NCBI RefSeq assembly: GCF_014203355.1
Contig: NZ_JACHIR010000001.1
Location: forward strand, 3,350,038-3,414,037
Origin: Kutzneria kofuensis
Lineage (GTDB): Bacteria > Actinomycetota > Actinomycetes > Mycobacteriales > Pseudonocardiaceae
Direction: 5' to 3'
DNA length: 64,000 nucleotides
Below the pieces are notes generated by a model. It ran no database searches. It had not been told where the DNA came from and worked only from the letters and a program-made list of their open reading frames with translations. A program made the position numbers and the translations under genes. Position 1 is the first letter of the stretch; every line of letters starts with the position of its first letter. Shown here piece by piece: positions 1 to 64,000 of the stretch.

Positions 1-1230
1 TTCCTCCAGGACCATGAGCTTGGCTAGCACCGGCAAGTCGAGGGAGATCTTCCGGCGCTGGGCGCTGCGGTGCTTGAGCATCAGGTTGTTGAGGAACCGC
101 TTGAGTTGCCTCGGATTCCCGCGCAGTCCGCCCCCGAGCACTTCTGCGATACTCGCCGCCCAGTTCAGGTCGCGCACCAGGTCGGCCGGCACGTCGCCGA
201 GGATCTCCCCGGCCACGCCGACATTGAACGCTACCTGCAGGTTGCCGGCTTCGCGGCGGTGCCGAGTCTCGCCCAGGACCTTGGCGAACTGTTCGTTGTC
301 GAGGCGCAGCTCCGCCAGCAGCAAGTTGACGTACGTGTCGGCCTCCGGAGCGGACAGCGGCGGGATGGCCACCTTGAGCTGCAGCATCTTCTCCAGATAA
401 TCGGCACCGATCCCAGCGCCGTCGGGTCGCCGCAACTGCGGGTACCGCGAATCGATCGCGGACTCAACAACCGCCTGGTTGGCCGCCAGGACGTAGGCCG
501 TCTTGGGCGTGTTGAGGAACAACCGAATCGCCTCGAAAGTGTCCACCACGGTCTCGGGCAAGCACCGGTCAAGGTCGTCGATAAACACCACGACGGCATC
601 CACGTCGTCCAACGTCTTGACGACTTTCGCGAACTCCGCCCGGAACCGCCCCGCGTCCGCGATCGCCTCGGCCGTGTCGTTACCCGACGCGACCTGCTTG
701 GTCTTGGGATCCTCCAGCAGCTTGTTGGCCTCGCTCGCGGCGGCGTTCACCGCGGCCTTCGTCACGTCCAGAACCTGCGGATCAATGCTCGGATCCATCG
801 CTTGGATCACGAAGGGAGCCGCGGTCTGGGCGCCGGCTACCGCGACCCGTCCGCCCCTGCGTCCCCACCGGCCGAGGCTCTGGGCGAACCGGCGGAGCCT
901 GGACACCTGTTCCTGCTCGTCGGGGGCGACTCGCTGGCCGACCGCGTCGAGCACGGTCGTCATCAGCGCAACCTTGACGTCGTCGTAGTCCTCGTACTGC
1001 CATGGGCTGAACTCGACGCACACGTAGCGTGACAGCGACTCCTCGCCGTCACGGATCTTCAGGAGCTCCTGCCGGGTGATCCGCATCAGGCTGCTCTTCC
1101 CAGAGCCCCAGTCCCCCAGGAGGCCCACCGTCAGCGGGAGCAGCCGCGGCTCGGTGAGCGCCACGAACAGGGTGTCCACCAGGAAGTCGAAGCCGAGAAG
1201 GTCGACCTCGGTTTCGTTGTCCGCCCACAT
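1..1230 (-). CDS. KAP-family P-loop NTPase, C-terminus outside window
   Basis: The minus-strand frame is open from an ATG at 1230 to the window edge, giving 410 codons without a stop. A GGAG ribosome-binding site lies about 7 nt before the ATG. Residues 39-46 form a Walker A motif (GDWGSGKS), FSPWQY at about 74-79 is the aromatic motif that usually follows in KAP proteins, and VVVFIDDLDRC at about 213-223 is a clear Walker B. KAP NTPases are often membrane-associated and many belong to phage-exclusion systems such as PifA or the QatA subunit of Qat. The gene is transcribed away from a nuclease-like gene, which suits a defence island, but a defence role is inferred from family and context only. 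Confidence 0.88.
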   Translation of the reverse strand, partial: MWADNETEVDLLGFDFLVDTLFVALTEPRLLPLTVGLLGDWGSGKSSLMRITRQELLKIRDGEESLSRYVCVEFSPWQYEDYDDVKVALMTTVLDAVGQRVAPDEQEQVSRLRRFAQSLGRWGRRGGRVAVAGAQTAAPFVIQAMDPSIDPQVLDVTKAAVNAAASEANKLLEDPKTKQVASGNDTAEAIADAGRFRAEFAKVVKTLDDVDAVVVFIDDLDRCLPETVVDTFEAIRLFLNTPKTAYVLAANQAVVESAIDSRYPQLRRPDGAGIGADYLEKMLQLKVAIPPLSAPEADTYVNLLLAELRLDNEQFAKVLGETRHRREAGNLQVAFNVGVAGEILGDVPADLVRDLNWAASIAEVLGGGLRGNPRQLKRFLNNLMLKHRSAQRRKISLDLPVLAKLMVLEE

Positions 1231-1715
1231 CGCCCCGCTCCGTTCGACGCGGCATGGTGACTGTCCGCTCCTCGGTGGCCGCCGGCCGAAGGCGAACATC
1301 GAGGATAGGATCGGTGATCAGCGTCGATGGTCATTTGACGGACGTGTCGCCGACGACCACGTACTGTTACTGACAGTTACCAAAGCGTGATAGGCGCGTT
1401 ACGATCACGATGCGGCGGCCGGTGCGCCATGGATGTGGTCGCCTGCTCGCGTCGTTGCAGGACTCTGGCCGGAGCCAGCTGGTCAACGAGGTACAGCCCT
1501 GCGCCGAACCGGTGCTGCGATCCCGGCTCGGATGGCGGACAGACTTCCTGGACTTCGCAGGCGAACGCCGGACGGAAAGGTCCTGCTCGCCCCGAGCACC
1601 GAGGCCGCGGTGCTCGACAATGTCCGGTCATGTGAACTCCACGCTGGCGGCGTGATCATGAGGGGGCCATGAGGGCCGATGCGGCCTTACTGATGCGATC
1701 GGCGAGGATGAACAG
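1231..1715. other. intergenic region between divergent genes
   Basis: This 485-bp stretch separates two divergently transcribed genes and should hold both promoters. I see no convincing protein-coding frame: the short open frames on both strands lack ribosome-binding sites and recognisable residues. A short inverted repeat, ACTGT at 1363-1367 and ACAGT at 1373-1377, lies in a locally AT-richer patch and could be a small operator. A TTGACG at 1335-1340 resembles a -35 element, but no well-spaced -10 follows it. Confidence 0.5.
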
Positions 1716-3551
1716 GTGGTAGACGACCTAAGCGGGCTTGGTCCGCAGGGCTTCGAGCGCCTGAGTCAGGCTCTGGCCGTGCGTGTCCTGGGGCCGGGCG
1801 TTGAGGTGTTCGGCGAGGGACCGGACGGAGGGCGCGAAGCGACCTTTCGCGGTCGGCTGCCGTATCCAAACCCCATCGAGCCCTGGGACGGCTACGGCGT
1901 GCTGCAAGCCAAGTACAAGGCGAAGATCATGGGGACCGGATCGGATGCGGCCTGGTTGCGACAGCAGGTCTCCGCTGAGTTGAAGGCGTGGTCCGACCCC
2001 AGCAAGAAGCGTGTACTCGACGGGCGAGTGCCCGAGTATCTGATCTTTGTGACCAACGTGTCACTCTCTGCTGTACCCGGCAAGGGCGGCAAGGACCAAA
2101 TCGATGCCTTGATCGGAAGCTACGCGACAGCGCTGGGTCTGAAGGGCTGGGCAGTCTGGGACGGGACCACCGTCTGCACCTTGCTCGACAGCTACCCCGA
2201 TGTCCGGCGGGCGTTCAGGGCCTTGATTACGCCGAAAGAGGTGCTCGCGGCGATGCATGATCGTCTCACGGCGCCCCCCGTTCCCTCGCGAGTCGATGTC
2301 GTTCTTACTGGCCCGCAGTATCGCCCTGGTCAGCCCGGACACGAAGCGACCTTCCAAACCGCCTACGACGTGGCCGGAGGCCCCGGACGGTTCGGTGAGG
2401 CGATGGGCGAAGTGCAGGAAGCCGGGCCTGGCTGGGTTCAGCACTTCGCTGGCGGACCCTATGGCGAGCCCGCGGTCCTGGTCGAATTGCCCGGAAAACC
2501 TGCTTCAGTCCTCGCTCGCACCGTGTGGAACGACCTGCAGGCGATTGGTGGCGGGCTGCCGAATTCCGGAGTAATCGGGATCGGTTTTCCTGCTGCTAAT
2601 CGCGCCGACCCGGATCCATTCATCGACTCGGACCGCCAGGAGGTCGAACTGGAGGGCGGGCAGTGGGGCCGTAGAGGTCGTGGTCGCCTGATTCGCCGGC
2701 CCGGCAAGACCCCGGTGTGGCAGCCGGAGATCGTCTTGGACAGCGAAGCCAGCCGGGACAAGGACTCCTGGACGAACTTGTCGGACAAGCGTGACCTTCG
2801 GCTACGGGTTGCCGGAAGAATTCCGCTGGCAGTGGAGGACTGGGAAATCACCGACCGCGGTCGGGCGAAGATGCTGACCGCCCTCCAGGAGGCCGGACTG
2901 GGTGAGGTCTGCCGTCACCTTGCAGATCGATACGGACTCGACGCTGCCGGGATGGAATGGCAAGAGATCGACGAACCTGACGGTCACAACAACAGCCGGT
3001 TCGGCGCGTATCACCTCACGGCGACCGGTGCCGACGGCCGCCCGGCGGTGTCGATCTGCTTGTACATGGTGCTGCCTGACGGTTACACCACGGATTTACG
3101 GACCGTCGTCGACTTGCGCGTCGACTTCTCGGCGCTTGCCCCTCATGCGGAATCGACAGCTCCCTCGCTGATTCCCGCCGCTCTTCGTGTTTCGATGACC
3201 GAGTTGATCGAGTTCTTCACGCAAGCGTGGCATGTCGCCACGATGGTGGTGCCGCTGGCGGCCTTGGACGACCCGATCCGCACGCAGCCTGCAGGGGCAC
3301 CGAGGCTGGAGCTTTACATCCAGAGTGAACGTCCGGAATACGGTGGAACAGATTGGACTGTCAGGCCCTTGGACATGGTCGATCTGTCTTGTTTTGGCGC
3401 TCCACGCAGTGGCCAGCCACGAGATCTCTCCGTGGCTGTGACTACTCCCTTGGGGCTAACGGGCCAGGACATCGACAGGTGGATCCACCAGGCGCTGGAC
3501 AAGATGGCCGCCGACTTCGGGTTGGTCGTCCGCCCTCCGAGTGCGAAGTAG
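1716..3551 (+). CDS. PD-(D/E)xK restriction-endonuclease-like protein, 611 aa
   Basis: The GTG start is supported by a GAGGA ribosome-binding site about 8 nt upstream. Residues about 10-70 match the restriction-endonuclease-like fold found at the N-terminus of many bacterial NLR-like defence proteins: an FERL helix, a PDGGRE segment (D37, E41) and LQAKYK (Q64, K66) as the likely metal and catalytic residues. The remaining 500 residues have no domain I recognise and no membrane helix. The gene stops 134 bp before a two-NTPase membrane protein on the same strand, so the pair may work as effector and sensor; that partnership is inference. The fold call is good; nuclease activity is not shown. 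Confidence 0.72.
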   Translation: MVDDLSGLGPQGFERLSQALAVRVLGPGVEVFGEGPDGGREATFRGRLPYPNPIEPWDGYGVLQAKYKAKIMGTGSDAAWLRQQVSAELKAWSDPSKKRVLDGRVPEYLIFVTNVSLSAVPGKGGKDQIDALIGSYATALGLKGWAVWDGTTVCTLLDSYPDVRRAFRALITPKEVLAAMHDRLTAPPVPSRVDVVLTGPQYRPGQPGHEATFQTAYDVAGGPGRFGEAMGEVQEAGPGWVQHFAGGPYGEPAVLVELPGKPASVLARTVWNDLQAIGGGLPNSGVIGIGFPAANRADPDPFIDSDRQEVELEGGQWGRRGRGRLIRRPGKTPVWQPEIVLDSEASRDKDSWTNLSDKRDLRLRVAGRIPLAVEDWEITDRGRAKMLTALQEAGLGEVCRHLADRYGLDAAGMEWQEIDEPDGHNNSRFGAYHLTATGADGRPAVSICLYMVLPDGYTTDLRTVVDLRVDFSALAPHAESTAPSLIPAALRVSMTELIEFFTQAWHVATMVVPLAALDDPIRTQPAGAPRLELYIQSERPEYGGTDWTVRPLDMVDLSCFGAPRSGQPRDLSVAVTTPLGLTGQDIDRWIHQALDKMAADFGLVVRPPSAK

Positions 3552-3771
3552 TCGAGCGCTCCTTGGCCGGCTGCCGTGCGACAGCCCTTTTCGGTGATCG
3601 AGCTGACACGCTCCGTCGGTGAACAACCAGAGGGACCTGCGAGGCAGTCCAGTACCTGTGCGGGACCTCTGGGACGATTTGCGTCATGACGGCAAGGGAG
3701 CGCGGGCGTCACCGACGGCGCACTGGACTGCTTGCCTTGCTGACCGGGTTGAGCGCCCTGCTCGTAGCTCT

Positions 3772-3777
3772 GCTAGC
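3772..3777. repeat. 6-bp target-site duplication, left copy (right copy 4889-4894)
   Basis: GCTAGC flanks the insertion on both sides. The match extends three more bases (TGT) at 3778-3780 and 4895-4897, so a 9-bp duplication is possible. The 6-bp reading is preferred because it leaves TGT at both inverted-repeat ends. Confidence 0.85.
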
Positions 3778-4819
3778 TGTATGAGGCCATGACGTTGGTG
3801 ACGCGAGTGCGGAGCCGGGAGGCTGGTGGCTGATCTCCGGCGGCGGTGTGTGGTCGATGGTAGTTGTAGTGGATGTTCCAGACGGTCAGGGCTGCTGACC
3901 GCTGGTGTTCGCTGGTCCATTCCCGGGCGTAGAGGAACTCCTCGGCCAGGATCCGGTTGTAGCGCTCGACTTTGCCGTTGTGGCGTGGGGTGTAGGGGGT
4001 GATGCGCTGGTGTCGGGCTCCGCGCAGCACGGTGGCGAAGTCGCGGGCGCGGTAGCAGGCGCCGTTGTCGGTGACGATGCGGTGGATGTGGGTGATGCCG
4101 TGTGCGGCGAAGAACGCCCGCGCCCGGTGGGTGAACGCGATCGCGGTGGCGGCCTTCTCGTCGGGTAGGGCCTCGGTGTAGGCCAGCCGGGAGAACCCGT
4201 CGATGGCGGAGTGCAGGTAGGTGTAGCGGGGACGTTGGCCTGGCTTCTTGCTGCGGGCGACGCGTTTGTCCTGCTCGCTGCCCTTGCCGTGGATCCGCCA
4301 GCCGCCGCCCTCGGGGATCTGGCCGGTCTTCTTCACATCGAGGTGGACCATGTGGCCGGGCCAGCGGGCGATGATCGGCCTGGGTTGCCGGTTGTTCTGG
4401 CCGGTGGGGTCGAGGAACCGGCGCCGGTTCAGACCCAGGTGGGCCAGGTGCCGGCCCACGGTCCGTGTCGAGATGGTGATGTCCTGGGCGGCCAGCTCGG
4501 TGGCGATCCGGCGTGCGGAGTACTTGCGGGTCCGGCGCAGCTGCTCGATCCGGGCCACCACCTGGGCGGGGGTGGCCGTGGGCTGGCGGTGCGGGACGCT
4601 GGGGCGATCGGCCAGGCCGGTCTCGCCGAAGCGCCGGTAGCGGTTGACCCACTTGCTGGCGCACTGGCGGGAGATGCCCATCTCGGCGGCGACATGGGCG
4701 ATCGGACGGGTCCGGCAGCGCTGCACGAGACGGCGACGGCCTTCGACAGACAGCGGGGCGTTACGGTGGAGCACGGACGGGTCTTTCTGCTCGGCGGACG
4801 AGTGGGTGGTACTTCTCAT
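3773..4819 (-). CDS. IS481-family DDE transposase
   Basis: This 348-residue protein has an N-terminal helix-turn-helix region (about residues 25-70, including the ISRQCASKWVNRY helix), a second winged-helix-like segment to about 130, and an rve integrase core. The catalytic acids are in HLDVKK (D161), IVTDNG (D251) and GKVERYNR (E285). The length is normal and nothing interrupts the frame. The last residue and the stop codon lie in host target DNA just outside the element end at 3778, so the C-terminus depends on the insertion site. Some starts downstream of 4819 are also possible. Confidence 0.9.
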   Translation of the reverse strand: MRSTTHSSAEQKDPSVLHRNAPLSVEGRRRLVQRCRTRPIAHVAAEMGISRQCASKWVNRYRRFGETGLADRPSVPHRQPTATPAQVVARIEQLRRTRKYSARRIATELAAQDITISTRTVGRHLAHLGLNRRRFLDPTGQNNRQPRPIIARWPGHMVHLDVKKTGQIPEGGGWRIHGKGSEQDKRVARSKKPGQRPRYTYLHSAIDGFSRLAYTEALPDEKAATAIAFTHRARAFFAAHGITHIHRIVTDNGACYRARDFATVLRGARHQRITPYTPRHNGKVERYNRILAEEFLYAREWTSEHQRSAALTVWNIHYNYHRPHTAAGDQPPASRLRTRVTNVMASYS

Positions 4820-4888
4820 CCTGCCGCTGAAAGACCCGTCCCCTTCACCAGGCCCTCTGCCGCGTCAACAACCTCATGACCCGCAACA
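3778..4888 (-). mobile_element. IS481-family insertion sequence, 1111 bp
   Basis: The element is bounded by imperfect terminal inverted repeats: TGT-ATGAGGCCATGACG reading inward from 3778 and TGT-TGCGGGTCATGAGG reading inward from 4888. They match at 21 of the first 28 positions and share GTTG-TTGACGCG-like inner blocks. A 6-bp GCTAGC duplication flanks it. It carries one transposase gene filling almost its whole length, as is usual for IS481-family elements. It interrupts the gene at 3686-7580 in antisense orientation. The intact transposase, clean duplication and undamaged target frame suggest a recent insertion. Confidence 0.88.
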
Positions 4889-7608
4889 GCTAGCTGTGGC
4901 CACCAATCTGGCCACCAACGCAGTTCCACAGCGGTTCGCACGCTGGACCCAGGATCCCTGGTGGACCTGGGGTGCAACCACGGTTCTCGCTATGTTGGTC
5001 ATCCTCGTTGGTGTTGCTCTCCAGCGGCTGTCCTCCGACGAACCTGGCCAGCCTGCTGCCTCCCGCACCGTTGAGCTCGCCACCGCCAAGCCCGTCCATA
5101 ACCTGCCGCCGCGCAATCCGGCCTTCATCGGCCGCGACGCCGTGTTCGAACGCATCGAGGCCGAGCTCGCGGGCGGCCCCGTCGCGGTGGTGGCGATGCA
5201 CGGACTGGGCGGCATGGGCAAGTCGGCCATCGCCCTCGAACTCGCCCACCGGGGACACGAGTCCGGGAGGTACTCCATCGCCTGGTGGATACGGGCGGAG
5301 ACGGAATCGACGCTCGTCGAAGACATCGCAGACCTGGCCCCCACCCTGGGCCTGAGCGTGTCGGACGACCAAGACCAAACCGTGAAGGACGTGCGCGCGG
5401 CACTTCAGGAACGAAGCGGCTGGCTGATCGTGTTCGACAACGTTGCTGGTCCTGACGCTGTCCGCCCCTGGATCCCAGTCGGCTCAGGAGCCACCTTGAT
5501 CACCAGCCGGTTCCGCGGCTGGGGCAAGCTGGCAGCGCAAGTCGACCTCGATCGGTTCACACGCGAGGAGTCCCTGGCCTATCTGGCCCGCACTGTTGTG
5601 CGCTACAACCCGGTCGCCGCCGATGACTTAGCCCAAGCGCTGGGCGACCTGCCGCTGGCGCTAGTTCAGGCCGCTGGCTACCTCGACCTGCGGGATCTGC
5701 CGATCGAGAGGTACCTGGAGTTGTATCGGGATCGCGACGCGGCCGGCCGTCTACTTGCCGAGGCAATCGACGGATATCCGGCCAGCGTCGCCACGACCTG
5801 GCTGCTGCACTACGACCAGCTCGCCGAGGACGAACCCGCGGCCCTGCAACTGCTGCGACTGTGTGCCTTCCTCGACCCCGAGGACATCGACCTACACCTG
5901 CTGCTGTCCCTACCCAAGCTCCTTCCGCCCGAATTAGCGGCCACCGTTGCCCAGCCGATCGACCACGAGCGTGCGGTAGGCGCCTTGGTCCGTACTAACC
6001 TCTTTACCAGGATCGACACCGATCGAATCAGGTTGCACCGGTTGGTGTCGCAGGTGACGCGGTTGCACCTGGGCGCCAGTGCCGGAACGTGGGCGACGCG
6101 CGCTGCCACGTTGGTGAACCAACTGTTCCCTATCCGCCCAGACGACCCGGCCCAATGGCCGCGCTGCGCGATGCTCGCAGCACACGCCAGCATGGTGATC
6201 GAGCACACCGAGAGCCTGGCGGTGTCCGACGCACAGGCGAACGCGTTGTACGACCGACTCGCGGTATACCTACAAAGCCAGGTCCAGGGCGACGTGGAGA
6301 TCTACTCGCTCGACGCCCCAGACGCTGCAGTGGACTGGCGCACCTCGCCGGTCCGCTCCCGCTACTCATCCCAGATCCAGCGCATCGCACCTCAGATGCT
6401 CGCTGACCGCGACCGCGAACTCGCGGAACTGGCTGCCTTCGCCACAGACGACAACGAACCTGGCTACCTGTGGCTGCGAGCCGGAGCCTGGTCAGGCAAG
6501 ACCGCACTGTTGTCCTGGTTCGCACTGCACCCACCAGCCGGCGTGCAGGTAGTGTCGTTCTTCGTCACGGGACGCCTGGCTGGGCAGTCCGACCGGTCGG
6601 CGTTCGTCGACAACGTCATGGAGCAGCTACTGGCGGTGTTAGGCCAGCAAATTCCACCGCTCTTGACCGAGGTGACTCGCGAGGCCCACTTGCTTGCCCT
6701 CCTGGAGGAAGCGGCGCAAGCCTGCAGCAGCCGCGGTGAGCATTTGGTCCTGCTCGTCGACGGCCTGGACGAGGACCGAGGAGTGCACGCGGGACCTGAC
6801 GCCCACAGCATCGCCGCGCTACTGCCAACTCACCCACCGCGAGGATTGCGGATCATCGTCGCGGACCGATCGAACGCGGCACTCCCTACCGACGTACCGG
6901 CCCACCATTCCCTACGCCACCCAGGCATCGTCCGCCCGCTGAACCCGAGTACCCACGCCAGAGTCTTGCAAGCCGAAATGCTCCGGGATCTGCAGAGGCT
7001 GCTGGGCGAGGGTAGCAACCGTGACCTGCTTGGTCTGATTGCCGCCGCATGCGGCGGCCTGACGGTGCATGACCTCGCCGAACTCACCGACACACCCGTG
7101 TGGGCTGTCGAAGACCTCATGGACGAATGCAGCTTCACCAAGCGCAAGGGAAACGGCGCACCCGTCTACTTTTTGGCCCACGAGGAGCTGACCGTAACTG
7201 CAGTGCAGATGCTTGGACCGAGGCGCCTTTCGGAGTACCGCGATACCCTGCACAGTTGGGCGGATCGGTACCGAGCACGGAAATGGCCCGAAGACACGCC
7301 TGACTACTTGTTGTCTTCATACCCACGAATGCTCCTGCAGTCTGCGGATGCCGCGCGCTTGGTTGACTGCGTCACCGACGTGGACCGCCACGATCGAATG
7401 CGCCAGCGATTCGGGGACGACGCGGCGGCCATCAAAGAGGTGGATACGGTGATGGGTGCCATTGTCGCGTCAGATAACGGCGACCTGGTCAAGCGACTCG
7501 CCGTTCATCGGGCGGCCTTGCAGCGGCGGACGTTCCTGCAAAGGTGGCGTTCCGTGCTCCGTCGCGTACGGTGGCGTTGAACATCGCAAGGTCTGGCAAA
7601 CTCATTGA

Positions 7609-8142
7609 GTGATCAAGCACTTCACATCGAGCGTGTTCGTCTTCGGGCTGGTCGGTGAAGTATGGAAGCTGGGGCTGATCAAGCATCCTCGGCTGCGGCG
7701 CTGGATGATCGCCGGTGGCCATGTCGAATCGGGTGAGTCGCCGGTTGATGCCGCACTTCGCGAGGTCGAAGAGGAAACGGGCCGACGGGTTCGGTTGGTG
7801 CGGCCTCCTGGTCCAGCGGTCCCACCCGCGTTTCCGCGCACGGTGCTGACGATGCCGTGGTGGATTACCGAGCAGCCGGTGCCGCCGGATGGGCACTGCG
7901 GGGATCGTCACGTGCATATCGATCACCAGTACGTCGCCTTCGTCACCGATCCGGACGAGGTGACCCGGAAGCCGGAGCACCCGTTCCGCTGGGCTGGGCA
8001 GGATGAACTCGACGACCTGGCGATGTTCGCCGACACGCGGCTGCTCGCGGCCGGCTTGTTCGCGGTCGTGCCGATGCTCGGAGTTGGCGCCTTCGACGCG
8101 ATGTTCATTCTGACGTCGCTGGCGGGCGATGGGCAGTCGTGA
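7609..8142 (+). CDS. NUDIX hydrolase
   Basis: This 177-residue protein carries the NUDIX box at about residues 37-59: GGHVESGES, then REVEEETG, giving the G-x5-E-x7-REVEE-x-G pattern with all metal-binding glutamates. NUDIX enzymes hydrolyse nucleoside diphosphates linked to another group. The GTG start has no strong ribosome-binding site, and a TTG one codon upstream is an alternative. The gene is convergent with the long nucleoside-type operon and ends two bases before that operon's last gene, so it could supply a hydrolytic step to the same pathway or act as a housecleaning enzyme. The substrate cannot be read from the sequence. Confidence 0.88.
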   Translation: MIKHFTSSVFVFGLVGEVWKLGLIKHPRLRRWMIAGGHVESGESPVDAALREVEEETGRRVRLVRPPGPAVPPAFPRTVLTMPWWITEQPVPPDGHCGDRHVHIDHQYVAFVTDPDEVTRKPEHPFRWAGQDELDDLAMFADTRLLAAGLFAVVPMLGVGAFDAMFILTSLAGDGQS

Positions 8143-8143
8143 T

Positions 8144-9844
8144 TCAGCCTTGGAGAGAGCGGACTCGCTCGTGCAAAGCAGCGAACTCCTCGACCCGCTT
8201 GGTGCGCTGCTTCCACAGCACAGCGAGCCAGCGCAGCGCGATGGTGCGCCGCGCGGCCTCGAACCGAGCCCGGTTGTCCGGTGTGACGCCGAGGTCGGCT
8301 TCGGCGCTGGCCCAGACGTCGTCGGGAATGACGCGGGCGCTGATGTGCTCGATGTGGTCGGCGGCGTCGACGGCGATGTCGGAGTAGCCGCTGAACTCGA
8401 AGTCCGCGACGTAGGTGGACTCGCCGTCGTGGAGCCAGTTGAGCAGGTTCGCGTCGCCGCGGGAGTAGACGCGGGTGGCGGGCTGCCCGAGCAGTTCGGC
8501 GTCGCCGCTGTTCTCCCAGCGGTGCAGGAGAGCGAGCATGTCCGGGGTCTGGGGATCGTCGGCGGCGTCGGCGAGCTGGCCGGGCCAGACATCGGTGAGC
8601 CGGGCGATGTAGTGGCCGATGGAGTCGACGCGCTCCAGGCTGGCCAGCGGCTCTTTCAGCGGAACGCTCTGTAGAGCGCGGGTGGTGGTGGCCAGCGACT
8701 TGATGGCTGTCACCGGGTCGAGAACGTCAAGGATCGGTGCGCCGGGCAGCAGCGTCATGCCGAGGGCTGGCTGTTCGGGGTCCTCGTCGAGCCACAGCGG
8801 TTCCGGTGCGCTGCCCAGGCCGGCGACATGGGTGAGGCCGTGCCACTCGCGCTCGACGCGCTGCCGGTCGGTCTTCTTGTAGAGCTTGATGCAGATCGGC
8901 GTGGGGGCCGCGGTCCAGGCGAAGACGTCGTTGTTTCGGCCACCGTCGAGTGGGTGCAACCCGTGTTCTTCGAGCGTGGCGGCCAGTGCGTCGGCTCCGG
9001 CCGCACGCGCGGCGCGCAGGGCGCTGAGCAGGTCGGTGGGAGCGGAGTTCTCGCGGTTGCAGGCCAACGTGGTCATCGTTTCGGGCTCTCGGTTTCGGCT
9101 CGGCACGGATGGGCGGGTTTCAGCGTAGGAGACAGGCCCGGCGGACTCGTGGTGCCCCGCACATGGGCCTAGGTCGATGTCGCCCGTCTGGCTGATCTGA
9201 CGCAGGGTGGCGTGAATAGCGAGGTGGGTGTCGAGCAGGTCGAGTTCGTTGACATCAAGGACGGTGAGCTGTGGGTCTCGTTCGGCGAGCAGTGCGTAGG
9301 CGTGGTCAACCCAGACGAGGTGAGCGCGTTGTTCGCCGGTGAATGCGGGGCGGCGGTCTCCACTGCGTTGGTCGGCGCGATGGGCGGCGACCTCTGGGGG
9401 TACTCGCAGCCATAGCGCTCGGGTGGGGCGTGGCCCGGCCAGAGCTGTGAGGGCGTCCAGCCAGTCGAGCGCGACGTCGGCGGGTGCGCGGTGCTGGCGG
9501 AGTAAGGCGGCGATCGCGTAGGAAGCCATCGTGTGGATGCCGCGGTCTTCGATCACGACGCCGGCAGGGTTCGCGGCCAGCGCCGGATCGAGGACGGTGG
9601 CGACGAGGTCAGCCCGGATCGCGGCGGTATTCATGGTGTCGGTGATGGCGTCGCCGGTGCGCAGGAACGGATCGTCGCCGGTGCGCAGCAGGTCGACGAG
9701 GGCAGCCGAGATGGGCTCGGTGTCCAGGGTGGCCAGGTCGGGGAGGACGGTGACGTGGTGGCCGTTGGCTTCCAGGCACCTCGCGAGCATCCGGCTCTGT
9801 GTGCTCTTGCCGGCTCCGGGCAGCCCTTCGAACGTGATCAGCAC
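8144..9844 (-). CDS. thymidylate-kinase-like domain fused to aminoglycoside-phosphotransferase-like domain
   Basis: One continuous 566-codon frame encodes two enzymes. Residues 1-215 resemble dTMP kinase, with P-loop GLPGAGKST at 7-15 and an EDRG segment in place of the usual DR motif. A low-complexity linker spans about 215-260. Residues 262-566 resemble the APH/choline-kinase fold, with RGDANLLN at 462-469 (canonical HGDxxxxN, His replaced by Arg) and a VADFEFSGY metal-binding segment. The substrates are not known; a phosphorylated small molecule or nucleotide is likely. An ATG in the linker (METMTTLACN region) could allow separate translation of the second domain. This is the last gene of the operon; its start overlaps the preceding phosphatase by 7 bp. 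Confidence 0.82.
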   Translation of the reverse strand: MLITFEGLPGAGKSTQSRMLARCLEANGHHVTVLPDLATLDTEPISAALVDLLRTGDDPFLRTGDAITDTMNTAAIRADLVATVLDPALAANPAGVVIEDRGIHTMASYAIAALLRQHRAPADVALDWLDALTALAGPRPTRALWLRVPPEVAAHRADQRSGDRRPAFTGEQRAHLVWVDHAYALLAERDPQLTVLDVNELDLLDTHLAIHATLRQISQTGDIDLGPCAGHHESAGPVSYAETRPSVPSRNREPETMTTLACNRENSAPTDLLSALRAARAAGADALAATLEEHGLHPLDGGRNNDVFAWTAAPTPICIKLYKKTDRQRVEREWHGLTHVAGLGSAPEPLWLDEDPEQPALGMTLLPGAPILDVLDPVTAIKSLATTTRALQSVPLKEPLASLERVDSIGHYIARLTDVWPGQLADAADDPQTPDMLALLHRWENSGDAELLGQPATRVYSRGDANLLNWLHDGESTYVADFEFSGYSDIAVDAADHIEHISARVIPDDVWASAEADLGVTPDNRARFEAARRTIALRWLAVLWKQRTKRVEEFAALHERVRSLQG

Positions 9845-10662
9845 GCCATGACCTCCTTGCCGGTGAAGCCGTTGATCGCGCTCGCACGCTGGACGATGTC
9901 GAGGATGTCCTCAATCAGGGCGGGTGCGGCGGCGATGGTGCAGCGTGAGGCGGTGGTGTGGTCGGTGCCGTCCAGATCGGTCACGTGGGCGCCGGCTTCG
10001 CGGGCGATGACCGCCCCGGCGGCCATGTCCCAGGTGCGGTTGCCGAGGGTGATCGACGCACCGAGGGCAGAATCGGCCAGCAACGCGAGGTCGGCCGCGG
10101 CGGTTCCGAGCATGCGGATGCGTTGCGCTCGGGGCGCGAGGGCGGCGTGGATCGCCAGCATCGCCGCATTTCGAGCGGCGGCGCCGGGTCCGGTGCCGTA
10201 GTCGCCGATCGCGATGATCGCCTCATCCAGCCGCTCCGGACCGGCGATGCGGATCGGGTTGCCGTCCCGGCAGGCGCCGAGGCCGTCCGCCGCCCAGTAC
10301 GTGCGGTCGAGCTGGGGTAGGGCGATGACTCCGAGCAGAGGATCCTCGTCAACGACCAGGGCAAGGGAGATGCCGATCAGCGGGATGTCGTGGGTGAGGT
10401 TGGCAGTGCCGTCGACCGGGTCGATGACCCAGCGGGTGCCGCTGGTGGGGCCGCCTTCTTCTTCCCCTTGGACGCCGATACCGGGAGTGGCGCGGCTCAG
10501 CTCGTCGCGCAGGATCCGTTCGATGGCGAGGTCGACGTCGGTGGCCATGTCCCGGTCGCCCTTGCCAGTGCAGGTACGAGGGCGGTGGGTGCGCAAGAAC
10601 TCCGCGCCGTGCGCGACGGTCGCCTGGGCGAACAGCAGCAGTCCTGGCAGTTCGGTGGTCAC
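9838..10662 (-). CDS. inositol-monophosphatase-family phosphatase
   Basis: The 274-residue protein has the three family signatures: an acidic EEEGG loop, WVIDPVDGTANL (metal-binding aspartates) and TWDMAAGAVIAREAG. Family members remove phosphate from inositol phosphates, fructose-1,6-bisphosphate or 3'-phosphoadenosine phosphates in a Mg-dependent way. The GTG start at 10662 overlaps the stop of the upstream kinase as GTGA, so translation is probably coupled. A second, longer family member lies at the other end of the cluster (22866-24065), suggesting two dephosphorylation steps. The substrate is unknown. Confidence 0.9.
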   Translation of the reverse strand: MTTELPGLLLFAQATVAHGAEFLRTHRPRTCTGKGDRDMATDVDLAIERILRDELSRATPGIGVQGEEEGGPTSGTRWVIDPVDGTANLTHDIPLIGISLALVVDEDPLLGVIALPQLDRTYWAADGLGACRDGNPIRIAGPERLDEAIIAIGDYGTGPGAAARNAAMLAIHAALAPRAQRIRMLGTAAADLALLADSALGASITLGNRTWDMAAGAVIAREAGAHVTDLDGTDHTTASRCTIAAAPALIEDILDIVQRASAINGFTGKEVMAC

Positions 10663-11237
10663 GAGGTCTCCACGGTGGTCGGGGCCAGCGGATGAATCAC
10701 GGCGTCGGAGGGCGCGAGGGTGTCCAGGTGCCGAAGGACGATGTCGACGTTGGTCACGACAGGCTTTCCGGTGTCCAGCAGCAGTTTCGGGCCGGTAATC
10801 GGCACGGCGGTGGCAGCGAGTTCCTGGTGTAGCTGCGGGGTGCGGTTGGCCGCTGGGTGCCGGCCGTGCTGGTGATCGACGGTCAGCCGGGCGTGCGTGA
10901 CCTCGACCGGGCAGACGCATTCGAGCAGCAGCAGGGGTTGGTGGTGCGTCGCGGCGAAGGCGCGCAGGTCTTCGATCTGGCCGGGGGCCAGCCAGGTTCG
11001 CCCGTCGAGCACGACGGTCGTGGCGGGAGCACGCATCCACTGCCAGACCGCGGTGGCGAACAGGACCTGGACGCAGTGGTCGTCCTGGTCGCGGGTGTAG
11101 GTGGTGTGCTCGGTGCCGAACAGCGCGTGTCGGACGGTGTCTTTGCGCAGCAACAGCGCACCGGTGATGTGGCTGGTGAGCTGCTCGGCCAGTGTGGTCT
11201 TGCCGACGCCGGGTAGTCCGGCCAAGGCGATGATCAT
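10659..11237 (-). CDS. small P-loop kinase (AAA/shikimate-kinase-like)
   Basis: The 192-residue protein begins with MIIALAGLPGVGKTTLAEQL, a Walker A motif at about residues 7-15, and has a lid-like region with basic residues. Its size and layout match single-domain kinases of small molecules, such as those annotated AAA_33 or gluconate/adenylylsulfate-kinase-like. The ATG at 11237 overlaps the stop of the nucleotidyltransferase as ATGA, and its own stop overlaps the phosphatase start as GTGA. It is one of several kinases in the operon. I cannot assign the substrate. Confidence 0.8.
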   Translation of the reverse strand: MIIALAGLPGVGKTTLAEQLTSHITGALLLRKDTVRHALFGTEHTTYTRDQDDHCVQVLFATAVWQWMRAPATTVVLDGRTWLAPGQIEDLRAFAATHHQPLLLLECVCPVEVTHARLTVDHQHGRHPAANRTPQLHQELAATAVPITGPKLLLDTGKPVVTNVDIVLRHLDTLAPSDAVIHPLAPTTVETS

Positions 11238-12079
11238 CGGTGCGGCTCCTCGTCGATGGCGCAGCGGGCCGGGTGGGCGGGCAGCAATGGCCAATGCGAG
11301 CGCAGCACCGACCAGCCGGCGAGGACGTCGGCGTGGTGCGGGGCGGGCGGCGACGTCGTACGTACCTGGCGGATCGCGTCGGCGGCGAGTGCCCAGCCCG
11401 GCTGGGTCGCGAGCCGGGCCAGTGTGTGGTTGACCGCGTCGGACGGGGCGAGGACGGGGAGCGGATGGTCGTGCGGGGGAACCTTGACGCTGGTGCGGCG
11501 AGCCAGCAGATCGGGGACGTCGTCTTCGGTGCCGCGGCGAGGCAGGGTCGTGGCCAAGTCGACGACGATGAGCGGGACGATCGGGTCGCCGGTCGGCCGC
11601 GTCCAGGTCCCGCTGTCCCGGCTGGGCTGGTAACCCTGGGAGCGGAGGACGGCGTAAGTGCGTTCGGCGTCGCCAGGCGCGGTAAGCAGGTCGATGTCGC
11701 TGAACTGCCGGGCACCGGTGCTGGCGTAAAGGGAATGTTCCACGCTGAGTCCCCCGAGCACGACGGCGGCTACGCCAGCGGTGCGCAACTTCGCGGTGTC
11801 GGCGAGCGCGGCCACGCGGCAGGTATAGGTCTTGTACCGGTTGGTTCGCAGCGTGCTGTCGAGGAATCGCGTCACCGTGCGATCCAGCTCGGCGACGGGG
11901 TGGTCGTGCAGGTACGCGGCCAGTAGGCAGAGGGTCTTCGACCGCACCGACTGCCCAAGTACCGCGCCCAGTTCGGCCACCACGGCACGGGCGATCGTCT
12001 CGTGGTTGTCGGCGCCGGTGCCCCAGCACAAAGCCCGGACGGCGTCCTCGGCGAAGCGGCATGCCCGTCGGTCGGTCAT
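11234..12079 (-). CDS. NTP_transf_5-like nucleotidyltransferase-family protein
   Basis: Residues about 105-150 contain AVVLGGLSVEHSLY and FSDIDLL, which match the GG and DxD metal-binding signature of the uncharacterised nucleotidyltransferase family (NTP_transf_5). The chosen ATG at 12079 overlaps the stop of the HprK-like gene as ATGA; an upstream extension of the frame is open but not preceded by a ribosome-binding site. Proteins of this family are known beside HPr-kinase-like proteins in some lasso-peptide gene clusters, and the same pair is adjacent here. No RiPP maturation enzyme is seen in the window, so the pair probably modifies a non-peptide substrate. Confidence 0.7.
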   Translation of the reverse strand: MTDRRACRFAEDAVRALCWGTGADNHETIARAVVAELGAVLGQSVRSKTLCLLAAYLHDHPVAELDRTVTRFLDSTLRTNRYKTYTCRVAALADTAKLRTAGVAAVVLGGLSVEHSLYASTGARQFSDIDLLTAPGDAERTYAVLRSQGYQPSRDSGTWTRPTGDPIVPLIVVDLATTLPRRGTEDDVPDLLARRTSVKVPPHDHPLPVLAPSDAVNHTLARLATQPGWALAADAIRQVRTTSPPAPHHADVLAGWSVLRSHWPLLPAHPARCAIDEEPHR

Positions 12080-13263
12080 CCCCAACCACCCGGCCTGGCC
12101 GCTTGGGTCGCTGCGTGGTCGAGGAGGGCAACTACACGGGCTGCCAGCGCCGCGGGCGAATCGGTAACCGGGATCCGAACACACGGCACGGTTCGAGCGA
12201 GCTGGTCTGCGACGGCGGTGAGCGAGAGCGCGGTCCGATCTTGGTCGGGCGGCAGCAGCCAGTGGTTGCGGTGCGAGGTGGTGCTGGTGACCGGTTCGTG
12301 CATGAAGAACTGGGTGCGTACCAGGACGTCGCGGACCTCGGCCGCAGGTACCGGCTCGGGCGGGAGGTCGCTGGCACTGCGGTAGGGCCAGAGCATCAGC
12401 GTGGGCCGGACCTCGCCAACGATCCGCATGTCGGGCAGCGTGGCCCGTAGCTCGTCTGGCTCGATCGCGATCTTGCCGCTGAGCGCGGCCTGGCCGGCCA
12501 GGCCGTTCTGCTGCTGTTCTGCGGACAGGAACCTGCTCATCCCCGGAACGGCGTGCAGCGTGCTGGCGGTGGCGCGCAGGTGCATCGGCCAGGCGTGGCC
12601 GACCGTGCCGCCGTCGGGGTCGCAGTGGAGCAGAAGCCGGTCGTTGGTGACGAAGTCCCCGCCCACCAGCCGCAGCGCGCTCAGCAGGGTGGTGGTCTTG
12701 CCCGCGCCCTTCGGCCCGGCGATCAGCAGGCCGTGCCCGGCGTGCACGAGCGCGGCGGCGTGCGCGTAGACCGCGTCGTGCTCCAGAAGCTGGGCGGTCA
12801 TCGCCTGTCGCACGAGTCGGGCGGCGAAGAACCGCGCGGCGTCCAGGTCGCTGGCGTGCACGGTGATCGTGCCGAGCAGGTGGTCGAGGTGCACGAGGGT
12901 GGCGTGTTCGCGGATCCAGAACGCTCTCCCGCCGGGCATGCCGATCGACTGCGCCTGCAAGTTCGGGCCGATGTCATGGTCGTCCGTGTCGGCGAACAGG
13001 GCGGTCGCGCCGGCCTGGTCGACGGGAACGCCCGTGTGCAGGGTGATGGTCCACCGGCTGGCCGCGGTCCTGGTGCGCGCGTAGGAGTAGAGCGTGGTCT
13101 CTGCGTCCCTGATCAGCTCGCCGCGGTCTGCGCGCAGGGTGACGCTGGCCGCTCCCTGGGTGAAGCGGCGCGTCGCGCGAGCGGGTGCGGCGTAGCCGAT
13201 CAGCGGCCGGATCGGACAGGAGGCATCGGTGGGCGCGGGTTGATGCTTGCGCGAGCTCGTCAT
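12076..13263 (-). CDS. HPr kinase/phosphorylase-like P-loop protein
   Basis: This 395-residue protein has a P-loop at 183-191 (GPKGAGKTT) preceded by a GLLIAG strand, in the C-terminal half typical of HprK-like kinases. It lacks the long N-terminal domain of true HPr kinase, and no HPr or PTS gene is nearby. Related proteins in actinomycetes phosphorylate the C-terminus of lasso peptides or have unknown roles. It overlaps both neighbours by 4 bp (ATGA), placing it firmly within the operon. Kinase activity is likely; the substrate is unknown. Confidence 0.72.
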   Translation of the reverse strand: MTSSRKHQPAPTDASCPIRPLIGYAAPARATRRFTQGAASVTLRADRGELIRDAETTLYSYARTRTAASRWTITLHTGVPVDQAGATALFADTDDHDIGPNLQAQSIGMPGGRAFWIREHATLVHLDHLLGTITVHASDLDAARFFAARLVRQAMTAQLLEHDAVYAHAAALVHAGHGLLIAGPKGAGKTTTLLSALRLVGGDFVTNDRLLLHCDPDGGTVGHAWPMHLRATASTLHAVPGMSRFLSAEQQQNGLAGQAALSGKIAIEPDELRATLPDMRIVGEVRPTLMLWPYRSASDLPPEPVPAAEVRDVLVRTQFFMHEPVTSTTSHRNHWLLPPDQDRTALSLTAVADQLARTVPCVRIPVTDSPAALAARVVALLDHAATQAARPGGWG

Positions 13264-14135
13264 GGCGCCGTGGCGAGGACTGGGCGGTGGCCGAAATGCG
13301 CGGCGTGCTCCTGCAGCCGAGCCAGTTCGGCGGCCGGAGCATGGCGGTAGAGCGCGGCCAGTCCAGAGGGCATCAGCAGGGCCTCGGCCCAGCTCGGGAA
13401 TTCACCGCGCCGCAGAGGTCGCTCGGTGAGCTCGCGGCTGGAGCCGACAACGGCGATCTCCGAGGCCGTGCGCGCGATGGTCAACTCGGGAGCGGGCGCC
13501 GCCCGGTACTTCAGGTCACTGTCGACCGCCTCCCGGCTGGTGTGTCCGGTCCGCAGGTCAGCGACATCGGTGTAGATGTTGAACACCACCGCCGGGGCGT
13601 CGAGCACGGCGGTCAGGTGCCAGGCACCGAAAGGGATGACGACGTGATCACCGGCCTGACATACGTGATAGTCCATTGTGGAGTTACCGTCGTCGTCGAT
13701 GTTGGTGTGCAACACGAGAACCCGGCCGGACAAGCACTGGAAGATTTCGACCTGAGCCGCGGTGTTCCAGTGGCCGAGCGACCGGCCGAGTTCCGGGCTG
13801 TGGCCGAGGTTCGCCGCGGTGTAGACGACGAGGTCGGCGAACCAGGCGTGCGTGCCGTCCGCGTCCGCGTCCGTCTGGTCGGTCTTGGGTCGGGGCGCGG
13901 CGATGTCGCGATAGGCGAGGTAGAGCTGCGGGTCGGTGCCGTGAAGAAGCATCGCGCGCACCTCGTCGGGGTTGGCCAGGTAGACCGACCCGTCGGCGTC
14001 AGCGCCCGCCAGCAGGTCGCGGAGGTGGCGGGCCCGGCCTTCGCAGGTTGATGCCGCGACGAGCAGGTCCAGGCCGCTCGGCGGCAGCAGGCGGGGAGCG
14101 ACACGGGCCGTGGGGATGTCCAGCGGCGTGATCAT
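13260..14135 (-). CDS. cupin-fold protein
   Basis: The ATG at 14135 has a GAGGA ribosome-binding site 10 nt upstream. Residues about 140-205 contain the two cupin segments: LGHWNTAAQVEIFQCLSG and then CQAGDHVVIPFGAWH, which carry possible metal-binding Glu and His residues. The rest of the 291-residue protein is not recognisable, although the arrangement recalls glucose-6-phosphate-isomerase-type cupins. A role as a sugar-phosphate isomerase or other sugar-modifying enzyme would fit the neighbours (epimerase, TIM-barrel isomerase, HAD phosphatase), but this is inference. Confidence 0.65.
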   Translation of the reverse strand: MITPLDIPTARVAPRLLPPSGLDLLVAASTCEGRARHLRDLLAGADADGSVYLANPDEVRAMLLHGTDPQLYLAYRDIAAPRPKTDQTDADADGTHAWFADLVVYTAANLGHSPELGRSLGHWNTAAQVEIFQCLSGRVLVLHTNIDDDGNSTMDYHVCQAGDHVVIPFGAWHLTAVLDAPAVVFNIYTDVADLRTGHTSREAVDSDLKYRAAPAPELTIARTASEIAVVGSSRELTERPLRRGEFPSWAEALLMPSGLAALYRHAPAAELARLQEHAAHFGHRPVLATAP

Positions 14136-14164
14136 CAAACGGGTTCCTCGGTTGGGTGATGGGC

Positions 14165-14911
14165 TCAGGAGCAAGTGGCCAGGACGGCGATCGGCATCTG
14201 GTCGAGGCTGGTGATGGCCCGCACGCCGGCAGGACAGGGCTTGCCAGCCGGGTTGAACAGCACCGCGCGGCATCCGGCGTTCAGCGCGCCGTGGATGTCG
14301 GTGGTCACGCTGTTGCCGACGTGCACCACCCGGCTCAGATCCGTACCTGCGGCGGTGGCGACCGCGGCGAACATCTCCCAGCGTGGTTTGGCCAGCCCGA
14401 CGTCAGAGGAAAAGACGGTCTCGTCGAACACGGTGGTCAGGTCGTGGTCGTCGAGGATGAGCCGGGATACCGACGCCGGAGTGGCCAGGGTGTTGGAGGT
14501 CAACACGAGCCGAGCTCCGGCCTGCCTCAGTGCCCAGAGCGCGCTGTGCGCGCCGGGGATGATGTCGGGGCAGGCTCGCAAGACCGCATGAGTGTGCGGG
14601 ACGAGCAGGGTGTCGATCAGCCGCGTGTCGAGGGGCAGGCCCATGACGGTGAGCATCTGCTCGACTTGGCCACGCACCGGAGGTTGTTCGCCAGTTGTAC
14701 GTTGACGTCGTTGGGTGTCCGCGCGCACGGCGAGGATCGCTTCACGGACCTTGCCGTCGGGAAGGTCGTGACCGAACTCGGTGAGCACGGTCTCGAACTC
14801 GCGAATCCGCCAGGCGGCTTCGGCCTCGCGATCGCCGTATGTGATCAGCGTCGCCCACAGATCGACGCTGACCACCCAGCCCTCCAACGGATCTGCCGCG
14901 ACCGGTGTCAC
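14165..14911 (-). CDS. HAD-superfamily hydrolase
   Basis: The 248-residue protein has HAD motif I as VSVDLWATLI (nucleophile D17, second acid replaced by Trp, as in the FDLWGTL subgroup), motif II LVLTSNT, a Lys in GLAKPRWEMF, and motif IV VVHVGNSVTTDI. This arrangement is typical of class-I phosphatases with a helical cap. The ATG overlaps the stop of the epimerase gene by 4 bp. Within this operon it could dephosphorylate a sugar phosphate or nucleotide; the substrate is not determined. Confidence 0.85.
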   Translation of the reverse strand: MTPVAADPLEGWVVSVDLWATLITYGDREAEAAWRIREFETVLTEFGHDLPDGKVREAILAVRADTQRRQRTTGEQPPVRGQVEQMLTVMGLPLDTRLIDTLLVPHTHAVLRACPDIIPGAHSALWALRQAGARLVLTSNTLATPASVSRLILDDHDLTTVFDETVFSSDVGLAKPRWEMFAAVATAAGTDLSRVVHVGNSVTTDIHGALNAGCRAVLFNPAGKPCPAGVRAITSLDQMPIAVLATCS

Positions 14912-15630
14912 GTCCGCTCCTCGACGCGCTCTCCGTCGAACGCCACGTCGCTCCGTTGGCGGTGAAGCCAGGTGGTGGTGGCGGCGAGGTCGTCGCTGCC
15001 CAGCAACAACGATCCGGCGACCACAGCGTCGGCACCCGCGTCGGCGAGCTCGGGAACGGTGTTCTCGCGGATGCCGCCGTCGGCAATGACCGGAAGCTGG
15101 TCTTGGCCGGTGCGGGCGGCCAACGCCCGCAGCTGCCGCACACGATCCGGCGCGGCCGGATCCATCGTGGTGCCCTTGGTGCCCAGCGGTGTGCCGATGA
15201 GAACCACGAAGTCGATGTCGTCGAGGTGCGCTTCCACGGTGTCGACGGGCGTGTCCAGGCGCAGCGCGAGGCCGGCGGCACCGCCCCGCGTCCGGATCGC
15301 TTGCAGGGCGTCGGCGACGTCGTCGGCTTCCGCGTGGACGGACAGCAGGTCTACCCCGGCGCGGGCGAAGTCCTCGACCAAGGGCAGGGCGTGCTCGGCC
15401 ATGACGTGGACGTGGAAAGGCACCTGCGTGTGCGAACGCAGCGCCGCGACGAGGTCGGGGAAGAACAGCGGGCTGGGCACGAACCGGGTGTCGGAGGCGT
15501 CGATGTGGAAGACGTCTGCGTAGGGGGTCAGCCGGGCGACCTCCGCGCCGAGGTCGGCCAAGTCAGCCGACCACAGCGACACCTCGACCGCGAGCCGGTC
15601 GCGCGGGTACAGGTCAGCCAGCGGCAGCAT
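14908..15630 (-). CDS. ribulose-phosphate 3-epimerase-family TIM barrel
   Basis: The 240-residue protein keeps the family strands: AVEVSLWSADL at the N-terminus, VFHIDASDTRFVPSP (canonical hxDxMDG changed to DASD), PFHVHVMAEH, and the phosphate-binding IADGGIRENT and ADAVVAGSLLLG. Ribulose-phosphate epimerases interconvert ribulose-5-phosphate and xylulose-5-phosphate. The altered MDG motif suggests a changed substrate, so this is probably a pathway-specific homologue rather than the housekeeping enzyme. It overlaps the upstream isomerase by 17 bp and the downstream HAD gene by 4 bp. Confidence 0.85.
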   Translation of the reverse strand: MLPLADLYPRDRLAVEVSLWSADLADLGAEVARLTPYADVFHIDASDTRFVPSPLFFPDLVAALRSHTQVPFHVHVMAEHALPLVEDFARAGVDLLSVHAEADDVADALQAIRTRGGAAGLALRLDTPVDTVEAHLDDIDFVVLIGTPLGTKGTTMDPAAPDRVRQLRALAARTGQDQLPVIADGGIRENTVPELADAGADAVVAGSLLLGSDDLAATTTWLHRQRSDVAFDGERVEERT

Positions 15631-16540
15631 TGCTGACCACCTGGGTGGAAACGGGGAAGTGGGCGCGGCAGTGCTCGACGGAGCTGGCGATCAGCTTCAG
15701 CACCTCGGTGGAGTCGTCCTCGAACCGCGGGTACACCTCCAGAATTACCGAGATGTCGGCCAGGTTGTTGTCGACCAGGCAGGTCGCGAGCGCGCCGACG
15801 TCGAAGGTGCCCTGCGGGTGCGGCCAGCCCCAGTGCGGGTCGCCGTGGCCGTCGGTGTTGTCCAGGTGGATCTGCCGGATGCGCGAGCCGAGGTTGTGGA
15901 TCCAGCTCTCGATCCCAGCGTCGGCGCCGTGGAGCCGCTGGAACAGTGCGTGTCCGGTGTCCAGTGTGAGTCCCACGTTGTTGACGCCGCGCCCGCGCAA
16001 TGTGTTCAGCAGGGTCTGGCAGTGGTCGATGTAGGCCGGGTACTCCCGCAGGATCGGGGTCGGCTCGACCAGCAGCTCGCGGACTCCGACATCGGTGGCG
16101 CGGCGGGCGAGTCGTTCGAGGTGGTCGACGAGTTCGTCCTGGCGGTCGGCTCGGCGGGCGGGATCGGCTGCGTCGGTCTCGCTGATCGTGCCCATCGGGC
16201 CGCCGACGGCCGGAGCGCCGAGTTCGGCGGTGAGGTCGATGGCGCGTTGCCACCAGGTGAGGGCGGCGGCACGGGCGTCGGCGTCCGGGTCGAGCAGGCC
16301 GCTGGGTACGTAGTGCGCGAGCCCGACGAAGCACGAGTCGATGATCAGGTCGTGGGCTGCGGCGGCGTCGCGCACCCGGCGGGCCAGCCGGGCGCGCTGC
16401 TCGTCGGGCCACCAGGGGTCGAGCAGGTCGAAGGTGAACTGCACCCGGTCGAGGCCGAGGTCTTCGCGGACGAACGCGGCCCAGCGTTCCGGTTCTGGCA
16501 TCCGCTTGACGGCGAAGCAGAGGTTGACGCCCAGGGGCAT
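15614..16540 (-). CDS. sugar phosphate isomerase/epimerase-like TIM barrel (xylose-isomerase-like)
   Basis: The protein is 308 residues when started at the ATG at 16540, which gives the expected MPLGVNLCF first beta strand; the open frame extends further upstream but in unrelated sequence. Conserved features of the AP-endonuclease-2/xylose-isomerase-like family include ELLVEPTPIL, LTLDTGHALF, IRQIHLDNTDGHGDPHWG and ISVILEVYP, which place Glu, Asp and His metal ligands at the barrel mouth. Such enzymes isomerise or epimerise ketoses or inosose-type sugars. Together with the adjacent epimerase and cupin it forms a sugar-remodelling group. Confidence 0.85.
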   Translation of the reverse strand: MPLGVNLCFAVKRMPEPERWAAFVREDLGLDRVQFTFDLLDPWWPDEQRARLARRVRDAAAAHDLIIDSCFVGLAHYVPSGLLDPDADARAAALTWWQRAIDLTAELGAPAVGGPMGTISETDAADPARRADRQDELVDHLERLARRATDVGVRELLVEPTPILREYPAYIDHCQTLLNTLRGRGVNNVGLTLDTGHALFQRLHGADAGIESWIHNLGSRIRQIHLDNTDGHGDPHWGWPHPQGTFDVGALATCLVDNNLADISVILEVYPRFEDDSTEVLKLIASSVEHCRAHFPVSTQVVSNAAAG

Positions 16541-16581
16541 GACGGCTCCTTGTCGGATCGGTGGTGGAGTGGAGGGCTTGG

Positions 16582-17034
16582 TCAGGAGACGGGCGTGAGC
16601 GCGTCGAGGTGGGCGCGTAGGAGCGCGCTCAGCTCGTCGATCGAGTGGGCGATACCGCCGTTGAGCGAGTAGTCGATCATCAGGTTGTTGGAGTCGGTGC
16701 CGCCGAAGCGGCGCGAGTCGGTCTGCACGCCGAAGCAGTCGGCGCCGCGGGCGCGGGCCATGCCAAGTTCCACGCAGCCGCCTTCGTCGGGGACGCGGCC
16801 GTCGAGGATGAACACGAAGATCGGGCACTCCGCGATCGCGGCGCAGTCCAGCTCGTAGAGCCGGCGCCGGACGGTGTCTTCATCCAGACCCTGGCGGACC
16901 AGCGGGGCGGCTTCGCCGCCGTCGCGCTGGGGAAGAAAGGTGGCGAGGCCCAGGGCGCGGACCGCGGTGTCGACCTGAAGGTTGAACGCTTTCTCCGCGT
17001 CGCAGAACAGTGGTGCGGCGATGTATGCCTTCAT
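16582..17034 (-). CDS. nucleoside 2-deoxyribosyltransferase-like protein
   Basis: The ATG at 17034 is preceded by GAGGAG at 8-nt spacing and gives a 150-residue protein beginning MKAYIAAPLF. It matches the nucleoside 2-deoxyribosyltransferase/DNPH1 family: the APLF strand, an internal FVFILDG segment, and DEGGCVELGMA, where E89 is the expected nucleophile. These enzymes swap or hydrolyse the base of a deoxyribonucleoside or nucleotide through a ribosyl-enzyme intermediate. Lying directly after the QueC gene, it is a good candidate for joining or exchanging a 7-deazaguanine base with a sugar. That role is inferred. Confidence 0.82.
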   Translation of the reverse strand: MKAYIAAPLFCDAEKAFNLQVDTAVRALGLATFLPQRDGGEAAPLVRQGLDEDTVRRRLYELDCAAIAECPIFVFILDGRVPDEGGCVELGMARARGADCFGVQTDSRRFGGTDSNNLMIDYSLNGGIAHSIDELSALLRAHLDALTPVS

Positions 17035-17070
17035 AGGGATGCTCCTCATTCGAGGGTCGGCGGGGTTGGG

Positions 17071-17784
17071 TCAGCTCGCCACGGCCGCACCGACGGTGGC
17101 CAGTGCTGCGAAGAACTCATGAGCCCGGTGGTCGGGGTATCGGCCACCGCGCATGGCCGGGATGTAGAACTCGCGGACCCGATCCCAGGTCCAGGGCTGG
17201 TGCTCGAACTCGGCTTCGACGCCGTTGTTGACCAGGGACGTCCAGCGGCGCAAGCAACTGGAGCAGCGGCCACAGTGGACGGTGCTGCCGTCGGTGCGAC
17301 TGCAGGAGAACGTCAGCAGCAGGTGCTCGACCGGCAGGCCCTGCGCCAAATACCAGGCGATGATGTCGGTCTTGGTCATGTCCCAGAAGGGGCTGTCGAC
17401 TCGGGTCGGTTTCTCCGAGAAGCGGGCGATGAACCGGCCCATGTCGGCGAACGCGTCGCGGCTCTTGTCGAGGGTGTGGTCGCCCTTGACGCCGATGCAC
17501 CACACCATTTCCGCGCGGTTGGAGGCGTGCATCGCCAGGTGCACGTTGCGCAGCGGGATGATCGCGTCCTCGGCTTCCCACGCTCCCAGCCGGAGCTCGT
17601 CGCTGATCTCGATCTCGATACCGGCGGCGTCGGACAGCGCGGCGACGGCGGCGCGTTCCTGGCTGGCGTAGCGGTGACCGAGGTCGAAGTACAGGCCCGG
17701 TGGGCGGCCGAGATAGTGCCAGGCGGGGTAGGAGTCCAACCCGGCGGAGAACAGCAGGACCTCGGGGATCCGGGGCTCGGTCAT
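17071..17784 (-). CDS. queC: 7-cyano-7-deazaguanine synthase-like protein (QueC)
   Basis: The 237-residue protein begins LLFSAGLDSYP, an ATP-pyrophosphatase PP-loop at 13-18 (SAGLDS, one residue different from the usual SGGxDS/T). A zinc site is formed by Cys161, 171, 174 and 177 (CGRCSSC). QueC converts 7-carboxy-7-deazaguanine and ammonia to preQ0 at the cost of ATP. The start overlaps the upstream kinase stop as ATGA, and QueE and QueD lie just upstream in the same operon, so the assignment is well supported. QueC-like proteins also occur in Qat and type IV CBASS defence systems, which is the main alternative. Confidence 0.85.
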   Translation of the reverse strand: MTEPRIPEVLLFSAGLDSYPAWHYLGRPPGLYFDLGHRYASQERAAVAALSDAAGIEIEISDELRLGAWEAEDAIIPLRNVHLAMHASNRAEMVWCIGVKGDHTLDKSRDAFADMGRFIARFSEKPTRVDSPFWDMTKTDIIAWYLAQGLPVEHLLLTFSCSRTDGSTVHCGRCSSCLRRWTSLVNNGVEAEFEHQPWTWDRVREFYIPAMRGGRYPDHRAHEFFAALATVGAAVAS

Positions 17785-18533
17785 CGCAAAGCTCCTGTCT
17801 GGATGTGCAACACGGGCGCGAGCAGTTCGTCGATCTCGGCCAGCACGCTCGGCGTGGTCCGGGTGCCGACCCGGATCCGCCGAACGCGGTCGGGGAGGGC
17901 GTCGGCGAGCAGGCGGTAGGCGTGGCTGTAGCGAGGCAGGAACAACAGCCGTTCCACCGAGCCGGGATTGCCTCCGCCGCGACCTCGGGCGATGGCGCGT
18001 TCGCGGGCCAGCGGCCAGGGAGTGTCCAGCCACAGCGCGACGTCGGGGTGTAGAAACCACGGAGCGACTACCTCTCGAAGCTGGTCCAGCAGCAGCGTCG
18101 GGTCGACGTCCGGGTGTTGCTCAGACAACACCGCCAGGGCGTAGGCGAGCTTGGAGTACACGCCGTGGTCGATGACCACGACGTCATGCTCGGCCAGCGC
18201 CGGCCGGTAGAGGACGCGGTGGTTGTAGGACTCCCGACACAACCGCAGCAGGACATCAACTGTGGCGTGGTGCGCCGAGTCGTAGCCGCCAATACCGTCG
18301 CGGCGACGCAGCGGAGCTGTGTCGAGGATGTCCGAAAGGCGTTCGATGACGCCGTGGCGGGGGCCGTAGTGCAGCACGCGCGTGGAGAACCCCGCGGCGG
18401 TGAGCCGCGCGCTCAGCGCGGTGGCGGTCGTGGTCTTTCCGCCGCCCCAGATTCCTTCGACGGTGATCAGCACACCGCGGGCGGCCTCGTATGGCGGCAC
18501 TTCGGCACGGCTGGCGGCGGGGTCAGCGGCCAC
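17781..18533 (-). CDS. thymidylate-kinase-like P-loop kinase
   Basis: The 250-residue protein has Walker A EGIWGGGKTTT at about residues 27-36, a VVVIDHGVYSKLAY segment in the position of the DR motif of dTMP kinases, and an arginine-rich lid (ARERAIARGRGGG). These fit a nucleoside-monophosphate kinase acting on a modified nucleotide. It is sandwiched between queE (11-bp overlap) and queC (4-bp overlap), so it is almost certainly co-translated with the preQ0 genes. The replacement of the DR motif argues against ordinary dTMP as substrate. Confidence 0.82.
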   Translation of the reverse strand: MAADPAASRAEVPPYEAARGVLITVEGIWGGGKTTTATALSARLTAAGFSTRVLHYGPRHGVIERLSDILDTAPLRRRDGIGGYDSAHHATVDVLLRLCRESYNHRVLYRPALAEHDVVVIDHGVYSKLAYALAVLSEQHPDVDPTLLLDQLREVVAPWFLHPDVALWLDTPWPLARERAIARGRGGGNPGSVERLLFLPRYSHAYRLLADALPDRVRRIRVGTRTTPSVLAEIDELLAPVLHIQTGALR

Positions 18534-19236
18534 GCTGGTCTCCCCACGTGAGCAGGTGCAACCGCGTGCTGAGGTGGAAGCCCCGCTCGATGGCCGGGTC
18601 GGCGATCTCGGCCAGGCGTCGGGTGACCTCTTCGGCGGTGCGGCCTTCGGGCATCACGTAGACCGGCGCCAAGTCGTGGCTGGAGACGAGCTCGGTGATC
18701 TCGTCGAGGTCGGCGATGCTGGAGACGACGAACTTGAACACCGCCCGGCCGCTGACCGCGAAGTGGCCAAGCACCCGTCGCTTAATCCGTTTGGAGGCCG
18801 GCATTCCGGCTCCGAACGTCGACAGCTTCGGCGACACGTTGAACTGGCTCACCCAGGCGAGCAGGTCAGGTGCGGGCGCGATCGTGCCGTTGGTCTCGAT
18901 CTCCACCCGCAGCCCGGCGTCCACGAGTCCCTGAGCGAGGGCGATGAGGCGACGTTGCTGGATCAGGGGTTCGCCGCCCGTGATGACCACGAGGTCGACC
19001 GGCTGGGCCGTCGCCCAGGCCAGGAGATCGCTGACCGAGGTGACGGTGGCTTCGGCATCCAGGTCGAACCGGGAGTCGTCCCAGGTGTAGGGGGTGTCGC
19101 AGGTCTTGCAGGTCAAGTTGCAGTTCATCAGCCGGACGAACACGGCACGTCGTCCGGTCGACGGGCCTTCGCCTTGCACGGTCGGGCCGAACCTCTCCGC
19201 GACGAGCAGTTCGTCATCGGCCAGCGTGATCGTCAC
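18523..19236 (-). CDS. queE: 7-carboxy-7-deazaguanine synthase (QueE), radical SAM
   Basis: Starting at the GTG that overlaps the QueD stop as GTGA, the protein is 237 residues. The [4Fe-4S] cluster site is CNLTCKTC at 39-46 (CxxxCxxC), preceded by the family-specific FGPTVQGEGPSTG and followed by DTPYTWD and ITGGEPL. QueE ring-contracts 6-carboxytetrahydropterin to 7-carboxy-7-deazaguanine using S-adenosylmethionine. The gene is in the correct pathway order between QueD and QueC. All key cluster cysteines are present. Confidence 0.92.
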   Translation of the reverse strand: MTITLADDELLVAERFGPTVQGEGPSTGRRAVFVRLMNCNLTCKTCDTPYTWDDSRFDLDAEATVTSVSDLLAWATAQPVDLVVITGGEPLIQQRRLIALAQGLVDAGLRVEIETNGTIAPAPDLLAWVSQFNVSPKLSTFGAGMPASKRIKRRVLGHFAVSGRAVFKFVVSSIADLDEITELVSSHDLAPVYVMPEGRTAEEVTRRLAEIADPAIERGFHLSTRLHLLTWGDQRGR

Positions 19237-20027
19237 CGGCCGCTCCGCTCGTCCTGGGTGAACTCGGCCCATCGGCGCGGCGACTCCCAGACGCGAAGCG
19301 CCTGGACCGCGGCGGCCTCTTGTCCTTTGGCCTGGCTAAGGGTCCAGGCATACAGGTGCTCAGCAACCAGCTCCGACGTCGGCTGGAACTGGAGCACGGC
19401 GTTCAAGTCGCGGTGGTCCAGTTGACGGTCGAGATACTCGGCGAGCAGGGCGCGAATCCTGGCGCGACGGCGGGGGCTTGTCTGCTGGTCCAGCCGGAGG
19501 TCCACCCGATAGGAGTGACCGTGAGGCCGGCCGCACTTATGTCCGTCCGGCAACCCCTCCAGGTGGTGAGCCGCCTCGAACGCAAACGAGTCGACCGCGG
19601 TGTGCTGAGGCGACCTGGTAGTTGTGCCGATGTTGACGTGGATGGCGTGGAGCTGCTTCCCACGCTCGGACGGCATGTGGGCCAGGAACCACGCGGTGAT
19701 GTGCTGTGCGAGCGCGTCGGTGGTGGTGTCGAAGGTGAATATGGCATTGAGGTCGCGATGATCCAGTTCGCGCTTGAGGTATTCGCCGAGCGTGGCGAGT
19801 TCGGCGTAGTCCGCCACGAAACCGGGTGCCCGCAGTTCGGTGTCTGTGAGCTCGACCTCGACAGTGAAGGTATGACCGTGGGACCGCCCGGCCTTGTTCT
19901 CGGCGTCAGGAAGATCGGTGAGGTGGTGCGCCGCGGCGAACGAGAAGGTGCCGTCGCCGATGCTGTAACGTCCCCGAGCCAGGTCGCTCACCGCGACTCG
20001 GGTTGAGCTCACTGGATGGGGTTTCAC
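19233..20027 (-). CDS. queD: tandem-duplicated 6-carboxytetrahydropterin synthase (QueD-QueD)
   Basis: The GTG at 20027 with GAGAGGA upstream gives 264 residues, twice the normal QueD length. Each half has the family pattern. Half one: FAAAHHL, AGRSHGH, LDHRDLN. Half two: FEAAHHL, CGRPHGH, LDHRDLN, PTSELVAEH. The zinc histidines are kept in both. The catalytic Cys before HGH is present only in the second half (Ala46 in the first), and the conserved Glu of PTSE is Asp in the first. The second half is therefore likely the active site and the first a structural or altered-specificity copy. QueD makes 6-carboxytetrahydropterin from dihydroneopterin triphosphate. It is followed by queE with a 4-bp overlap. 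Confidence 0.9.
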   Translation of the reverse strand: MKPHPVSSTRVAVSDLARGRYSIGDGTFSFAAAHHLTDLPDAENKAGRSHGHTFTVEVELTDTELRAPGFVADYAELATLGEYLKRELDHRDLNAIFTFDTTTDALAQHITAWFLAHMPSERGKQLHAIHVNIGTTTRSPQHTAVDSFAFEAAHHLEGLPDGHKCGRPHGHSYRVDLRLDQQTSPRRRARIRALLAEYLDRQLDHRDLNAVLQFQPTSELVAEHLYAWTLSQAKGQEAAAVQALRVWESPRRWAEFTQDERSGR

Positions 20028-20119
20028 ATTCCGTCCTCTCGTTGCGAACCGCTTAAGACCAGCTCTTATGGAATCGCGATGTGGATCGGGGCGGGAGGGC
20101 TCACGAGGGGGCTCACGAA

Positions 20120-20947
20120 TCACCTGGCGGATGGCAGCGTGCGCTCCCAGCCGGCCTGACGGGCTACGAGGTGGATGGGCAGGCAGTGGGGCAGCCGTAC
20201 GCGCAGTTCAGCGCCGACCCGCGTGCGGACCTGCGTGTTCGCTGGCGCAAGCCGCGCGTCGAGCGCCACATCGGCGGCAACACGTGCGATGAATTCCCAG
20301 GTTGGCCGTGTTTCGGCGAGAACGGCGGGGTGGCGCCGGAGTTCGTCGACAGGGTGGCGGAATACCCATTCGTGCGGGCGAAGTTGCTCGACCTCGAACC
20401 AACGATCCGGGTCAGAATCGTCAGGCAAGGCGTGCTCGAACCCGATTGACTCCGTTTGTTGACTGTCCAGGCGAAACACCCAGGAATAGCCTTCGTTGTC
20501 AATGTCGCGAAGCGTTTGTTTGAACAGTTCGACGTTCTGAGCAAGGACGTCATCGCGTATGATGCTAGCCCGACTATCAATGCGCGCTCGACACCACTCC
20601 GCGCTGGCGGTGAACACCAGGGCGACTGTAGGTATCTCGAATTCTGCTGCGATGTCGAGGAGTTCCGCGCGCCGATCCCCGCGGAGATTGGTGGAGTCGA
20701 CTACGGTAGTGACCCTGTTCCGGAGACGCTGACGGAGCATGTCAAGCAGTTGCCTGCGCGCCGCGGAGCTGTTCGACTGACTGGCCGGGTCGTTGCACAT
20801 TCGGGCACGAAACTCATCCATCGAGAGGATTTCAACAGGGGCGAAGTGCCGGTACGCCAGGGTGCTCTTACCGCTCCCTTGCAGGCCGACTAGAATTATC
20901 AGAGCGGGATTCGGGATGTTGATTTTAAAAGCGTCGAAGGTCTTCAT
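20120..20947 (-). CDS. P-loop kinase, polynucleotide-kinase/PNKP-like
   Basis: The 275-residue protein opens with a strand and Walker A (LIILVGLQGSGKST, about residues 16-29), then ILSMDEFRAR and VVDSTNLRGDRR, the arrangement seen in the kinase domain of bacterial Pnkp and related AAA_33 kinases. The C-terminal 100 residues are not recognisable. It lies 92 bp upstream of the tandem queD gene and 19 bp downstream of the regulator, on the same strand. Its role in the cluster could be phosphorylation of a nucleoside or sugar hydroxyl. Its base composition is less GC-rich in the first half than that of its neighbours. Confidence 0.78.
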   Translation of the reverse strand: MKTFDAFKINIPNPALIILVGLQGSGKSTLAYRHFAPVEILSMDEFRARMCNDPASQSNSSAARRQLLDMLRQRLRNRVTTVVDSTNLRGDRRAELLDIAAEFEIPTVALVFTASAEWCRARIDSRASIIRDDVLAQNVELFKQTLRDIDNEGYSWVFRLDSQQTESIGFEHALPDDSDPDRWFEVEQLRPHEWVFRHPVDELRRHPAVLAETRPTWEFIARVAADVALDARLAPANTQVRTRVGAELRVRLPHCLPIHLVARQAGWERTLPSAR

Positions 20948-20966
20948 GATCAGGTTCTTTCCGCTC

Positions 20967-22352
20967 TCAAGCCGTAGATATTTCGGTCTTTATCCGACGT
21001 GTCAGTTCGACAACGCCGGGTTCGGTGCGCCAGCGTGACATCCGGGAAATCAGAGCCTGGAGGTAGTCCACAGCGCGGGCCGAACTGACGATAGCGAGAG
21101 CGGAGACGGCGCGGTGGCCGTGGTCCAGTGCCTGTTCGAGGTCGGGCTGGTACCCCTGCAAGTAGGTGCTACCGAGGACGCTTTGGCGGATGGCGTACGC
21201 CCTGACGAAGGTGTCGATAGGCATGGCGGCGAACTCGTTCCACCGTTGCGCCTCGCGCGGCCGGCCCAGATCGCGGTGGATCTCGATTGCGTCCGAGGCG
21301 AGCCGGTGCTCGTCGAAGAAGTCGATCCAAGCGGGGTCGTCGCCGGTACAAGAGCGTGCGGCGTCGAGCAGGCGCTCGGCTGTGGTCAGGGCGCCGTCGG
21401 CCATGCGGGCGTTGCCGCTGCGTGCCCAAATGCGGGCCTCGATCAGCTTGAAGAAGCCCTTCACGCGCGGCGTGGCGTGCCCACCGACGCGGTGAAACGC
21501 GCTGTCGGCCATGTCGATCGCGTCGTCGTGGAAGCCGCCGAGGCTGCACTGTAGGGCGATGCAGGTCAGCACGTAGCCGCCGAGCTGGACATCCCCCGCA
21601 GCGCGAGCTTGACGTAGCGCCTGGATGTAGTGCCGTTGGGCGTTGGCGTGGTCGCCGTTGTCGAACGCGGTCCATCCGGCGAGCCGGGCGAGTTGCGCCG
21701 TGGCGGTGAACAGCCGGCGCCCGACGGTGTCGCTGTAGGAGCCGTGCAACAGCGGAGCCGCCCGCTCCTTCAGACAAACAGTGAGCTGCGAGGTTCGCCA
21801 GTTCCCGCCCCCGTACCGGGAATCCCACTGCCGGGCCTGCTCGGCTGTTTCGAGCAGCTCGACGACATCCGCCTTTCCAACGCGCCGGAAGGCCGCCGGT
21901 GACTGCGAGGCTGCGCTGGCGTCAGCGGGGAGCGCCAGCCAGCGACGAACCGGGGTGTTGTAGTTGACCACTGCGACGCCGGGGCCGCGGACGTCGCGGC
22001 TGTCCACCTGGCTCCAAAACCTGGTCGCGACTTGCACGGCGGTGCCGAGCTCGCGTGGGAACTCCAAGCCGCTGCCTGAGTCCACGCCAGGGTCGTGATC
22101 AAGGTCGATCTCTGCCAGGCTGACCGGCCGCCCGAGTCGTTCTTCCAAGACCTGGGCGATGAGCGGGCGTACCGCCTGTGCCGGGCGCGTTCCCCTCTTC
22201 ATCCAGTTCGTCCAACTGGTGTGGGTGTAGTGCGTCTCCAGGCCGGCGGTCTCTGCAAGCTGGTTGAGCCGGAAGGCCAACGACTTCTTCGCCGCACCAG
22301 ACGCCTCCACCAGGCGGGTCAAGGCGATGTTGGGCCGGGCCGTGGCGCTCAT
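20967..22352 (-). CDS. HTH/TPR-type regulator of actinomycete specialised clusters
   Basis: This 461-residue protein has an N-terminal segment (residues about 10-60, containing SGAAKKSLAFRLNQLAETAG and WTNWMKRG) that resembles a degenerate XRE-type DNA-binding domain. A long alpha-helical region of TPR-like repeats follows (LARLAGWTAFDNGDHANAQ and following). This architecture is very common in Streptomyces and Pseudonocardia regulators next to biosynthetic genes. It is the first gene upstream of the preQ0 operon on the same strand and is the best candidate for its control. No ligand can be inferred. Confidence 0.78.
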   Translation of the reverse strand: MSATARPNIALTRLVEASGAAKKSLAFRLNQLAETAGLETHYTHTSWTNWMKRGTRPAQAVRPLIAQVLEERLGRPVSLAEIDLDHDPGVDSGSGLEFPRELGTAVQVATRFWSQVDSRDVRGPGVAVVNYNTPVRRWLALPADASAASQSPAAFRRVGKADVVELLETAEQARQWDSRYGGGNWRTSQLTVCLKERAAPLLHGSYSDTVGRRLFTATAQLARLAGWTAFDNGDHANAQRHYIQALRQARAAGDVQLGGYVLTCIALQCSLGGFHDDAIDMADSAFHRVGGHATPRVKGFFKLIEARIWARSGNARMADGALTTAERLLDAARSCTGDDPAWIDFFDEHRLASDAIEIHRDLGRPREAQRWNEFAAMPIDTFVRAYAIRQSVLGSTYLQGYQPDLEQALDHGHRAVSALAIVSSARAVDYLQALISRMSRWRTEPGVVELTRRIKTEISTA

Positions 22353-22541
22353 CGACCGTGGTGAGCCGAGCGCTCCCGCCAGCTCGCCCGCGAGCGGAAT
22401 CTCATCGAAGTGGAGGTCGATCTCACCACCACTCTCCCCTCAGCGGCGTGTTTCCGTGAACGGTTCCGGAGACCTGGGCTGCGTCGAGCGGATCTCCGTT
22501 GGGGCGCCGCATGCGCACCACTGCGCGGCGACTCGTCGTTG

Positions 22542-22862
22542 TCATCGCTCCTGTTCCTCCCGGCCGAACCAGTCGCCAGGGTTCTGGGTAGAGGATGGTG
22601 GCGTTCGCGCCCTCTTTAGCGGCCATAGGCGTTCGTGCAAGTCGAGAGGAACCAGATCGCCGAGCCGCAAGCCGGCTGCCAGCACTCGGTGTGCGGCATC
22701 ATCGAAGAGGTCGCAGGGCCAGGATCGATCCGAGCACAACGGGCACGCCCGCGGCTCATCCGGTGCCGGCAGATGCGCCGCCAGGTCGTCGACCGCTTGA
22801 CTCACTCGACCAAGTGGGCTGTCTGCCGCAACGATCACGGCGCGAACCTCGCGGACCTCCAC
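22542..22862 (-). CDS. small hypothetical protein with CPxC...WPC motif
   Basis: The GTG at 22862 gives a 106-residue protein that stops 189 bp before the regulator start. It contains CPLCSDRSWPCD, a cysteine pattern I associate with a family of small actinomycete proteins of unknown function that often lie near HTH/TPR regulators. No catalytic motif is seen. It starts 4 bp after the upstream phosphatase gene stops and so is probably co-transcribed with it. Confidence 0.6.
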   Translation of the reverse strand: MEVREVRAVIVAADSPLGRVSQAVDDLAAHLPAPDEPRACPLCSDRSWPCDLFDDAAHRVLAAGLRLGDLVPLDLHERLWPLKRARTPPSSTQNPGDWFGREEQER

Positions 22863-22865
22863 CTG

Positions 22866-24065
22866 TCACCTCGCCGCGCCTTGAGCATCGCGCCATCGCA
22901 CCTGCCCTTCGACCAGGTACGCCTCTACGTCATCCACCGAGCCTTCGTCTGCCTGCCATGCGATGCAGCCCTTAGCTTCCATCGCATAACGCCCACGCTG
23001 GACCGCGCCGAACAGGAAAGCCCCCGCTGCACCACGCGGGCGTTGCACGACCCAGGCGGGAAACTCAGCCAGGGGTAGTTCTCGCTCGATCCAAGTCTGC
23101 GCATCGCGCGACGAGGAGAACTCCCTCTCGGCAAGCGTGTCCGCGGTGTCGTCGTCGCCGATACCCACCCCGATCGTCGCCAAGAAGGCCGTTGCTCCGA
23201 CAACGCGTTTTCTTGCAGGCCGCGCAGTCGAGGCTGTCTCGCCTTCGGTTGCTGAAATCGGCCAGTATCGAGTACCGCGAAGGATGCGCAGAAGCGGGAG
23301 CAGTGCGTCCCCCAAGCTCGGTGTCACCGCAACGGCACAACGCGAACTGGTGTTGTGCTGGCTACCGTCCGCGTCAACGACGAGTGCGCCGGCTTCGCGG
23401 GCGATGATCGCTCCAGCCGCCGTGTCCCAACTGCGGTTGCCAAGCGTGAGACTGGCATCGAGAGTGCCGTCAGCCACCCAGACCAACTCGACCGCCGACG
23501 ACCCGATGCGCCGAACTCGTTGTGCGCGTTGAGAAAGCGCCTGATCGAGCCTGGCGGACGCCCCCGTTCGCGCTACACCTCCCTCTCCTGCTCCGTAGTC
23601 ACTGAGCGAAATAAGTGATTCCTCAAGGGTTTTCGTGCGCGAGACAGCTATGGGGTCGCCGTCTCGGAATGCCCCGTGGCCTCTCGTTGCCCAGTACCGG
23701 TGGTGAAGGAAGGGCGTGTCAATGACGCCGAGAAGGGGTTGATCAACGTGGATGAGCCCGAGAGCCACCGCACACAACGGAACCCCGTGGACGAAGTTGA
23801 CAGTCCCGTCAACAGGATCGAGGACCCAGTACACCTCCGGGTTGCCGGTCCCCCCGGTTTCCTCACCGACGAAGCCGACGTCCGGCGTCTGCTCCTGGAG
23901 GTGGTCTCGTACAAGTCGTTCGATGGCCAGCTCGACCTCGGTCACCAGATCGCGATCACCCTTGGCCTGAACTTCGCCGGCCCGGTTGCGCATCAGGAGG
24001 TCGATCGCTTTGTCCATAGCGCCATGCGCAACGTCAAGCAGGCGTGTTGTGTCGAACGTGCTCAT
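22866..24065 (-). CDS. inositol-monophosphatase-family protein with an extra C-terminal domain
   Basis: The first 260 residues are a complete family member, with GFVGEETGG, YWVLDPVDGTVNF and SWDTAAGAIIAREAG. A further 140 residues follow, including ELPLAEFPAWVVQRPRG and FLFGAVQRGRYAME, which form an unrecognised domain. At 399 residues the protein is about half as long again as usual. It is a paralogue of the phosphatase at 9838-10662 and the most upstream gene of the minus-strand block. The chosen ATG at 24065 has only a weak ribosome-binding site (AAGGG, 14 nt away); a nearby alternative cannot be excluded. Confidence 0.82.
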   Translation of the reverse strand: MSTFDTTRLLDVAHGAMDKAIDLLMRNRAGEVQAKGDRDLVTEVELAIERLVRDHLQEQTPDVGFVGEETGGTGNPEVYWVLDPVDGTVNFVHGVPLCAVALGLIHVDQPLLGVIDTPFLHHRYWATRGHGAFRDGDPIAVSRTKTLEESLISLSDYGAGEGGVARTGASARLDQALSQRAQRVRRIGSSAVELVWVADGTLDASLTLGNRSWDTAAGAIIAREAGALVVDADGSQHNTSSRCAVAVTPSLGDALLPLLRILRGTRYWPISATEGETASTARPARKRVVGATAFLATIGVGIGDDDTADTLAEREFSSSRDAQTWIERELPLAEFPAWVVQRPRGAAGAFLFGAVQRGRYAMEAKGCIAWQADEGSVDDVEAYLVEGQVRWRDAQGAAR

Positions 24066-24262
24066 CGAGATCGCGATTGCCCTTCTGAGGAGACGTGTAC
24101 CCGGAACGAATGCAGGGCGTCCTGCGTCGTCGTTCCGATGGGCAACCGGCCGCGGCAAGGTCGGGGGGCGTCCCTCGCCGCAGCCGGTGCGTTCGTGAGA
24201 GCATGACCAGGCACGATGTGGTCCGATGACCTTCGACGACACTCGCAAAGGACCAGGCGAGC

Positions 24263-24553
24263 GTGGCGCGACACGTGACGATCACAGGTACCTGCTCGGT
24301 CCCAGCCGAGTTTGAGGCGCAGCTCGCTGCGTTGTTCGACGACTACGTCCGGCCGTTCGCCGGTCCGGACGCTCACTTCTACCTCGGAGGCGCCGGACAG
24401 TTGCGCGGGCGGCACGAGTACCGGGTGCTGACCAGCGACGGCGCGATCGGTGCGCACGATCGCGGGCCAGGACTGCCACCAAGGCCGGGGACTCTGCGTG
24501 TCCGACACGTCAGCACCTTCTATAACCATGCGTGCATGAACCGAGACGCATAG
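24263..24553 (+). pseudogene. truncated hypothetical protein fragment
   Basis: The first 45 or so residues (MARHVTITGT, then FDDYVRPFAGPDAHFYLGGA) look like the start of an actinomycete family with a Rossmann-like nucleotide-binding fold. The sequence after FYLGGA changes abruptly to composition unlike a folded protein and ends within 50 residues. The other two frames downstream do not continue the family. I read it as a remnant; a real small protein of 96 residues is the alternative. Confidence 0.45.
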
Positions 24554-24691
24554 TCAACCCGCCAAGATCGTGACGAGGTACCGTCCACAACCCGTCCGCT
24601 GGACGTCCGCAGGACAGCCTGCTGAGCATCGCGGCATCCACGTCGGGCACCATGGCGGTGACCGTCATGCAGGACAGGGAGGGACCTTCAC

Positions 24692-25354
24692 GTGGCAAGG
24701 ATCGAAGCGGTCTTCTTCGACGTCGGTGAGATACTGGTCGACGAAACCCGCGAGTACGGGACCTGGGCCGACTGGCTCGGAGTTCCTCGCCACACGTTCT
24801 CAGCTGTTTTCGGCGCCGTGATCGCTCAGGGTAAGGACTACCGGGAGACTTTCCAGGTCTTCAAGCCTGGCTTCGACCTCGCGGTGGAACGCGAGCGACG
24901 GGCCGCTGCCGGCCAGCCGGAGACCTTCGCCGAGGAGAACCTGTACAGCGATGTGCGGCCGTGCCTGCGGGCACTCCAGAATTCCGGCCTTCGGGTCGGC
25001 CTAGCCGGCAACCAAACCGCGCGGGCGGAGGAGATCCTCAAAGCGCTAGAACTGCCGGTCGACGTGATCGGCACTTCCGACGGCTGGGGCGTCGAGAAGC
25101 CGTCGCCCGGATTCTTCGACCGGGTCATCGAGGAGGCCGGGGTCGCAGCGAGTTCGGTCCTCTACGTCGGCGATCGGTTGGACAACGACGTCCGGCCGGC
25201 CCAGGAGGCCGGCATCTCGACTGCGCTCGTCCGCCGCGGGCCGTGGGGACACATCCTTCACATGCCCGAGGTTGAAGAGCGCTGCCTGTTCCAGTTGACG
25301 AGCCTCGCCGAACTACCTGCGCGCGTTGCCGCCCACAACGCCGAGTTCAGCTGA
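24692..25354 (+). CDS. HAD-superfamily phosphatase, class IA
   Basis: The GTG start follows an AGGGAGGG ribosome-binding site. The 220-residue protein shows VFFDVGEILVDE (motif I, FDVGGVL subtype), GLAGNQT (motif II Thr/Asn), VEKPSPGFFDRV (motif III Lys) and VLYVGDRLDNDVRPAQEAG (motif IV). The family dephosphorylates small phosphorylated metabolites. It is divergent from the minus-strand operon and converges with the remnant gene at 25355 with no gap. The link to the neighbouring pathway is uncertain. Confidence 0.85.
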   Translation: MARIEAVFFDVGEILVDETREYGTWADWLGVPRHTFSAVFGAVIAQGKDYRETFQVFKPGFDLAVERERRAAAGQPETFAEENLYSDVRPCLRALQNSGLRVGLAGNQTARAEEILKALELPVDVIGTSDGWGVEKPSPGFFDRVIEEAGVAASSVLYVGDRLDNDVRPAQEAGISTALVRRGPWGHILHMPEVEERCLFQLTSLAELPARVAAHNAEFS

Positions 25355-26095
25355 TCAAGCTTTAGCAGTCGGGCCGGCCAGCGCTCGGACTCGTTCGTCC
25401 AGCTCGCGGACGTAGGGAGTGGCGCTCAGAGCCGCACGAACTTCGGGCACGCGTTGGAGTGCGGTGCTGTAGGGAGCCCTACTGACCACGTCGCATGCTT
25501 GTCGGACGGTCGTGACGGCGCGTTCCGGATCAGTCGGTGCGTGCGCCGCGGCGAGGTCGAACAGCAGGACAGCCCGCTGTTTCGTGGCGTTCTCGGAGAG
25601 GTTGTCCAACGCGCGCTGGAGCCGGCCTGCTGCCTCGCGGGTTCGGCCCGCCAGCAGTAAGGCGTTGCCGGCAAAACCGTCGAGTCGGGAGGTGTCGAAG
25701 AAGTCGAGCCAGGCGGGGTCGGTTCCGGCGCTCGCCAGCGCATCCTCGGCCGAACGGACACGAGTAAGGCTCGTATCCGACTGCCCGACGCGAGCGGATA
25801 CCTCGGCGTCGACGCAGTGCAGCCACGACCGCAACAGCGGGCCGGCCCCGTAGCGTCCGTGGGCATGCGCGGCCGTCAGGTATTCGCGGGCCGGTTGTTC
25901 CTGTCCGGCGAAGCCGGGAACGAACGCCCGGTGCGCCAGTACCGCAGCCGCCAATGGGTGATCTTGCGAGCTGGCTGACGCGTCCTCGGCGAGCTGGAAG
26001 AACGGTTCGGCCGCATCTACCTGGGCCAGGTCGAAAAACAGTAGTCGGGAAGCGAGGAGCGCCGACTCAGCGACGGCAGGCTTCGCACAGCACAT
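25355..26095 (-). pseudogene. C-terminal remnant of an HTH/TPR regulator
   Basis: The 246 residues correspond to the helical repeat half of regulators such as the one at 20967-22352: LAAAVLAHRAF, DPAWLDFFDTSRLDG, AAGRLQRALDNL. The N-terminal DNA-binding half expected in this family is absent, and no convincing ribosome-binding site lies before the ATG. Its stop codon abuts the stop of the HAD gene. Probably a truncated gene; a stand-alone repeat protein is possible. Confidence 0.55.
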
Positions 26096-26158
26096 CTCCG
26101 CAGCACAGCACTACGCGCGCTGCCTGACACCCTGCCCTGTTGAAGGAGGTGGCTCGTC

Positions 26159-26594
26159 GTGACAACGTCGACCACTCGCGTTACAGCTACAGCCTCGGGC
26201 TCGACTCCCGAAGACCGCTGCGACTTCTACCGCAGCGAATACGGACTACCAGCTGCTCTCGATCGCGCGACGGAACGCATCCTCATGCCCGTCGGCGGTC
26301 TCGTCGGCGCCGTCACGATGCCTGTCGAACTCGGTCGCCGCGTCCAAGCGCGGTCCACACTGGTCCGCGGAACTGCTGCGCCCCGATGTGGTGCACTTGC
26401 AGGAAACCGAAGATGGGCAGCCAAGGCGAGTCGCCATCGACAACCAGATCGCTCGGACTGCGCCGGCACCTTGCCGCGCCTTGCTGACGGATCATGAGCT
26501 CACATCACCTTTCGGTGTCGGAATCGACGTCTGCCCGGAGTGCAGGTCGATCGCCGAGCTCATGCACGGGCAAGCCTGGGCAGGATTCCAATGA
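26159..26594 (+). pseudogene. frameshifted hypothetical protein
   Basis: Residues up to about 62 in the first frame (EDRCDFYRSEYGLPAALD, then LMPVGGLVGAVTMPVELG) read like a folded actinomycete protein. From about 26350 protein-like sequence continues in another frame: GPHWSAELLRPDVVHLQET, later DVCPECRSIAELMHGQAW, ending at 26594. Joining them needs one shift near 26345-26352, and the rejoined product would be about 145 residues. Either the gene is inactivated or the assembly has an indel. Function unknown; the tail has a CPEC pair. Confidence 0.55.
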
Positions 26595-26653
26595 CAGCAA
26601 CGTCTTCCGGCAGGCGCCGCTATCACTGTCCAATCAGGTCTTCTCGGTGAGCC

Positions 26654-27022
26654 ATGCCCGAACCGTCGAACCCGCCTCAGCCGCTGCTGTACTGGGGCAC
26701 GAACCAACCGGGCGGCACAGCGGATCGCTATGCCGGACGTGTTCACGTGGTCTGGCCATCCAACGAGTGCGTGGGCCTATGCGGACTACCAATCGAGGAG
26801 ATCTGGGAGCAGCGGCCTCCGGTGCCAGACAACTTGTGCACGTTGTGCTGCGTCCGCGCGATGGCTGCCCTGTTTCCAGCGTTCTCGGAGTCCCTGCTGG
26901 TCCTGCAGCCAGCGCCCGGCAAACACGAACTGCTCGCTCAGGAGCACCGCGCTCCGCCAGAGCACTCCACGGAGCGAACCATGTTGATCCCGGCCGTCAG
27001 ACCCGAGGATCCGCTTGTCTGA
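26654..27022 (+). CDS. small cysteine-containing hypothetical protein
   Basis: The 122-residue protein has WPSNECVGLCG and CTLCCVRAMAALFP, giving a possible zinc-binding cysteine set. I do not recognise a family with a known role. It begins 60 bp after the frameshifted gene and precedes the sigma factor on the same strand. Proline-rich ends suggest that only the central 60 residues fold. Confidence 0.55.
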   Translation: MPEPSNPPQPLLYWGTNQPGGTADRYAGRVHVVWPSNECVGLCGLPIEEIWEQRPPVPDNLCTLCCVRAMAALFPAFSESLLVLQPAPGKHELLAQEHRAPPEHSTERTMLIPAVRPEDPLV

Positions 27023-27090
27023 AAGGAATCTGACTGAAACCGCGGGTAAGCCCCGCGCTCTATGGGCGTAGAAAAGACTTGGAGTGGGTT

Positions 27091-28140
27091 ATGACCATCA
27101 GTCTCGTCGACGGTGGCAGCGAACCGGATGGTCAGCTCGCCACATTTGACGGTCCACGACGTAGCTGCTCGGTCAGTCGAGCCCGTGCTCCCCGGCGACA
27201 GTCTCGCGCGCACGAGCTGCTTTCGTTTGCGCGGCCGGCAAAGCCATCCGAACCACCCGGTGCCACCGAGGAAACCGTCGCACCGATCTACCAGGTTCGC
27301 GAGCGCGACGATGCAGAACTGCTTGAGGCCGTCCGGCAGGGGGACATCGAAGCGTACGGCGACCTGTGGGCACGTCACGTCAGCTCCGCTTGCAATCTTG
27401 CTCGCCAGCTGTCCCGGACAGCGGCAGAAGCCGACGACCTTGTCTCAGAAGCCTTCATCAGAGTTCTCCACACGCTACGTGCTGGTGGCGGCCCGGACTC
27501 AGCCATCCGTGCCTACCTGCTCACGGCGCTTCGTCATGTGGCCTACGACCGGACTCGAAAAGAACGTCGCATCGAACTGTCCGAGGACATTGGGCAATCG
27601 GTCGACCCTGCTCTGATCAGCATCCCCTTCGACGACACGGTGACGGCAACTACGGAGAGGGCCTTGGCGAACAAGGCGTTCGGGCAACTGCCCGAGCGTT
27701 GGCGGACAGTGCTCTGGCTGACCGAGGTCGAGGGGCGGACGCCAGCTGAAGTTGCGCCCAGCCTCGGACTCACAGCCAACGGAGTGTCGGCGTTGGCATA
27801 CCGGGCTCGGGAGGCTCTCCGTCAGGCGTATCTGCAGGCTCACCTGGCTGCTGCTCAAGCTGAGCAGTGCGCCCCGACGATCAAGGTCCTCGGCGCGTGG
27901 ACAAGAAGTGGCCTGCCGAAACGGCAGGCCAAGAAGGTCGAGGCTCACCTGGACGAGTGCGCTTCCTGCCAAGCGCTCTCCACGGAACTCACTGAGATCA
28001 ACAGTTCGTTCCGCGCCACTACGAAGGCGCCTCCGAAGCGTTCAGCTGGGAGCAACGGCGTCAGTCAGTCTGCCTCTCGTCAACAGTGCCTCGTGATCGA
28101 GACGGGGCGCGGCCTCCTCAGCATGAAGTTGGCGAGCTAA
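27091..28140 (+). CDS. ECF-type RNA polymerase sigma factor with zinc-finger-like C-terminus
   Basis: Starting at the ATG with GGAG six bases upstream, the protein is 349 residues. The sigma-2 region is at about 80-150 (LWARHVSSACNLARQL and ADDLVSEAFIRVL). The sigma-4 region is at about 195-255 (LPERWRTVLWLTEVEGRTPAEVA, then an HTH with GLTANGVSALAYRAREALRQ). The C-terminal extension contains EAHLDECASCQAL, resembling the zf-HC2 metal-binding domain of anti-sigma factors, so the protein may carry its own inhibitory domain. The N-terminal 70 residues are disordered. It lies 180 bp before the convergent prepilin peptidase gene; its regulon is unknown. Confidence 0.88.
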   Translation: MTISLVDGGSEPDGQLATFDGPRRSCSVSRARAPRRQSRAHELLSFARPAKPSEPPGATEETVAPIYQVRERDDAELLEAVRQGDIEAYGDLWARHVSSACNLARQLSRTAAEADDLVSEAFIRVLHTLRAGGGPDSAIRAYLLTALRHVAYDRTRKERRIELSEDIGQSVDPALISIPFDDTVTATTERALANKAFGQLPERWRTVLWLTEVEGRTPAEVAPSLGLTANGVSALAYRAREALRQAYLQAHLAAAQAEQCAPTIKVLGAWTRSGLPKRQAKKVEAHLDECASCQALSTELTEINSSFRATTKAPPKRSAGSNGVSQSASRQQCLVIETGRGLLSMKLAS

Positions 28141-28319
28141 CGGACGCCCAGTCGCGCCACAACTCCCTCGATTGGGTTGCTTCACTCGCGGCTTGCGGTG
28201 AGGGCCAGTCACCGGCGTACCGTTGACTACTTCGGCGGTGTCGACCCTCCCCCTTGCGACGCCGTCCAGAGCCGCCGGCCGGCGCAGTACCCCCGCGGCG
28301 AACCGGTCGGCGGCTTCAT

Positions 28320-28985
28320 TCAGGTCATCGAACTGACCAGCACGGCAGCGAACGCCCCGATGATCAAAAAGGGGCCGATGGGGATGTCCTGGCTCGCCTC
28401 AGATCCTCGAACGAAACGAAGTACGAGCAGTGCGAGTGCCGCGGTGAGCCAACCGAGGAGGGTTCCCGTCAGGATGGGCATCCATCCAGCCCAGCCCAGT
28501 GCCAGCCCGAGAACTCCGCCGAGTCGGAGGTCGCCGCCGCCGAGCCCACCAGGGCGAAGGACGTACAGCACTCCGTAGAAGATGAGGAGTGCAAGCATGC
28601 CGGCTACGGAGCGGACGAGCGGGTAAGCGTCACGGTGGAGCACAGCGGCCAAGCCGAAGAGCACGACCAAGAGGAACCCGGTTGGCCAGACCAACCTGCT
28701 GGGTAGGGCGTGGCTCTTCCAATCGATCGCGGCAAGCAGGACGCCGGCTGCGGCCAGCCAGGAGTAGGCGAACAAAGCAGGTTCCGTGCCGATGCGCCAG
28801 GCCAATGCAGAGAACAGGACCGCCGTGGCCGCTTCGAGCACGACTGGTGGCGCGAGCCGACCGGTCTCTGCGGGGAGGATCGAGCTTCGCTTGACGGCGA
28901 CGCGTAGAACGCTGGCAAGTACGAGCCCGATCAGACCCCAGCCGATCGTGCCGAGCGTGGTCACCGTCGAACTCGCGCTGTTCAT
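28320..28985 (-). CDS. prepilin peptidase (A24 family, TadV/CpaA-like)
   Basis: A 221-residue membrane protein with about six hydrophobic helices. The two catalytic aspartates are in AAIDWKSHALPS and GGGDLRLGG, the hallmark pair of type IV prepilin peptidases. It would cleave and mature the small pilin and TadE/G proteins encoded to its right. The gene is divergent from the Tad operon. The ATG at 28985 gives a first helix directly; an upstream extension of the frame looks non-coding. Confidence 0.88.
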   Translation of the reverse strand: MNSASSTVTTLGTIGWGLIGLVLASVLRVAVKRSSILPAETGRLAPPVVLEAATAVLFSALAWRIGTEPALFAYSWLAAAGVLLAAIDWKSHALPSRLVWPTGFLLVVLFGLAAVLHRDAYPLVRSVAGMLALLIFYGVLYVLRPGGLGGGDLRLGGVLGLALGWAGWMPILTGTLLGWLTAALALLVLRFVRGSEASQDIPIGPFLIIGAFAAVLVSSMT

Positions 28986-29245
28986 CTGCTCACGAGAGTG
29001 ACAGACCTGGCCACGCTGTACCCCCTCTGCCCGCCGGTTGCGGCTGTCCGGTGTAGCGAACCTACTACTCAGCGGCATTTGGACACGGAGTTGTTAACCC
29101 ATTCGGGTGAACCTTGTCCAGTTTTCCCAGTTCCGACACCGGTGTCCCCTCATAGGGACATTGCAGTCTCCTGGGGGACGGCAGGTAGACGTGGGGTGTA
29201 ACACAGTAGATCGAAAGGAATTTTCGCAGATCTGAGGGGGTGCAC

Positions 29246-29839
29246 GTGGTCGGGGGGAATGTACAAGGCCGCAACGGCTGGCGCAGGGTGGGACTAGCGC
29301 TTGGTGGACTCGCAGCGCTGACGTTGGCGGCCTGTAGCTCGAATCCGTCTTCGACGCCTGGGGGCACCACTGGGGTGGCACCTTCGTCGCCGACGAGCAG
29401 CGCTCCGCCATCGTCGGCGTCTCCGGCTGACAACGCTCGGCAGCAGGCTTTGGCTGCCTACACCGGCATGTGGCAGCAGATGGTCAAGGCCAGCGAGACC
29501 TCGGACTGGCAATCGCCCGCGCTTGCGAACTACGCGACTGGCGACGCGCTCGGGGTGATCAACCGCAGCCTGTACACCGACCATCTCAACGGCGTCGTCT
29601 CCAAGGGACAACCGCTTACAAATCCGCATGTCACGAAGGTCGACCCGGAGAGTAACCCCAATACGGTCATGATCTCCGACTGCGGAGATGACTCGAACTG
29701 GGTGAAGTACAAAAAGGACGGCTCACCGTTCACCGACGCGCCAGGAGGGCGGCGGTCGATCACCGCGGAGGTCAAGAAGCAGGCGGACGGCTCGTGGCGG
29801 GTCACCCGCTTTGCAGTTGAGGGGGTCGGGTCATGCTGA
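29246..29839 (+). CDS. secreted lipoprotein
   Basis: The signal sequence LGGLAALTLAACSS contains a lipobox with Cys at about residue 30, followed by a Ser/Thr/Pro linker and a 130-residue folded region. The GTG at 29246 is chosen because GAGGGGG lies five bases upstream; a GTG two codons earlier would be too close to that site. The protein should be anchored on the outer face of the membrane. It leads the Tad gene run and overlaps the next gene by 7 bp. Family not recognised. Confidence 0.75.
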   Translation: MVGGNVQGRNGWRRVGLALGGLAALTLAACSSNPSSTPGGTTGVAPSSPTSSAPPSSASPADNARQQALAAYTGMWQQMVKASETSDWQSPALANYATGDALGVINRSLYTDHLNGVVSKGQPLTNPHVTKVDPESNPNTVMISDCGDDSNWVKYKKDGSPFTDAPGGRRSITAEVKKQADGSWRVTRFAVEGVGSC

Positions 29840-30873
29840 AGCGTGCACTAGCGGTAGCAGGTTTGACGGCGTCCGCCTTGATTCTTACGGCTTTGCCCGC
29901 GATGGCAAGCGGTTGGGGCTATACGGACTGCACTCAGTACCCCAACCCTGGTTGCGAACTCGGTGCAGGCACCAACCCTCAGCCAGGGAACGGTAACCAG
30001 GGCAACGGAAACAGCAAGCCAGGAACCCACGGCAACGGAAACCCCGGTACGGGGCAATCCAACGCCAACGGCGATACGATCATCGGTGGCAACACCAACT
30101 TGGCCCAGTGTGCGTACGAGCTCAGCGACTACCAGGGGCCTCCGCCTGGAGGCGCGCAGCCGGCGGCGTTCCATGTTCCGCCGAAGACTGGAGAGGTCAC
30201 GGCGGTGCCCGCGGTGTACCGGCCACAGAGCGAGCCGGCCACGGTGCAATTCGCAGTTGCGCAGCCGCGACTCGCACAGGCCCAGCCACCATCCGGCGCC
30301 TGGTACGTCTACAAGTGCACTGGGCCTGGGTTCCACGACGCGTTGTACCGGCCGCCGGTCTGGATCGCGAACGGCCAACCTGGTCCGGCACCCCTACCGT
30401 CGCCTGCCGAACTCGCGGCACAGGCGCGGAGCCAGCTGCGCCTGCCCGCACCGAAGATCAAGGCGAATCCGGCCGGGGACCAGTTGGTTACCTTGCCGAC
30501 GTGGTTGTGGCTGGACCGCGGCAGCTGGGGTGACGTGTCGGCGACCGCGTCGGTGCCAGGCGTCTCGGTGACCGCGGTCGCGAAGCCGACCTCGGTGACT
30601 TGGTCGATGGGTGACGGTGGCTCTGTGACCTGCACCGGCCCCGGTTCGCCGTTCCCTGCCGGTGGTGATCCGAAGAGCGCGTCACCGGATTGCGGCTACA
30701 CCTACAAGACCTCCTCAGCCGGTCAGCGTGCCGATGCCTTCCCCGTGACCGCCACGGTGAACTGGACCGTGACGTGGGCGGGTGCTGGCCAGGCCGGCAC
30801 ATTCCCGAACATGACGACCTCGGCCACGGTGGCGTTCCGTGTGGCGGAAAGCCAGGGAATCGCGACCGGCTGA
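29833..30873 (+). CDS. secreted hypothetical protein of the Tad locus
   Basis: The 346-residue protein has a signal peptide (LTASALILTALPAMA, cleavage near residue 26), an Asn/Gly-rich repeat stretch, and a region with paired cysteines (CTQYPNPGC, YKCTGPG, CTGPGSPFP, SPDCGYTY). Proteins of this build are regularly found just before the SAF and ATPase genes of actinomycete Tad loci, but I know no assigned function. It may be a surface or pilus-associated protein. Confidence 0.75.
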   Translation: MLKRALAVAGLTASALILTALPAMASGWGYTDCTQYPNPGCELGAGTNPQPGNGNQGNGNSKPGTHGNGNPGTGQSNANGDTIIGGNTNLAQCAYELSDYQGPPPGGAQPAAFHVPPKTGEVTAVPAVYRPQSEPATVQFAVAQPRLAQAQPPSGAWYVYKCTGPGFHDALYRPPVWIANGQPGPAPLPSPAELAAQARSQLRLPAPKIKANPAGDQLVTLPTWLWLDRGSWGDVSATASVPGVSVTAVAKPTSVTWSMGDGGSVTCTGPGSPFPAGGDPKSASPDCGYTYKTSSAGQRADAFPVTATVNWTVTWAGAGQAGTFPNMTTSATVAFRVAESQGIATG

Positions 30874-30996
30874 ACCGAAGCCTCCCGCCTCACGAGGGCG
30901 GGCGTGCACAACGCAAAACGACCCCGTTGAGACCAAGGCACGTCGAACACCCGAATCGACGCGTCGCGATGGCGTCATGCCTGAAGGAGGTCGGTG

Positions 30997-31707
30997 GTGA
31001 CCACTACCGCAGGTTCGACCAGCACGGACGCGACGACGCAGAAGCCCGCGTCGCCGAACGCGTGGGCCGGCCGTGACGGCAAGACACCGTCGCGTCTGAG
31101 TGGCGGTGGCCGGCGTCGCAGCGTGCCTTATCTGCTGCTCGGCGTCTTGCTGGTCGTTGTGTGCGCGGCCGGCGGCGTGTTCGCTGGCATGCAGCTCGGT
31201 GACCGCGAGAGCGTCATTGCGCTGGCTCGCCCCGTTGCCGTCGGCCAAGTTCTGACGGCGCAGGACCTGAAGCAGGTCAGCATCGCCGCGGATTCCGGGA
31301 TGGACGTGTTGCCTGCATCGACTGCGTCCACAGTGGTGGGACAGCCGGTCGCTTTCAGCCTTCCCGCCGGCGCGCTGGTGACCCGTTCGGTGCTCGGCGC
31401 ACCGCAGATTCCCGTCCAGGGCAAGGCAATCGCCGCGGTCGGGCTCAAACCGGGACAGTTCCCGCCCGACTTGTCGCCCGGCACCACCGTCGCGGTCCTT
31501 ACCACGCCAGGACAAGGCACGGCGACCGGAACGACGACAGGCTCCGGGCAGACGTCGTCGTGGACCGCGGTGGTGACGGGCGTTGCCACACGCGAGACCG
31601 AGCAGATCACGGTGGTGTCCTTGCAACTGTCCGAATCAGACGCTCGCGCGTTGGCTTCGGCCCCGGCAGGGCAACTGAGTCTGGTCGCAATCGCAGGAGG
31701 CCGCTGA
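30997..31707 (+). CDS. SAF-domain protein, CpaB-like
   Basis: The protein has a disordered N-terminus, one membrane helix (VPYLLLGVLLVVVCAAGGVF), then a SAF domain (VAVGQVLTAQDLKQVSI, VGQPVAFSLPAGALVTRSVL). CpaB/RcpC proteins with this layout help guide the pilus through the cell envelope. The second of two adjacent GTG codons is taken as the start because AAGGAGG then sits six bases upstream. Its stop overlaps the next start as TGATG. Confidence 0.82.
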   Translation: MTTTAGSTSTDATTQKPASPNAWAGRDGKTPSRLSGGGRRRSVPYLLLGVLLVVVCAAGGVFAGMQLGDRESVIALARPVAVGQVLTAQDLKQVSIAADSGMDVLPASTASTVVGQPVAFSLPAGALVTRSVLGAPQIPVQGKAIAAVGLKPGQFPPDLSPGTTVAVLTTPGQGTATGTTTGSGQTSSWTAVVTGVATRETEQITVVSLQLSESDARALASAPAGQLSLVAIAGGR

Positions 31708-32549
31708 TGCTCATCGCCGTCTGCTCGCTGAAGGGATCGCCAGGGGTGACCACCCTCGCGACCGCGCTCGGGGCTCGCTGGCCGGGCCACCAAAGCCCGA
31801 TTGTGGTCGAGGTCGACCCGGCCGGCGGTGACCTCATGGCCCGCTTCCGGCTACCCGACACACCGGGCCTGGTCAGCTTGGCCGCAGCGGCCCGAGGCCG
31901 CGGCGGGACCGACCCCACCCTGCTGGCCCAGCACACACAGCTGCTGCCGGGCGGCCTGCGGGTGGTGCTCGGCCCGGTCGGTGCCGAACAAGCCCGCGCC
32001 GCGCTGATGGTGCTGGCCTCGGGCCTCTCGTCGCCGCTGCGGCGGGCGGCCGACCACCCGGACACCACGGTCATCGCCGACTGCGGCCGGGTCGATCCCG
32101 ACTCTCCCGCGCTGCCGATCATCCGCAGCGCGGACGCGATGTTGCTGCTCGCCCGCCCGCACGATGACGAACTCGCGCACGTGGCGCTCAAGCTGCAGGC
32201 CGCCCAGCAGTGGTCTCGCCGCCCATGCTTCATCCTGGTCGGCGACGGCTACCCAACCGCAGAGGTCTCCCAGGCGCTGCGCATCCCGGTCATGGGCCGA
32301 GTGCCACGCGACGCCAAGGGCGCTGCCGTCCTGTGCGGCCAGGGCACCAGCCGACGCGGGCCGGACAAGTCCGCACTCGGTCGGGCCGCCGCCACGATCG
32401 CGCTCAACCTCGCCGCGCACGGGCTCCAACCAGCCACCGCCAACAGTCCCCAGGCCCCGCATCTGCGGCTGGCGGTCGCAGGCGAGCCGGTCTCGGGCGC
32501 GAGCCTGCAACCGCTCGGTCCGCAGACCCGAAACGGGGTGACGCCATGA
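31707..32549 (+). CDS. CpaE/TadZ-like MinD-family ATPase
   Basis: The 280-residue protein opens with CSLKGSPGVTTLATAL, a deviant Walker A of the MinD type (KGGxGKT changed to KGSPGVT), followed by PIVVEVDPAGGDL and VIADCGRVD. The lost Lys of GKT suggests poor ATP hydrolysis, as in several TadZ proteins. TadZ localises the pilus machinery. It overlaps SAF (1 bp) and TadA (4 bp). RBS CAGGAGG precedes the ATG. Confidence 0.82.
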   Translation: MLIAVCSLKGSPGVTTLATALGARWPGHQSPIVVEVDPAGGDLMARFRLPDTPGLVSLAAAARGRGGTDPTLLAQHTQLLPGGLRVVLGPVGAEQARAALMVLASGLSSPLRRAADHPDTTVIADCGRVDPDSPALPIIRSADAMLLLARPHDDELAHVALKLQAAQQWSRRPCFILVGDGYPTAEVSQALRIPVMGRVPRDAKGAAVLCGQGTSRRGPDKSALGRAAATIALNLAAHGLQPATANSPQAPHLRLAVAGEPVSGASLQPLGPQTRNGVTP

Positions 32550-33997
32550 CCCGCCCCGAACTGAGCGATCCCCGCCTGACCACCTCGACCAACGGCACGG
32601 GCCCGCACCCGCTTCCTGCTCAGCACCTACCCGGCCCGGCCGAGCCTCCGCACCGGCCGGCCGGTGAAACCGCGGCCGTGGAACGGCTGCGCTCTCACCT
32701 GCGCACCGAGTTGTCCTCCCAAATTAGCCAGCGCATCCGAGCCGACGAAACCGCCGGTCGCCCACCGATGGACGCACCGGCGCGCCGCCGGCTGGCAGAG
32801 GTCATCCTGACCGATGCGGCCGAGGCGCACGCCCAAGCCGAGCTGCGCAACTCCGCCTCGGGCGGCATGCTGCTGCACCCCGAGGTCGAGCAGCGCGTGA
32901 TCGGCCAAGTTCTCGACGAGGTCTTCGGCCTCGCCGGCCTGGAGCCGCTGCTGGCCGATACCGACATCGAAAACATCAACATCAACGGCGACCGCGTCTT
33001 CGTCAAGTACGCCAACGGCCGCCGCAAGCGTTTGCCGCCGGTGGTCGGCTCGGACACCGAGCTGATCGAACTCATCCGCGACCTGGCCACCCGTAGCGGC
33101 GTGGAGGAGCGCCGCTTCGACCGCGGCAGCCCGATCGTGAACTTCCAGTTGCCCGGCGGTGAGCGCGTCTCGGCGGTCATGGCGGTGACCGCGCGGCCAT
33201 CGGTGTCGATCCGCCGGCACCGGTTCACCAAGGTCACGCTGGCCGAACTGCGCGAGAACGGGACGATCGATCTCGCCCTGGAGAGCTTCCTGAAAGCCCT
33301 GGTGAAGGCGAAGCGGAACATTCTCGTCACCGGCGGCACGGCGATCGGCAAGACGACCATGCTGCGGGGCCTGGCCTCGGCCATCCCGCCGTGGGAGCGG
33401 CTGGTGACGATCGAGGACGTCTTCGAGCTCGGCCTCGGTGAGGACGCCGATGCGCACCCGGACGTGGTCGCGCTGCAGGCCCGCGAACCGAACATCGAAG
33501 GTCAAGGGGAAATCTCGCTGTCGGACCTGGTGTGGCAGTCCCTGCGCATGTCGCCGGACCGGGTCATCGTCGGCGAGGTCCGCGGCCCCGAGGTCATCCC
33601 GCTGACCAACGCGATGTCCATGGGCAACGACGGCAGCATGGGCACCCTGCACTCCTCCAGCAGCCAGGGCGCGTTCACCAAGCTCGCCGCCTACGCCGTC
33701 CAAGGCCCTGAGCGCCTGCCCATGGAGGCCACCAACCTGCTGGTCGCCGCCGCGCTGCACTTCGTGGTCCACCTGGAAAAGCCCCGCGACGACCCGAGTA
33801 AGCGCGTCGTGTCCTCTATCCGCGAAGTCGTCGGCGCCGATGGCGCCCAGATCATCAGCAACGAGGTCTGGCGCCCGGACGCCACCCTTCGTGCCGTACC
33901 GGGTGCGCCACTGCGCACCGACACCGTCGACCTGCTCGTCGAAGCGGGCTACGACCCGGACCTGTTCGAGCGGCGCGAAGGGTGGTGGACCCCATGA
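32546..33997 (+). CDS. tadA: TadA/CpaF-type pilus assembly ATPase
   Basis: The 483-residue protein has the T2SS/T4P secretion-ATPase fold. Walker A is GGTAIGKTT at 263-271, with the aspartate-box region VTIEDVFELGL, the Walker-B-region MSPDRVIVGEVRGPEV and the His-box GSMGTLHSSS. TadA powers pilus extension (and possibly retraction) from the cytoplasm. The ATG overlaps the previous stop as ATGA. The disordered N-terminal 70 residues are longer than in the CpaF archetype. Confidence 0.93.
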   Translation: MTRPELSDPRLTTSTNGTGPHPLPAQHLPGPAEPPHRPAGETAAVERLRSHLRTELSSQISQRIRADETAGRPPMDAPARRRLAEVILTDAAEAHAQAELRNSASGGMLLHPEVEQRVIGQVLDEVFGLAGLEPLLADTDIENININGDRVFVKYANGRRKRLPPVVGSDTELIELIRDLATRSGVEERRFDRGSPIVNFQLPGGERVSAVMAVTARPSVSIRRHRFTKVTLAELRENGTIDLALESFLKALVKAKRNILVTGGTAIGKTTMLRGLASAIPPWERLVTIEDVFELGLGEDADAHPDVVALQAREPNIEGQGEISLSDLVWQSLRMSPDRVIVGEVRGPEVIPLTNAMSMGNDGSMGTLHSSSSQGAFTKLAAYAVQGPERLPMEATNLLVAAALHFVVHLEKPRDDPSKRVVSSIREVVGADGAQIISNEVWRPDATLRAVPGAPLRTDTVDLLVEAGYDPDLFERREGWWTP

Positions 33998-34917
33998 CCA
34001 CCACTGCCGCCTTGTTCGGCCTGCTCGGTGCCGGCGTGGCCGTCGGGGCCCTGCTCATCGCCGTCGGGCTGCGCGGTCGGCCCGCTCGTCCGGCGACGCC
34101 GTCGCGGCTGAACACCTGGTTGGCCGCACGGCACGACCGTAAACAGGTCGGCCTGCTCGTCGTGGCCGTGCTCGCCGGGCTGGCGCTCGGCGCGGTCACC
34201 GGCTGGGTGGTCGGCGCCATCCTGACCGTGGTCGCGGTGATTGGCCTGCCGCGGATCCTTGGCTCGAACGTCGACTACAAGCGTCAGCTCGAACGCATCG
34301 AGGCGATCGCCGGGTGGACGGAGATGCTGCGCGACACCCTGGTGGCCGCGGCCGGGCTGGAGCAGGCCATCCTCGCCACCGCCCCGGCTTGCCCGGAGGC
34401 GATCCGCGAGGAGATCACCGAGCTGGCCGTCCGGCTGGAGCGCGGCGAACGCCTCGCGCCGTCGCTGCGTCACCTCGCCGACCAGCTGCGGGATCCGACC
34501 GCCGACCTGGTGATCTCCGCGCTCGTGCTGGCTGCCGAGCACCAGGCCCGGCAGCTGGCCGACCTGCTCGGTGAACTGGCCGGCGAGGCCCGTGAACAGG
34601 CGTCGATGCGCATGCGGGTCGAAGCCGGCCGCGCCCGCACCCGGACCAGCGTGCGGGTCGTCGTGATCACGACGCTCGTCTTCGCGATCGGGCTGGTGCT
34701 GCTCAACCGCGGCTACCTCGCCCCCTACGACTCCGCGTTCGGGCAGATCATGCTGCTGCTCGTCGGCGCGCTGTTCACGGCCGCTTTTGCGTGGCTCGCG
34801 CGGATTGTGCGCCTGCGTGAACCCGAGAGGTTCCTGACCGAGCTGACCACGATCCGCCCGCACGGCGCCGAGGTGGACGTCGATGACCTGCTCATCGGGA
34901 AGGAAACGTCGTCATGA
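33994..34917 (+). CDS. tadB: TadB-like inner-membrane pilus assembly protein
   Basis: The 307-residue protein has two N-terminal helices (LFGLLGAGVAVGALLIAV; LLVVAVLAGLALGAVTGWVV), a cytoplasmic T2SSF-like helical bundle (EMLRDTLVAAAGLEQAI, LADLLGELAGEA) and C-terminal helices. Together with TadC it forms the membrane platform that TadA acts on. ATGA overlap with tadA, and with tadC downstream. Confidence 0.88.
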   Translation: MTTTAALFGLLGAGVAVGALLIAVGLRGRPARPATPSRLNTWLAARHDRKQVGLLVVAVLAGLALGAVTGWVVGAILTVVAVIGLPRILGSNVDYKRQLERIEAIAGWTEMLRDTLVAAAGLEQAILATAPACPEAIREEITELAVRLERGERLAPSLRHLADQLRDPTADLVISALVLAAEHQARQLADLLGELAGEAREQASMRMRVEAGRARTRTSVRVVVITTLVFAIGLVLLNRGYLAPYDSAFGQIMLLLVGALFTAAFAWLARIVRLREPERFLTELTTIRPHGAEVDVDDLLIGKETSS

Positions 34918-35807
34918 TCAGCGCGTTGGTGTGGGGCGCCGGGCTCGGCATCGGCCTGTGGGCACTGGTGGTCTACGTGTTCCCGCCACGGCCACCACTG
35001 CGGGCCTTGGTCGACCGGCTGCACGCAGCTCCCGCACGGCCGCCCATCCTCGCTGCGGACTCCGATGGCTGGGCACTGCGCGTGGGCCGTCCGTTCGTCA
35101 AGCCCCTGGCCGCGCTCGGGTTGCCCAACCGCAAGCTCCGCAATGATCTCGCCGTCACCGGCAAGAGCGTCCAACATCACTTGGCCGAGAAGGCCACGTT
35201 GGCGCTGACCGGTCTGCTGTTGCCGATCCTGATGCAGCTGCTGCTTGTCGTGGTCGACGTCGGGCTCTCCTGGGAGGTTCCGGCGGTCGCCAGCCTGCTC
35301 TTCGCGCTCGGCGGGTTCCTGTTCCCGGACATCAACGTCCGGCAGGAAGCCGAGCGCCGTCGCTCCACCTTCCGGCACGCGCTGACGGCCTATCTCAACC
35401 TGATCCGGGTCCTGCTGGCCGGCGGCGCTGGTGTCGATGGCGCGCTGTCGGATGCCGTCGGCATCGGCAAGGGCTGGGCCTTCCAACAGCTGCGCCGCGC
35501 GCTGGTCACCGCCAAGCTGACCCGCACCACACCCTGGTCGACCCTCGGCCAGCTCGGCACCGAGCTCGACGTGCACCAGCTCTCCGAGCTCGCCGCCTCA
35601 GTCAGCCTCGCGGGCACCGAAGGCGCCCGCGTCCGTGCCAGCCTCGCGGCCAAAGCCGCCGCCCTGCGCACTCGTGAGCTCACCGACGCCGAAGGCGACG
35701 CTCAGGCAGCCACCGAACGGATGAGCCTTCCCGTGGTGATGCTGTTCATCGGATTCCTGATCTTCATCGGGTTTCCCGCTCTTGCCAGCGTGTTGGCCGG
35801 CCTATGA
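34914..35807 (+). CDS. tadC: TadC-like inner-membrane pilus assembly protein
   Basis: The 297-residue protein has an N-terminal helix, a pair of central helices (LALTGLLLPILMQLLLVVV) and a C-terminal helix (VVMLFIGFLIFIGFPALASV) around a T2SSF domain with YLNLIRVLLAGGAGVDGAL. It partners TadB as the pilus platform. It overlaps tadB by 4 bp and stops 51 bp before the pilin gene. Confidence 0.88.
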   Translation: MISALVWGAGLGIGLWALVVYVFPPRPPLRALVDRLHAAPARPPILAADSDGWALRVGRPFVKPLAALGLPNRKLRNDLAVTGKSVQHHLAEKATLALTGLLLPILMQLLLVVVDVGLSWEVPAVASLLFALGGFLFPDINVRQEAERRRSTFRHALTAYLNLIRVLLAGGAGVDGALSDAVGIGKGWAFQQLRRALVTAKLTRTTPWSTLGQLGTELDVHQLSELAASVSLAGTEGARVRASLAAKAAALRTRELTDAEGDAQAATERMSLPVVMLFIGFLIFIGFPALASVLAGL

Positions 35808-35858
35808 CAGTTCCACAAGAACTGTCCATACAGGACTCCGAACCCTAGGGAGAAGCTG

Positions 35859-36044
35859 ATGCTCACCGAAGTCCAGATCCTCATCGCACGTATCCGTGTC
35901 GAGCTGCAGCGCCTGCACCGCGACGAAGGCGGATACTCCACCGAAGCCGTCGTGGTGACCGCCGCCTTGGTCCTCCTGGCGATCGCCGTCATCGCGATCA
36001 TCGTCACCAAGGTGACCCAAAAGGCCAACGGCATCAACCTGTAG
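35859..36044 (+). CDS. Flp-like type IVb pilin
   Basis: A 61-residue protein with a short charged leader ending HRDEGGYSTEAVVVTAAL and one long helix. Cleavage after the first glycine would place Glu at +5, the hallmark of Flp pilins. This is probably the major pilus subunit, cleaved by the peptidase encoded at 28320-28985. RBS AGGGAG lies about 10 nt upstream (after CCCT at 35846). Confidence 0.82.
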   Translation: MLTEVQILIARIRVELQRLHRDEGGYSTEAVVVTAALVLLAIAVIAIIVTKVTQKANGINL

Positions 36045-36048
36045 GTCG

Positions 36049-36531
36049 GTGACCACGATGCCTCGTCCCGACACGGCACACCACCTGCCCGACCCTCCGC
36101 GCTGGGCACGGGTGCGGGCCGCGCTGCGCCGACTTCGAGCGGATCAGCGAGGCGCCGGCACGGCCGAACTCGTCGTCGCGACCCCGCTGCTGTTGTTGCT
36201 GATTTTGCTCATCGCTCAGTTCGCGCTGTACATGCACGCCAGCCACATCGCCCAAGCCGCCGCGTCCGAGGCGCTGTCCGCGGCGCGGGTCTCCGGTGGC
36301 AGCGCCGCCGCGGGCAACACCGAAGGGCAACGTGTCCTCGCGCAGCTGGGAAGCGGCCCGTTGCAAGGAACGTCAGTGAACGTCCAGCGCGGAGCCACCC
36401 AAGCATCCGTGACGGTCACCGGGACCGTGATCAACGTAATCCCGTTCGCAACCTTCACGGTCCACGCCGAAGCCGTTGGGCCCGTGGAGAAATTTACTCC
36501 GCCGAGCGGAACCGGGGCGGTGACACCATGA
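36049..36531 (+). CDS. TadE-like pseudopilin
   Basis: The 160-residue protein has a basic leader, then DQRGAGTAELVVATPLLLLL, the TadE signature of a Glu two or three residues into a long hydrophobic helix. A beta-rich C-terminal half follows. A GTG (36049) and an ATG three codons on are both possible starts. Minor pilins of this type are needed for Flp pilus assembly. The stop overlaps the next start by 4 bp. Confidence 0.82.
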   Translation: MTTMPRPDTAHHLPDPPRWARVRAALRRLRADQRGAGTAELVVATPLLLLLILLIAQFALYMHASHIAQAAASEALSAARVSGGSAAAGNTEGQRVLAQLGSGPLQGTSVNVQRGATQASVTVTGTVINVIPFATFTVHAEAVGPVEKFTPPSGTGAVTP

Positions 36532-37025
36532 CCGCAGCCTACGGTCTCCCAGCGTTCGCAGACGCCGCCCGTCGGCGAATTCGTACGCTGCACCGGGACG
36601 AACGAGGCTCCGCCGCGGCCGAACTCACGCTCCTGACGCCGCTGCTGATCGTGCTGTTGTTGTTCGTCGTGTTCTGCGGCCGGCTGGCCGACACCAAACT
36701 GCGGATCAACGACGTCGCCCACCAGGCTGCCCGTGCCGCCACCCTGGCCCGCAGCCCATCGCAAGCAACCTCCAACGCCCAGGCCACCGCCAGCGCAGCC
36801 TTGGCCTCCGCTGGGATCACCTGCCAATCACTGTCGGTGTCCACCGATACCCAGGGACTCAAGCCCGGCTCGACGGTGACCGTCACCGTGTCGTGCAGCG
36901 TCGGTCTGGGGGACCTGACCTCGCTGGGCGTGCCCGGCAGTCGGACGTTCGAATCCAGCTTCTCCTCACCGGTCGACGTGTGGCGTGGCACCTCGACGCT
37001 GGCCCAAGCGGGAGGCGCGCCATGA
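36528..37025 (+). CDS. TadE-family pseudopilin
   Basis: 165 residues with HRDERGSAAAELTLLTPLLIVLLLFVV, i.e. a Gly-cleavage/Glu/hydrophobic-helix pattern like its upstream neighbour. The C-terminal region has two cysteines (ITCQSL, TVSCSVG) that could form a disulphide outside the cell. ATGA overlaps at both ends place it in a tight operon. Confidence 0.82.
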   Translation: MTAAYGLPAFADAARRRIRTLHRDERGSAAAELTLLTPLLIVLLLFVVFCGRLADTKLRINDVAHQAARAATLARSPSQATSNAQATASAALASAGITCQSLSVSTDTQGLKPGSTVTVTVSCSVGLGDLTSLGVPGSRTFESSFSSPVDVWRGTSTLAQAGGAP

Positions 37026-37474
37026 GGCCAATCGCTGTGCTGCGACGCCGGATGTACCGGCTGCACGAGGATGAGGACGGCCGAGTGACTGCCTTCGTCG
37101 TCGTCATCGCGATCGCCGCCCTGCTGTTCGCCGGGCTCGTCCTCGACGGCGGACTTGCCCTGGCCGCCAAGGTCCGCGCGATCGGCGAGGCGCAGGAAGC
37201 CGCCCGAGCCGGCGCCCAGGAAATCGACCTGACTGCCTACCGCGCCGACGGCACCCTGCGTCTGGTCCCACAACAAGCCAGTACGGCGGCCCGGAACTAC
37301 CTTGCCGCGGCAGGCCACACCGGCACGGTGTCCGTCGCCGGCAACACGGTCAACGTGACGGTCAGCATCACCCAGCCCACGCAGCTGCTGGGTCTGGCCG
37401 GCATCGGCTCGATCACGGTCACCGGAGCCGGGCAAGCCCAACCGCAACGCGGAATCTCCGGAGTACTCCCATGA
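37022..37474 (+). CDS. TadG-like pilus assembly protein
   Basis: 150 residues, with the ATG overlapping the previous stop. EDEDGRVTAFVVVIAIAALLFAGLVLDGG is the N-terminal helix typical of TadG/Flp pilus-assembly proteins, with the LVLDGGLAL segment following. It is shorter than many TadG proteins because it lacks a von Willebrand domain, as usual in actinomycetes. Confidence 0.78.
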   Translation: MRPIAVLRRRMYRLHEDEDGRVTAFVVVIAIAALLFAGLVLDGGLALAAKVRAIGEAQEAARAGAQEIDLTAYRADGTLRLVPQQASTAARNYLAAAGHTGTVSVAGNTVNVTVSITQPTQLLGLAGIGSITVTGAGQAQPQRGISGVLP

Positions 37475-37528
37475 CACCTCCCGCACCATCGCGCCCAGCT
37501 CAGTACACCCACGGGAAAGGAGACCGGG

Positions 37529-37960
37529 ATGGCGACGACTGAAGAGATCGAACGCCGCGTGGAAGAAGCCGACGCTGCCCGCAGCGCGAGGAGGGCCGCC
37601 GCGGCCAAGCGTGTCGGCGAGCTCGCGCAGCGGCGGGCCGAGGTGGCCGAGACGCTCGCCGACATCGAACGCGAACTTGGCGATGTGCTCGCCGAGTCCA
37701 GCGACGTGATCGGTGTCGACGAACTAGCCAAGTTCACGGACGTGCCGGCGGCCGATCTCGACCAGTGGCTCACCCATCGCAAAGCGGCCCGCCCCAAGCG
37801 CAAGCGGGCGACGACCACGTCCGCGACGAGAAGCGAGACGCGCGCAGGAGCGCCATCAACGAAGAAGCCGTCGGTAGGCCAGCCGGCAACGCCACCGGAG
37901 GTCGCGCCGCCCCGCACGGCCGTGGAGGAGTCCACTCGCACGCCCGTGCCGGTGACATGA
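37529..37960 (+). CDS. hypothetical coiled-coil protein with disordered tail
   Basis: The ATG has AAAGGAG upstream. Residues 1-55 are charged helical sequence likely to form a coiled coil (ERRVEEADAARSARRAAAAK). Residues 60-85 (IGVDELAKFTDVPAADLDQWL) look like a small helix-turn-helix, and the last 60 residues are low-complexity Lys/Pro/Thr. I do not recognise the family. Its place between TadG and LysM genes suggests a role linked to the pilus locus. Confidence 0.65.
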   Translation: MATTEEIERRVEEADAARSARRAAAAKRVGELAQRRAEVAETLADIERELGDVLAESSDVIGVDELAKFTDVPAADLDQWLTHRKAARPKRKRATTTSATRSETRAGAPSTKKPSVGQPATPPEVAPPRTAVEESTRTPVPVT

Positions 37961-38050
37961 CCTCGCAGCGCCGACGTGACCGGCATGTCGTCGGCTCACG
38001 TGGCGACTGCTGAGTCATAAGCCTGTACACCCCAGGGAATCGAGCTCATC

Positions 38051-39415
38051 GTGACCGCACACTCGCACTTCTCGCGCCGGAAGCTGACGCAACCGAGCCC
38101 AGGCCGCCCCGCCTGGTGGCTGCTGTCCGCCACGATCCGGTTCGTCCGCGGTCTGCTCGCGCTCGTCGTCCTCCTTGCGCTCGTCGCCGGCCTGCCCTGG
38201 GCACTGGTGCGCTTTGTCGGCTGGCCACTGCCCAACCACGTACCGACCTGGGATGAGATCCAGGCCATCCTGCTCAACCCGATGAGCGCGGAGTTTCTGC
38301 TCGACACCTTGGCGGTGCTGTGCTGGATCGTCTGGTTCTTCTTCGCCCTGGACGTCGCGCGCTGCACCGTCGACGCGGCACGCGGGATCACCTGGCCGCA
38401 GGTCCGTCCGCCCGGCCCGCTGCACGGGCTGGCCGCGGCGCTGATCGGCACCATCGTGCTGACCCTGCTCGGCAGCCGGACCTCGTCCACGGCGCCGACC
38501 ACCGCCATTGCCACGCTGGCCGGCGACCTCGCCCCCGTCGCCGTCGTGGCACCGCTCACGCCAGGCCCCGCCACGGCAACCACCGTGCACCTGGCCACCG
38601 CAGTCCAACCAACGACCACGATGGTCATCGATCGGAACGCGCCCGCCCCGCCGGGCATGGTGCAGGTCACCGAGGAGGTCCTGCTTCCCCACGACGGGAT
38701 CTACGACAGCCTGTGGCGGGTCGCCGAACGCATCTACGGTCCTGGCGGCGGCAGCCGCTGGCCCGAGCTGTTCCAGCTCAACCGCGGCGTCGAACAACCC
38801 GACGGCCGCGCGCTCACCAACCCGAACCTCGTGCGACCCGGCTGGAAGATCACCGCCTACGTCCCAACTCCGCCCGACGACCATCCGCCCGGCGAGCAGC
38901 AGCAGGTGCCGCCCCAGCAACCCCCACCGCCGACGAGCACCGCACCGACCACACCACCGCCATCAACCCAGCCAGCGCCGGCCACCACCCAGACACCGGC
39001 CGCGACGAGGGATGCCGGCGACCACGGCAGCAGCAACCAGTCCGGATCGGGGCTGGACCTGCTGACTGGGGCGTTCGTCGGCCTGGGCCTCGCCGGAGCG
39101 ATCACCACCGCCATGGTGTCGGCTCGGATGTGGCGACGCCGCCGCTACCGCGTAGGCAGCGGCGACCGCGCCGACCTGCAGCGCCCCATCGCGCCGGTAG
39201 TTCGCGCCCTGCGCGCCGCGCACGACGACGACCAGCAGTCGGGCGACGACGTGGAGTTCGTCGACCTCGCACCGGCCCCGCCACGGATCCATATCACGGC
39301 CGCCGGATCCCTGGAACCCGACGACGAACCGATCCCAGTCCCCACGCGGATCGGCGTGCGGGGTGGGCATGAGCTCGCCCTGAACCTCGCCAGCACCCGC
39401 GGCTCTGCCGCATAA
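38051..39415 (+). CDS. LysM-domain membrane protein, probably truncated
   Basis: The 454-residue protein has three N-terminal membrane helices (RGLLALVVLLALVAGLPWALV region; FLLDTLAVLCWIVWFFFAL; LHGLAAALIGTIVLTLL). A LysM domain follows at about residues 215-275 (DSLWRVAERIYGPGG and LFQLNRG). Then come a Pro/Thr-rich linker, another membrane helix and a cytoplasmic tail. Members of this family normally run on into a large C-terminal region with a BTAD-type domain. Here the frame ends soon after LALNLASTRG, just where related proteins would continue, and a 30-bp tandem repeat begins 35 bp later. I infer C-terminal loss. Confidence 0.78.
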   Translation: MTAHSHFSRRKLTQPSPGRPAWWLLSATIRFVRGLLALVVLLALVAGLPWALVRFVGWPLPNHVPTWDEIQAILLNPMSAEFLLDTLAVLCWIVWFFFALDVARCTVDAARGITWPQVRPPGPLHGLAAALIGTIVLTLLGSRTSSTAPTTAIATLAGDLAPVAVVAPLTPGPATATTVHLATAVQPTTTMVIDRNAPAPPGMVQVTEEVLLPHDGIYDSLWRVAERIYGPGGGSRWPELFQLNRGVEQPDGRALTNPNLVRPGWKITAYVPTPPDDHPPGEQQQVPPQQPPPPTSTAPTTPPPSTQPAPATTQTPAATRDAGDHGSSNQSGSGLDLLTGAFVGLGLAGAITTAMVSARMWRRRRYRVGSGDRADLQRPIAPVVRALRAAHDDDQQSGDDVEFVDLAPAPPRIHITAAGSLEPDDEPIPVPTRIGVRGGHELALNLASTRGSAA

Positions 39416-39449
39416 ACCCACAAAATTGCATTACCGCGACGAGCTGTCC

Positions 39450-39584
39450 GCTGGGGCCTCCGCCGTGCCGGTCGCGTCCGCTGGGGCCTCCGCCGTGCCG
39501 GTCGCGTCCGCTGGGGCCTCCGCCGTGCCGGTCGCGTCCGCTGGGGCCTCCGCCGTGCCGGTCGCGTCCGCTGGGGCCTCCGCT
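39450..39584. repeat. 30-bp tandem repeat, 4.5 copies
   Basis: Four identical 30-bp units start at 39450, 39480, 39510 and 39540, and a half unit at 39570-39584. Each begins GCTGGGGCCTCCGCCGTG. On the plus strand the unit would encode AGASAVPVAS, on the minus strand TGTAEAPAD-like peptides; because 30 is a multiple of three, open frames are kept on both strands without proving translation. There are no spacers, so it is not a CRISPR array. It immediately follows the truncated LysM gene. Confidence 0.93.
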
Positions 39585-39591
39585 CGCTTCC

Positions 39592-39813
39592 CTATGCAAC
39601 CGCATGTTGCCGGCACGAACAGCGCCTGACCAGCACTCGCACAAGATCATGTAACGGCAAGGTCACGGCGGAGGCGTACCCTCTTGCGAAGTGTCCTACT
39701 TGGGTGTCTAATAGACATGTCAGCAGGACAGCCACCGAGGAGGCGACGAGGACCAGGGCACGGCGTCCCTGCGAGTCGATCACCACGGCGTCTTTCCTAA
39801 CGACAACAACCAT
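39592..39813 (-). CDS. possible small membrane protein
   Basis: An ATG at 39813 opens a 73-residue frame (MVVVVRKDAVVIDSQGRR, then LVLVASSVAVLLTCLL) with one hydrophobic segment and GC-rich third positions in its first half. There is no clear ribosome-binding site, and the frame overlaps a palindrome at 39705-39717. It is the only frame in this gap that looks at all coding. Confidence 0.25.
   Translation of the reverse strand: MVVVVRKDAVVIDSQGRRALVLVASSVAVLLTCLLDTQVGHFARGYASAVTLPLHDLVRVLVRRCSCRQHAVA
39705..39717. promoter_or_regulatory. palindromic site TGTCTAATAGACA
   Basis: A perfect palindrome (TGTCT-AAT-AGACA) continues as TGTCAG. The half-site ATAGACAT recurs twice as part of a direct repeat at 54540-54563, the other end of the small-gene block. 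It is a plausible operator for an element-encoded repressor such as the protein at 54622-54900. Its size and symmetry suit a dimeric helix-turn-helix protein. Confidence 0.4.
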
Positions 39814-40404
39814 AAGTCCCGTATAGCGCGGGCAGCGGCTTGGGCCGTGCGGACAGCAGCGAATCCGTGCAGAGCAGCGTGAAGAACGACGCGTAGCCAA
39901 ACGCGCATTTCTATTCTGGAATGCGTAGTAACTGCGCTTGCAGCTTCGCGACGTAAAGCTCTTGCTATAAAGCGGAGAAGCGCGCATAAATGGCATGCCT
40001 GCCACAGGTGTGTCCCCAAGATAAGTCAATGGTGGTCTAGCACCGACAAACGTCGCAATGTGTAGGCGTTCGGGGTTGTCTTAGGCGGTTGCCGACATTG
40101 GGTTTCTCTGGCTTGAGAGCGTCGCTCTCGCCTACCCATAGCACGCCAAACCCATACGGGCATGGTTCCTTGCGTTGCGCGCTAGACATAACGGCTTATC
40201 CCAACAGTGTTTTAGAGATTCAGGGAATGTGCCATCGGGACGCGCAACCCTCACCGCGCGAGTAGTGCCGTATTGCCCGGATGCAGGATGTGTCCCCTTT
40301 GCGGAGATCTCGCAACGGCGAGGGTTGCGCGTTTCGGTGCCAGTTCACAACTGGCCTGAATCACTGCCAAGGAACCACTTTCGTACACGAAACGGAGTAC
40401 CGCC
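39814..40404. other. gene-free region with strong inverted repeats
   Basis: No convincing coding frame is seen in this stretch, which has lower GC than its flanks. It contains a nested structure: TGGGTTT at 40099-40105 pairs with AAACCCA at 40148-40154 around a perfect hairpin GAGAGC-GTC-GCTCTC at 40115-40129. Further right, 40241-40256 pairs with 40316-40331 (15 of 16 bases). Such structure could be a replication or transfer origin, a small RNA or a long leader for the gene at 40405. Nothing in the sequence decides among these. Confidence 0.5.
40241..40331. repeat. 16-bp inverted repeat with 59-nt loop
   Basis: The left arm CGCGCAACCCTCACCG (40241-40256) and the right arm CGGCGAGGGTTGCGCG (40316-40331) match at 15 of 16 positions. 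They lie 73 bp before the start of the first small gene of the block. The loop is too long for a simple intrinsic terminator. Confidence 0.75.
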
Positions 40405-40800
40405 ATGACTATGACTCTGATCGACTGGTCCGCCCGGATTAACGCCATGGCGGACGCTCTGTCCGTTCCCGACGGTGGCTTTTCTGTCAAGCCTGACGAC
40501 GGTTCCGACGTCCGTACCGGCTACGCGGTTGCCGTACACCCGGAACACGAACGCATTTTTGATGGTCCCGTGACCAGTAACGACCTGCACGAGTACATCG
40601 GGCAAGCGAAAGACGCGCTCTCACTGCCCGGTCGCGTTCTCGGCGGGTGGCGTGACCCTGCGACCGGTCGCGTCTACCTGGACGTTTCCGTCGTGACCCC
40701 AGACCTGTCCGAGGCAATGACGCTCGCACGGGAAACCGCCCAGCTCGCCATTTTCGATTTTTCCGCCATGGAATCCATTCCAGTCACGATCGCGGCGTGA
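40405..40800 (+). CDS. hypothetical protein, first gene of small-gene block
   Basis: 131 residues; GGAG sits nine bases before the ATG. The sequence (TGYAVAVHPEHERIFDG; GRVYLDVSVVTPDLSEAMTLA) looks like a compact alpha/beta protein with no cysteines, signal or membrane helix. I recognise no family. Third codon positions are GC-rich, which supports coding. It is followed after 15 bp by the next gene, so the two are probably co-transcribed. Confidence 0.65.
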   Translation: MTMTLIDWSARINAMADALSVPDGGFSVKPDDGSDVRTGYAVAVHPEHERIFDGPVTSNDLHEYIGQAKDALSLPGRVLGGWRDPATGRVYLDVSVVTPDLSEAMTLARETAQLAIFDFSAMESIPVTIAA

Positions 40801-40815
40801 ACCAAGGGGCAAACC

Positions 40816-41103
40816 ATGAGTGCAGTTATCGTCATGATCAGCGACGGGCAAGCGCGACGCATTGCGCCCGAGTGGCACGGCGGCATGTCGTCCGCTCTGT
40901 ATTCACTCGCGTCATCGGGCGCGATTGACCTTGACCGCGTGCGGGACGAGATCTCCCGTGAACTGTGGCAATTGGACGTCGGAGAAGTACGACGCGAATT
41001 GCTCGCCCTGGACAAATACGTACGGACGGCCGCCGCACGTCCCGCGCAATCGGGATGGTCCCGCTTGTGGGACGACTCGCCGGTGACCGTGAACCACACC
41101 TAA
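40816..41103 (+). CDS. small hypothetical protein
   Basis: 95 residues, mostly helical and rich in Arg and Asp (LDRVRDEISRELWQLDVGEVRRELLAL). It sits 15 bp after one gene and 14 bp before the next, consistent with an operon. No motif recognised. Confidence 0.6.
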   Translation: MSAVIVMISDGQARRIAPEWHGGMSSALYSLASSGAIDLDRVRDEISRELWQLDVGEVRRELLALDKYVRTAAARPAQSGWSRLWDDSPVTVNHT

Positions 41104-41117
41104 AGGATTGAATTGTC

Positions 41118-41933
41118 ATGCCTGCCCCCAGCGATCACCCCTGGTTCCGGGCACACCCCGTGAGCCACGAAAACATCGTGTGGCACTGGGAACAGGCCAC
41201 ACCCGACGAAATCGCGCAAGGAATGCGCTGGTATGCCGACGCGCACCACGTGGCAACCGCCATCGCGAACGGCGACGCCCATCTCGGCGCCGGAATGCTC
41301 GCGATCTACTCACCCCAGCAAGGATGGATCGGCAACGTCCTTAATGCCGCTCGCGTACTGCGCGAGGGTAAGGGAATCGGCGGGCCCGGTTCCGGCATGT
41401 TCGCCACAACCGGCCAGAAACGCGCCGCTGACCGGTTGCTCGCCGGTGAGCGGTACGAGGACATCCTGAACGGTCCCAAGATCCGCGACTTCGCCCACCT
41501 GATCGAGTTCGGCGGAGATCAGGACCCGGACAACCCGCGCGTGGTGATCGACCGGCACGCGCTGTCAGTGGCGCACGGTCGCGCGCTCACCTCCGAGGAG
41601 TACGACTCCGCGCCGGTCAACGGGTTCCGTCGCAAGGACGGAACGGTTTCCCGGCGGCAGTACGACCACGTGGTGAGCCTGTACCGCCGTGCCGCGGAGC
41701 TGATCTCCGCACGCACGGGACAACGGGTCTCGGCACACCAGGTGCAGGCCGTGACCTGGCTCGCCCGTCAACGGCTCAACCAGGAAGCCGAACAACGGCG
41801 CGGCCCCAACCGGCTGGACCGGGGACGCAACCGGGCCCGCGCGAATTCCGAACGCGCGTGGAACGACTTCCGAACCGTCTACCTGCCCCATCTGGCCAAC
41901 TTTCCCGGCACGGGCTACCAGTCAGCCGCCTAA
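41118..41933 (+). CDS. DUF7178-like phage/plasmid protein
   Basis: 271 residues. The region from about residue 50 to 155 resembles a protein family common in actinomycete plasmids and phages: IYSPQQGWIGNVLNAARV, a GPKIRDFAHLIEFGG segment and VVIDRHALSVAHGR. The order of helices and the conserved Lys and Asp (GPKI..., IDRH) recall helix-hairpin-helix DNA glycosylases, a resemblance I cannot confirm. The C-terminus is strongly basic. If the resemblance is right, the protein would act on element or host DNA. Confidence 0.65.
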   Translation: MPAPSDHPWFRAHPVSHENIVWHWEQATPDEIAQGMRWYADAHHVATAIANGDAHLGAGMLAIYSPQQGWIGNVLNAARVLREGKGIGGPGSGMFATTGQKRAADRLLAGERYEDILNGPKIRDFAHLIEFGGDQDPDNPRVVIDRHALSVAHGRALTSEEYDSAPVNGFRRKDGTVSRRQYDHVVSLYRRAAELISARTGQRVSAHQVQAVTWLARQRLNQEAEQRRGPNRLDRGRNRARANSERAWNDFRTVYLPHLANFPGTGYQSAA

Positions 41934-41956
41934 CGCATCCCGAGCGAGGTCTCGCA

Positions 41957-42256
41957 ATGACTGACACGCAACGCCATTCGATTCGGACGACCGTTATTCG
42001 GATCGGTGATCTTATCTTCCTGGACAGTTTCTCCGGACTCGTGCCGGCCAAGGTGACCGAGTACGCCACGCGCGGCGAACTCGCCGTGTTGGTCACCGCT
42101 ACACGCGGCGCCTACCGCCGTGGCGAACACACCACGTTCACCCCAAGCGGTTGTGTCCCGCGCGGACACGTGCGCGTGCGTTGTGGACAGTTCCGCATCT
42201 TTGGGGCGTGGACCTTTGACGGACTGCGCGAGGAATTCCAACCGCGCTGGGCCTGA
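41957..42256 (+). CDS. small hypothetical protein
   Basis: 99 residues when started at the ATG with GAGG eight bases upstream. Beta-rich sequence (TTVIRIGDLIFLDSFSGLVPAKV) suggests a small barrel. No catalytic motif. It follows the DUF7178-like gene by 23 bp. Confidence 0.55.
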   Translation: MTDTQRHSIRTTVIRIGDLIFLDSFSGLVPAKVTEYATRGELAVLVTATRGAYRRGEHTTFTPSGCVPRGHVRVRCGQFRIFGAWTFDGLREEFQPRWA

Positions 42257-42304
42257 ACCCGCGCACGCGACCTACCCAGACCGGACAACGCCAAGGGAGA
42301 GCAC

Positions 42305-42613
42305 ATGTCCACCGACACGGACAACGTCGTTGAGCTCCACTTTCAGTACGCCCAAAACGGCTACGTCATGACTGACGACACCTACGGCGAACAGGACGCC
42401 GATAGCGCGGTCGCGTTCACCCGTGACGGGTGCGCGTTCGTCGCCTGCGAACGCGCACCGCGCGGACGTTGGCGCATCGATTCCACCGACGGGGCGCCCA
42501 CTCCGGTGCCGCTGTCCGCCTACCGCTACCGATTCTCAACCCTGGCGGACGCTGCGGACTACGTCGCCAAGAAATGCGGCGCCACCGTCCACCGCGTCGA
42601 TTCCTGGATCTAA
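42305..42613 (+). CDS. small hypothetical protein
   Basis: 102 residues with AAGGGAG before the ATG. Aromatic- and Asp-rich (HFQYAQNGYVMTDDTYG) with a C-terminal DAADYVAKKCG segment. Acidic and probably cytosolic. It ends about 50 bp before a strong hairpin, so it is likely the last gene of a short transcription unit starting at 40405. Confidence 0.55.
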   Translation: MSTDTDNVVELHFQYAQNGYVMTDDTYGEQDADSAVAFTRDGCAFVACERAPRGRWRIDSTDGAPTPVPLSAYRYRFSTLADAADYVAKKCGATVHRVDSWI

Positions 42614-42662
42614 CTACAGTCCAACTCGCCCGGACATGTCACCGATAGTCAGCCCCGTTTCT

Positions 42663-42687
42663 CGGCGCCCGTTCACGACGGGCGCCG
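42663..42687 (+). terminator. candidate terminator hairpin
   Basis: CGGCGCCCG at 42663-42671 pairs perfectly with CGGGCGCCG at 42679-42687 around a 7-nt loop. No T-run follows, which is common for actinomycete terminators. Confidence 0.6.
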
Positions 42688-42803
42688 CGCAGCTCTCACC
42701 CGCGCGCAACGGTTGCAACGGCCTGATTTTCCGTTGCGGATTGTTCGACTCATCCGCGCGCACGTCATCACCACCGTTGCCGAATCAGTAAAGGAGCTCA
42801 ACC

Positions 42804-43373
42804 ATGTTCGTGTACGGCGTGTCCCTCACCGATATTCACCACGTCGTACGCGACGTGTCCAGCGCGCTCTACGACGGAAACATCACCGTGCGCACGGGCG
42901 AGGATCGCAGCAACCGCGCCGGCCCCCGCGCCACGTTCACCCTCCGCGCCACCGACACGGCCGGTTCCGGTGCCAAGGGAAGCGCGTCCGCGTTCGGCAA
43001 GGGCACCGGCCCGAACGGCAGGCGCCGCACGATTTCGGCGTGTTGGCACGCCCACTACGACGTGTTGGCCGAGTTGTTCGCCCGATTCCCGGCCGCTCGT
43101 GTGGTCACCGCGATTGCCACCTACACCGCGCCAACCTTCCGTGACCGCGCGCTGGCTACCGCGTCCCGGAACGTCGGCAGTCAGTTGTACCCGGTGACCG
43201 CGCCGGACTGCTGCGAATGCGACCACTCCGACTACGTCGACACCTTCGACCAGGCCGCCAGCACCGGTTACGTCGACGACTTCGACTGGATGCCGTCGGG
43301 CGACGCGATGCGCCCGAACACGGACGTCGACTACTTCCTTGATCAGCTCGACCGCGTGCTCGCCGAACAGTGA
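42804..43373 (+). CDS. hypothetical protein of mobile element
   Basis: 189 residues, with AAGGAG before the ATG. The central part (ISACWHAHYDVLAELFARFPAARVVTA) and a pair of cysteines in TAPDCCECDHSDYVD are the only notable features; the CCEC cluster might bind metal. The C-terminus is acidic. Family not recognised. Confidence 0.6.
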   Translation: MFVYGVSLTDIHHVVRDVSSALYDGNITVRTGEDRSNRAGPRATFTLRATDTAGSGAKGSASAFGKGTGPNGRRRTISACWHAHYDVLAELFARFPAARVVTAIATYTAPTFRDRALATASRNVGSQLYPVTAPDCCECDHSDYVDTFDQAASTGYVDDFDWMPSGDAMRPNTDVDYFLDQLDRVLAEQ

Positions 43374-43434
43374 CCCCCTTTCCCATCACCTCCGCACATT
43401 CACGCAATTCGACCGACGAAAGCGAGCACCCACA

Positions 43435-44310
43435 ATGACCACCGACCACCCGACCACACTGGACACACTGCGCGCGGAACTCGACCGGGAACGCGCACGA
43501 GCCGAGTCTCTGGAGACGGTGAACCGCGTGCAGGCCGCCAGCCTCACCAGCGTCGCCAGGCTCGCGGAGGAACTCCGCTGCCAGGTCGCCGACCTGCACG
43601 ACGACGCACTGAGCTCGCACCCCATGCCGGTGCAGGGCCTGCGCAACGTCACCGGCCGCATGAACGGCTTGGCGGACACCTTGAGCCGCGCGGCACGCGG
43701 CTACTCCGGCGCCCGGACCACAGACATGATCTACCCGACCGTGGACGACGACCTCCGCGCACACGGGTGGACGCCCCGACCGGACCGGGGCCTGGACGGC
43801 GTGTTGCCGCCGATCCCGATCACCGAGCTGGGCGACCGGCGCGGCTATGCGCGCGGCTGGCATCGCGGCCCGCAGTGGATCACGTTGTGGTTCACCGGGC
43901 CGTGCGCACTGGCCTACGCGGACAGCAGCGACCACGGCCGGCTCACCGACGCCGACGCCGTGCGCGCCGTGATCACCTCCCGCCGGCCGTTGTCCGCGGA
44001 CGCACTGGCCGAATGGGCAGCGACCCGGCAGGAAGCACACACCGCGCCGTTCGACGCCTCGTACGTCCGGGTGTTCGCGCACCTGCGGTCGTCCTGGGGC
44101 GGGGGCCTGGTCGTCGATGACCGATGCGACGAACACGGCGCCCCCGCGCCCAACGGGCCCGGTCAGCGCTCCGTGTGGGCCTGCCCAAGCGACCCCGATT
44201 TCCGGCTCTCCGTCTGGGGAATCGGCAACGAACCGGCCCACGTCCGCTACTGGGCCGGGCCCGTGGCCGACATGGCCCACCTGGTCCAGATCACCGGCCA
44301 CTGCCGCTGA
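43435..44310 (+). CDS. hypothetical protein with N-terminal coiled coil
   Basis: 291 residues from the ATG at 43435. The first 60 residues (LDTLRAELDRERARAESLETV) form a clear coiled coil. The rest is a Trp- and His-rich alpha/beta region without known motifs (GYARGWHRGPQWITLWFTG). It is followed by an inverted repeat at 44330. Confidence 0.62.
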   Translation: MTTDHPTTLDTLRAELDRERARAESLETVNRVQAASLTSVARLAEELRCQVADLHDDALSSHPMPVQGLRNVTGRMNGLADTLSRAARGYSGARTTDMIYPTVDDDLRAHGWTPRPDRGLDGVLPPIPITELGDRRGYARGWHRGPQWITLWFTGPCALAYADSSDHGRLTDADAVRAVITSRRPLSADALAEWAATRQEAHTAPFDASYVRVFAHLRSSWGGGLVVDDRCDEHGAPAPNGPGQRSVWACPSDPDFRLSVWGIGNEPAHVRYWAGPVADMAHLVQITGHCR

Positions 44311-44329
44311 CCTCCGTCTCTCCTTTCCC

Positions 44330-44363
44330 GCCGGTCGGCCGTCCCCGTCGACGGTCGGCCGGC
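44330..44363 (+). terminator. candidate terminator hairpin
   Basis: The arms 44330-44343 and 44350-44363 pair at 12 of 14 positions; the two others are G-U compatible in RNA. The loop is 6 nt. It lies 20 bp after the preceding stop codon. Confidence 0.5.
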
Positions 44364-44450
44364 GCCCCGTCGTGCGCCGGTTGCCGCCGCACCTCACCAC
44401 CAGTTCGGCCGGCGCGTCTCGGGCTGGCCGCCGACCCACGGGAGAACTCC

Positions 44451-45035
44451 ATGACCACCCTCGACCTCGCGCACACCGTCGCCGAGCACCTCGGAACCGG
44501 GTGGCGCGCCTACACCGGCAAGGCCGACGACGGCTCGGAAGCACACCTCGCCGGACCGAACGATCAGGTCCTCGACCTGATCGACGGCACCACCACCGGC
44601 CGCAAGACCGACCAGGGCCGATTGATCATCACCGGTCACCTCGGCTTCCTGCGCAACCACGTCCCACAGGACCACAAGCAGGACCACAAGATCACCGTCG
44701 ACCAGGGCAAATCGCCCGACATGATCGCCCACGAGATCCGGCGCCGGCTGCTGCCGAACTACGAGGCCGCGCTGCACGCGGCCTGGGACGAGAAGCACGC
44801 CAGCGACGGCATCGCCGCCGCCCGCGAGCAACTCGCCGCGACCGTCGCGGCCCGCCTGGGCGTACAGCGCCGAGACCAGGCCACCGACTTCCACTTCGGC
44901 ACGGTCGACGCAGGCGTCCACGGACGCGTCTGCGTGCGCTCGGGCGCGTCCGACTCGGTGTTCACCGTCCGCGTCCCGCACGACCGGGTGGCCGAGTTCG
45001 CCCGGCTGCTGGCCACCTTCGGACACCTCACTTGA
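44451..45035 (+). CDS. hypothetical protein
   Basis: 194 residues with GGGAGAA seven bases before the ATG. Two half-domains: an N-terminal part with LVDLIDG-like strands (DQVLDLIDGTTTG) and a helical middle (PDMIAHEIRRRLLPNYEAAL) followed by a short alpha/beta tail. No family assigned. The C-terminus is followed directly by a perfect hairpin. Confidence 0.6.
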   Translation: MTTLDLAHTVAEHLGTGWRAYTGKADDGSEAHLAGPNDQVLDLIDGTTTGRKTDQGRLIITGHLGFLRNHVPQDHKQDHKITVDQGKSPDMIAHEIRRRLLPNYEAALHAAWDEKHASDGIAAAREQLAATVAARLGVQRRDQATDFHFGTVDAGVHGRVCVRSGASDSVFTVRVPHDRVAEFARLLATFGHLT

Positions 45036-45041
45036 TCACCT

Positions 45042-45079
45042 CCGGCCGTTCGAGCCGCCTCCGGTGGCCGAACGGCCGG
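45042..45079 (+). terminator. candidate terminator hairpin
   Basis: CCGGCCGTTCG (45042-45052) and CGAACGGCCGG (45069-45079) form a perfect 11-bp stem with a 16-nt loop, starting 6 bp after the stop codon. Confidence 0.6.
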
Positions 45080-45131
45080 CCTACGCATTCCCGATTCCGC
45101 TCGTCACCGGCCTGAAGGGACCGATGCCGCC

Positions 45132-45719
45132 ATGACCACCTCCTTCACCGCCCCCGTGGCGGACATCCTCGACTGCGGCCACCCGCCCACCCCGGACCCC
45201 AGCGGGGTCGGCACCGGCCGCGCGATCGACCCCACCACCGGCGCCACGAGCTGCTACCCGTGCTCGGACGAACGCGAACGCCACGCGATGACCCGCGCAA
45301 ACACGTTCGTCGCCTACGTGTCCTCGACCGGTCACGCGCTGACCACATGGCCCGGCGGGCACCTGGCCACGATCGACCCCCACGACGTCCACCAGGTCGG
45401 CCGGCGCACCTACACCCCGTCCGGCGGGATGTGGACCCGCTACGTCTGGCACGCCACCGACGTCGACGGAGGCCGCTGGGCCGGCGTCAACGGCGGCCCT
45501 GGCCTCGTCATCCGCGTCCACCGGTTGCGCGCGTGCACCTGGCAAACCGAGTTCGGCGACGGCCGACCCCCGCGCTACTGCCACCGCCGCGCCACCCACG
45601 CCGGCCAGGGCGGCGCCTTCGACCTCTACTGCCGCTCCCACGCTCGCCAGGTCTTCGACCTCTACGGCTGGACCACCACCGCCCTGCCACCCCGCGCACT
45701 CGCCCAGACCCGCGCCTGA
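45132..45719 (+). CDS. hypothetical protein with several Cys/His pairs
   Basis: 195 residues. Possible metal-binding residues occur in ILDCGHPPTP, CYPCSDER, LRACTWQTEF and RYCHRRATH-CRSHARQ. The CGHP...CYPC arrangement resembles small zinc ribbons seen in phage and plasmid proteins. No catalytic motif is apparent. Confidence 0.6.
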   Translation: MTTSFTAPVADILDCGHPPTPDPSGVGTGRAIDPTTGATSCYPCSDERERHAMTRANTFVAYVSSTGHALTTWPGGHLATIDPHDVHQVGRRTYTPSGGMWTRYVWHATDVDGGRWAGVNGGPGLVIRVHRLRACTWQTEFGDGRPPRYCHRRATHAGQGGAFDLYCRSHARQVFDLYGWTTTALPPRALAQTRA

Positions 45720-45751
45720 ACCCGCGCCACCACACCGAAAGGGGAGTCCTC

Positions 45752-46309
45752 GTGTTCGTGAAGTTCTACGACCGCCTCGACCTGTCACGGGCCCACCTGG
45801 ACGACGTGCTCACCGTGCCCGCCAACCGCGCCAAGGCGCTCGACGTGGCACGGGCCCGCCACCTTCCGCGCCAGTCGCTCACCCGCGCGACCACCCGCAT
45901 GGGCCTCTGGGTCTACGTCTTCCAACTCGGCGCCGACGCCCAGCTCGGCACGGTCACCCTGGCCGGCGCCGAGCCCGGACCCGAGAACGTGGTCACGCTG
46001 CCGGTCCGCCAGCTCGACCACTACACCACCCCCGGCATGCCGTTGACCGAGATGGCCGGGCTGCTGGCCGCGGTCGCCGAGGACTACCCGCCCACCGCGC
46101 TGACCGCGCTGCTGGCCGACAGCCTCACCAAGGTCCTCGACCTGTGGGCCGACGCCCGCCGCACCGGCCGGCCCACGATCGACATCCGCGACCTCGACCG
46201 CGCCGTCACCAGCGAACTCGCCCCCGCCATCCGCGCCTGGCGCACCGGCGACGCCTTGCCACGCCCCCGCCTGGCCGACACGGCCTGGCCCGAACCCGTT
46301 CCGAGGTGA
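45752..46309 (+). CDS. hypothetical protein
   Basis: 185 residues from a GTG preceded by AAAGGGGAG. The sequence has a MPLTEMAGLLAAVAEDYPPTALTALLADSL helical stretch and no cysteines. Family not recognised. It ends 6 bp before the next gene. Confidence 0.6.
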   Translation: MFVKFYDRLDLSRAHLDDVLTVPANRAKALDVARARHLPRQSLTRATTRMGLWVYVFQLGADAQLGTVTLAGAEPGPENVVTLPVRQLDHYTTPGMPLTEMAGLLAAVAEDYPPTALTALLADSLTKVLDLWADARRTGRPTIDIRDLDRAVTSELAPAIRAWRTGDALPRPRLADTAWPEPVPR

Positions 46310-46315
46310 ACCACC

Positions 46316-47131
46316 ATGCCCATCGACGACCCCACGACCGCAACCCCGTCCGAGATCGACGAAGAGCTCGCCCGGCTCGGTATCGAGCACGCCAAGGCCA
46401 CCGACACCGTCAACGGGCTCACCGCCCGCGTCCGCCGTCTGGTGAACGACGGCATGGACGAGTACGCGACCGAGTTGCAGCCCCGGATCGAGCAGGCCCG
46501 CCAGACGATCGCCGAGTGCGAGGCCGCCGCGCGCCCCCTCGATGCGGAGTTCGAACGCCGAGGCGGCTGGACCCGCGCCTGGCTGGTCCTCAACACCGGC
46601 GGCCACGTCCACCGCACCATGCAGTGCCGAACGTGCTTCCCGTCCACCCGATTCGCCTGGCTCACCCAGCTCTCCGGGCACGACGAGACCGAGATCGTCG
46701 AGCAGGCCGGCAAGGCCGCGTGCACCGAGTGCTACCCCAGCGCGCCGGTCGAGGTCCGCAACCGGCCCAGCCGGATCAAGACCCCCGAGCAACTCGCGCG
46801 GGAAGCGGAGAAGGCCGAACGCGCGAAAGCCAAGGCCGCCAAAGCGATCACCGCACCCGACGGAACGCCCTTGCGCACCAATCAATACGGGCAGATCGAC
46901 ACCGAGTTCACCGCGCGGCGCTCCTACATCGACGCGCTGTCCTACGCCCGGCTCCTGACCAAGCGCAACGTCGCATTCCACCGCGACACCATCGCCGAGT
47001 ACCACAAGGATGCGCAGCTCATCCTGGCCGCGCTCGCCGCCAAACACGGCCGGACCGAGGACGACCTGCGCGCCGAACTGGCGCCCAAGGTCGAAGCCAA
47101 GTGGAACCGCGAACACCGCAACTGGAGCTAA
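46316..47131 (+). CDS. hypothetical protein with coiled coil and zinc-binding motif
   Basis: 271 residues. An N-terminal helical pair (about 10-80) is followed by HVHRTMQCRTCFPSTRF and KAACTECYPS: two CxxC pairs separated by 30 residues, a treble-clef or zinc-ribbon-like site. A highly charged Lys/Ala/Glu helix follows (AREAEKAERAKAKAAK). Proteins of this build are found in actinomycete phages and plasmids, with no known function. It might bind nucleic acid. Confidence 0.65.
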   Translation: MPIDDPTTATPSEIDEELARLGIEHAKATDTVNGLTARVRRLVNDGMDEYATELQPRIEQARQTIAECEAAARPLDAEFERRGGWTRAWLVLNTGGHVHRTMQCRTCFPSTRFAWLTQLSGHDETEIVEQAGKAACTECYPSAPVEVRNRPSRIKTPEQLAREAEKAERAKAKAAKAITAPDGTPLRTNQYGQIDTEFTARRSYIDALSYARLLTKRNVAFHRDTIAEYHKDAQLILAALAAKHGRTEDDLRAELAPKVEAKWNREHRNWS

Positions 47132-47173
47132 TCACTCCCGGCAGGCAACCCGTTCTCGCGAAAGGACTCACCG

Positions 47174-47557
47174 ATGCTTCTGGTCGAAACGCTGGAAGAC
47201 CTGGTGCACAACTACCTCGAAAACCCCACTCGGCCCGGCTCGGCCGTCGGCAAGGTCAACGCGCAAGACCTGGTCAGCCACGTCGTGCAGCACCTCGCCG
47301 AGCGCGGGGTCGACGTGGGATTTCACGACGGCTCACGCCTTACCCTGCCGGGCAACGCGCCCCGGCGGCCGGAGCCCGAGCGGCACCGCCTTCCCCTGGT
47401 ACTCCAGGAAAACGACGACGGGCACGTCCGCATCTACTGCGACGGCCGCGACTGCGTCTGGTCCTGGCCGCTCTACCAGCAGGCGAGCGCGCAGACCAAC
47501 GGCGACACGATCACCACCGCTGTCGAGCATGCCATCCGGCGACACCGCCACTCCTGA
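47174..47557 (+). CDS. small hypothetical protein
   Basis: 127 residues, with GAAAGGA upstream of the ATG. The C-terminal half (VRIYCDGRDCVWSWPLYQQASAQT) has a CDGRDC pair and resembles a beta-rich fold. No known motif. It is followed by a perfect inverted repeat. Confidence 0.58.
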   Translation: MLLVETLEDLVHNYLENPTRPGSAVGKVNAQDLVSHVVQHLAERGVDVGFHDGSRLTLPGNAPRRPEPERHRLPLVLQENDDGHVRIYCDGRDCVWSWPLYQQASAQTNGDTITTAVEHAIRRHRHS

Positions 47558-47584
47558 CCACTCCGGCAACCAGCTACGCACCTC

Positions 47585-47634
47585 AGCGCGATGCCCTCCC
47601 CAGCACCAACTCACCACGGGGACGGCATCGCGCT
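47585..47634 (+). terminator. candidate terminator hairpin
   Basis: AGCGCGATGCC (47585-47595) pairs perfectly with GGCATCGCGCT (47624-47634); an inner CTCCCC/GGGGA pairing lengthens the stem. It lies 28 bp after a stop codon and 39 bp before the next start. Confidence 0.6.
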
Positions 47635-47672
47635 GCATGGGCTGATACACATCCGAAGGAGCCCGAACCGCC

Positions 47673-48104
47673 ATGACTACCAACGACATTCACGATGCCC
47701 GGCAACTCATCGCCGAGATCGACGTCCCCACGGAACGCCCGCGATGGGCGTGGTGGGCCCCCGGTGACGCCACCCGGTACCACGCCACGCTGATCAACGC
47801 AGCACCCAGCGCCAGCATGATCGGTCCCGCATCTGGCGGCACCTTCCGCGCTCTCGTGATCACGATCGACCTGTTCAGCTTGAGTCCCACCTCGATCGTG
47901 ATCCCGCGGCCCAACGCCGACCTAGACCGTTACACCGCCGAGGAATGGCTTTTCCGGCGGTTTCCTGGTGGCTGGTGGGCCGGTATCCGGCCGCTACTGG
48001 CCGCACTGGGCTGGACGCCCACGAGCGACCGCGACACCAACTACCGCAGCACGGACCACCGCGACATCACCACGGCGCAGCGCGGCCCAGACGCCGCCCG
48101 CTAG
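47673..48104 (+). CDS. small hypothetical protein
   Basis: 143 residues with GAAGGAG before the ATG. Trp-rich (PRWAWWAPGD, FPGGWWAG). No motif recognised. The C-terminal 25 residues are low-complexity. Confidence 0.55.
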   Translation: MTTNDIHDARQLIAEIDVPTERPRWAWWAPGDATRYHATLINAAPSASMIGPASGGTFRALVITIDLFSLSPTSIVIPRPNADLDRYTAEEWLFRRFPGGWWAGIRPLLAALGWTPTSDRDTNYRSTDHRDITTAQRGPDAAR

Positions 48105-48222
48105 CACCAGGCACCGCAGTTCACCGGCCACGCGGTCGGACCACCTACCCGCATCCACGCCACACCGGCCCGCGTCCGCGCGGGCCGGCGATGAGGGCCG
48201 GCCGCCTTCCGAGGAGATCATC

Positions 48223-48489
48223 ATGAACAGCACCGCCAACACCGATCTGTCTGTCGTCGCCGATACAACCAACCGTGCAGCCACCTTCGAGCCGATGACG
48301 AACGAGGACGAACGGCCGACGATCACCGTCGCCGGAGTCCACGTCGCGCTCTACGTCGACCCGGCCAGCCGGCAGGTCCGAGTTTCGATCGATCTCGACG
48401 ACACCGAGTCGTGGCTGCTGCGCAACGACAAGGACAGCACCGTTCCATTGCGCGTCTGCGTCCAGGGCGACGTCACGTTCGAGGGCTGA
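48223..48489 (+). CDS. small hypothetical protein
   Basis: 88 residues from the ATG with GAGGAG directly upstream. Mostly beta sequence (VAGVHVALYVDPASRQVRVSI). Acidic, probably cytosolic. Family not recognised. Confidence 0.55.
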   Translation: MNSTANTDLSVVADTTNRAATFEPMTNEDERPTITVAGVHVALYVDPASRQVRVSIDLDDTESWLLRNDKDSTVPLRVCVQGDVTFEG

Positions 48490-48603
48490 CAAACCGATCG
48501 CGCGAAGGTGGCCCGTGCTCGCGCCTTTCGCGCATTACCGGACAGCGCCACTGTTCGTCCACTCAGAACACCGAATCGCGTCACGTTGATGAAGGGGTGA
48601 CTC

Positions 48604-49854
48604 ATGCACGCGTCAACCATCGAAATGCCGGACCTCGCCGCCTATGACGTCATCCTCGTCAACAGCAGCGGCGGTAAGGACTCACAAGCAATGCTCGACG
48701 AGGTCTGCGTTCTCGCCGAGTCCGCGGGAGTTCTCGATCGCATCACGGTCCTGCACTGCGCGCTCGGCCACGTCGAGTGGCCCGGTACCAGTGAACTCGC
48801 CCGCGCCCAGGCTGAGCACTACGGGGTGCGCTACGAACAACGCCACCGCGAGCAAGGGCTGCTCCTCGACCAGGTTCGCCGCCGCGGGCGTTGGCCTTCG
48901 GCCTCGGCTCGCTACTGCACTTCGGACCAGAAGCGAGGTCCTGCAAGGAAACTCATCACGCAACTGGTCGCCGAGCTCGGTGATCTGGGCCGTCCGGCCC
49001 GCGTGCTGAACTGCATGGGCCTGCGCGCTGAGGAATCGCGGGCACGGCTGAAGAAGGCTCGTCTGAGCCGTGACGAGGCCGCCAGCAGCGGCCGACGCAC
49101 CGTCGACACCTGGCTTCCGATCCACGACTGGACCGAAACCCAGGTATGGCAACGCATCCATGCGTCCGGCGTGCCGTACCACCCAGCCTACGACCAGGGC
49201 ATGACCCGGCTGTCGTGCTCCCTCTGCGTACTTGCCAGCCGCGCGGATCTCGTTCGCGCCGCGCAACTACGCCCGGAACTGGCTGCTGAGTACGCCGAGC
49301 TGGAAGCCGAGATCGGGCACCGGTTCCGCAACGACCTGTCCATGGCCGACATCATCACCGCCGCCGCGCAAGCCACAACCGCGGAACGCACCGAGGAGGC
49401 AGCCACGATCGACCTCGGCGAGGGCCGACTGTGGTGGCCGAGGTTCGAGCGCCAGTCCGACCGTTACGGCACCGTGTTCCTGCTCACCGGCCCGGACGCC
49501 GAGGACTACGTCTCGTTCGACAACGCACCCGTCGGACAGCCGGGACGACTCGTCGCGATCGTGGTCGAGACCCGCCGCTCCGGCCACTGTGGCGACATCG
49601 CGCGGTCCCTCGCACCCGTCACGCCCTCGGTCGGTGAGGAGATCACGCTCGGCGCCGGTACGTTGTTCACCGACGCTGATGATGATCTCGGCGTACGCAC
49701 CGCCGTCGGCCTCGTGCCGGACGACGGCCGGGACACCGACTGGCTCGACCCGCGCGCCTTGTACCGCTGCCACAACCAGACCGTGCGGCTCGAACTCCGC
49801 ATCGGCAGCCACACCAACAAGCGCGCACGTGACACGACGTCACGCGCAGCCTGA
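48604..49854 (+). CDS. PP-loop ATP pyrophosphatase, PAPS-reductase-like
   Basis: 416 residues. The first 235 match the phosphoadenosine-phosphosulphate-reductase/DndC superfamily: PP-loop NSSGGKDSQAM at about 17-27, RYCTSDQKRGPARKL, NCMGLRAEESRARLKK and LSCSLCVLASRADL. The last 150 residues are an unrecognised acidic domain. Such proteins adenylate or thiolate a substrate using ATP and are frequent in phages and mobile elements; DndC acts in DNA phosphorothioation. No DndD/E or Ssp partner is nearby, so the chemistry here is open. Confidence 0.78.
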   Translation: MHASTIEMPDLAAYDVILVNSSGGKDSQAMLDEVCVLAESAGVLDRITVLHCALGHVEWPGTSELARAQAEHYGVRYEQRHREQGLLLDQVRRRGRWPSASARYCTSDQKRGPARKLITQLVAELGDLGRPARVLNCMGLRAEESRARLKKARLSRDEAASSGRRTVDTWLPIHDWTETQVWQRIHASGVPYHPAYDQGMTRLSCSLCVLASRADLVRAAQLRPELAAEYAELEAEIGHRFRNDLSMADIITAAAQATTAERTEEAATIDLGEGRLWWPRFERQSDRYGTVFLLTGPDAEDYVSFDNAPVGQPGRLVAIVVETRRSGHCGDIARSLAPVTPSVGEEITLGAGTLFTDADDDLGVRTAVGLVPDDGRDTDWLDPRALYRCHNQTVRLELRIGSHTNKRARDTTSRAA

Positions 49855-49913
49855 CAGGCCGGCAGTCGAGTCCGACGCGGGCTAGTCGCCTGGCCGTCAT
49901 TCACCCACCTTCA

Positions 49914-49949
49914 GCGTCGCGCACGGGCTTTCGCGTGCGTGCGCGACGC
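49914..49949 (+). terminator. candidate terminator hairpin
   Basis: GCGTCGCGCACG (49914-49925) pairs perfectly with CGTGCGCGACGC (49938-49949), a 12-bp stem with a 12-nt loop, between the PP-loop gene and the next ATG. Confidence 0.62.
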
Positions 49950-49979
49950 CATAACCCCATGGAGACAGGAGAAAGGATC

Positions 49980-50507
49980 ATGAACGACGTCACCGTGCCC
50001 CCGATCCCGTTGTCGCTACAGCACCTCCCGACCGTGGGCGGTCTCGTCGTGCCCTGGATCACGCCCCGCACGACCGACGGTCGATACCTGTTCGGCTCGG
50101 TCGACCGCGAACGAATGGGCCGCGCCTTGCTCAACCGGTGGTGCGGAGTATGTGGCCTGCCACTGGAGCACCGCGCCGTGCTGATGATGCGACTGTCCGA
50201 CCTACCACGGCAGTGCACGAGCGAGCCAGCGCTACACCCGTGGTGCGCCGCGTACACCAGCGAGTCCTGCCCGATGATCGGCGGACGACTGGAGCACTAT
50301 CGCTCGTCCCTGCCGCGGCTGGACACGAACATGCTGTCAGCGCCCGACGCGGCGGCCCGCCAAGGCGCTGCTGCCGAACCGTGGTTCGCCGTGTGGCTCG
50401 CCGGCTATCGAGTCATCACTGACCACGGCAACCTTGCCGCCTCCTACGCCGGTACGCGACCCCTGCGGATCCGGCCTATCACCTGGCGTCTGCCCAGCAT
50501 CTTCTAA
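49980..50507 (+). CDS. hypothetical protein with Cys pairs
   Basis: 175 residues with GAAAGGA before the ATG. Features: LLNRWCGVCGLPLEH, then QCTSEPALHPWCAAYTSESCP. The CGVCG plus His/Cys set resembles a zinc-finger protein of actinomycete phages. It lies between the two PP-loop genes, 56 bp before the second, and may act with them. Confidence 0.6.
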   Translation: MNDVTVPPIPLSLQHLPTVGGLVVPWITPRTTDGRYLFGSVDRERMGRALLNRWCGVCGLPLEHRAVLMMRLSDLPRQCTSEPALHPWCAAYTSESCPMIGGRLEHYRSSLPRLDTNMLSAPDAAARQGAAAEPWFAVWLAGYRVITDHGNLAASYAGTRPLRIRPITWRLPSIF

Positions 50508-50563
50508 CCACCGCAACCGACCCACGCCGACTGTCCCGTAACGACATCATCACGGAGGACTAC

Positions 50564-51871
50564 ATGCAAAGGAGGACAACAACAACCGCCGAACCCCTCG
50601 ACCTGATGCCCTACGTCTGGTCGTACGGGATGGGCGCGGAATCAACAGCCGGGATCCTCCGCATGCTCACCGACCCGCCCGCTCGACCTGACACGATCGC
50701 GTCGGACTTCTCCAACCTGGTCGTCGTCATCGCCCAAACCGGAGACGAGTGGAGCACGACCGGAAGACTGGTCCAGCACTACATTCTTCCCTTGCTCCGC
50801 AAGCACAACATCCGCCTTGTCGAAGTCGCCCGCAAGGGTCCGACCAAAAAGGATGGAATCGCCGTACTTCAGGACACCAGGCAACCGTACCGGCTGCACC
50901 TCGACGGCGTATACAAGCTCTCCCGCGAGAACCGCGTCACCGGCACCATGCCGCAGCTCGGCGGAGTCCGCAAGTGCAGCCAAAAGGCGAAGGGCGCACC
51001 GCAGGATGCGTGGCGGGCCAACGAGTTCGGCGACAGGCCCTACATCCATGCGATCGGGTTCAACGTCCACGAGGGAACCAGGATCACGCGCGACTCCGCG
51101 TATTCCATGGGCGGACAACGCATCCCCACGTACCCGATCTACGACTGGGGATGGAGCCGACAGGACTGCCTCGACTACCTGTACCGCAAGCTCGGCGTGG
51201 CATGGCCGAAAAGTTGCTGCCGACACTGTCCCTACGCTGGCAACAAATCCGGGTGGCCCGAGCAACTCGCACGGTTCGCGGCGCTCCCAACCGAAGCGGC
51301 ACAGCACATCATCGACGAGTACGTCTGTCTGGCGCTCAACCCTCGATCCGGCCTGTTCGGGCCCGGCAAGTCACTGATCACCCGACTGCGCCGTGACCAG
51401 GTGACCGAGCCCATCGCCCTCGCCGTCAACCGCATGAAGACGATGCCGTGGGCCATCTATCGCGTCCGCCGGCTCTACTACGCGCCGGCCAACGCGGCCC
51501 GATCCGTGGACAGCGTGCTGCTCGGTGGACACCGCACCGTCAACACCGCGCTGACCGAAGTCAGCCGGCTCGTCGACATCTCGCTGACGAAGAACGAGGA
51601 GATCGCCGGAGCACCGACCCGCGATGGCGATCGAGATACCCACCCCCGGCTGTGGCTCCGCAGGCGCGGCGACGGGACCTATCCGACCCAGGAGGAGTTC
51701 TACACGGTCGCGCCCGCCCAGGCGCAGGACAAGGAGCTCGACAGCTTCGCCGACGCCTGGACCGACCACACCGACGAGCCGCTGGCCTGGCTGGAACGCC
51801 GCGTTGACACCGCCGTCGCCGTTGTGCAGCAGGCGCTCATCGAGGGCCAGTGCCGCAGCAACGCGGCCTGA
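50564..51871 (+). CDS. second PP-loop ATP pyrophosphatase-like protein
   Basis: 435 residues with CACGGAGG before the ATG. The PP-loop is degenerate: WSYGMGAESTAGIL near residue 20. Other family features are VVVIAQTGDEWSTT, RKCSQKAKGAP, DWGWSRQDCLDYL and CCRHCPYAGN, the last a cysteine cluster that could hold zinc or an Fe-S centre. It is distantly related to the PAPS-reductase-like protein at 48604 and common in actinobacteriophages. A paired role with that gene is likely from their spacing, but the reaction is unknown. Confidence 0.72.
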   Translation: MQRRTTTTAEPLDLMPYVWSYGMGAESTAGILRMLTDPPARPDTIASDFSNLVVVIAQTGDEWSTTGRLVQHYILPLLRKHNIRLVEVARKGPTKKDGIAVLQDTRQPYRLHLDGVYKLSRENRVTGTMPQLGGVRKCSQKAKGAPQDAWRANEFGDRPYIHAIGFNVHEGTRITRDSAYSMGGQRIPTYPIYDWGWSRQDCLDYLYRKLGVAWPKSCCRHCPYAGNKSGWPEQLARFAALPTEAAQHIIDEYVCLALNPRSGLFGPGKSLITRLRRDQVTEPIALAVNRMKTMPWAIYRVRRLYYAPANAARSVDSVLLGGHRTVNTALTEVSRLVDISLTKNEEIAGAPTRDGDRDTHPRLWLRRRGDGTYPTQEEFYTVAPAQAQDKELDSFADAWTDHTDEPLAWLERRVDTAVAVVQQALIEGQCRSNAA

Positions 51872-51913
51872 ACCCCTCACCGAAATTTCTGTTCTCTTTG
51901 AAGGGATATAGCC

Positions 51914-52714
51914 ATGTCTCGGTTCGACCTGCACCCTGCGCACATCGACGGACTCGTCAACGCCGGACTGCAATTCGGCCTGATCGGCGTCTTCGACAAC
52001 CTCACCCCGGTCGGCCAGATGCTGCTCCAGCAGCACCAACCTCACCGCGACGTCGAGCACGAGCGGGGCGAGCCGCCGGACTACGCCGCGACGGTGACCG
52101 ACCGCGCGCTGCATCCGATCGCGGTGCTGTGCCTGCTGGAGTGCTACGAGTACCAGACCAGCGGAACGATCGGCTGGCACGCCAGCGAGGCGCACGCCTG
52201 GATACAGCGCCTGCGCGAGACGGTGCTGACCCGGCTGCCCGCCGAGGCCAAAGCCACTGTGCGCCATGGTGCCAACTACCTCCCGGCCTACCGGCTCCTG
52301 GATGCCTACACCGAGACACCCTGGGGCATCACGGAACTCGACCAGATCCCCGAACTCGGGGACGGCGTCATCGACGTCCCGGTCGTCCGGAAGGGACTGC
52401 GCGCGGAGATCCTGACCGGCCCGATCCACTGCCCGAACAACGGCCTGTCCTCCCACGTCCGCTACGTGACCATCCTCGGCGTCGGGGAAGACCGGACACT
52501 GCCCGCCTTCGCCCGGATCTCCGAACCGTCGGACGACGCGCCGGGCGTCTACCTGCTGTTCCAGTACGGCCGCTACGTCGCGCGCCCGGCCGATGCCCCG
52601 CCCGGCACGTGGTTCATGGCCTCCGGTGCTCACATCCACACCGGCGATTCCCGCTGGCGCGAGCTGATCGGCCACCGCCTGCCCATCCCACTGCACGACC
52701 GCACCGAGCCCTAA
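51914..52714 (+). CDS. hypothetical protein
   Basis: 266 residues with GAAGGGATA before the ATG. Mixed alpha/beta without cysteine clusters except in IHCPNNG. Sequence such as RYVTILGVGEDRTLPAF and YLLFQYGRYVARP looks beta-rich. Family not recognised. Confidence 0.58.
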   Translation: MSRFDLHPAHIDGLVNAGLQFGLIGVFDNLTPVGQMLLQQHQPHRDVEHERGEPPDYAATVTDRALHPIAVLCLLECYEYQTSGTIGWHASEAHAWIQRLRETVLTRLPAEAKATVRHGANYLPAYRLLDAYTETPWGITELDQIPELGDGVIDVPVVRKGLRAEILTGPIHCPNNGLSSHVRYVTILGVGEDRTLPAFARISEPSDDAPGVYLLFQYGRYVARPADAPPGTWFMASGAHIHTGDSRWRELIGHRLPIPLHDRTEP

Positions 52715-52783
52715 CCGGACCAGCACCGGCCAAGGCTCGGAACCCCATCGACCAACCAAACCGACCGATCCAGGAGTGTGACC

Positions 52784-53662
52784 ATGCCTTCACTCGATGA
52801 ACTGCACGCCAGGCTGTTCCTGCTGCGCGCAGCCGAACCACCAGCACCCGCCATCCACCAGTACGTCGCCGTCCACGGGCCGGTCGACGCCCTCGCGCGC
52901 ATCCGGCACGGCACCGCCCCCGGCGCCGTCCTCGGCGAAGTCACCCGGCCCGAAGCCCGGATCGACGACGACCTGCGGGCCCTCGACGACGGCACGGCGC
53001 GCTTGCTCACGCCCGAAGACGGCGACTGGCCGCTCGGGCGGCTGACCGGCCTGGCCAGCCTCGGCGTCCCGCTCGCGCTGTGGGTGCGCGGTAGCGGCTC
53101 GTTGGCCGAGCTCACCAGCCTCGCCGTCACGGTCACCGGCGCACGTGCCTCCTCGGCGTACGGAAACACGATCGCCGCGGACCTCGGCTACGAACTCGCC
53201 CGCGTCGGGGTGACCGTCGTCAGCGGCGGCGGCCTCGGCGTGGACGAGGAAGCGCACCGCAGCGCACTGGCTGCTGACGGCCGGACGATCGTCGTACTCG
53301 CCAACGGCGTCGACCTCACCCATCCGCACCAGCACGCACGGCTCTACCAGACCATCATCGAGAAGGGCGGATTGCTGGTCAGCGAATACCCAATCGGCAC
53401 ACCACCCGCCCGCATCCGGTTCCACGCGCGGTGCCGGCTGCTGGCTGCTCTCGCCGCGGCGACCGTCATCGTCGAGGCAGGACAGCGCAGCGGCGCCCTC
53501 GCCGTCGCCCGTGCCGCTGGAGAACTCGGCCGCCGGGTCTACGGCGTGCCGGGCCCGATCCACTCCGTGACGTCGAAGGGCGTAAACGAGTTGCTCCGCA
53601 CCGGCGCCGCCACGGTGGCCAGCTCGGTCGAGCACATCAACTACCAGGAGGGAGTGCGATGA
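52784..53662 (+). CDS. DprA-like (Smf) DNA-processing protein
   Basis: 292 residues from the ATG with AGGAG seven bases upstream. The Rossmann fold of DprA is complete: VTVTGARASSAYGNTIA, VVSGGGLGVDEEAHRSAL, IVVLANGVDLTHP, LVSEYPIGTPP, VIVEAGQRSGAL and GRRVYGVPGP. The N-terminal 90 residues correspond to its SAM-like domain. DprA binds single-stranded DNA and loads RecA during transformation. Mobile-element versions may protect or process incoming DNA. The stop overlaps the next start by 4 bp. Confidence 0.88.
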   Translation: MPSLDELHARLFLLRAAEPPAPAIHQYVAVHGPVDALARIRHGTAPGAVLGEVTRPEARIDDDLRALDDGTARLLTPEDGDWPLGRLTGLASLGVPLALWVRGSGSLAELTSLAVTVTGARASSAYGNTIAADLGYELARVGVTVVSGGGLGVDEEAHRSALAADGRTIVVLANGVDLTHPHQHARLYQTIIEKGGLLVSEYPIGTPPARIRFHARCRLLAALAAATVIVEAGQRSGALAVARAAGELGRRVYGVPGPIHSVTSKGVNELLRTGAATVASSVEHINYQEGVR

Positions 53663-54444
53663 CCGGCCCTGACGCCTTCCGGGCCGCCCTGGCCGCCCTC
53701 GACCTGCCGCACGAGTGGCAGGTCGAGGTGGCCATCCGCCCACGACGGCGCAAGACCGGCATCCAGGTCAATCCGGGAGGCGGTGTCGCCGTGCTGATCC
53801 CACCGACGGCCGCCCCCGAGCAGGTTGCGCGGTTCGTCGGCAGCCATCGTCGATGGATCACCGAGAAGGTCGAGAGCGCCACCCGGTTGGCCCCAGATCA
53901 CGCGGTCAAGCAGTTCGTCGACGGCGAGGAGTTCAACCTGCTCGGCCAGCGCTACCGGCTCCATCTCGTCGATGCCCCGCCCGCGGGCACCGCACAGCTG
54001 CCTCTGATCACGTCTGACGGCATCCTCTCCGTGCGGAGACAGCGGCCAGAGCTGGTCCGCCGGGCGGTGATCGGGCTGTACCAGCAGGTCGGCCTCGCCT
54101 GGTTGCACCGCGAGGGACGCCAGTACGAACTGGATGGCCACATCACCGGTCTGACCTACGCAGTTCGCGACCTCGGCCGGCGCCGCTGGGGCATCTACGA
54201 GGGACCGCCGAAGCACGCGACGACGTTGCACTGGGCCGTGTTCGGCCTGCCGACACGGCTCATCGAGTACGTGTTCGCGCACGAACAGGCTCACGCCACC
54301 CGGCCCGGCGGACAACCCCACGGCCGCGCTTGGCAACGGCGGATGTACTTCTGGATGCCCGACTGGCGGCAGCGACAGGCCGAACTCGCCGAGGTTGGCC
54401 GTCACTGCTGGCTCGGGGACCACCAGGAGCGCACCGGTGGTTAG
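53659..54444 (+). CDS. YgjP/SprT-like zinc metallopeptidase
   Basis: 261 residues, ATG overlapping the DprA stop as ATGA. FAHEQAHATRPGGQPHG supplies the HExxH zinc site (H-E-Q-A-H), with a third His downstream (PHGRAWQ). The upstream region carries the YgjP-type IQVNPGGGVAVLIPPTA strand. Homologues are standalone metallopeptidases of unclear substrate; the SprT relatives act on DNA-protein crosslinks. The overlap with DprA suggests a joint DNA-related role. Confidence 0.8.
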   Translation: MTGPDAFRAALAALDLPHEWQVEVAIRPRRRKTGIQVNPGGGVAVLIPPTAAPEQVARFVGSHRRWITEKVESATRLAPDHAVKQFVDGEEFNLLGQRYRLHLVDAPPAGTAQLPLITSDGILSVRRQRPELVRRAVIGLYQQVGLAWLHREGRQYELDGHITGLTYAVRDLGRRRWGIYEGPPKHATTLHWAVFGLPTRLIEYVFAHEQAHATRPGGQPHGRAWQRRMYFWMPDWRQRQAELAEVGRHCWLGDHQERTGG

Positions 54445-54484
54445 TCGATCGCTTCCCTGACTTGCAGGCCAATCGCGAGCATCG

Positions 54485-54521
54485 GCGAGGGTGACGCCAC
54501 CTCACCCAGCGTCACCCTCGC
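54485..54521 (+). terminator. candidate terminator hairpin
   Basis: GCGAGGGTGACGC (54485-54497) pairs perfectly with GCGTCACCCTCGC (54509-54521), a 13-bp stem with an 11-nt loop, 40 bp after the metallopeptidase stop. Confidence 0.65.
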
Positions 54522-54539
54522 TATGTCCTTCCAAGGAGA

Positions 54540-54563
54540 GTGATAGACATGTGTGATAGACAT
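54540..54563 (+). promoter_or_regulatory. direct repeat GTGATAGACAT x2
   Basis: Two perfect 11-bp copies (54540-54550 and 54553-54563) lie about one helical turn apart, 59 bp before the small HTH gene at 54622. Together with the palindrome at 39705-39717 they suggest binding sites for a protein of the element, perhaps that gene's own product. Confidence 0.42.
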
Positions 54564-54621
54564 ACCCTGACGACGTCGTGTCGTCGCGTACACAACGACG
54601 CCACGCGAGAGAGGCTTCCTG

Positions 54622-54900
54622 ATGAGCGACCCCGAGGAAGTCCTTCAGCTTCGGGCCAGCCGGGCCGAAGTCGAGGGGATCAAGAAGGAACTGGACGCCG
54701 CCCGCACTCAGCAGGCCGAACTTGAGGAGAAGATCAACGGGCTGCTTGCAAAGCAGAGAGAGGCACGTGCGAAGCGCCGCAAGGCTGTGCTCGCGGCGGA
54801 CGCTGCGGGGGTGCCCCGCCTGCGGATCTCGAAGGAAGTCGGCATGCAGCGCAGCAACGTGTACAAATTGCTCGAAGGCGACGACAGCGACGAATCCTAG
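54622..54900 (+). CDS. small coiled-coil/HTH DNA-binding-like protein
   Basis: 92 residues with GAGAGG before the ATG. Residues 10-55 form a heptad-like coiled coil (VEGIKKELDAARTQQAEL). The C-terminal third (RLRISKEVGMQRSNVYKLLEG) reads as a helix-turn-helix of the type found in phage and plasmid regulators. The direct repeats just upstream are a plausible autoregulatory site. Confidence 0.65.
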   Translation: MSDPEEVLQLRASRAEVEGIKKELDAARTQQAELEEKINGLLAKQREARAKRRKAVLAADAAGVPRLRISKEVGMQRSNVYKLLEGDDSDES

Positions 54901-54977
54901 GAACCACTACGACAGTAACGGCCGATCGAGGCGGGGAGTGAGCAACGCTGAATCCGTGGCTCCAAGCGGCAGTCAGC

Positions 54978-55637
54978 TTGATGACGGCATTGGTTGCCGC
55001 GGCCGGGGCGTTTTTGGGCGTGCGCCTGTCCGTACGTGGCGGCGACCGAGCCACGGTACAACGAGAGAAAGCCGCCCGCCGCGAGGAGTGGTGGCGCCGC
55101 TTCACCTGGGCTGCTGAGCTCGCTCTTGACGAGTCACCCGCCAAGCGGGCAACCGGACTACGAATGCTGACGCAGCTTGCCCAATCGGAGCTTGCTCAGC
55201 GCGACGAGTACCTCATTCTGGATGCGTTCCCTGGGCGCGTGCTGGACGAGATGGCAAGCGGTCCCGTCGAAACGACAACCCAGGAACAGATTGCGGCGGC
55301 ACAACTGCGATTGGTTCTTGATCGAAAGCTAGGACATGACACGCCGGACTATGTCAGACGCATAGCCGGCGAAAGTCGCTTTTATCGGACGGCAGCACGG
55401 CGGAGCCGGCGCATACATGCCGCTCTTCAAGCTAGCGCCCTCACTGGCGCGATTATTGCCGCAAGTCTCGCCGGTGCTGGAGCGGGCAATTCATCGCTTC
55501 TCCGGGTTGCGGCGGTCATGATGACCTTGACCGCCGCCATCCTCGGGTTCATGACCTGCTACAAGTTCAGAGACAGAGCGATAAATCTCGCACAGACTGC
55601 CGATAAATTGGACACTGATTCTTCTTCCGCCAATTAA
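54978..55637 (+). CDS. membrane protein, two helical regions
   Basis: About 219 residues. An N-terminal hydrophobic segment (ALVAAAGAFLGVRL) and a C-terminal hairpin (SALTGAIIAASLAGAGAG, VAAVMMTLTAAILGFMTCY) flank a charged helical middle. No family recognised. A TTG start at 54978 is reported. A CTG at 54948 preceded by GGGGAG is also possible and would give a better first helix (NPWLQAAVSLMTALVAA). Confidence 0.55.
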   Translation: MMTALVAAAGAFLGVRLSVRGGDRATVQREKAARREEWWRRFTWAAELALDESPAKRATGLRMLTQLAQSELAQRDEYLILDAFPGRVLDEMASGPVETTTQEQIAAAQLRLVLDRKLGHDTPDYVRRIAGESRFYRTAARRSRRIHAALQASALTGAIIAASLAGAGAGNSSLLRVAAVMMTLTAAILGFMTCYKFRDRAINLAQTADKLDTDSSSAN

Positions 55638-55660
55638 GGCGTAGGATCCGAATGTGCACC

Positions 55661-56617
55661 TTACATCCGTGAATCGACAGCCGGGCGTGACGCCGCTAGG
55701 TAGTCGTCACCGTTCCAGCGGTAGTCGCTGACCTGAATAGGCTGTCCGAAATCTGGTGCGTGCACCATCTTGCCGGCACCAATGTACAGACCGACATGGT
55801 GGACGTTGCCTGGTGTGCCGTAAAAGACGAGATCTCCCGGCAGTAGCGGCTGCCCAGCGGGCACCAGCGGGCCGGCGTTGTATTGGGTCTGGGCCGTTCT
55901 CGGCAGCGAGATGCCGGCTGCGTTGTAGGCCGCCATGGTCAAGCCGGAGCAGTCGAAGCCCTTGTCGCCCTGGGCTGGTCCATTGCCGCCCCACTGGTAG
56001 GGCAGTCCGAGTTGGCCGCAAGCGAAGTTGATCGCCCTGATGGCCGCGGGTGTCGGTGCCTGGATGTTCTTGCAGTCGCCGGTTCCGACCATCGCGTCGC
56101 CGTACTTCTTCGCCTGCGCGAGAACTTCGTCGACGTACCAGTCGGCGTGGTTGTAGGCGAAGATCGCCTTGCGAAGGTCCTTGGGCGCGCCCGAGTCGCA
56201 GAGGTAGTACGCCGCGGCGTAGATCGCGTCATGCGGGTTGTACCGCGACGGCGGTGTGGCACCACCTGCCGGCAGCGGATGCCGGGCGACAACACCGTCG
56301 AATGTGGACTGCAGAAACTGCATAGGTCCGCCTGCGCCAGCATAGTTTTCTCCGCTGGAGACGCCCGGCAACGCTGAACGCCCGTGGTTGGTTTCGATCT
56401 TGCCGATGGCGGCGAGGATCGACCAGTCCAGGCCAGGGCACGCGCTGGTGGCTTGCCGATAGAGGGCGAGGTAGTCAGCGGGGATGTCGGCGAGTGCTTC
56501 CTGGCTGGGTTGGGTGCTGCTGCTGCCGAAGAGGGCATTGACGACGGCTTGGCCGATGCCGCCGATGAGCATCAGGATGGCGATGACAGCCGCGACGGCG
56601 GCGGCGGCGATCTTCAC
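55661..56617 (-). CDS. lytic transglycosylase plus NlpC/P60 peptidoglycan hydrolase
   Basis: 318 residues: an N-terminal membrane helix (AAVIAILMLIGGIGQAVV), a soluble-lytic-transglycosylase domain (SILAAIGKIETNHGRS, catalytic Glu; GPMQFLQSTFDG), and an NlpC/P60 domain (GFDCSGLTMAAYNAAG, catalytic Cys; HHVGLYIG, catalytic His). Enzymes with this pair of domains open the cell wall during conjugation in Gram-positive elements (like TcpG/Orf14). It lies 3 bp downstream of the replication-relaxation gene. Confidence 0.87.
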   Translation of the reverse strand: MKIAAAAVAAVIAILMLIGGIGQAVVNALFGSSSTQPSQEALADIPADYLALYRQATSACPGLDWSILAAIGKIETNHGRSALPGVSSGENYAGAGGPMQFLQSTFDGVVARHPLPAGGATPPSRYNPHDAIYAAAYYLCDSGAPKDLRKAIFAYNHADWYVDEVLAQAKKYGDAMVGTGDCKNIQAPTPAAIRAINFACGQLGLPYQWGGNGPAQGDKGFDCSGLTMAAYNAAGISLPRTAQTQYNAGPLVPAGQPLLPGDLVFYGTPGNVHHVGLYIGAGKMVHAPDFGQPIQVSDYRWNGDDYLAASRPAVDSRM

Positions 56618-56620
56618 GGG

Positions 56621-57664
56621 TCACCTCCGGAAGCGGCTGGTTGGTGCGGCTGGAGGAAACGGATCCGGCGCGGTGAGCTCCGCAGGTGCCTGCTGGGCGG
56701 GGACCGCGGTCGAGGACGGCGCCGTGCTGGGTGGGTCGGTCTGTGGCCAGAGCTGGGCGAGCTCGACGAGGCGGAGCCGGCCGGGGCGATGTGGTGGCGG
56801 GCCGGAGACCGGCAGCCATCGTGCGACGGCGGGGTTGTTCTCGCCGGCCATGCCCGCGACGTCCGCTGCGCTGGTAGCGACCGGCACGAGTGCCGGGCGG
56901 TCGAGCTGGGACAGTGCGTCACTGAGCGCCCGTCGTGCCGTAGTTTCGCGGCGGTTGGTGGGCAGCCACACCAAGACCGGGGTGGTGATTCCCGTTGCGG
57001 TGGCGAGTTTCTCGTAGCCGTAGAGCTTGCGGCCGAGCGTGGCGAGATCTTCGGTGCCGAAGTCGAATTCAAGGAAGAACTCGATCTGCTGTCCGTCCTC
57101 GCGCCACCGGCCGTAGGCGTCGGGTCGGACCATGTCGCCGAACAACCGGCCGCAGCGCAGCTCGGACCACCACGCGGTCAGCCGCCCGCGGGCGCCGGGT
57201 CGCCGGCTGAGCGCGATCAGGGTGGTGAAGAAGCCGTTGACCCCGACGGTGTGGGCCAGGCGCAGGGAGTGCGCGATCCCGATGGCGTCTTCGTGCCGGT
57301 AGCCGATCTTCTTCGGGTCGAGACCGTCCTCGTAGGCCAGGGCGACCGCTCCGGCGATGTCAAGCACGTAGTGCATTGGCGCGGTGCCGGAGCTGACGAA
57401 TGGCTGGAACCGGTCGATGACACGCCACTTGAACAGGTCGAGCAGCCGGTGGTTGGCCGCGCGCATGCTCGGGTAGCACAGTTCGACGATCTGCTGAGTG
57501 GTGAAAACCTTGTGCTCGTGCAGCATTCGGGCCAGCCACCGGTCCCGGAGCGTGAGCCGGCCAGCGAGCTGGGCGTGGTGCTCTCCGGTGGTGGCGGCTC
57601 GTGGGGTGGGGCGCTGCGGCATGTGGCCGCGCAACGCTCGCTGAGGGGTGGGGTTCGAAATCAT
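56621..57664 (-). CDS. replication-relaxation family protein
   Basis: 347 residues from an ATG with GGGAGGTG nine bases upstream. The first half is a winged-helix-like region (LTLRDRWLARMLHEHKVFTT and FKWRVIDRFQP). The rest includes FFLEFDFGTEDLATLGRKLYGY and VLVWLPTN, matching the replication-relaxation family of actinomycete plasmids and conjugative elements, which is distantly related to DNA-binding replication proteins. Its exact role is not established. The C-terminal 50 residues are disordered. Confidence 0.78.
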   Translation of the reverse strand: MISNPTPQRALRGHMPQRPTPRAATTGEHHAQLAGRLTLRDRWLARMLHEHKVFTTQQIVELCYPSMRAANHRLLDLFKWRVIDRFQPFVSSGTAPMHYVLDIAGAVALAYEDGLDPKKIGYRHEDAIGIAHSLRLAHTVGVNGFFTTLIALSRRPGARGRLTAWWSELRCGRLFGDMVRPDAYGRWREDGQQIEFFLEFDFGTEDLATLGRKLYGYEKLATATGITTPVLVWLPTNRRETTARRALSDALSQLDRPALVPVATSAADVAGMAGENNPAVARWLPVSGPPPHRPGRLRLVELAQLWPQTDPPSTAPSSTAVPAQQAPAELTAPDPFPPAAPTSRFRR

Positions 57665-57709
57665 GGGTACGCACCTCCCGGAGACGGGCAGCAGTGGCAA
57701 ATGGCAAGG

Positions 57710-57771
57710 GCAACGCATGCGGTCCCACCGAGACGTGTCGTCCCTACGATTGATGAGTCCGCATGCGTTGC
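57710..57771. repeat. 13-bp perfect inverted repeat
   Basis: GCAACGCATGCGG (57710-57722) and CCGCATGCGTTGC (57759-57771) are exact complements with a 36-nt loop, in the 128-bp gap between the replication-relaxation gene and the coupling ATPase gene. It could be a terminator or a cis-acting site for DNA transfer. Confidence 0.6.
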
Positions 57772-57792
57772 GCGAAAAGACAATTGGTCTCG

Positions 57793-60336
57793 CTAGGCCG
57801 CGCGGCGCGGGTCCACAGTGGTCTGCGTTGTGTGACCCGCGACCGCGTTGGAGTCGGTGGCGGGCGGACAGGTGTTGACTCTGGCGGCCTTGCGGATTGC
57901 CTTAGCGCGTCCGGGAATCGCGGGCGGAAGTTTCTCGGTGACCGCGGTGAACGGCGGTGCTTCCTCACCGCCCAGGACGAGCCGGGCTGCGACGTGGTAG
58001 ACGCCGAGGTTGGACAGGTCGTGATCACTCAGCCGCGGCATGGTGTGCCGGGCCAGCTTCTTCGCGTCCTCGGGCGAGGCGTTAAAGAAGATCTTGCTGC
58101 GGGCGTTGGTGCTGATGCCCTCTTCGAGCTCCTTCGGTAGCTGCCCGAGGTACTGGTGCGCCAACGCCATAGAGAGCCGGTAACCACGGGCCTCGGCGAG
58201 CATGTCCTCCAACGGATAGGCCAAGTTCAAGAAGTTGTGGCACTCGTCGATGTACAGCCCGCAGTCGCGGCGTTGACGCTGCGGGACGCGAGCGCGGCGA
58301 GTCGCGGCCTGCCAGGTGCGCGCCACGACGATCGAGCCGACCAGCCGCGCGGTTTCCATTCCCAGTGCGTCACGAGCGATGCGCACCAGGCAGATGCCGC
58401 CGGTGTTGAGCACTTCGTCCATGTCCACCGTGGACTGACCGCCGGCGATGGCAGCGCGGACGAAGGGACGCAAGAGAAAACCGCGGACCTTGTTCATCAG
58501 CGGCGCGATCACTTGCGCCCGGCTGGCTTCGGACAGGTCGTCGTACCAGGACCAGAAGCCCTTGAGGACCTCGTCGTCGATCTGGTCGCAGGCTCGTTGC
58601 CGGAACGCCGGCACGGTGAGCAGCTTGGGCAGGTCGACCAGGGTCGGCGTGCCGGGCATCGCGGTCAGCGTGAGCAGCCCGGCGCGGAGGATGTCGTCGG
58701 TGCGCGGCCCCCAGGAAGAGGCGTAGATCCGGGAGAAGATCGACACCAGGTTGTCGACTGCGCGGGCCTTGTCCGCACCCGCCAAGGGGTTCAGTACCGG
58801 TGGGCGGGCTCGGGAGTCGGCGTCGAACAGCACGACCTTCTCGCCGAGTTCCTCGGGCAGGCGCATGAGGATGTCGCTGACCAGGTCGCCCTTGGGGTCG
58901 ACCACGACGACACCGCGGCCGGCCTCGGCGTCGGCCAGGATCATCCGGGCCATCAGCTCGGACTTGCCGGAGCCGGTGGCGCCGAGGATGTGCAGGTGGT
59001 GTCGGGCGTCGGCGACGTGCAGGCCGACCGGGCGGGAGTGCCCGGAGTCCGACAGCCCCAGGGGCTTGATCTGCTCGCCGATGGTGGCGATGCCCGGCGG
59101 AGGCGGCACGGCCTTCGCGCCGGCCCGCTGCAGGCCAGGAGTCGACTCGTCGATCGGCAGATGCGCGATCGCGGCCAACTCGGGGATCGAGAGCAGGTCG
59201 CCCTTGCCGAGTCGGCGTTCGGCCAGCACGGCGACCGGCTCGCGGCGCAGCCGAACCCGGCGGTAGTAGTTGTGCTCGGAGTAGGCGGCGAACGCCGAGG
59301 CGATCGCGTGCCCGCGGCCCCGCAGCACCTCCCGCACCGCCTGAACCTCGCCCGAGGTGGCGTCCTCGGGCACCGTGGTGGCCACCGCGTAGCGGATGCG
59401 GGTCTCGAACTGGTTCGCCCGCAGCTTCTCCACGACCGCGCGGTCCTGGGCTGCGTACTCCAGGCTGGTCTGCCGATCCAGCTGCGGTGTCCGCGTGCTG
59501 GTCGACGGCTTCGGGGTCTTGCCCGGCGTGATGGCGTCGAGCAGCCGCCCGACCAGGTGGACCGAGCCGCCCGCGTGCACTCGCCGGGCCGCGCGGCGCG
59601 CCTTGGTCACCCGGTGGCCGGCGACGGGGCGGGCGAGGATCTGCACGCAGGCCCGCTCGTGCGGGCCGAGCCCGACCGGTGCGCCGAGCATCGCCCGGAT
59701 GGGGTCAGCCGGGTGCTCGGTGCGGATCGGCAGGGCTTCCGAGCGGGCCAACCGCAGCTCGCCGCCGACGGCTTCGACGCGTCGGCCTGCTGCCGCCGTG
59801 GTCGGGATCGGGGGCTTGGCGGGGGTGGTGCGGGTGTGAGCGCCGGGCCAGGCGGCCTCGATGGCGCGTTCGACCATGCCGGGCGGCACCAGGCCGGGTA
59901 CCCACAGGCGGATCTGCACGCCGTCGTCGGTGAAAGTCAGCTCGAAGGCCAGGTGCGGTTGTCCGCCGAAGCGGCGCAGCCATCCTGGTCGCAGGAGGCC
60001 GACGAGGTTGGACCACACGGTGATCGCGCCCGTGGGGTCGACTGTGGGCGGCGCGAGCACGGTGACGAGGCGGGCGTCGGTCATCAGGCGCTGGTGGTAG
60101 CGGCGGCGCCACCGCCGCCGCGCGATGACCGCTGCGGCGACGGCGACCGCGAGCACCGGCCCGACGACCGGGCCCCAGGTCAGGGCGAGGTCGCGCAGGT
60201 GCGCCAGCACGTTCTGGAATGCGCCGAGCGGGTCACGCAGGTAGTCGCCGACCGGTGAGGCGAGGACCTCCGCGGCCTGCTCGACCCGTGGAGGGACCAG
60301 GGTGGACAGGGGTGTGGTGGTGATTGGCCAGGACAT
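57793..60336 (-). CDS. type IV coupling protein-like ATPase (TcpA/TraD/TraG type)
   Basis: 847 residues from an ATG with GGGGAGG upstream. Two N-terminal helices (about 35-60), then a long actinomycete-specific region, then the motor domain: Walker A ILGATGSGKSELM, VVVDPKGDLVSDIL, and Walker B LYIDECHNFL. Such ATPases recruit substrate DNA and pump it through the conjugation channel. The order coupling ATPase, gp88-like gene and VirB4-like gene is typical of actinomycete conjugative plasmids and elements. No obvious relaxase gene is in the window. Confidence 0.88.
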   Translation of the reverse strand: MSWPITTTPLSTLVPPRVEQAAEVLASPVGDYLRDPLGAFQNVLAHLRDLALTWGPVVGPVLAVAVAAAVIARRRWRRRYHQRLMTDARLVTVLAPPTVDPTGAITVWSNLVGLLRPGWLRRFGGQPHLAFELTFTDDGVQIRLWVPGLVPPGMVERAIEAAWPGAHTRTTPAKPPIPTTAAAGRRVEAVGGELRLARSEALPIRTEHPADPIRAMLGAPVGLGPHERACVQILARPVAGHRVTKARRAARRVHAGGSVHLVGRLLDAITPGKTPKPSTSTRTPQLDRQTSLEYAAQDRAVVEKLRANQFETRIRYAVATTVPEDATSGEVQAVREVLRGRGHAIASAFAAYSEHNYYRRVRLRREPVAVLAERRLGKGDLLSIPELAAIAHLPIDESTPGLQRAGAKAVPPPPGIATIGEQIKPLGLSDSGHSRPVGLHVADARHHLHILGATGSGKSELMARMILADAEAGRGVVVVDPKGDLVSDILMRLPEELGEKVVLFDADSRARPPVLNPLAGADKARAVDNLVSIFSRIYASSWGPRTDDILRAGLLTLTAMPGTPTLVDLPKLLTVPAFRQRACDQIDDEVLKGFWSWYDDLSEASRAQVIAPLMNKVRGFLLRPFVRAAIAGGQSTVDMDEVLNTGGICLVRIARDALGMETARLVGSIVVARTWQAATRRARVPQRQRRDCGLYIDECHNFLNLAYPLEDMLAEARGYRLSMALAHQYLGQLPKELEEGISTNARSKIFFNASPEDAKKLARHTMPRLSDHDLSNLGVYHVAARLVLGGEEAPPFTAVTEKLPPAIPGRAKAIRKAARVNTCPPATDSNAVAGHTTQTTVDPRRAA

Positions 60337-60385
60337 CGGGGACCTCCCCACGCAAAGCGGTCGACGGGACGGGCGCGAGCGGCGG

Positions 60386-61231
60386 TCAGGCCGCCCGTGG
60401 CTGGTCGCCCGGCATCGAGCTGGGCTCGGCTGTGGGCGGATGGCGGTGGTCGGAGCGGGTGTTGTCGACGACGAGCCGCAGGTGCTGGCGGCCTCGGCGG
60501 GCGGCGCGTTCGGCGTCGACCTCGGCTTGCCACTCGGAGAACCGGCGCCCGGCCAACCGCTTGAGGTAGGCGGGAATGCGGTTGGCCGGCACCCCGACCA
60601 GCCGCGGGCCCAGGACCGCGAGCAGGTCGCTGGCTTCCTGCGAGGCCCAGCCCGCCTCGGCGATCGCGGACTCGTCGGGAAACACATCCGCGACCCGATC
60701 GACGGCAGGATTCAGCGCGGCATCCTGTGTCCCGCCGTAGGAGTAGACCCACAGAAAATTCGGCGGCGGGTCAGGCTCGACAAGTGCCCGGAAGCGAGAC
60801 ACCTCTTTGGTGTAGGCATAGAAATTCGTATCGGGGCGTGCACGGCAGATATCCAGCCATGCCTGAAGATAGGAGTCGGAAAAGAAATCGCCGCTGTCAT
60901 GAATTCTGATCCACGCGCCGCGGAACTTGGTCGCGCTGAGTTCGGCGACCATCGCGGCCTGCCAGCCTGCCAGGTCGTCGAGGACATAGGTGAGGTTCGC
61001 CTGATGCTTGGCCCGGACGACCGGCCAGGTGTAGGTGCCATGCCGCGCGTAGCACGCTTGGGCGCAGATTCCGGCGCTGGGACAGGTGTTGTAGGTACGA
61101 CCATCGGGCAGTCGCCCGGCCCAGGCGGGCAGCGACCAGTTCCATACGCCGATCTGGCGCATCTCGCTGTTTTGCGTCAGGAGCCGAGCGGGTCGCCGGA
61201 CTGTGGCGGAAATGGGCAATGATGTAGACAT
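60386..61231 (-). CDS. GP88-like phage/plasmid protein
   Basis: 281 residues. The cysteines C50, C56 and C60 in TYNTCPSAGICAQACYA match the gene-product-88 family known from mycobacteriophages and plasmids; a fourth conserved feature is IRIHDSGDFFSDSYLQAW. The CxxxxxCxxxC cluster suggests an iron-sulphur centre, and the family is sometimes described as radical-SAM-like; that resemblance is not proven here. The gene sits between the coupling ATPase and the VirB4-like gene. Confidence 0.8.
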   Translation of the reverse strand: MSTSLPISATVRRPARLLTQNSEMRQIGVWNWSLPAWAGRLPDGRTYNTCPSAGICAQACYARHGTYTWPVVRAKHQANLTYVLDDLAGWQAAMVAELSATKFRGAWIRIHDSGDFFSDSYLQAWLDICRARPDTNFYAYTKEVSRFRALVEPDPPPNFLWVYSYGGTQDAALNPAVDRVADVFPDESAIAEAGWASQEASDLLAVLGPRLVGVPANRIPAYLKRLAGRRFSEWQAEVDAERAARRGRQHLRLVVDNTRSDHRHPPTAEPSSMPGDQPRAA

Positions 61232-61287
61232 GGGTATCCCCTGAGTGTGATTCGGTGTAAACGGATTAGCGCTTGCGATGAGGGCGG

Positions 61288-63198
61288 TCAGGCGGCGTCG
61301 AGTTCGATGTGCGACGCGTCGCCGTCTCCGAACGAGTCCGCGATCCCCGCGGCGTCTCCTGAGCCGAGTTCGACGAAGGAGTTCTCGATTCCCGACGCGG
61401 CGTCGGAATATCCGGCGATTTCCGCGGGGTTCGACGTGACCAACTCGTGCTCGACCGGCGAGGCGATGGACTGGAACGCCACCCGCTGCGTGCCGGTCGA
61501 CAGGAGCCCTTGGCCGCGGTCGGCTGAGAGCAGGAACTGGCGTTCACCCATGGACAGGTCGAAGGTGCGGGTGATCTCGTCGATCGCCTGGGAGGCTTGC
61601 CGTAGCAGGATCTGTGTTGCCGCGTTCGCGACGACGGCTTTGCCCAGGTCCGAACCCAGTACGTCCGCGGTGTCCTGGGTGGCGACCGTGAGGCCGGCCC
61701 ACTGCTTGCGGCTTGCCTTGGCCATCCGGAACAAGAACTCGGCCCCGGCGGGTTCCTTCATCAACAACCAGGCTTCGTCGACCACGACCAGTCGGGGTTT
61801 GCGGATGGCCGGGTTGGAGACCTGCCGCCAGACCGCGTCGAGCGTCAGCAGGGTGCCGATCGGCTTGAGCTCGTCGGGCAGGTCGCGCAGCGAGAACACG
61901 ACCAGGTGCCCTTCCGGGCGGGTCGAGGTCGGGCCGGAGAACAGGCCGGAGAACGCGCCGGTGACGTACGGGTGCAGCCGCGCCGCGAGCTCGACCCCGG
62001 CGTGGTCACCGGTGTCGGCGAGGACCTCGGCGAGGTCGGCCAGCAGCGGCGCCGGGCGGGTCCAGGTCCGCGGATCGGACGTGATGCCGGCGCGTTGGTA
62101 GGTCGCGGTGATCGCCCGGTCCAGCGCTGCCCGTTCGGTCGCCGACAACTCCGCGCCGAGTAGTACTGAGATCACGGTGTGCAGGAACAGCGACCGGCGG
62201 ATCAGCGCGTCGCGGGGCGCGGTGCGGCGCCCGTCCGGGCGCGTGTGGATCGGCAGGTCCATCGGGTTGAGGCGGACCTGCTCGGCGCCGAGGTGCACGT
62301 ACGTCCCGCCGACCGCGGCGGCCAGCCGGGCGTACTCGTCCTCGGGGTCGATGACGTGGATCTCGATCCCGCGGTACAGCGACCGCAGCAACTCCAGCTT
62401 CACCAAGTAGCTCTTGCCCGCGCCGGAGCGGCCGAGGATCACGCTGTTGTGGTTGTCCAGCGCGAACCTGTCGTGATGCACGAGCCCCTGGCTGCCGACG
62501 TTGAAGCCGTAGAGCACGCCGCTCGGCGCACCGACCGAGGTCGGGTCCGGCGGCGGCAGGTCGGGCGAGGTGAACGGGAACGCCGCGGACAACGCCGAAG
62601 TGTCGAACGTCCTCCTCATTCCCACCAGATCGAGGCCCATGGGCAGGCTGGTGATCCAGCCCTGCAGGCTGCGATACGTGGTCGGTTTGCAGTCCAGCAG
62701 CAGCGACGCCGCCAACGACCGGATCGCCGCGACCTCGTCGCCGAGGGCTTCCTCGGTGGGGGCGTGCACGGTCAGGTACAGCCCGAGCCGGTAGAGCTTG
62801 CCCTCACCACGAGCGACCCGTGCGGACAGGTCGTAGGCATCCTCGGTGGCTGCTTCGACGTGCGGGTCGATCAACCGTCCCTTCTCGCTCGTGTGCCGGC
62901 GACCGGACTCCAGTTTCGACAGCTGCTTCTTGAGCCGGTTGGCCGCGGTGACCGGGTCGATCGGCTCGATGTGCAGCGAGACGTCGACCCGTCCGGGGTA
63001 GGTCAGCAGCGGCTGCAACCAGCCGGGGTGGACCTCGCGCGGGTAGCCGACGACGGCGAAGCTGGCGACCCATTCGCCGCCGACTTCCAGCGCGCGGGGG
63101 CGCACGGAGATGGCGTCCGGGGTGAACGCGCTGGCCCGCCCGAGCGGCGGCTGCACGGCCTGGGCCTTCCGGCCGCGGCGCTTGGCCGTGGTCTTCAT
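61288..63198 (-). CDS. VirB4/TraC-like conjugation ATPase
   Basis: 636 residues. Walker A is GRSGAGKSYLVKLELL, followed by HVIDPEDEYARLA and Walker B RLVVVDEAWLLM with LTVATQDTADVLG downstream, the standard VirB4 order. VirB4 energises assembly of the mating channel at the membrane. The ATG overlaps the stop of its upstream neighbour as ATGA, so both belong to one operon. The C-terminus ends in an acidic tail. Confidence 0.9.
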   Translation of the reverse strand: MKTTAKRRGRKAQAVQPPLGRASAFTPDAISVRPRALEVGGEWVASFAVVGYPREVHPGWLQPLLTYPGRVDVSLHIEPIDPVTAANRLKKQLSKLESGRRHTSEKGRLIDPHVEAATEDAYDLSARVARGEGKLYRLGLYLTVHAPTEEALGDEVAAIRSLAASLLLDCKPTTYRSLQGWITSLPMGLDLVGMRRTFDTSALSAAFPFTSPDLPPPDPTSVGAPSGVLYGFNVGSQGLVHHDRFALDNHNSVILGRSGAGKSYLVKLELLRSLYRGIEIHVIDPEDEYARLAAAVGGTYVHLGAEQVRLNPMDLPIHTRPDGRRTAPRDALIRRSLFLHTVISVLLGAELSATERAALDRAITATYQRAGITSDPRTWTRPAPLLADLAEVLADTGDHAGVELAARLHPYVTGAFSGLFSGPTSTRPEGHLVVFSLRDLPDELKPIGTLLTLDAVWRQVSNPAIRKPRLVVVDEAWLLMKEPAGAEFLFRMAKASRKQWAGLTVATQDTADVLGSDLGKAVVANAATQILLRQASQAIDEITRTFDLSMGERQFLLSADRGQGLLSTGTQRVAFQSIASPVEHELVTSNPAEIAGYSDAASGIENSFVELGSGDAAGIADSFGDGDASHIELDAA

Positions 63199-64000
63199 GA
63201 GCGGTACCTCCCCGCGGAGTTGGCGTAGTCGTCGGGGTCCTCGGCGGTGTCGTCGAAGCCGTCGTCCCAGGCGTCCTCGGCCTCGCCGAACTCGGCGTCG
63301 GTGGGGAACGCGGCGCGGCCGAACGCGCTTGCGTCCCAGCCGTCGTCCGGGGCGGTGGTGATGACCTCGTCCGAGCCGGCGAGACCGGAGTTCGGCGGGA
63401 TCACGCTGTCGGGGTTGCAGGCCGCGGCGAGCACCGCGGTGGCCTGTCCGGCGTCCAACGGGGTGACCACGATCCCGGACGGGGACAGCAGCTCGACCGC
63501 CTCGCCGAGCCGGCGGACCAGCCGGGCTTCGGCGGCACGGCGGGTGGCGTCGTCGACCGAGGCGGCTTGCTTGGCGGCCCGGCGTTTCGCGGTCAACGCG
63601 GCCAGCGGTGAGGCGTCGCCGAGCCCGTCAGTCGGCGCCGTGGTCAGCAGCGGTTCGCGCAGGATCAGCAGGACCTGGCGACGCAGCAGGTCGGTGGCGC
63701 GGCCGAGCTGGTCGAGGTACTCGGCGTGCTCGCGCGCAGCCCGTTCCAGCGCCGGGTGCGGCAGGCCGCCGGCCTGGTCGCGGAGCTCGGCGATCTGCCC
63801 GGACAGGTCCAGCCGTTCCGCCCGCACCAGCACCTGCACCGGTGCCGTCAAGCTGTGTAGGTAGCGTCCGAAGGAGGCGACGAGGGACTCCTGCTCGGCC
63901 GGGGTCCGCAGCCCGAAGTTGATCGTGGAGCAGACCGCGACCACGGCGACGCCGTCCTTACCGAGGTCGATGACACCGGTGTCGGTGACCGCTTCGGCGG
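63195..64000 (-). CDS. conjugation-associated protein, N-terminus outside window
   Basis: The frame is open to the right edge, so the true start is not visible. The product begins (within the window) AEAVTDTGVIDLGKDGVAVVAVCSTINFGLRT, has a helical stretch (about ALERAAREHAEYLDQLGRATDLLRRQVLLIL) and ends in a strongly acidic tail. It is translationally coupled to the VirB4-like gene. It resembles the membrane-associated partners (PrgI or SCO6880-like) that precede VirB4 in actinomycetes, but I cannot confirm the family. Confidence 0.6.
   Translation of the reverse strand, partial: AEAVTDTGVIDLGKDGVAVVAVCSTINFGLRTPAEQESLVASFGRYLHSLTAPVQVLVRAERLDLSGQIAELRDQAGGLPHPALERAAREHAEYLDQLGRATDLLRRQVLLILREPLLTTAPTDGLGDASPLAALTAKRRAAKQAASVDDATRRAAEARLVRRLGEAVELLSPSGIVVTPLDAGQATAVLAAACNPDSVIPPNSGLAGSDEVITTAPDDGWDASAFGRAAFPTDAEFGEAEDAWDDGFDDTAEDPDDYANSAGRYRS

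Follow-up and report, generated by a model that had tools for sequence, protein, structure and literature searches.

The window, a stretch of 64,000 nucleotides of Kutzneria kofuensis DNA, contains a run of 16 genes between positions 8144 and 22352, all on the minus strand, which starts with an NsdA-family regulator and an AAA_33 kinase (Table 1). An earlier note had described a long minus-strand run of overlapping genes; the run was recovered, having overlaps of 4-17 bp at 11 of the 15 junctions and gaps of 19-41 bp at the other four. The gene content given there was mostly borne out by Pfam (kinases, IMPase, NTP_transf_5, HAD, epimerase, TIM barrel, NDT, QueC family, radical SAM and QueD), the radical SAM protein being identified as QueE by NCBIfam. 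The HprK-like and APH-like names come from NCBIfam matches alone, far under the cut-offs, and the cupin from weak matches. Both domains of the proposed QueD-QueD pair are present, although in one fused open reading frame; the Cys of the Cys-x3-His-Gly-His motif is missing from its first half. The start of QueE was taken at 19236 (the longest open reading frame begins at 19272) and that of QueC*, the divergent QueC-family enzyme, at 17784. Searches of RNA families, tRNAs and promoter patterns gave nothing useful.

Two IMPase-type phosphatases had been counted in the locus, of which IMP_B lies in the block and the other (22866-24065) outside the conserved block. The latter is 513 bp away from the run, occurs at the same place in A. 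rubida alone among the loci examined, and had no tblastn match at that place in GM8, AA4, G584 or Saccharothrix; it was dropped as a cluster member. A 57% relative is found near a second QueD in G584. At the opposite end, where the convergent NUDIX hydrolase lies, AA4 matches the window DNA from 8143 onward, and A. rubida, GM8, Saccharothrix and G584 match it from 7590-7593.

Table 1. Genes of the run and its NUDIX neighbour, with window positions, strand and supporting matches
Gene	Positions	Strand	Evidence
NsdA-family TPR regulator, first of the run	20967..22352	-	NCBIfam NF053720, 355 bits (cut-off 75); same place in 5 other type A loci
PNK_A, AAA_33 (polynucleotide-kinase-like) P-loop kinase	20120..20947	-	Pfam PF13671 4.2e-28; by tblastn limited to type A (Pseudonocardiaceae) clusters
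Fused QueD-QueD	19233..20123	-	PF01242 2.8e-39, two stretches; Cys-x3-HGH kept in second half only
QueE, CDG synthase	18523..19236	-	NCBIfam QueE models 1.7e-28 and 3.8e-25, both under cut-offs; CNLTCKTC radical-SAM motif
TMPK_A, thymidylate/deoxynucleoside-kinase-like	17781..18533	-	PF02223 1.7e-7; in all non-remnant clusters examined
QueC*, divergent QueC-family enzyme	17071..17784	-	PF06508 3.7e-10; NCBIfam QueC 28 bits (cut-off 150)
NDT, nucleoside 2-deoxyribosyltransferase family	16582..17049	-	PF05014 1.4e-14; PDB 7o62 2.8e-17
Xylose-isomerase-like TIM barrel (ketose or ketose-phosphate epimerase class)	15614..16540	-	PF01261 1e-20; PDB 3qxb 1.5e-52, 4k3z 1.7e-13
Ribulose-phosphate 3-epimerase (RPE) family	14908..15630	-	PF00834 1.1e-39; PDB 5umf 9.1e-35
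HAD-superfamily hydrolase	14165..14911	-	PF00702 1.1e-12; motif I VDLWAT, Trp for second Asp
Cupin-like, distantly like cupin-type glucose-6-phosphate isomerase	13260..14135	-	No Pfam match; PDB 4luk E 0.23 (weak); WbuC cupin model 16.5 bits (cut-off 42)
HprK-like kinase	12076..13263	-	NCBIfam HprK_rel_B 4.6e-10, 39 bits (cut-off 200); His168, Lys189, Asp203, Asp208
NTP_transf_5 nucleotidyltransferase-like	11234..12079	-	PF14907 1.7e-18
AAA33_B, AAA_33 P-loop kinase	10659..11237	-	PF13671 4.3e-15
IMP_B, IMPase-family phosphatase	9838..10662	-	PF00459 1.6e-46
TMPK-like kinase and APH-like phosphotransferase fusion	8144..9844	-	PF02223 4.8e-7; APH model 4.4e-4, far under cut-off
NUDIX hydrolase, convergent, edge of conserved block, possible member	7609..8142	+	PF00293 5.1e-11

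Deazaguanine supply and the QueC-family enzyme

Judged from their sequences, QueD and QueE are predicted to support the synthesis of 7-carboxy-7-deazaguanine (CDG), the NCBIfam scores of QueE being under the equivalog cut-offs. No FolE is encoded in the block, as had been noted, but two FolE-family genes are present elsewhere in the window genome, and FolE was found in all seven genomes searched. By family and motif, QueD and QueE lie beside glycosylating and tailoring genes, as in 7-deazapurine clusters broadly defined. Queuosine and Dpd loci share QueD, QueE and a QueC-family gene with the run; however, TGT and QueF were found in none of the seven cluster genomes (controls positive in 14 of 14 and 8 of 14, respectively), which excludes a housekeeping queuosine operon and agrees with the earlier view that this is not a tRNA-queuosine locus. 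The TGT-family model PF01702, a general TGT model rather than one specific to DpdA, also had no match in the window genome.

QueC* forms its own clade with support of 99/94 (99/96 after removal of four long branches), and falls far below the NCBIfam model of canonical QueC (TIGR00364, cut-off 150.3 bits). Mutagenesis of E. coli QueC has identified four essential residues, including Y35, Y131 and Y189 (PMC13329287), and these three are replaced in all ten QueC* copies; the YPDC motif and the Tyr of SCY are likewise absent from the ten. Because YPDC and two other essential residues are lost, preQ0 is probably not the product of QueC*, and the description of the pathway as preQ0-based was not upheld. 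Among PDB sequences, Cap9 was the best match and QatC the next with a profile, and no chain of a canonical QueC was matched at the thresholds applied. The YDC motif, kept in Cap9, is missing from QueC*, whose binding of CDG counts as putative. The structure prediction of QueC* had a mean pLDDT of 33.

The main alternative, that QueC* is a fast-evolving preQ0 synthase and that the product is a nucleoside antibiotic built from preQ0 (cyano or amide), a variant of the toyocamycin and sangivamycin chemistry, draws on the Pfam QueC cut-off being passed (40 against 22 bits), on the Zn cysteines and RN motif kept in 10/10 rows, on the conserved Lys that is also kept, on the position of the gene in one run with QueD and QueE, and on its being the sole QueC-family gene of the window genome. 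It is considered unlikely, given the replaced residues and the separate clade, the presence in G584 of a canonical QueC about 16 kb from QueC*, and the absence of any Pfam match to GMP reductase or nitrile hydratase that passes the cut-off. The other weak QueC-family match of the window genome proved to be an asparagine synthase.

One scan of viral contigs gave no close relatives of QueC*. Phage matches are 26-31% identical among the 20 listed of 39. The nearest relatives in the tree are on three phages, beside genes named DpdA-like by reading.

Distribution, mobility and conservation

A near-identical core order was found in other Pseudonocardiaceae, in Streptosporangium and in one genome of another family, and the core order is also present on Streptomyces linear plasmids, with a PRTase for the NDT and one kinase moved. 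The synteny check suggested in the earlier note thus found queD, queE and queC conserved together with the other genes, and the multi-gene 7-deazaguanine pathway that it had described is coherent and conserved as a block. In all 16 genes dN/dS was below 1 (0.08-0.51 over three pairwise comparisons) and, together with the gene order kept in other genomes and on plasmids, this indicates more than a chance assembly. A. rubida matches the window over about 52 kb at 94.8-98.7% identity (long pieces) although its rpoB is only 87% identical, which indicates that the block is mobile. Transfer is thus shown for A. rubida but not by dS for GM8, AA4 and G584, since the cluster dS for these (0.12-0.55) is similar to the rpoB dS of 0.31 (GM8) and 0.33 (G584). 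HprK-like genes occur on 7 of 72,556 plasmid records, and exactly these seven carry QueC* (at least 55% identity). Of 394 genomes across the class, two have a full-length HprK-like protein (364 bits or more); they are also the two with QueC*, and one of them is the window's own.

The His-Lys-Asp-Asp residues of HprK-like are invariant in 8/8 rows and would map to the published lasso residues. The NDT motifs YIAAPLF and D-E-G-x-x-x-E-L-G were found in all clusters having NDT (six of the nine tested), the IMP_B motifs GEE, DPVDGT and WDMA in all those having IMP_B (8/9), and the AAA33_B P-loop pattern in 8/9. NTP_transf_5 has D-x-D in six of the nine clusters (none from Streptomyces) and GGxS in four. 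The second Asp of HAD is missing from the six non-Streptomyces copies, and the Streptomyces TIM barrel belongs to another subfamily (no match at 1e-8). In Streptosporangium and Streptomyces the TMPK-like and APH-like parts of the fusion are each a gene of their own, and the IMPase is missing from the G828 cluster. The Streptomyces form also has A-PCP, rSAM and aminotransferase genes. No transporter gene was conserved among the clusters read, which is unusual for a secreted product. In Embleya, an NDT 63% identical to that of the window lies within 10 kb of canonical queC, queD, queE and folE, which ties this enzyme to 7-deazaguanines independently.

Proposed pathway and comparison with known systems

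The run is read, on balance, as a mobile actinobacterial biosynthetic gene cluster making a CDG-derived 7-deazaguanine nucleoside or nucleotide. A literature search found no such cluster described. Host FolE, the second half of QueD, and QueE would convert GTP to CDG, a step supported at the sequence level. QueC*, perhaps using the glycosylated base, would activate the CDG carboxylate with ATP and couple it as an amide to ammonia or a different amine, stopping before the nitrile preQ0; this is suggested by the loss of the preQ0-synthase residues and by the finding that Cap9, an enzyme joining CDG to a protein, is its best match in the PDB. NDT enzymes favour deoxyribose, and the NDT would attach this sugar. 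The PRTase that adjoins QueC* in Streptomyces would attach ribose-5-phosphate, as suggested by TubE, a CDG-specific PRTase precedent in the available part of PMC6112128. The nucleoside would then be phosphorylated by the TMPK- and AAA-type kinases. By analogy, a rarer sugar may come from the TIM-barrel epimerase, the RPE-type epimerase, the cupin isomerase-like protein and HAD, and HprK-like and NTP_transf_5 may put a phosphate and then a sugar on a hydroxyl, as the lasso-peptide pair PsmK/PsmN does in the available part of PMC9266682. More speculatively, the IMPase, and possibly NUDIX, might strip phosphates at the end, and APH might give self-protection. This pathway as a whole is proposed with moderate confidence, and a phosphorylated nucleoside with a remodelled sugar, as the earlier note suggests, is plausible. 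A more doubtful proposal is that QueC* ligates free or glycosylated CDG to a small amine and that HprK-like and NTP_transf_5 add a phosphate-bridged sugar, giving phosphoglycosylated 7-deazaguanine metabolites of a new class, which actinobacterial plasmids and integrative elements would spread.

The gene content is unlike that of toyocamycin, tubercidin or huimycin, as those clusters are described in the available parts of their sources. The toyocamycin/sangivamycin and tubercidin clusters share QueD and QueE, leading to CDG, with the window and, in addition, FolE, PRTase and HAD with the Streptomyces forms; the tubercidin cluster also has NUDIX and kinase genes, as here (PMC6112128, in part). 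In contrast, GMP reductase, UbiD decarboxylase and nitrile hydratase are all missing above Pfam cut-off from the window genes, which have NDT where those clusters have PRTase and add HprK, NTP_transf_5, two epimerases, the cupin and IMPase. The RPE gene gave a sub-threshold cross-match to IMPDH/GMP-reductase. The huimycin cluster of Kutzneria albida shares QueD, QueE and a QueC-family gene, its HuiB being 72% identical to ToyM, but its set as partly available has FolE, a methyltransferase and a glycosyltransferase, which the window core lacks (PMC7439116). Cap9 (type IV CBASS), which uses CDG and ATP, and QatC (Qat) are QueC-family proteins and the closest PDB sequences to QueC*; however, the cluster Pfam matches include no CD-NTase, Cap10 or QatA/D family. 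The lasso-peptide pair of an HprK-type kinase and a nucleotidyltransferase (PadeK, PsmK/PsmN) has its counterpart here in the HprK-like gene (His-Lys-Asp-Asp) and the nucleotidyltransferase-like gene next to it (PMC9266682, in part), whereas the cluster lacks the lasso B/C families by Pfam and its substrate would be a small molecule. 'Cluster 4' of the QueC family also has a QueC-like gene beside an NDT-domain gene, but is described with NDT fused to PfkB, mostly in Proteobacteria, and with another Cys motif (PMC13329287).

The cluster family is a plasmid-borne gene set of defined content, whose QueC paralogue is predicted not to produce preQ0, its NDT may glycosylate 7-deazaguanines, and its HprK-like kinase/nucleotidyltransferase pair is otherwise described, as far as found, for lasso peptides. 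On the more doubtful proposal above, QueC* would add another chemistry to the two of the QueC family, preQ0 synthesis and protein deazaguanylation. To our knowledge, few 7-deazapurine clusters have been characterised, and echiguanine and kanagawamicin may lack an identified one. Cadeguomycin is likewise an orphan compound with no identified cluster in the available part of PMC12648386.

Several NMP-type kinases, the missing conserved transporter, the location on mobile elements and the CDG conjugates formed by QueC relatives in CBASS and Qat would also suit an intracellular nucleotide guarding the cell or element, such as an anti-phage 7-deazaguanine nucleotide acting by chain termination or signalling, and a STAND ATPase matched by PADLOC is encoded immediately beyond the block. 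This is improbable, since the PADLOC matches add up to no known system (6 of the 16 cluster proteins scanned), the plasmid-cluster flanks are by annotation not defence-like, and NsdA-type regulation with the Streptomyces A-PCP, rSAM and aminotransferase genes points to a specialised metabolite. Still less probable is that NDT/kinase deoxynucleotides enter DNA by a polymerase route independent of DpdA: the NDT preference for deoxyribose, the TMPK-like kinases and the three phages with DpdA-like genes fit it, but polymerase and TGT families are absent from the cluster Pfam matches, the TGT family is missing from the seven genomes, the Streptomyces PRTase would give a ribonucleotide, and the sugar genes are left unexplained. 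A random or degenerate grouping of unrelated genes, suggested by Actinokineospora fastidiosa, where nothing beyond QueDD, QueE and a fragment of TMPK was found, is refuted by the conserved gene order of the block and its purifying selection and, like the queuosine operon (no TGT, no QueF), is dismissed.

Gene content and distribution of the cluster

The minus strand of the window carries a run of 16 genes, with overlaps of 4-17 bp at 11 of the 15 junctions and gaps of 19-41 bp at the other four, figures that rest on start codons picked by us. The IMPase gene that an earlier note had counted into this run sits 513 bp upstream of it. Each of the 16 genes has a dN/dS of 0.08-0.51 in comparison with Amycolatopsis strains GM8 and AA4 and genome G584. 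In the fused QueD-QueD protein, the first half lacks the motif cysteine, as it also does in GM8 and AA4, and is probably a pseudoenzyme half.

Positions of the features in the window and in the compared loci (cluster genes numbered 5' to 3')
Feature	Sequence	Positions
Cluster, 16 genes, minus strand	Window	8144-22352
1 NsdA-family regulator	Window	
2 AAA_33 kinase	Window	
3 Fused QueD-QueD	Window	19233-20123
4 QueE	Window	
5 TMPK-like kinase (TMPK_A)	Window	17781-18533
6 Divergent QueC-family protein (cluster QueC)	Window	17071-17784
7 Nucleoside 2-deoxyribosyltransferase family (NDT)	Window	16582-17049
8 Xylose-isomerase-like TIM barrel	Window	
9 Ribulose-phosphate 3-epimerase	Window	
10 HAD	Window	
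11 Cupin-like	Window	
12 HprK-like	Window	
13 NTP_transf_5	Window	
14 AAA_33 kinase (AAA33_B)	Window	10659-11237
15 IMPase	Window	
16 TMPK-APH fusion	Window	
Flanking IMPase	Window	22866-24065
Flanking IMPase and HAD	Window	22866-25354
STAND ATPase, transposase, 611-residue protein	Window	1716-7580
Stretch matching A. rubida	Window	7593-59903
TrwB/TraG-like coupling protein	Window	57793-60687
Partial cluster	Actinokineospora fastidiosa L030	9998-11680
Canonical QueC region	G584 L049	640-7933
IMPase, QueD, NUDIX, HAD	G584 L050	9280-13615
QueD, NUDIX	Saccharothrix L052	2287-3795
Phage QueC-family region	L106	2253-5096
Phage QueC-family region	L074	5010-10107
Phage QueC-family region	L073	4992-9006
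Canonical QueC, NDT region	Embleya sp. NBC_00888 L122	4225-14483

A scan of genome contigs for the double QueD gave seven loci, including Amycolatopsis rubida (100%), Amycolatopsis sp. GM8 (86%), Saccharothrix deserti (81%) and A. fastidiosa (80%); the remaining three are remote and match QueD alone or QueD and QueE only. With flanks added, all 16 genes are present in order in A. rubida, GM8 and G584, as well as on the AA4 plasmid. S. deserti has the 16 genes split across two contigs, with the break inside the HprK-like gene. For A. fastidiosa, only QueD-QueD, QueE and a start fragment of TMPK_A were found, and TMPK-APH had no match in the genome at E 0.001; this locus is apparently a cluster remnant. 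The core is also present in G828, which belongs to a different family within the class of the window genome; here TMPK and APH are encoded on the opposite strand, and IMPase was not found.

The cluster is rare, as follows from the counts of its QueC: 2 of 394 genomes sampled across the class (that of the window and G828), 2 of 396 in the phylum-wide draw (the window genome and G173, whose match groups with Cap9 of 9nto in the tree), and only the window's own among seven genomes of the genus. Full-length HprK-like genes occur in the same two class genomes, and 13 further ones have weaker, partial matches of up to 67 bits. Among 72,556 plasmid records, seven encode cluster QueC at at least 55% identity, the other 13 of the best 20 of 36 matches having 26-32%; HprK-like genes were found in exactly the same seven records. 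Context was read in five of these (Amycolatopsis AA4, Streptosporangium NBC_01495 and three Streptomyces).

In AA4 the cluster lies on a plasmid of 306 kb that was typed as mobilizable (MOBP). By rpoB nucleotide identity, the window genome (87.2% to A. rubida, 87.4% to GM8) appears to belong to a genus other than Amycolatopsis, the latter two sharing 91.2%. Nevertheless, about 52 kb of the window match A. rubida in pieces of 98.7% (18.5 kb), 100% (0.3 kb), 98.2% (13.1 kb), 94.8% (15.5 kb) and 96.4% (4.2 kb), the long ones thus at 94.8-98.7%; they are separated by A. rubida inserts, and the last stops at the end of the compared DNA. This stretch, which encodes the coupling protein, is read as a putative integrative or conjugative element, recently transferred. 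The DNA match runs from 7590/7593 to 22.5/23.0 kb in GM8 and G584 and from 8143 to 22.4 kb in AA4 (about 89% in each), and the compared part of S. deserti matches from 7593 to its contig end. The family is real, conserved and mobile, and undescribed as far as searched: the gene set was not found in titles and abstract starts of open-licence literature, and may be described elsewhere.

To the left of the cluster are a 978-residue STAND ATPase (PADLOC STAND_TPR, 4.9e-97), an IS481-like transposase and a protein of 611 residues that PADLOC matches weakly. On the other side, the flanking IMPase and HAD are perhaps remnants of an auxiliary module. Near the G584 cluster there are an IMPase with 57% identity to the flanking one, a second QueD, NUDIX and HAD; QueD and NUDIX are also found near the Saccharothrix cluster.

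The QueC-family protein of the cluster

The FolE family is present in all seven genomes, and tRNA-guanine transglycosylase and QueF in none of the seven, in agreement with the earlier view that this is not a queuosine locus. The same note had called the pathway preQ0-based, a reading that the motifs of the cluster QueC weaken. Libby et al. (PMC13329287) report loss of function for Y35A, R99A, Y131A and Y189A in Escherichia coli QueC. In an alignment of 10 cluster copies (two further plasmid copies, from S. liliifuscus and a second S. longwoodensis, were left out), the Arg is kept (RN, 10/10), the YPDC position reads -LDK (nine) or -ADK (one), the Tyr of SCY is replaced by S (seven), M (one) or F (two), YGQ of the first motif becomes LGH, LDH or IRH in all, and SGGxDS is SAGLDS in nine. 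With the NCBIfam QueC model the protein reaches 28 bits (cut-off 150), with that for QatC, the QueC-family enzyme of Qat, 26 (cut-off 280), and with the QueC model of PADLOC 63.7. Its only PDB sequence matches are Cap9, of type IV CBASS, and, with a profile, QatC.

In a maximum-likelihood tree of 34 rows, the 10 copies form a single branch (99/94), joined by three phage proteins (99/95); with four long rows dropped, the branch holds (99/96) and the grouping with phage weakens (90/89). Of 30 genome loci, the tree includes the 12 in which a single open frame contains both SGGxDS and the Cys motif, so divergent members may be absent from it; the G173 row is short of its first residues, and JG012 was trimmed to its QueC part. 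From the motif losses, scores, PDB matches and separate branch, it is proposed that the cluster QueC is an amide-forming ligase acting on 7-carboxy-7-deazaguanine (CDG) rather than a preQ0 synthase.

This is the sole QueC-family gene of the window genome; a second match proved to be an asparagine synthase. G584 holds both a canonical QueC and the cluster type, about 16 kb apart. Upstream of its cluster, the canonical gene lies with glycosyltransferase-like, radical SAM-like and 5'-3' exonuclease-like genes, named by reading.

The phage relatives, from two human faecal contigs and one Bacteroides phage, share the DK motif but retain the SCY Tyr. Their neighbours, mostly named by reading, include DpdA-like and QueE-like genes, and in L106 also QueD- and FolE-like ones. 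They may represent a subfamily of QueC that serves phage DNA modification and does not make preQ0.

Proposed base glycosylation and tailoring genes

Judged from gene content, CDG is well supported as a pathway intermediate, a nucleoside or nucleotide is the likely product, and its decoration with sugar and phosphate is plausible. The 7-deazaguanine pathway of the earlier note stands in part: the conserved cluster with CDG genes favours it, the preQ0 step is weakened, and the distal IMPase lies outside the conserved block.

NDT adjoins the cluster QueC in Pseudonocardiaceae, Streptosporangium and G828, and a phosphoribosyltransferase takes its place in the Streptomyces clusters. This exchange points to a role of either enzyme in glycosylating the base. 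For tubercidin biosynthesis, TubE is described as a CDG-specific phosphoribosyltransferase (PMC6112128). The Streptomyces clusters also have TMPK_A relocated to after the TIM barrel, which is of another subfamily, and add FolE, an adenylation-carrier protein, a radical SAM enzyme, a DegT aminotransferase, two more HAD proteins and a methyltransferase, as well as a protein of 685 residues that Pfam, applied to one of the three clusters, did not match.

Among the tailoring genes, the HprK-like protein has His168, Lys189, Asp203 and Asp208 invariant in 8/8 copies, and its profile had no PDB match at E 0.1. The TIM barrel resembles PDB 3qxb and 4k3z, the epimerase is closer to ribulose-phosphate 3-epimerases than to allulose-6-phosphate epimerase, and the cupin has a weak likeness to cupin-type glucose-6-phosphate isomerase (E 0.23). 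In the lasso peptide pseudomycoidin, PsmK is responsible for phosphorylation, and hexose addition requires PsmN, a protein annotated as a nucleotidyltransferase, though PsmN is not necessarily the hexose transferase itself (PMC9266682). Counting against sugar and phosphate tailoring are motif gaps, as seen in aligned segments only: NTP_transf_5 has the D-x-D pattern in 6/9 clusters and GGxS in 4/9, AAA33_B has the P-loop pattern in 8/9, and the second Asp of HAD motif I is missing in the six non-Streptomyces copies.

Embleya has an NDT with 63% identity to that of the window. FolE lies about 5 kb and a canonical QueC about 9 kb away from it, and QueD and QueE are placed in the interval. These four genes, which are no more than 10 kb away from this NDT and from a 5'-3' exonuclease-like gene, perhaps mark another type of 7-deazaguanine locus.
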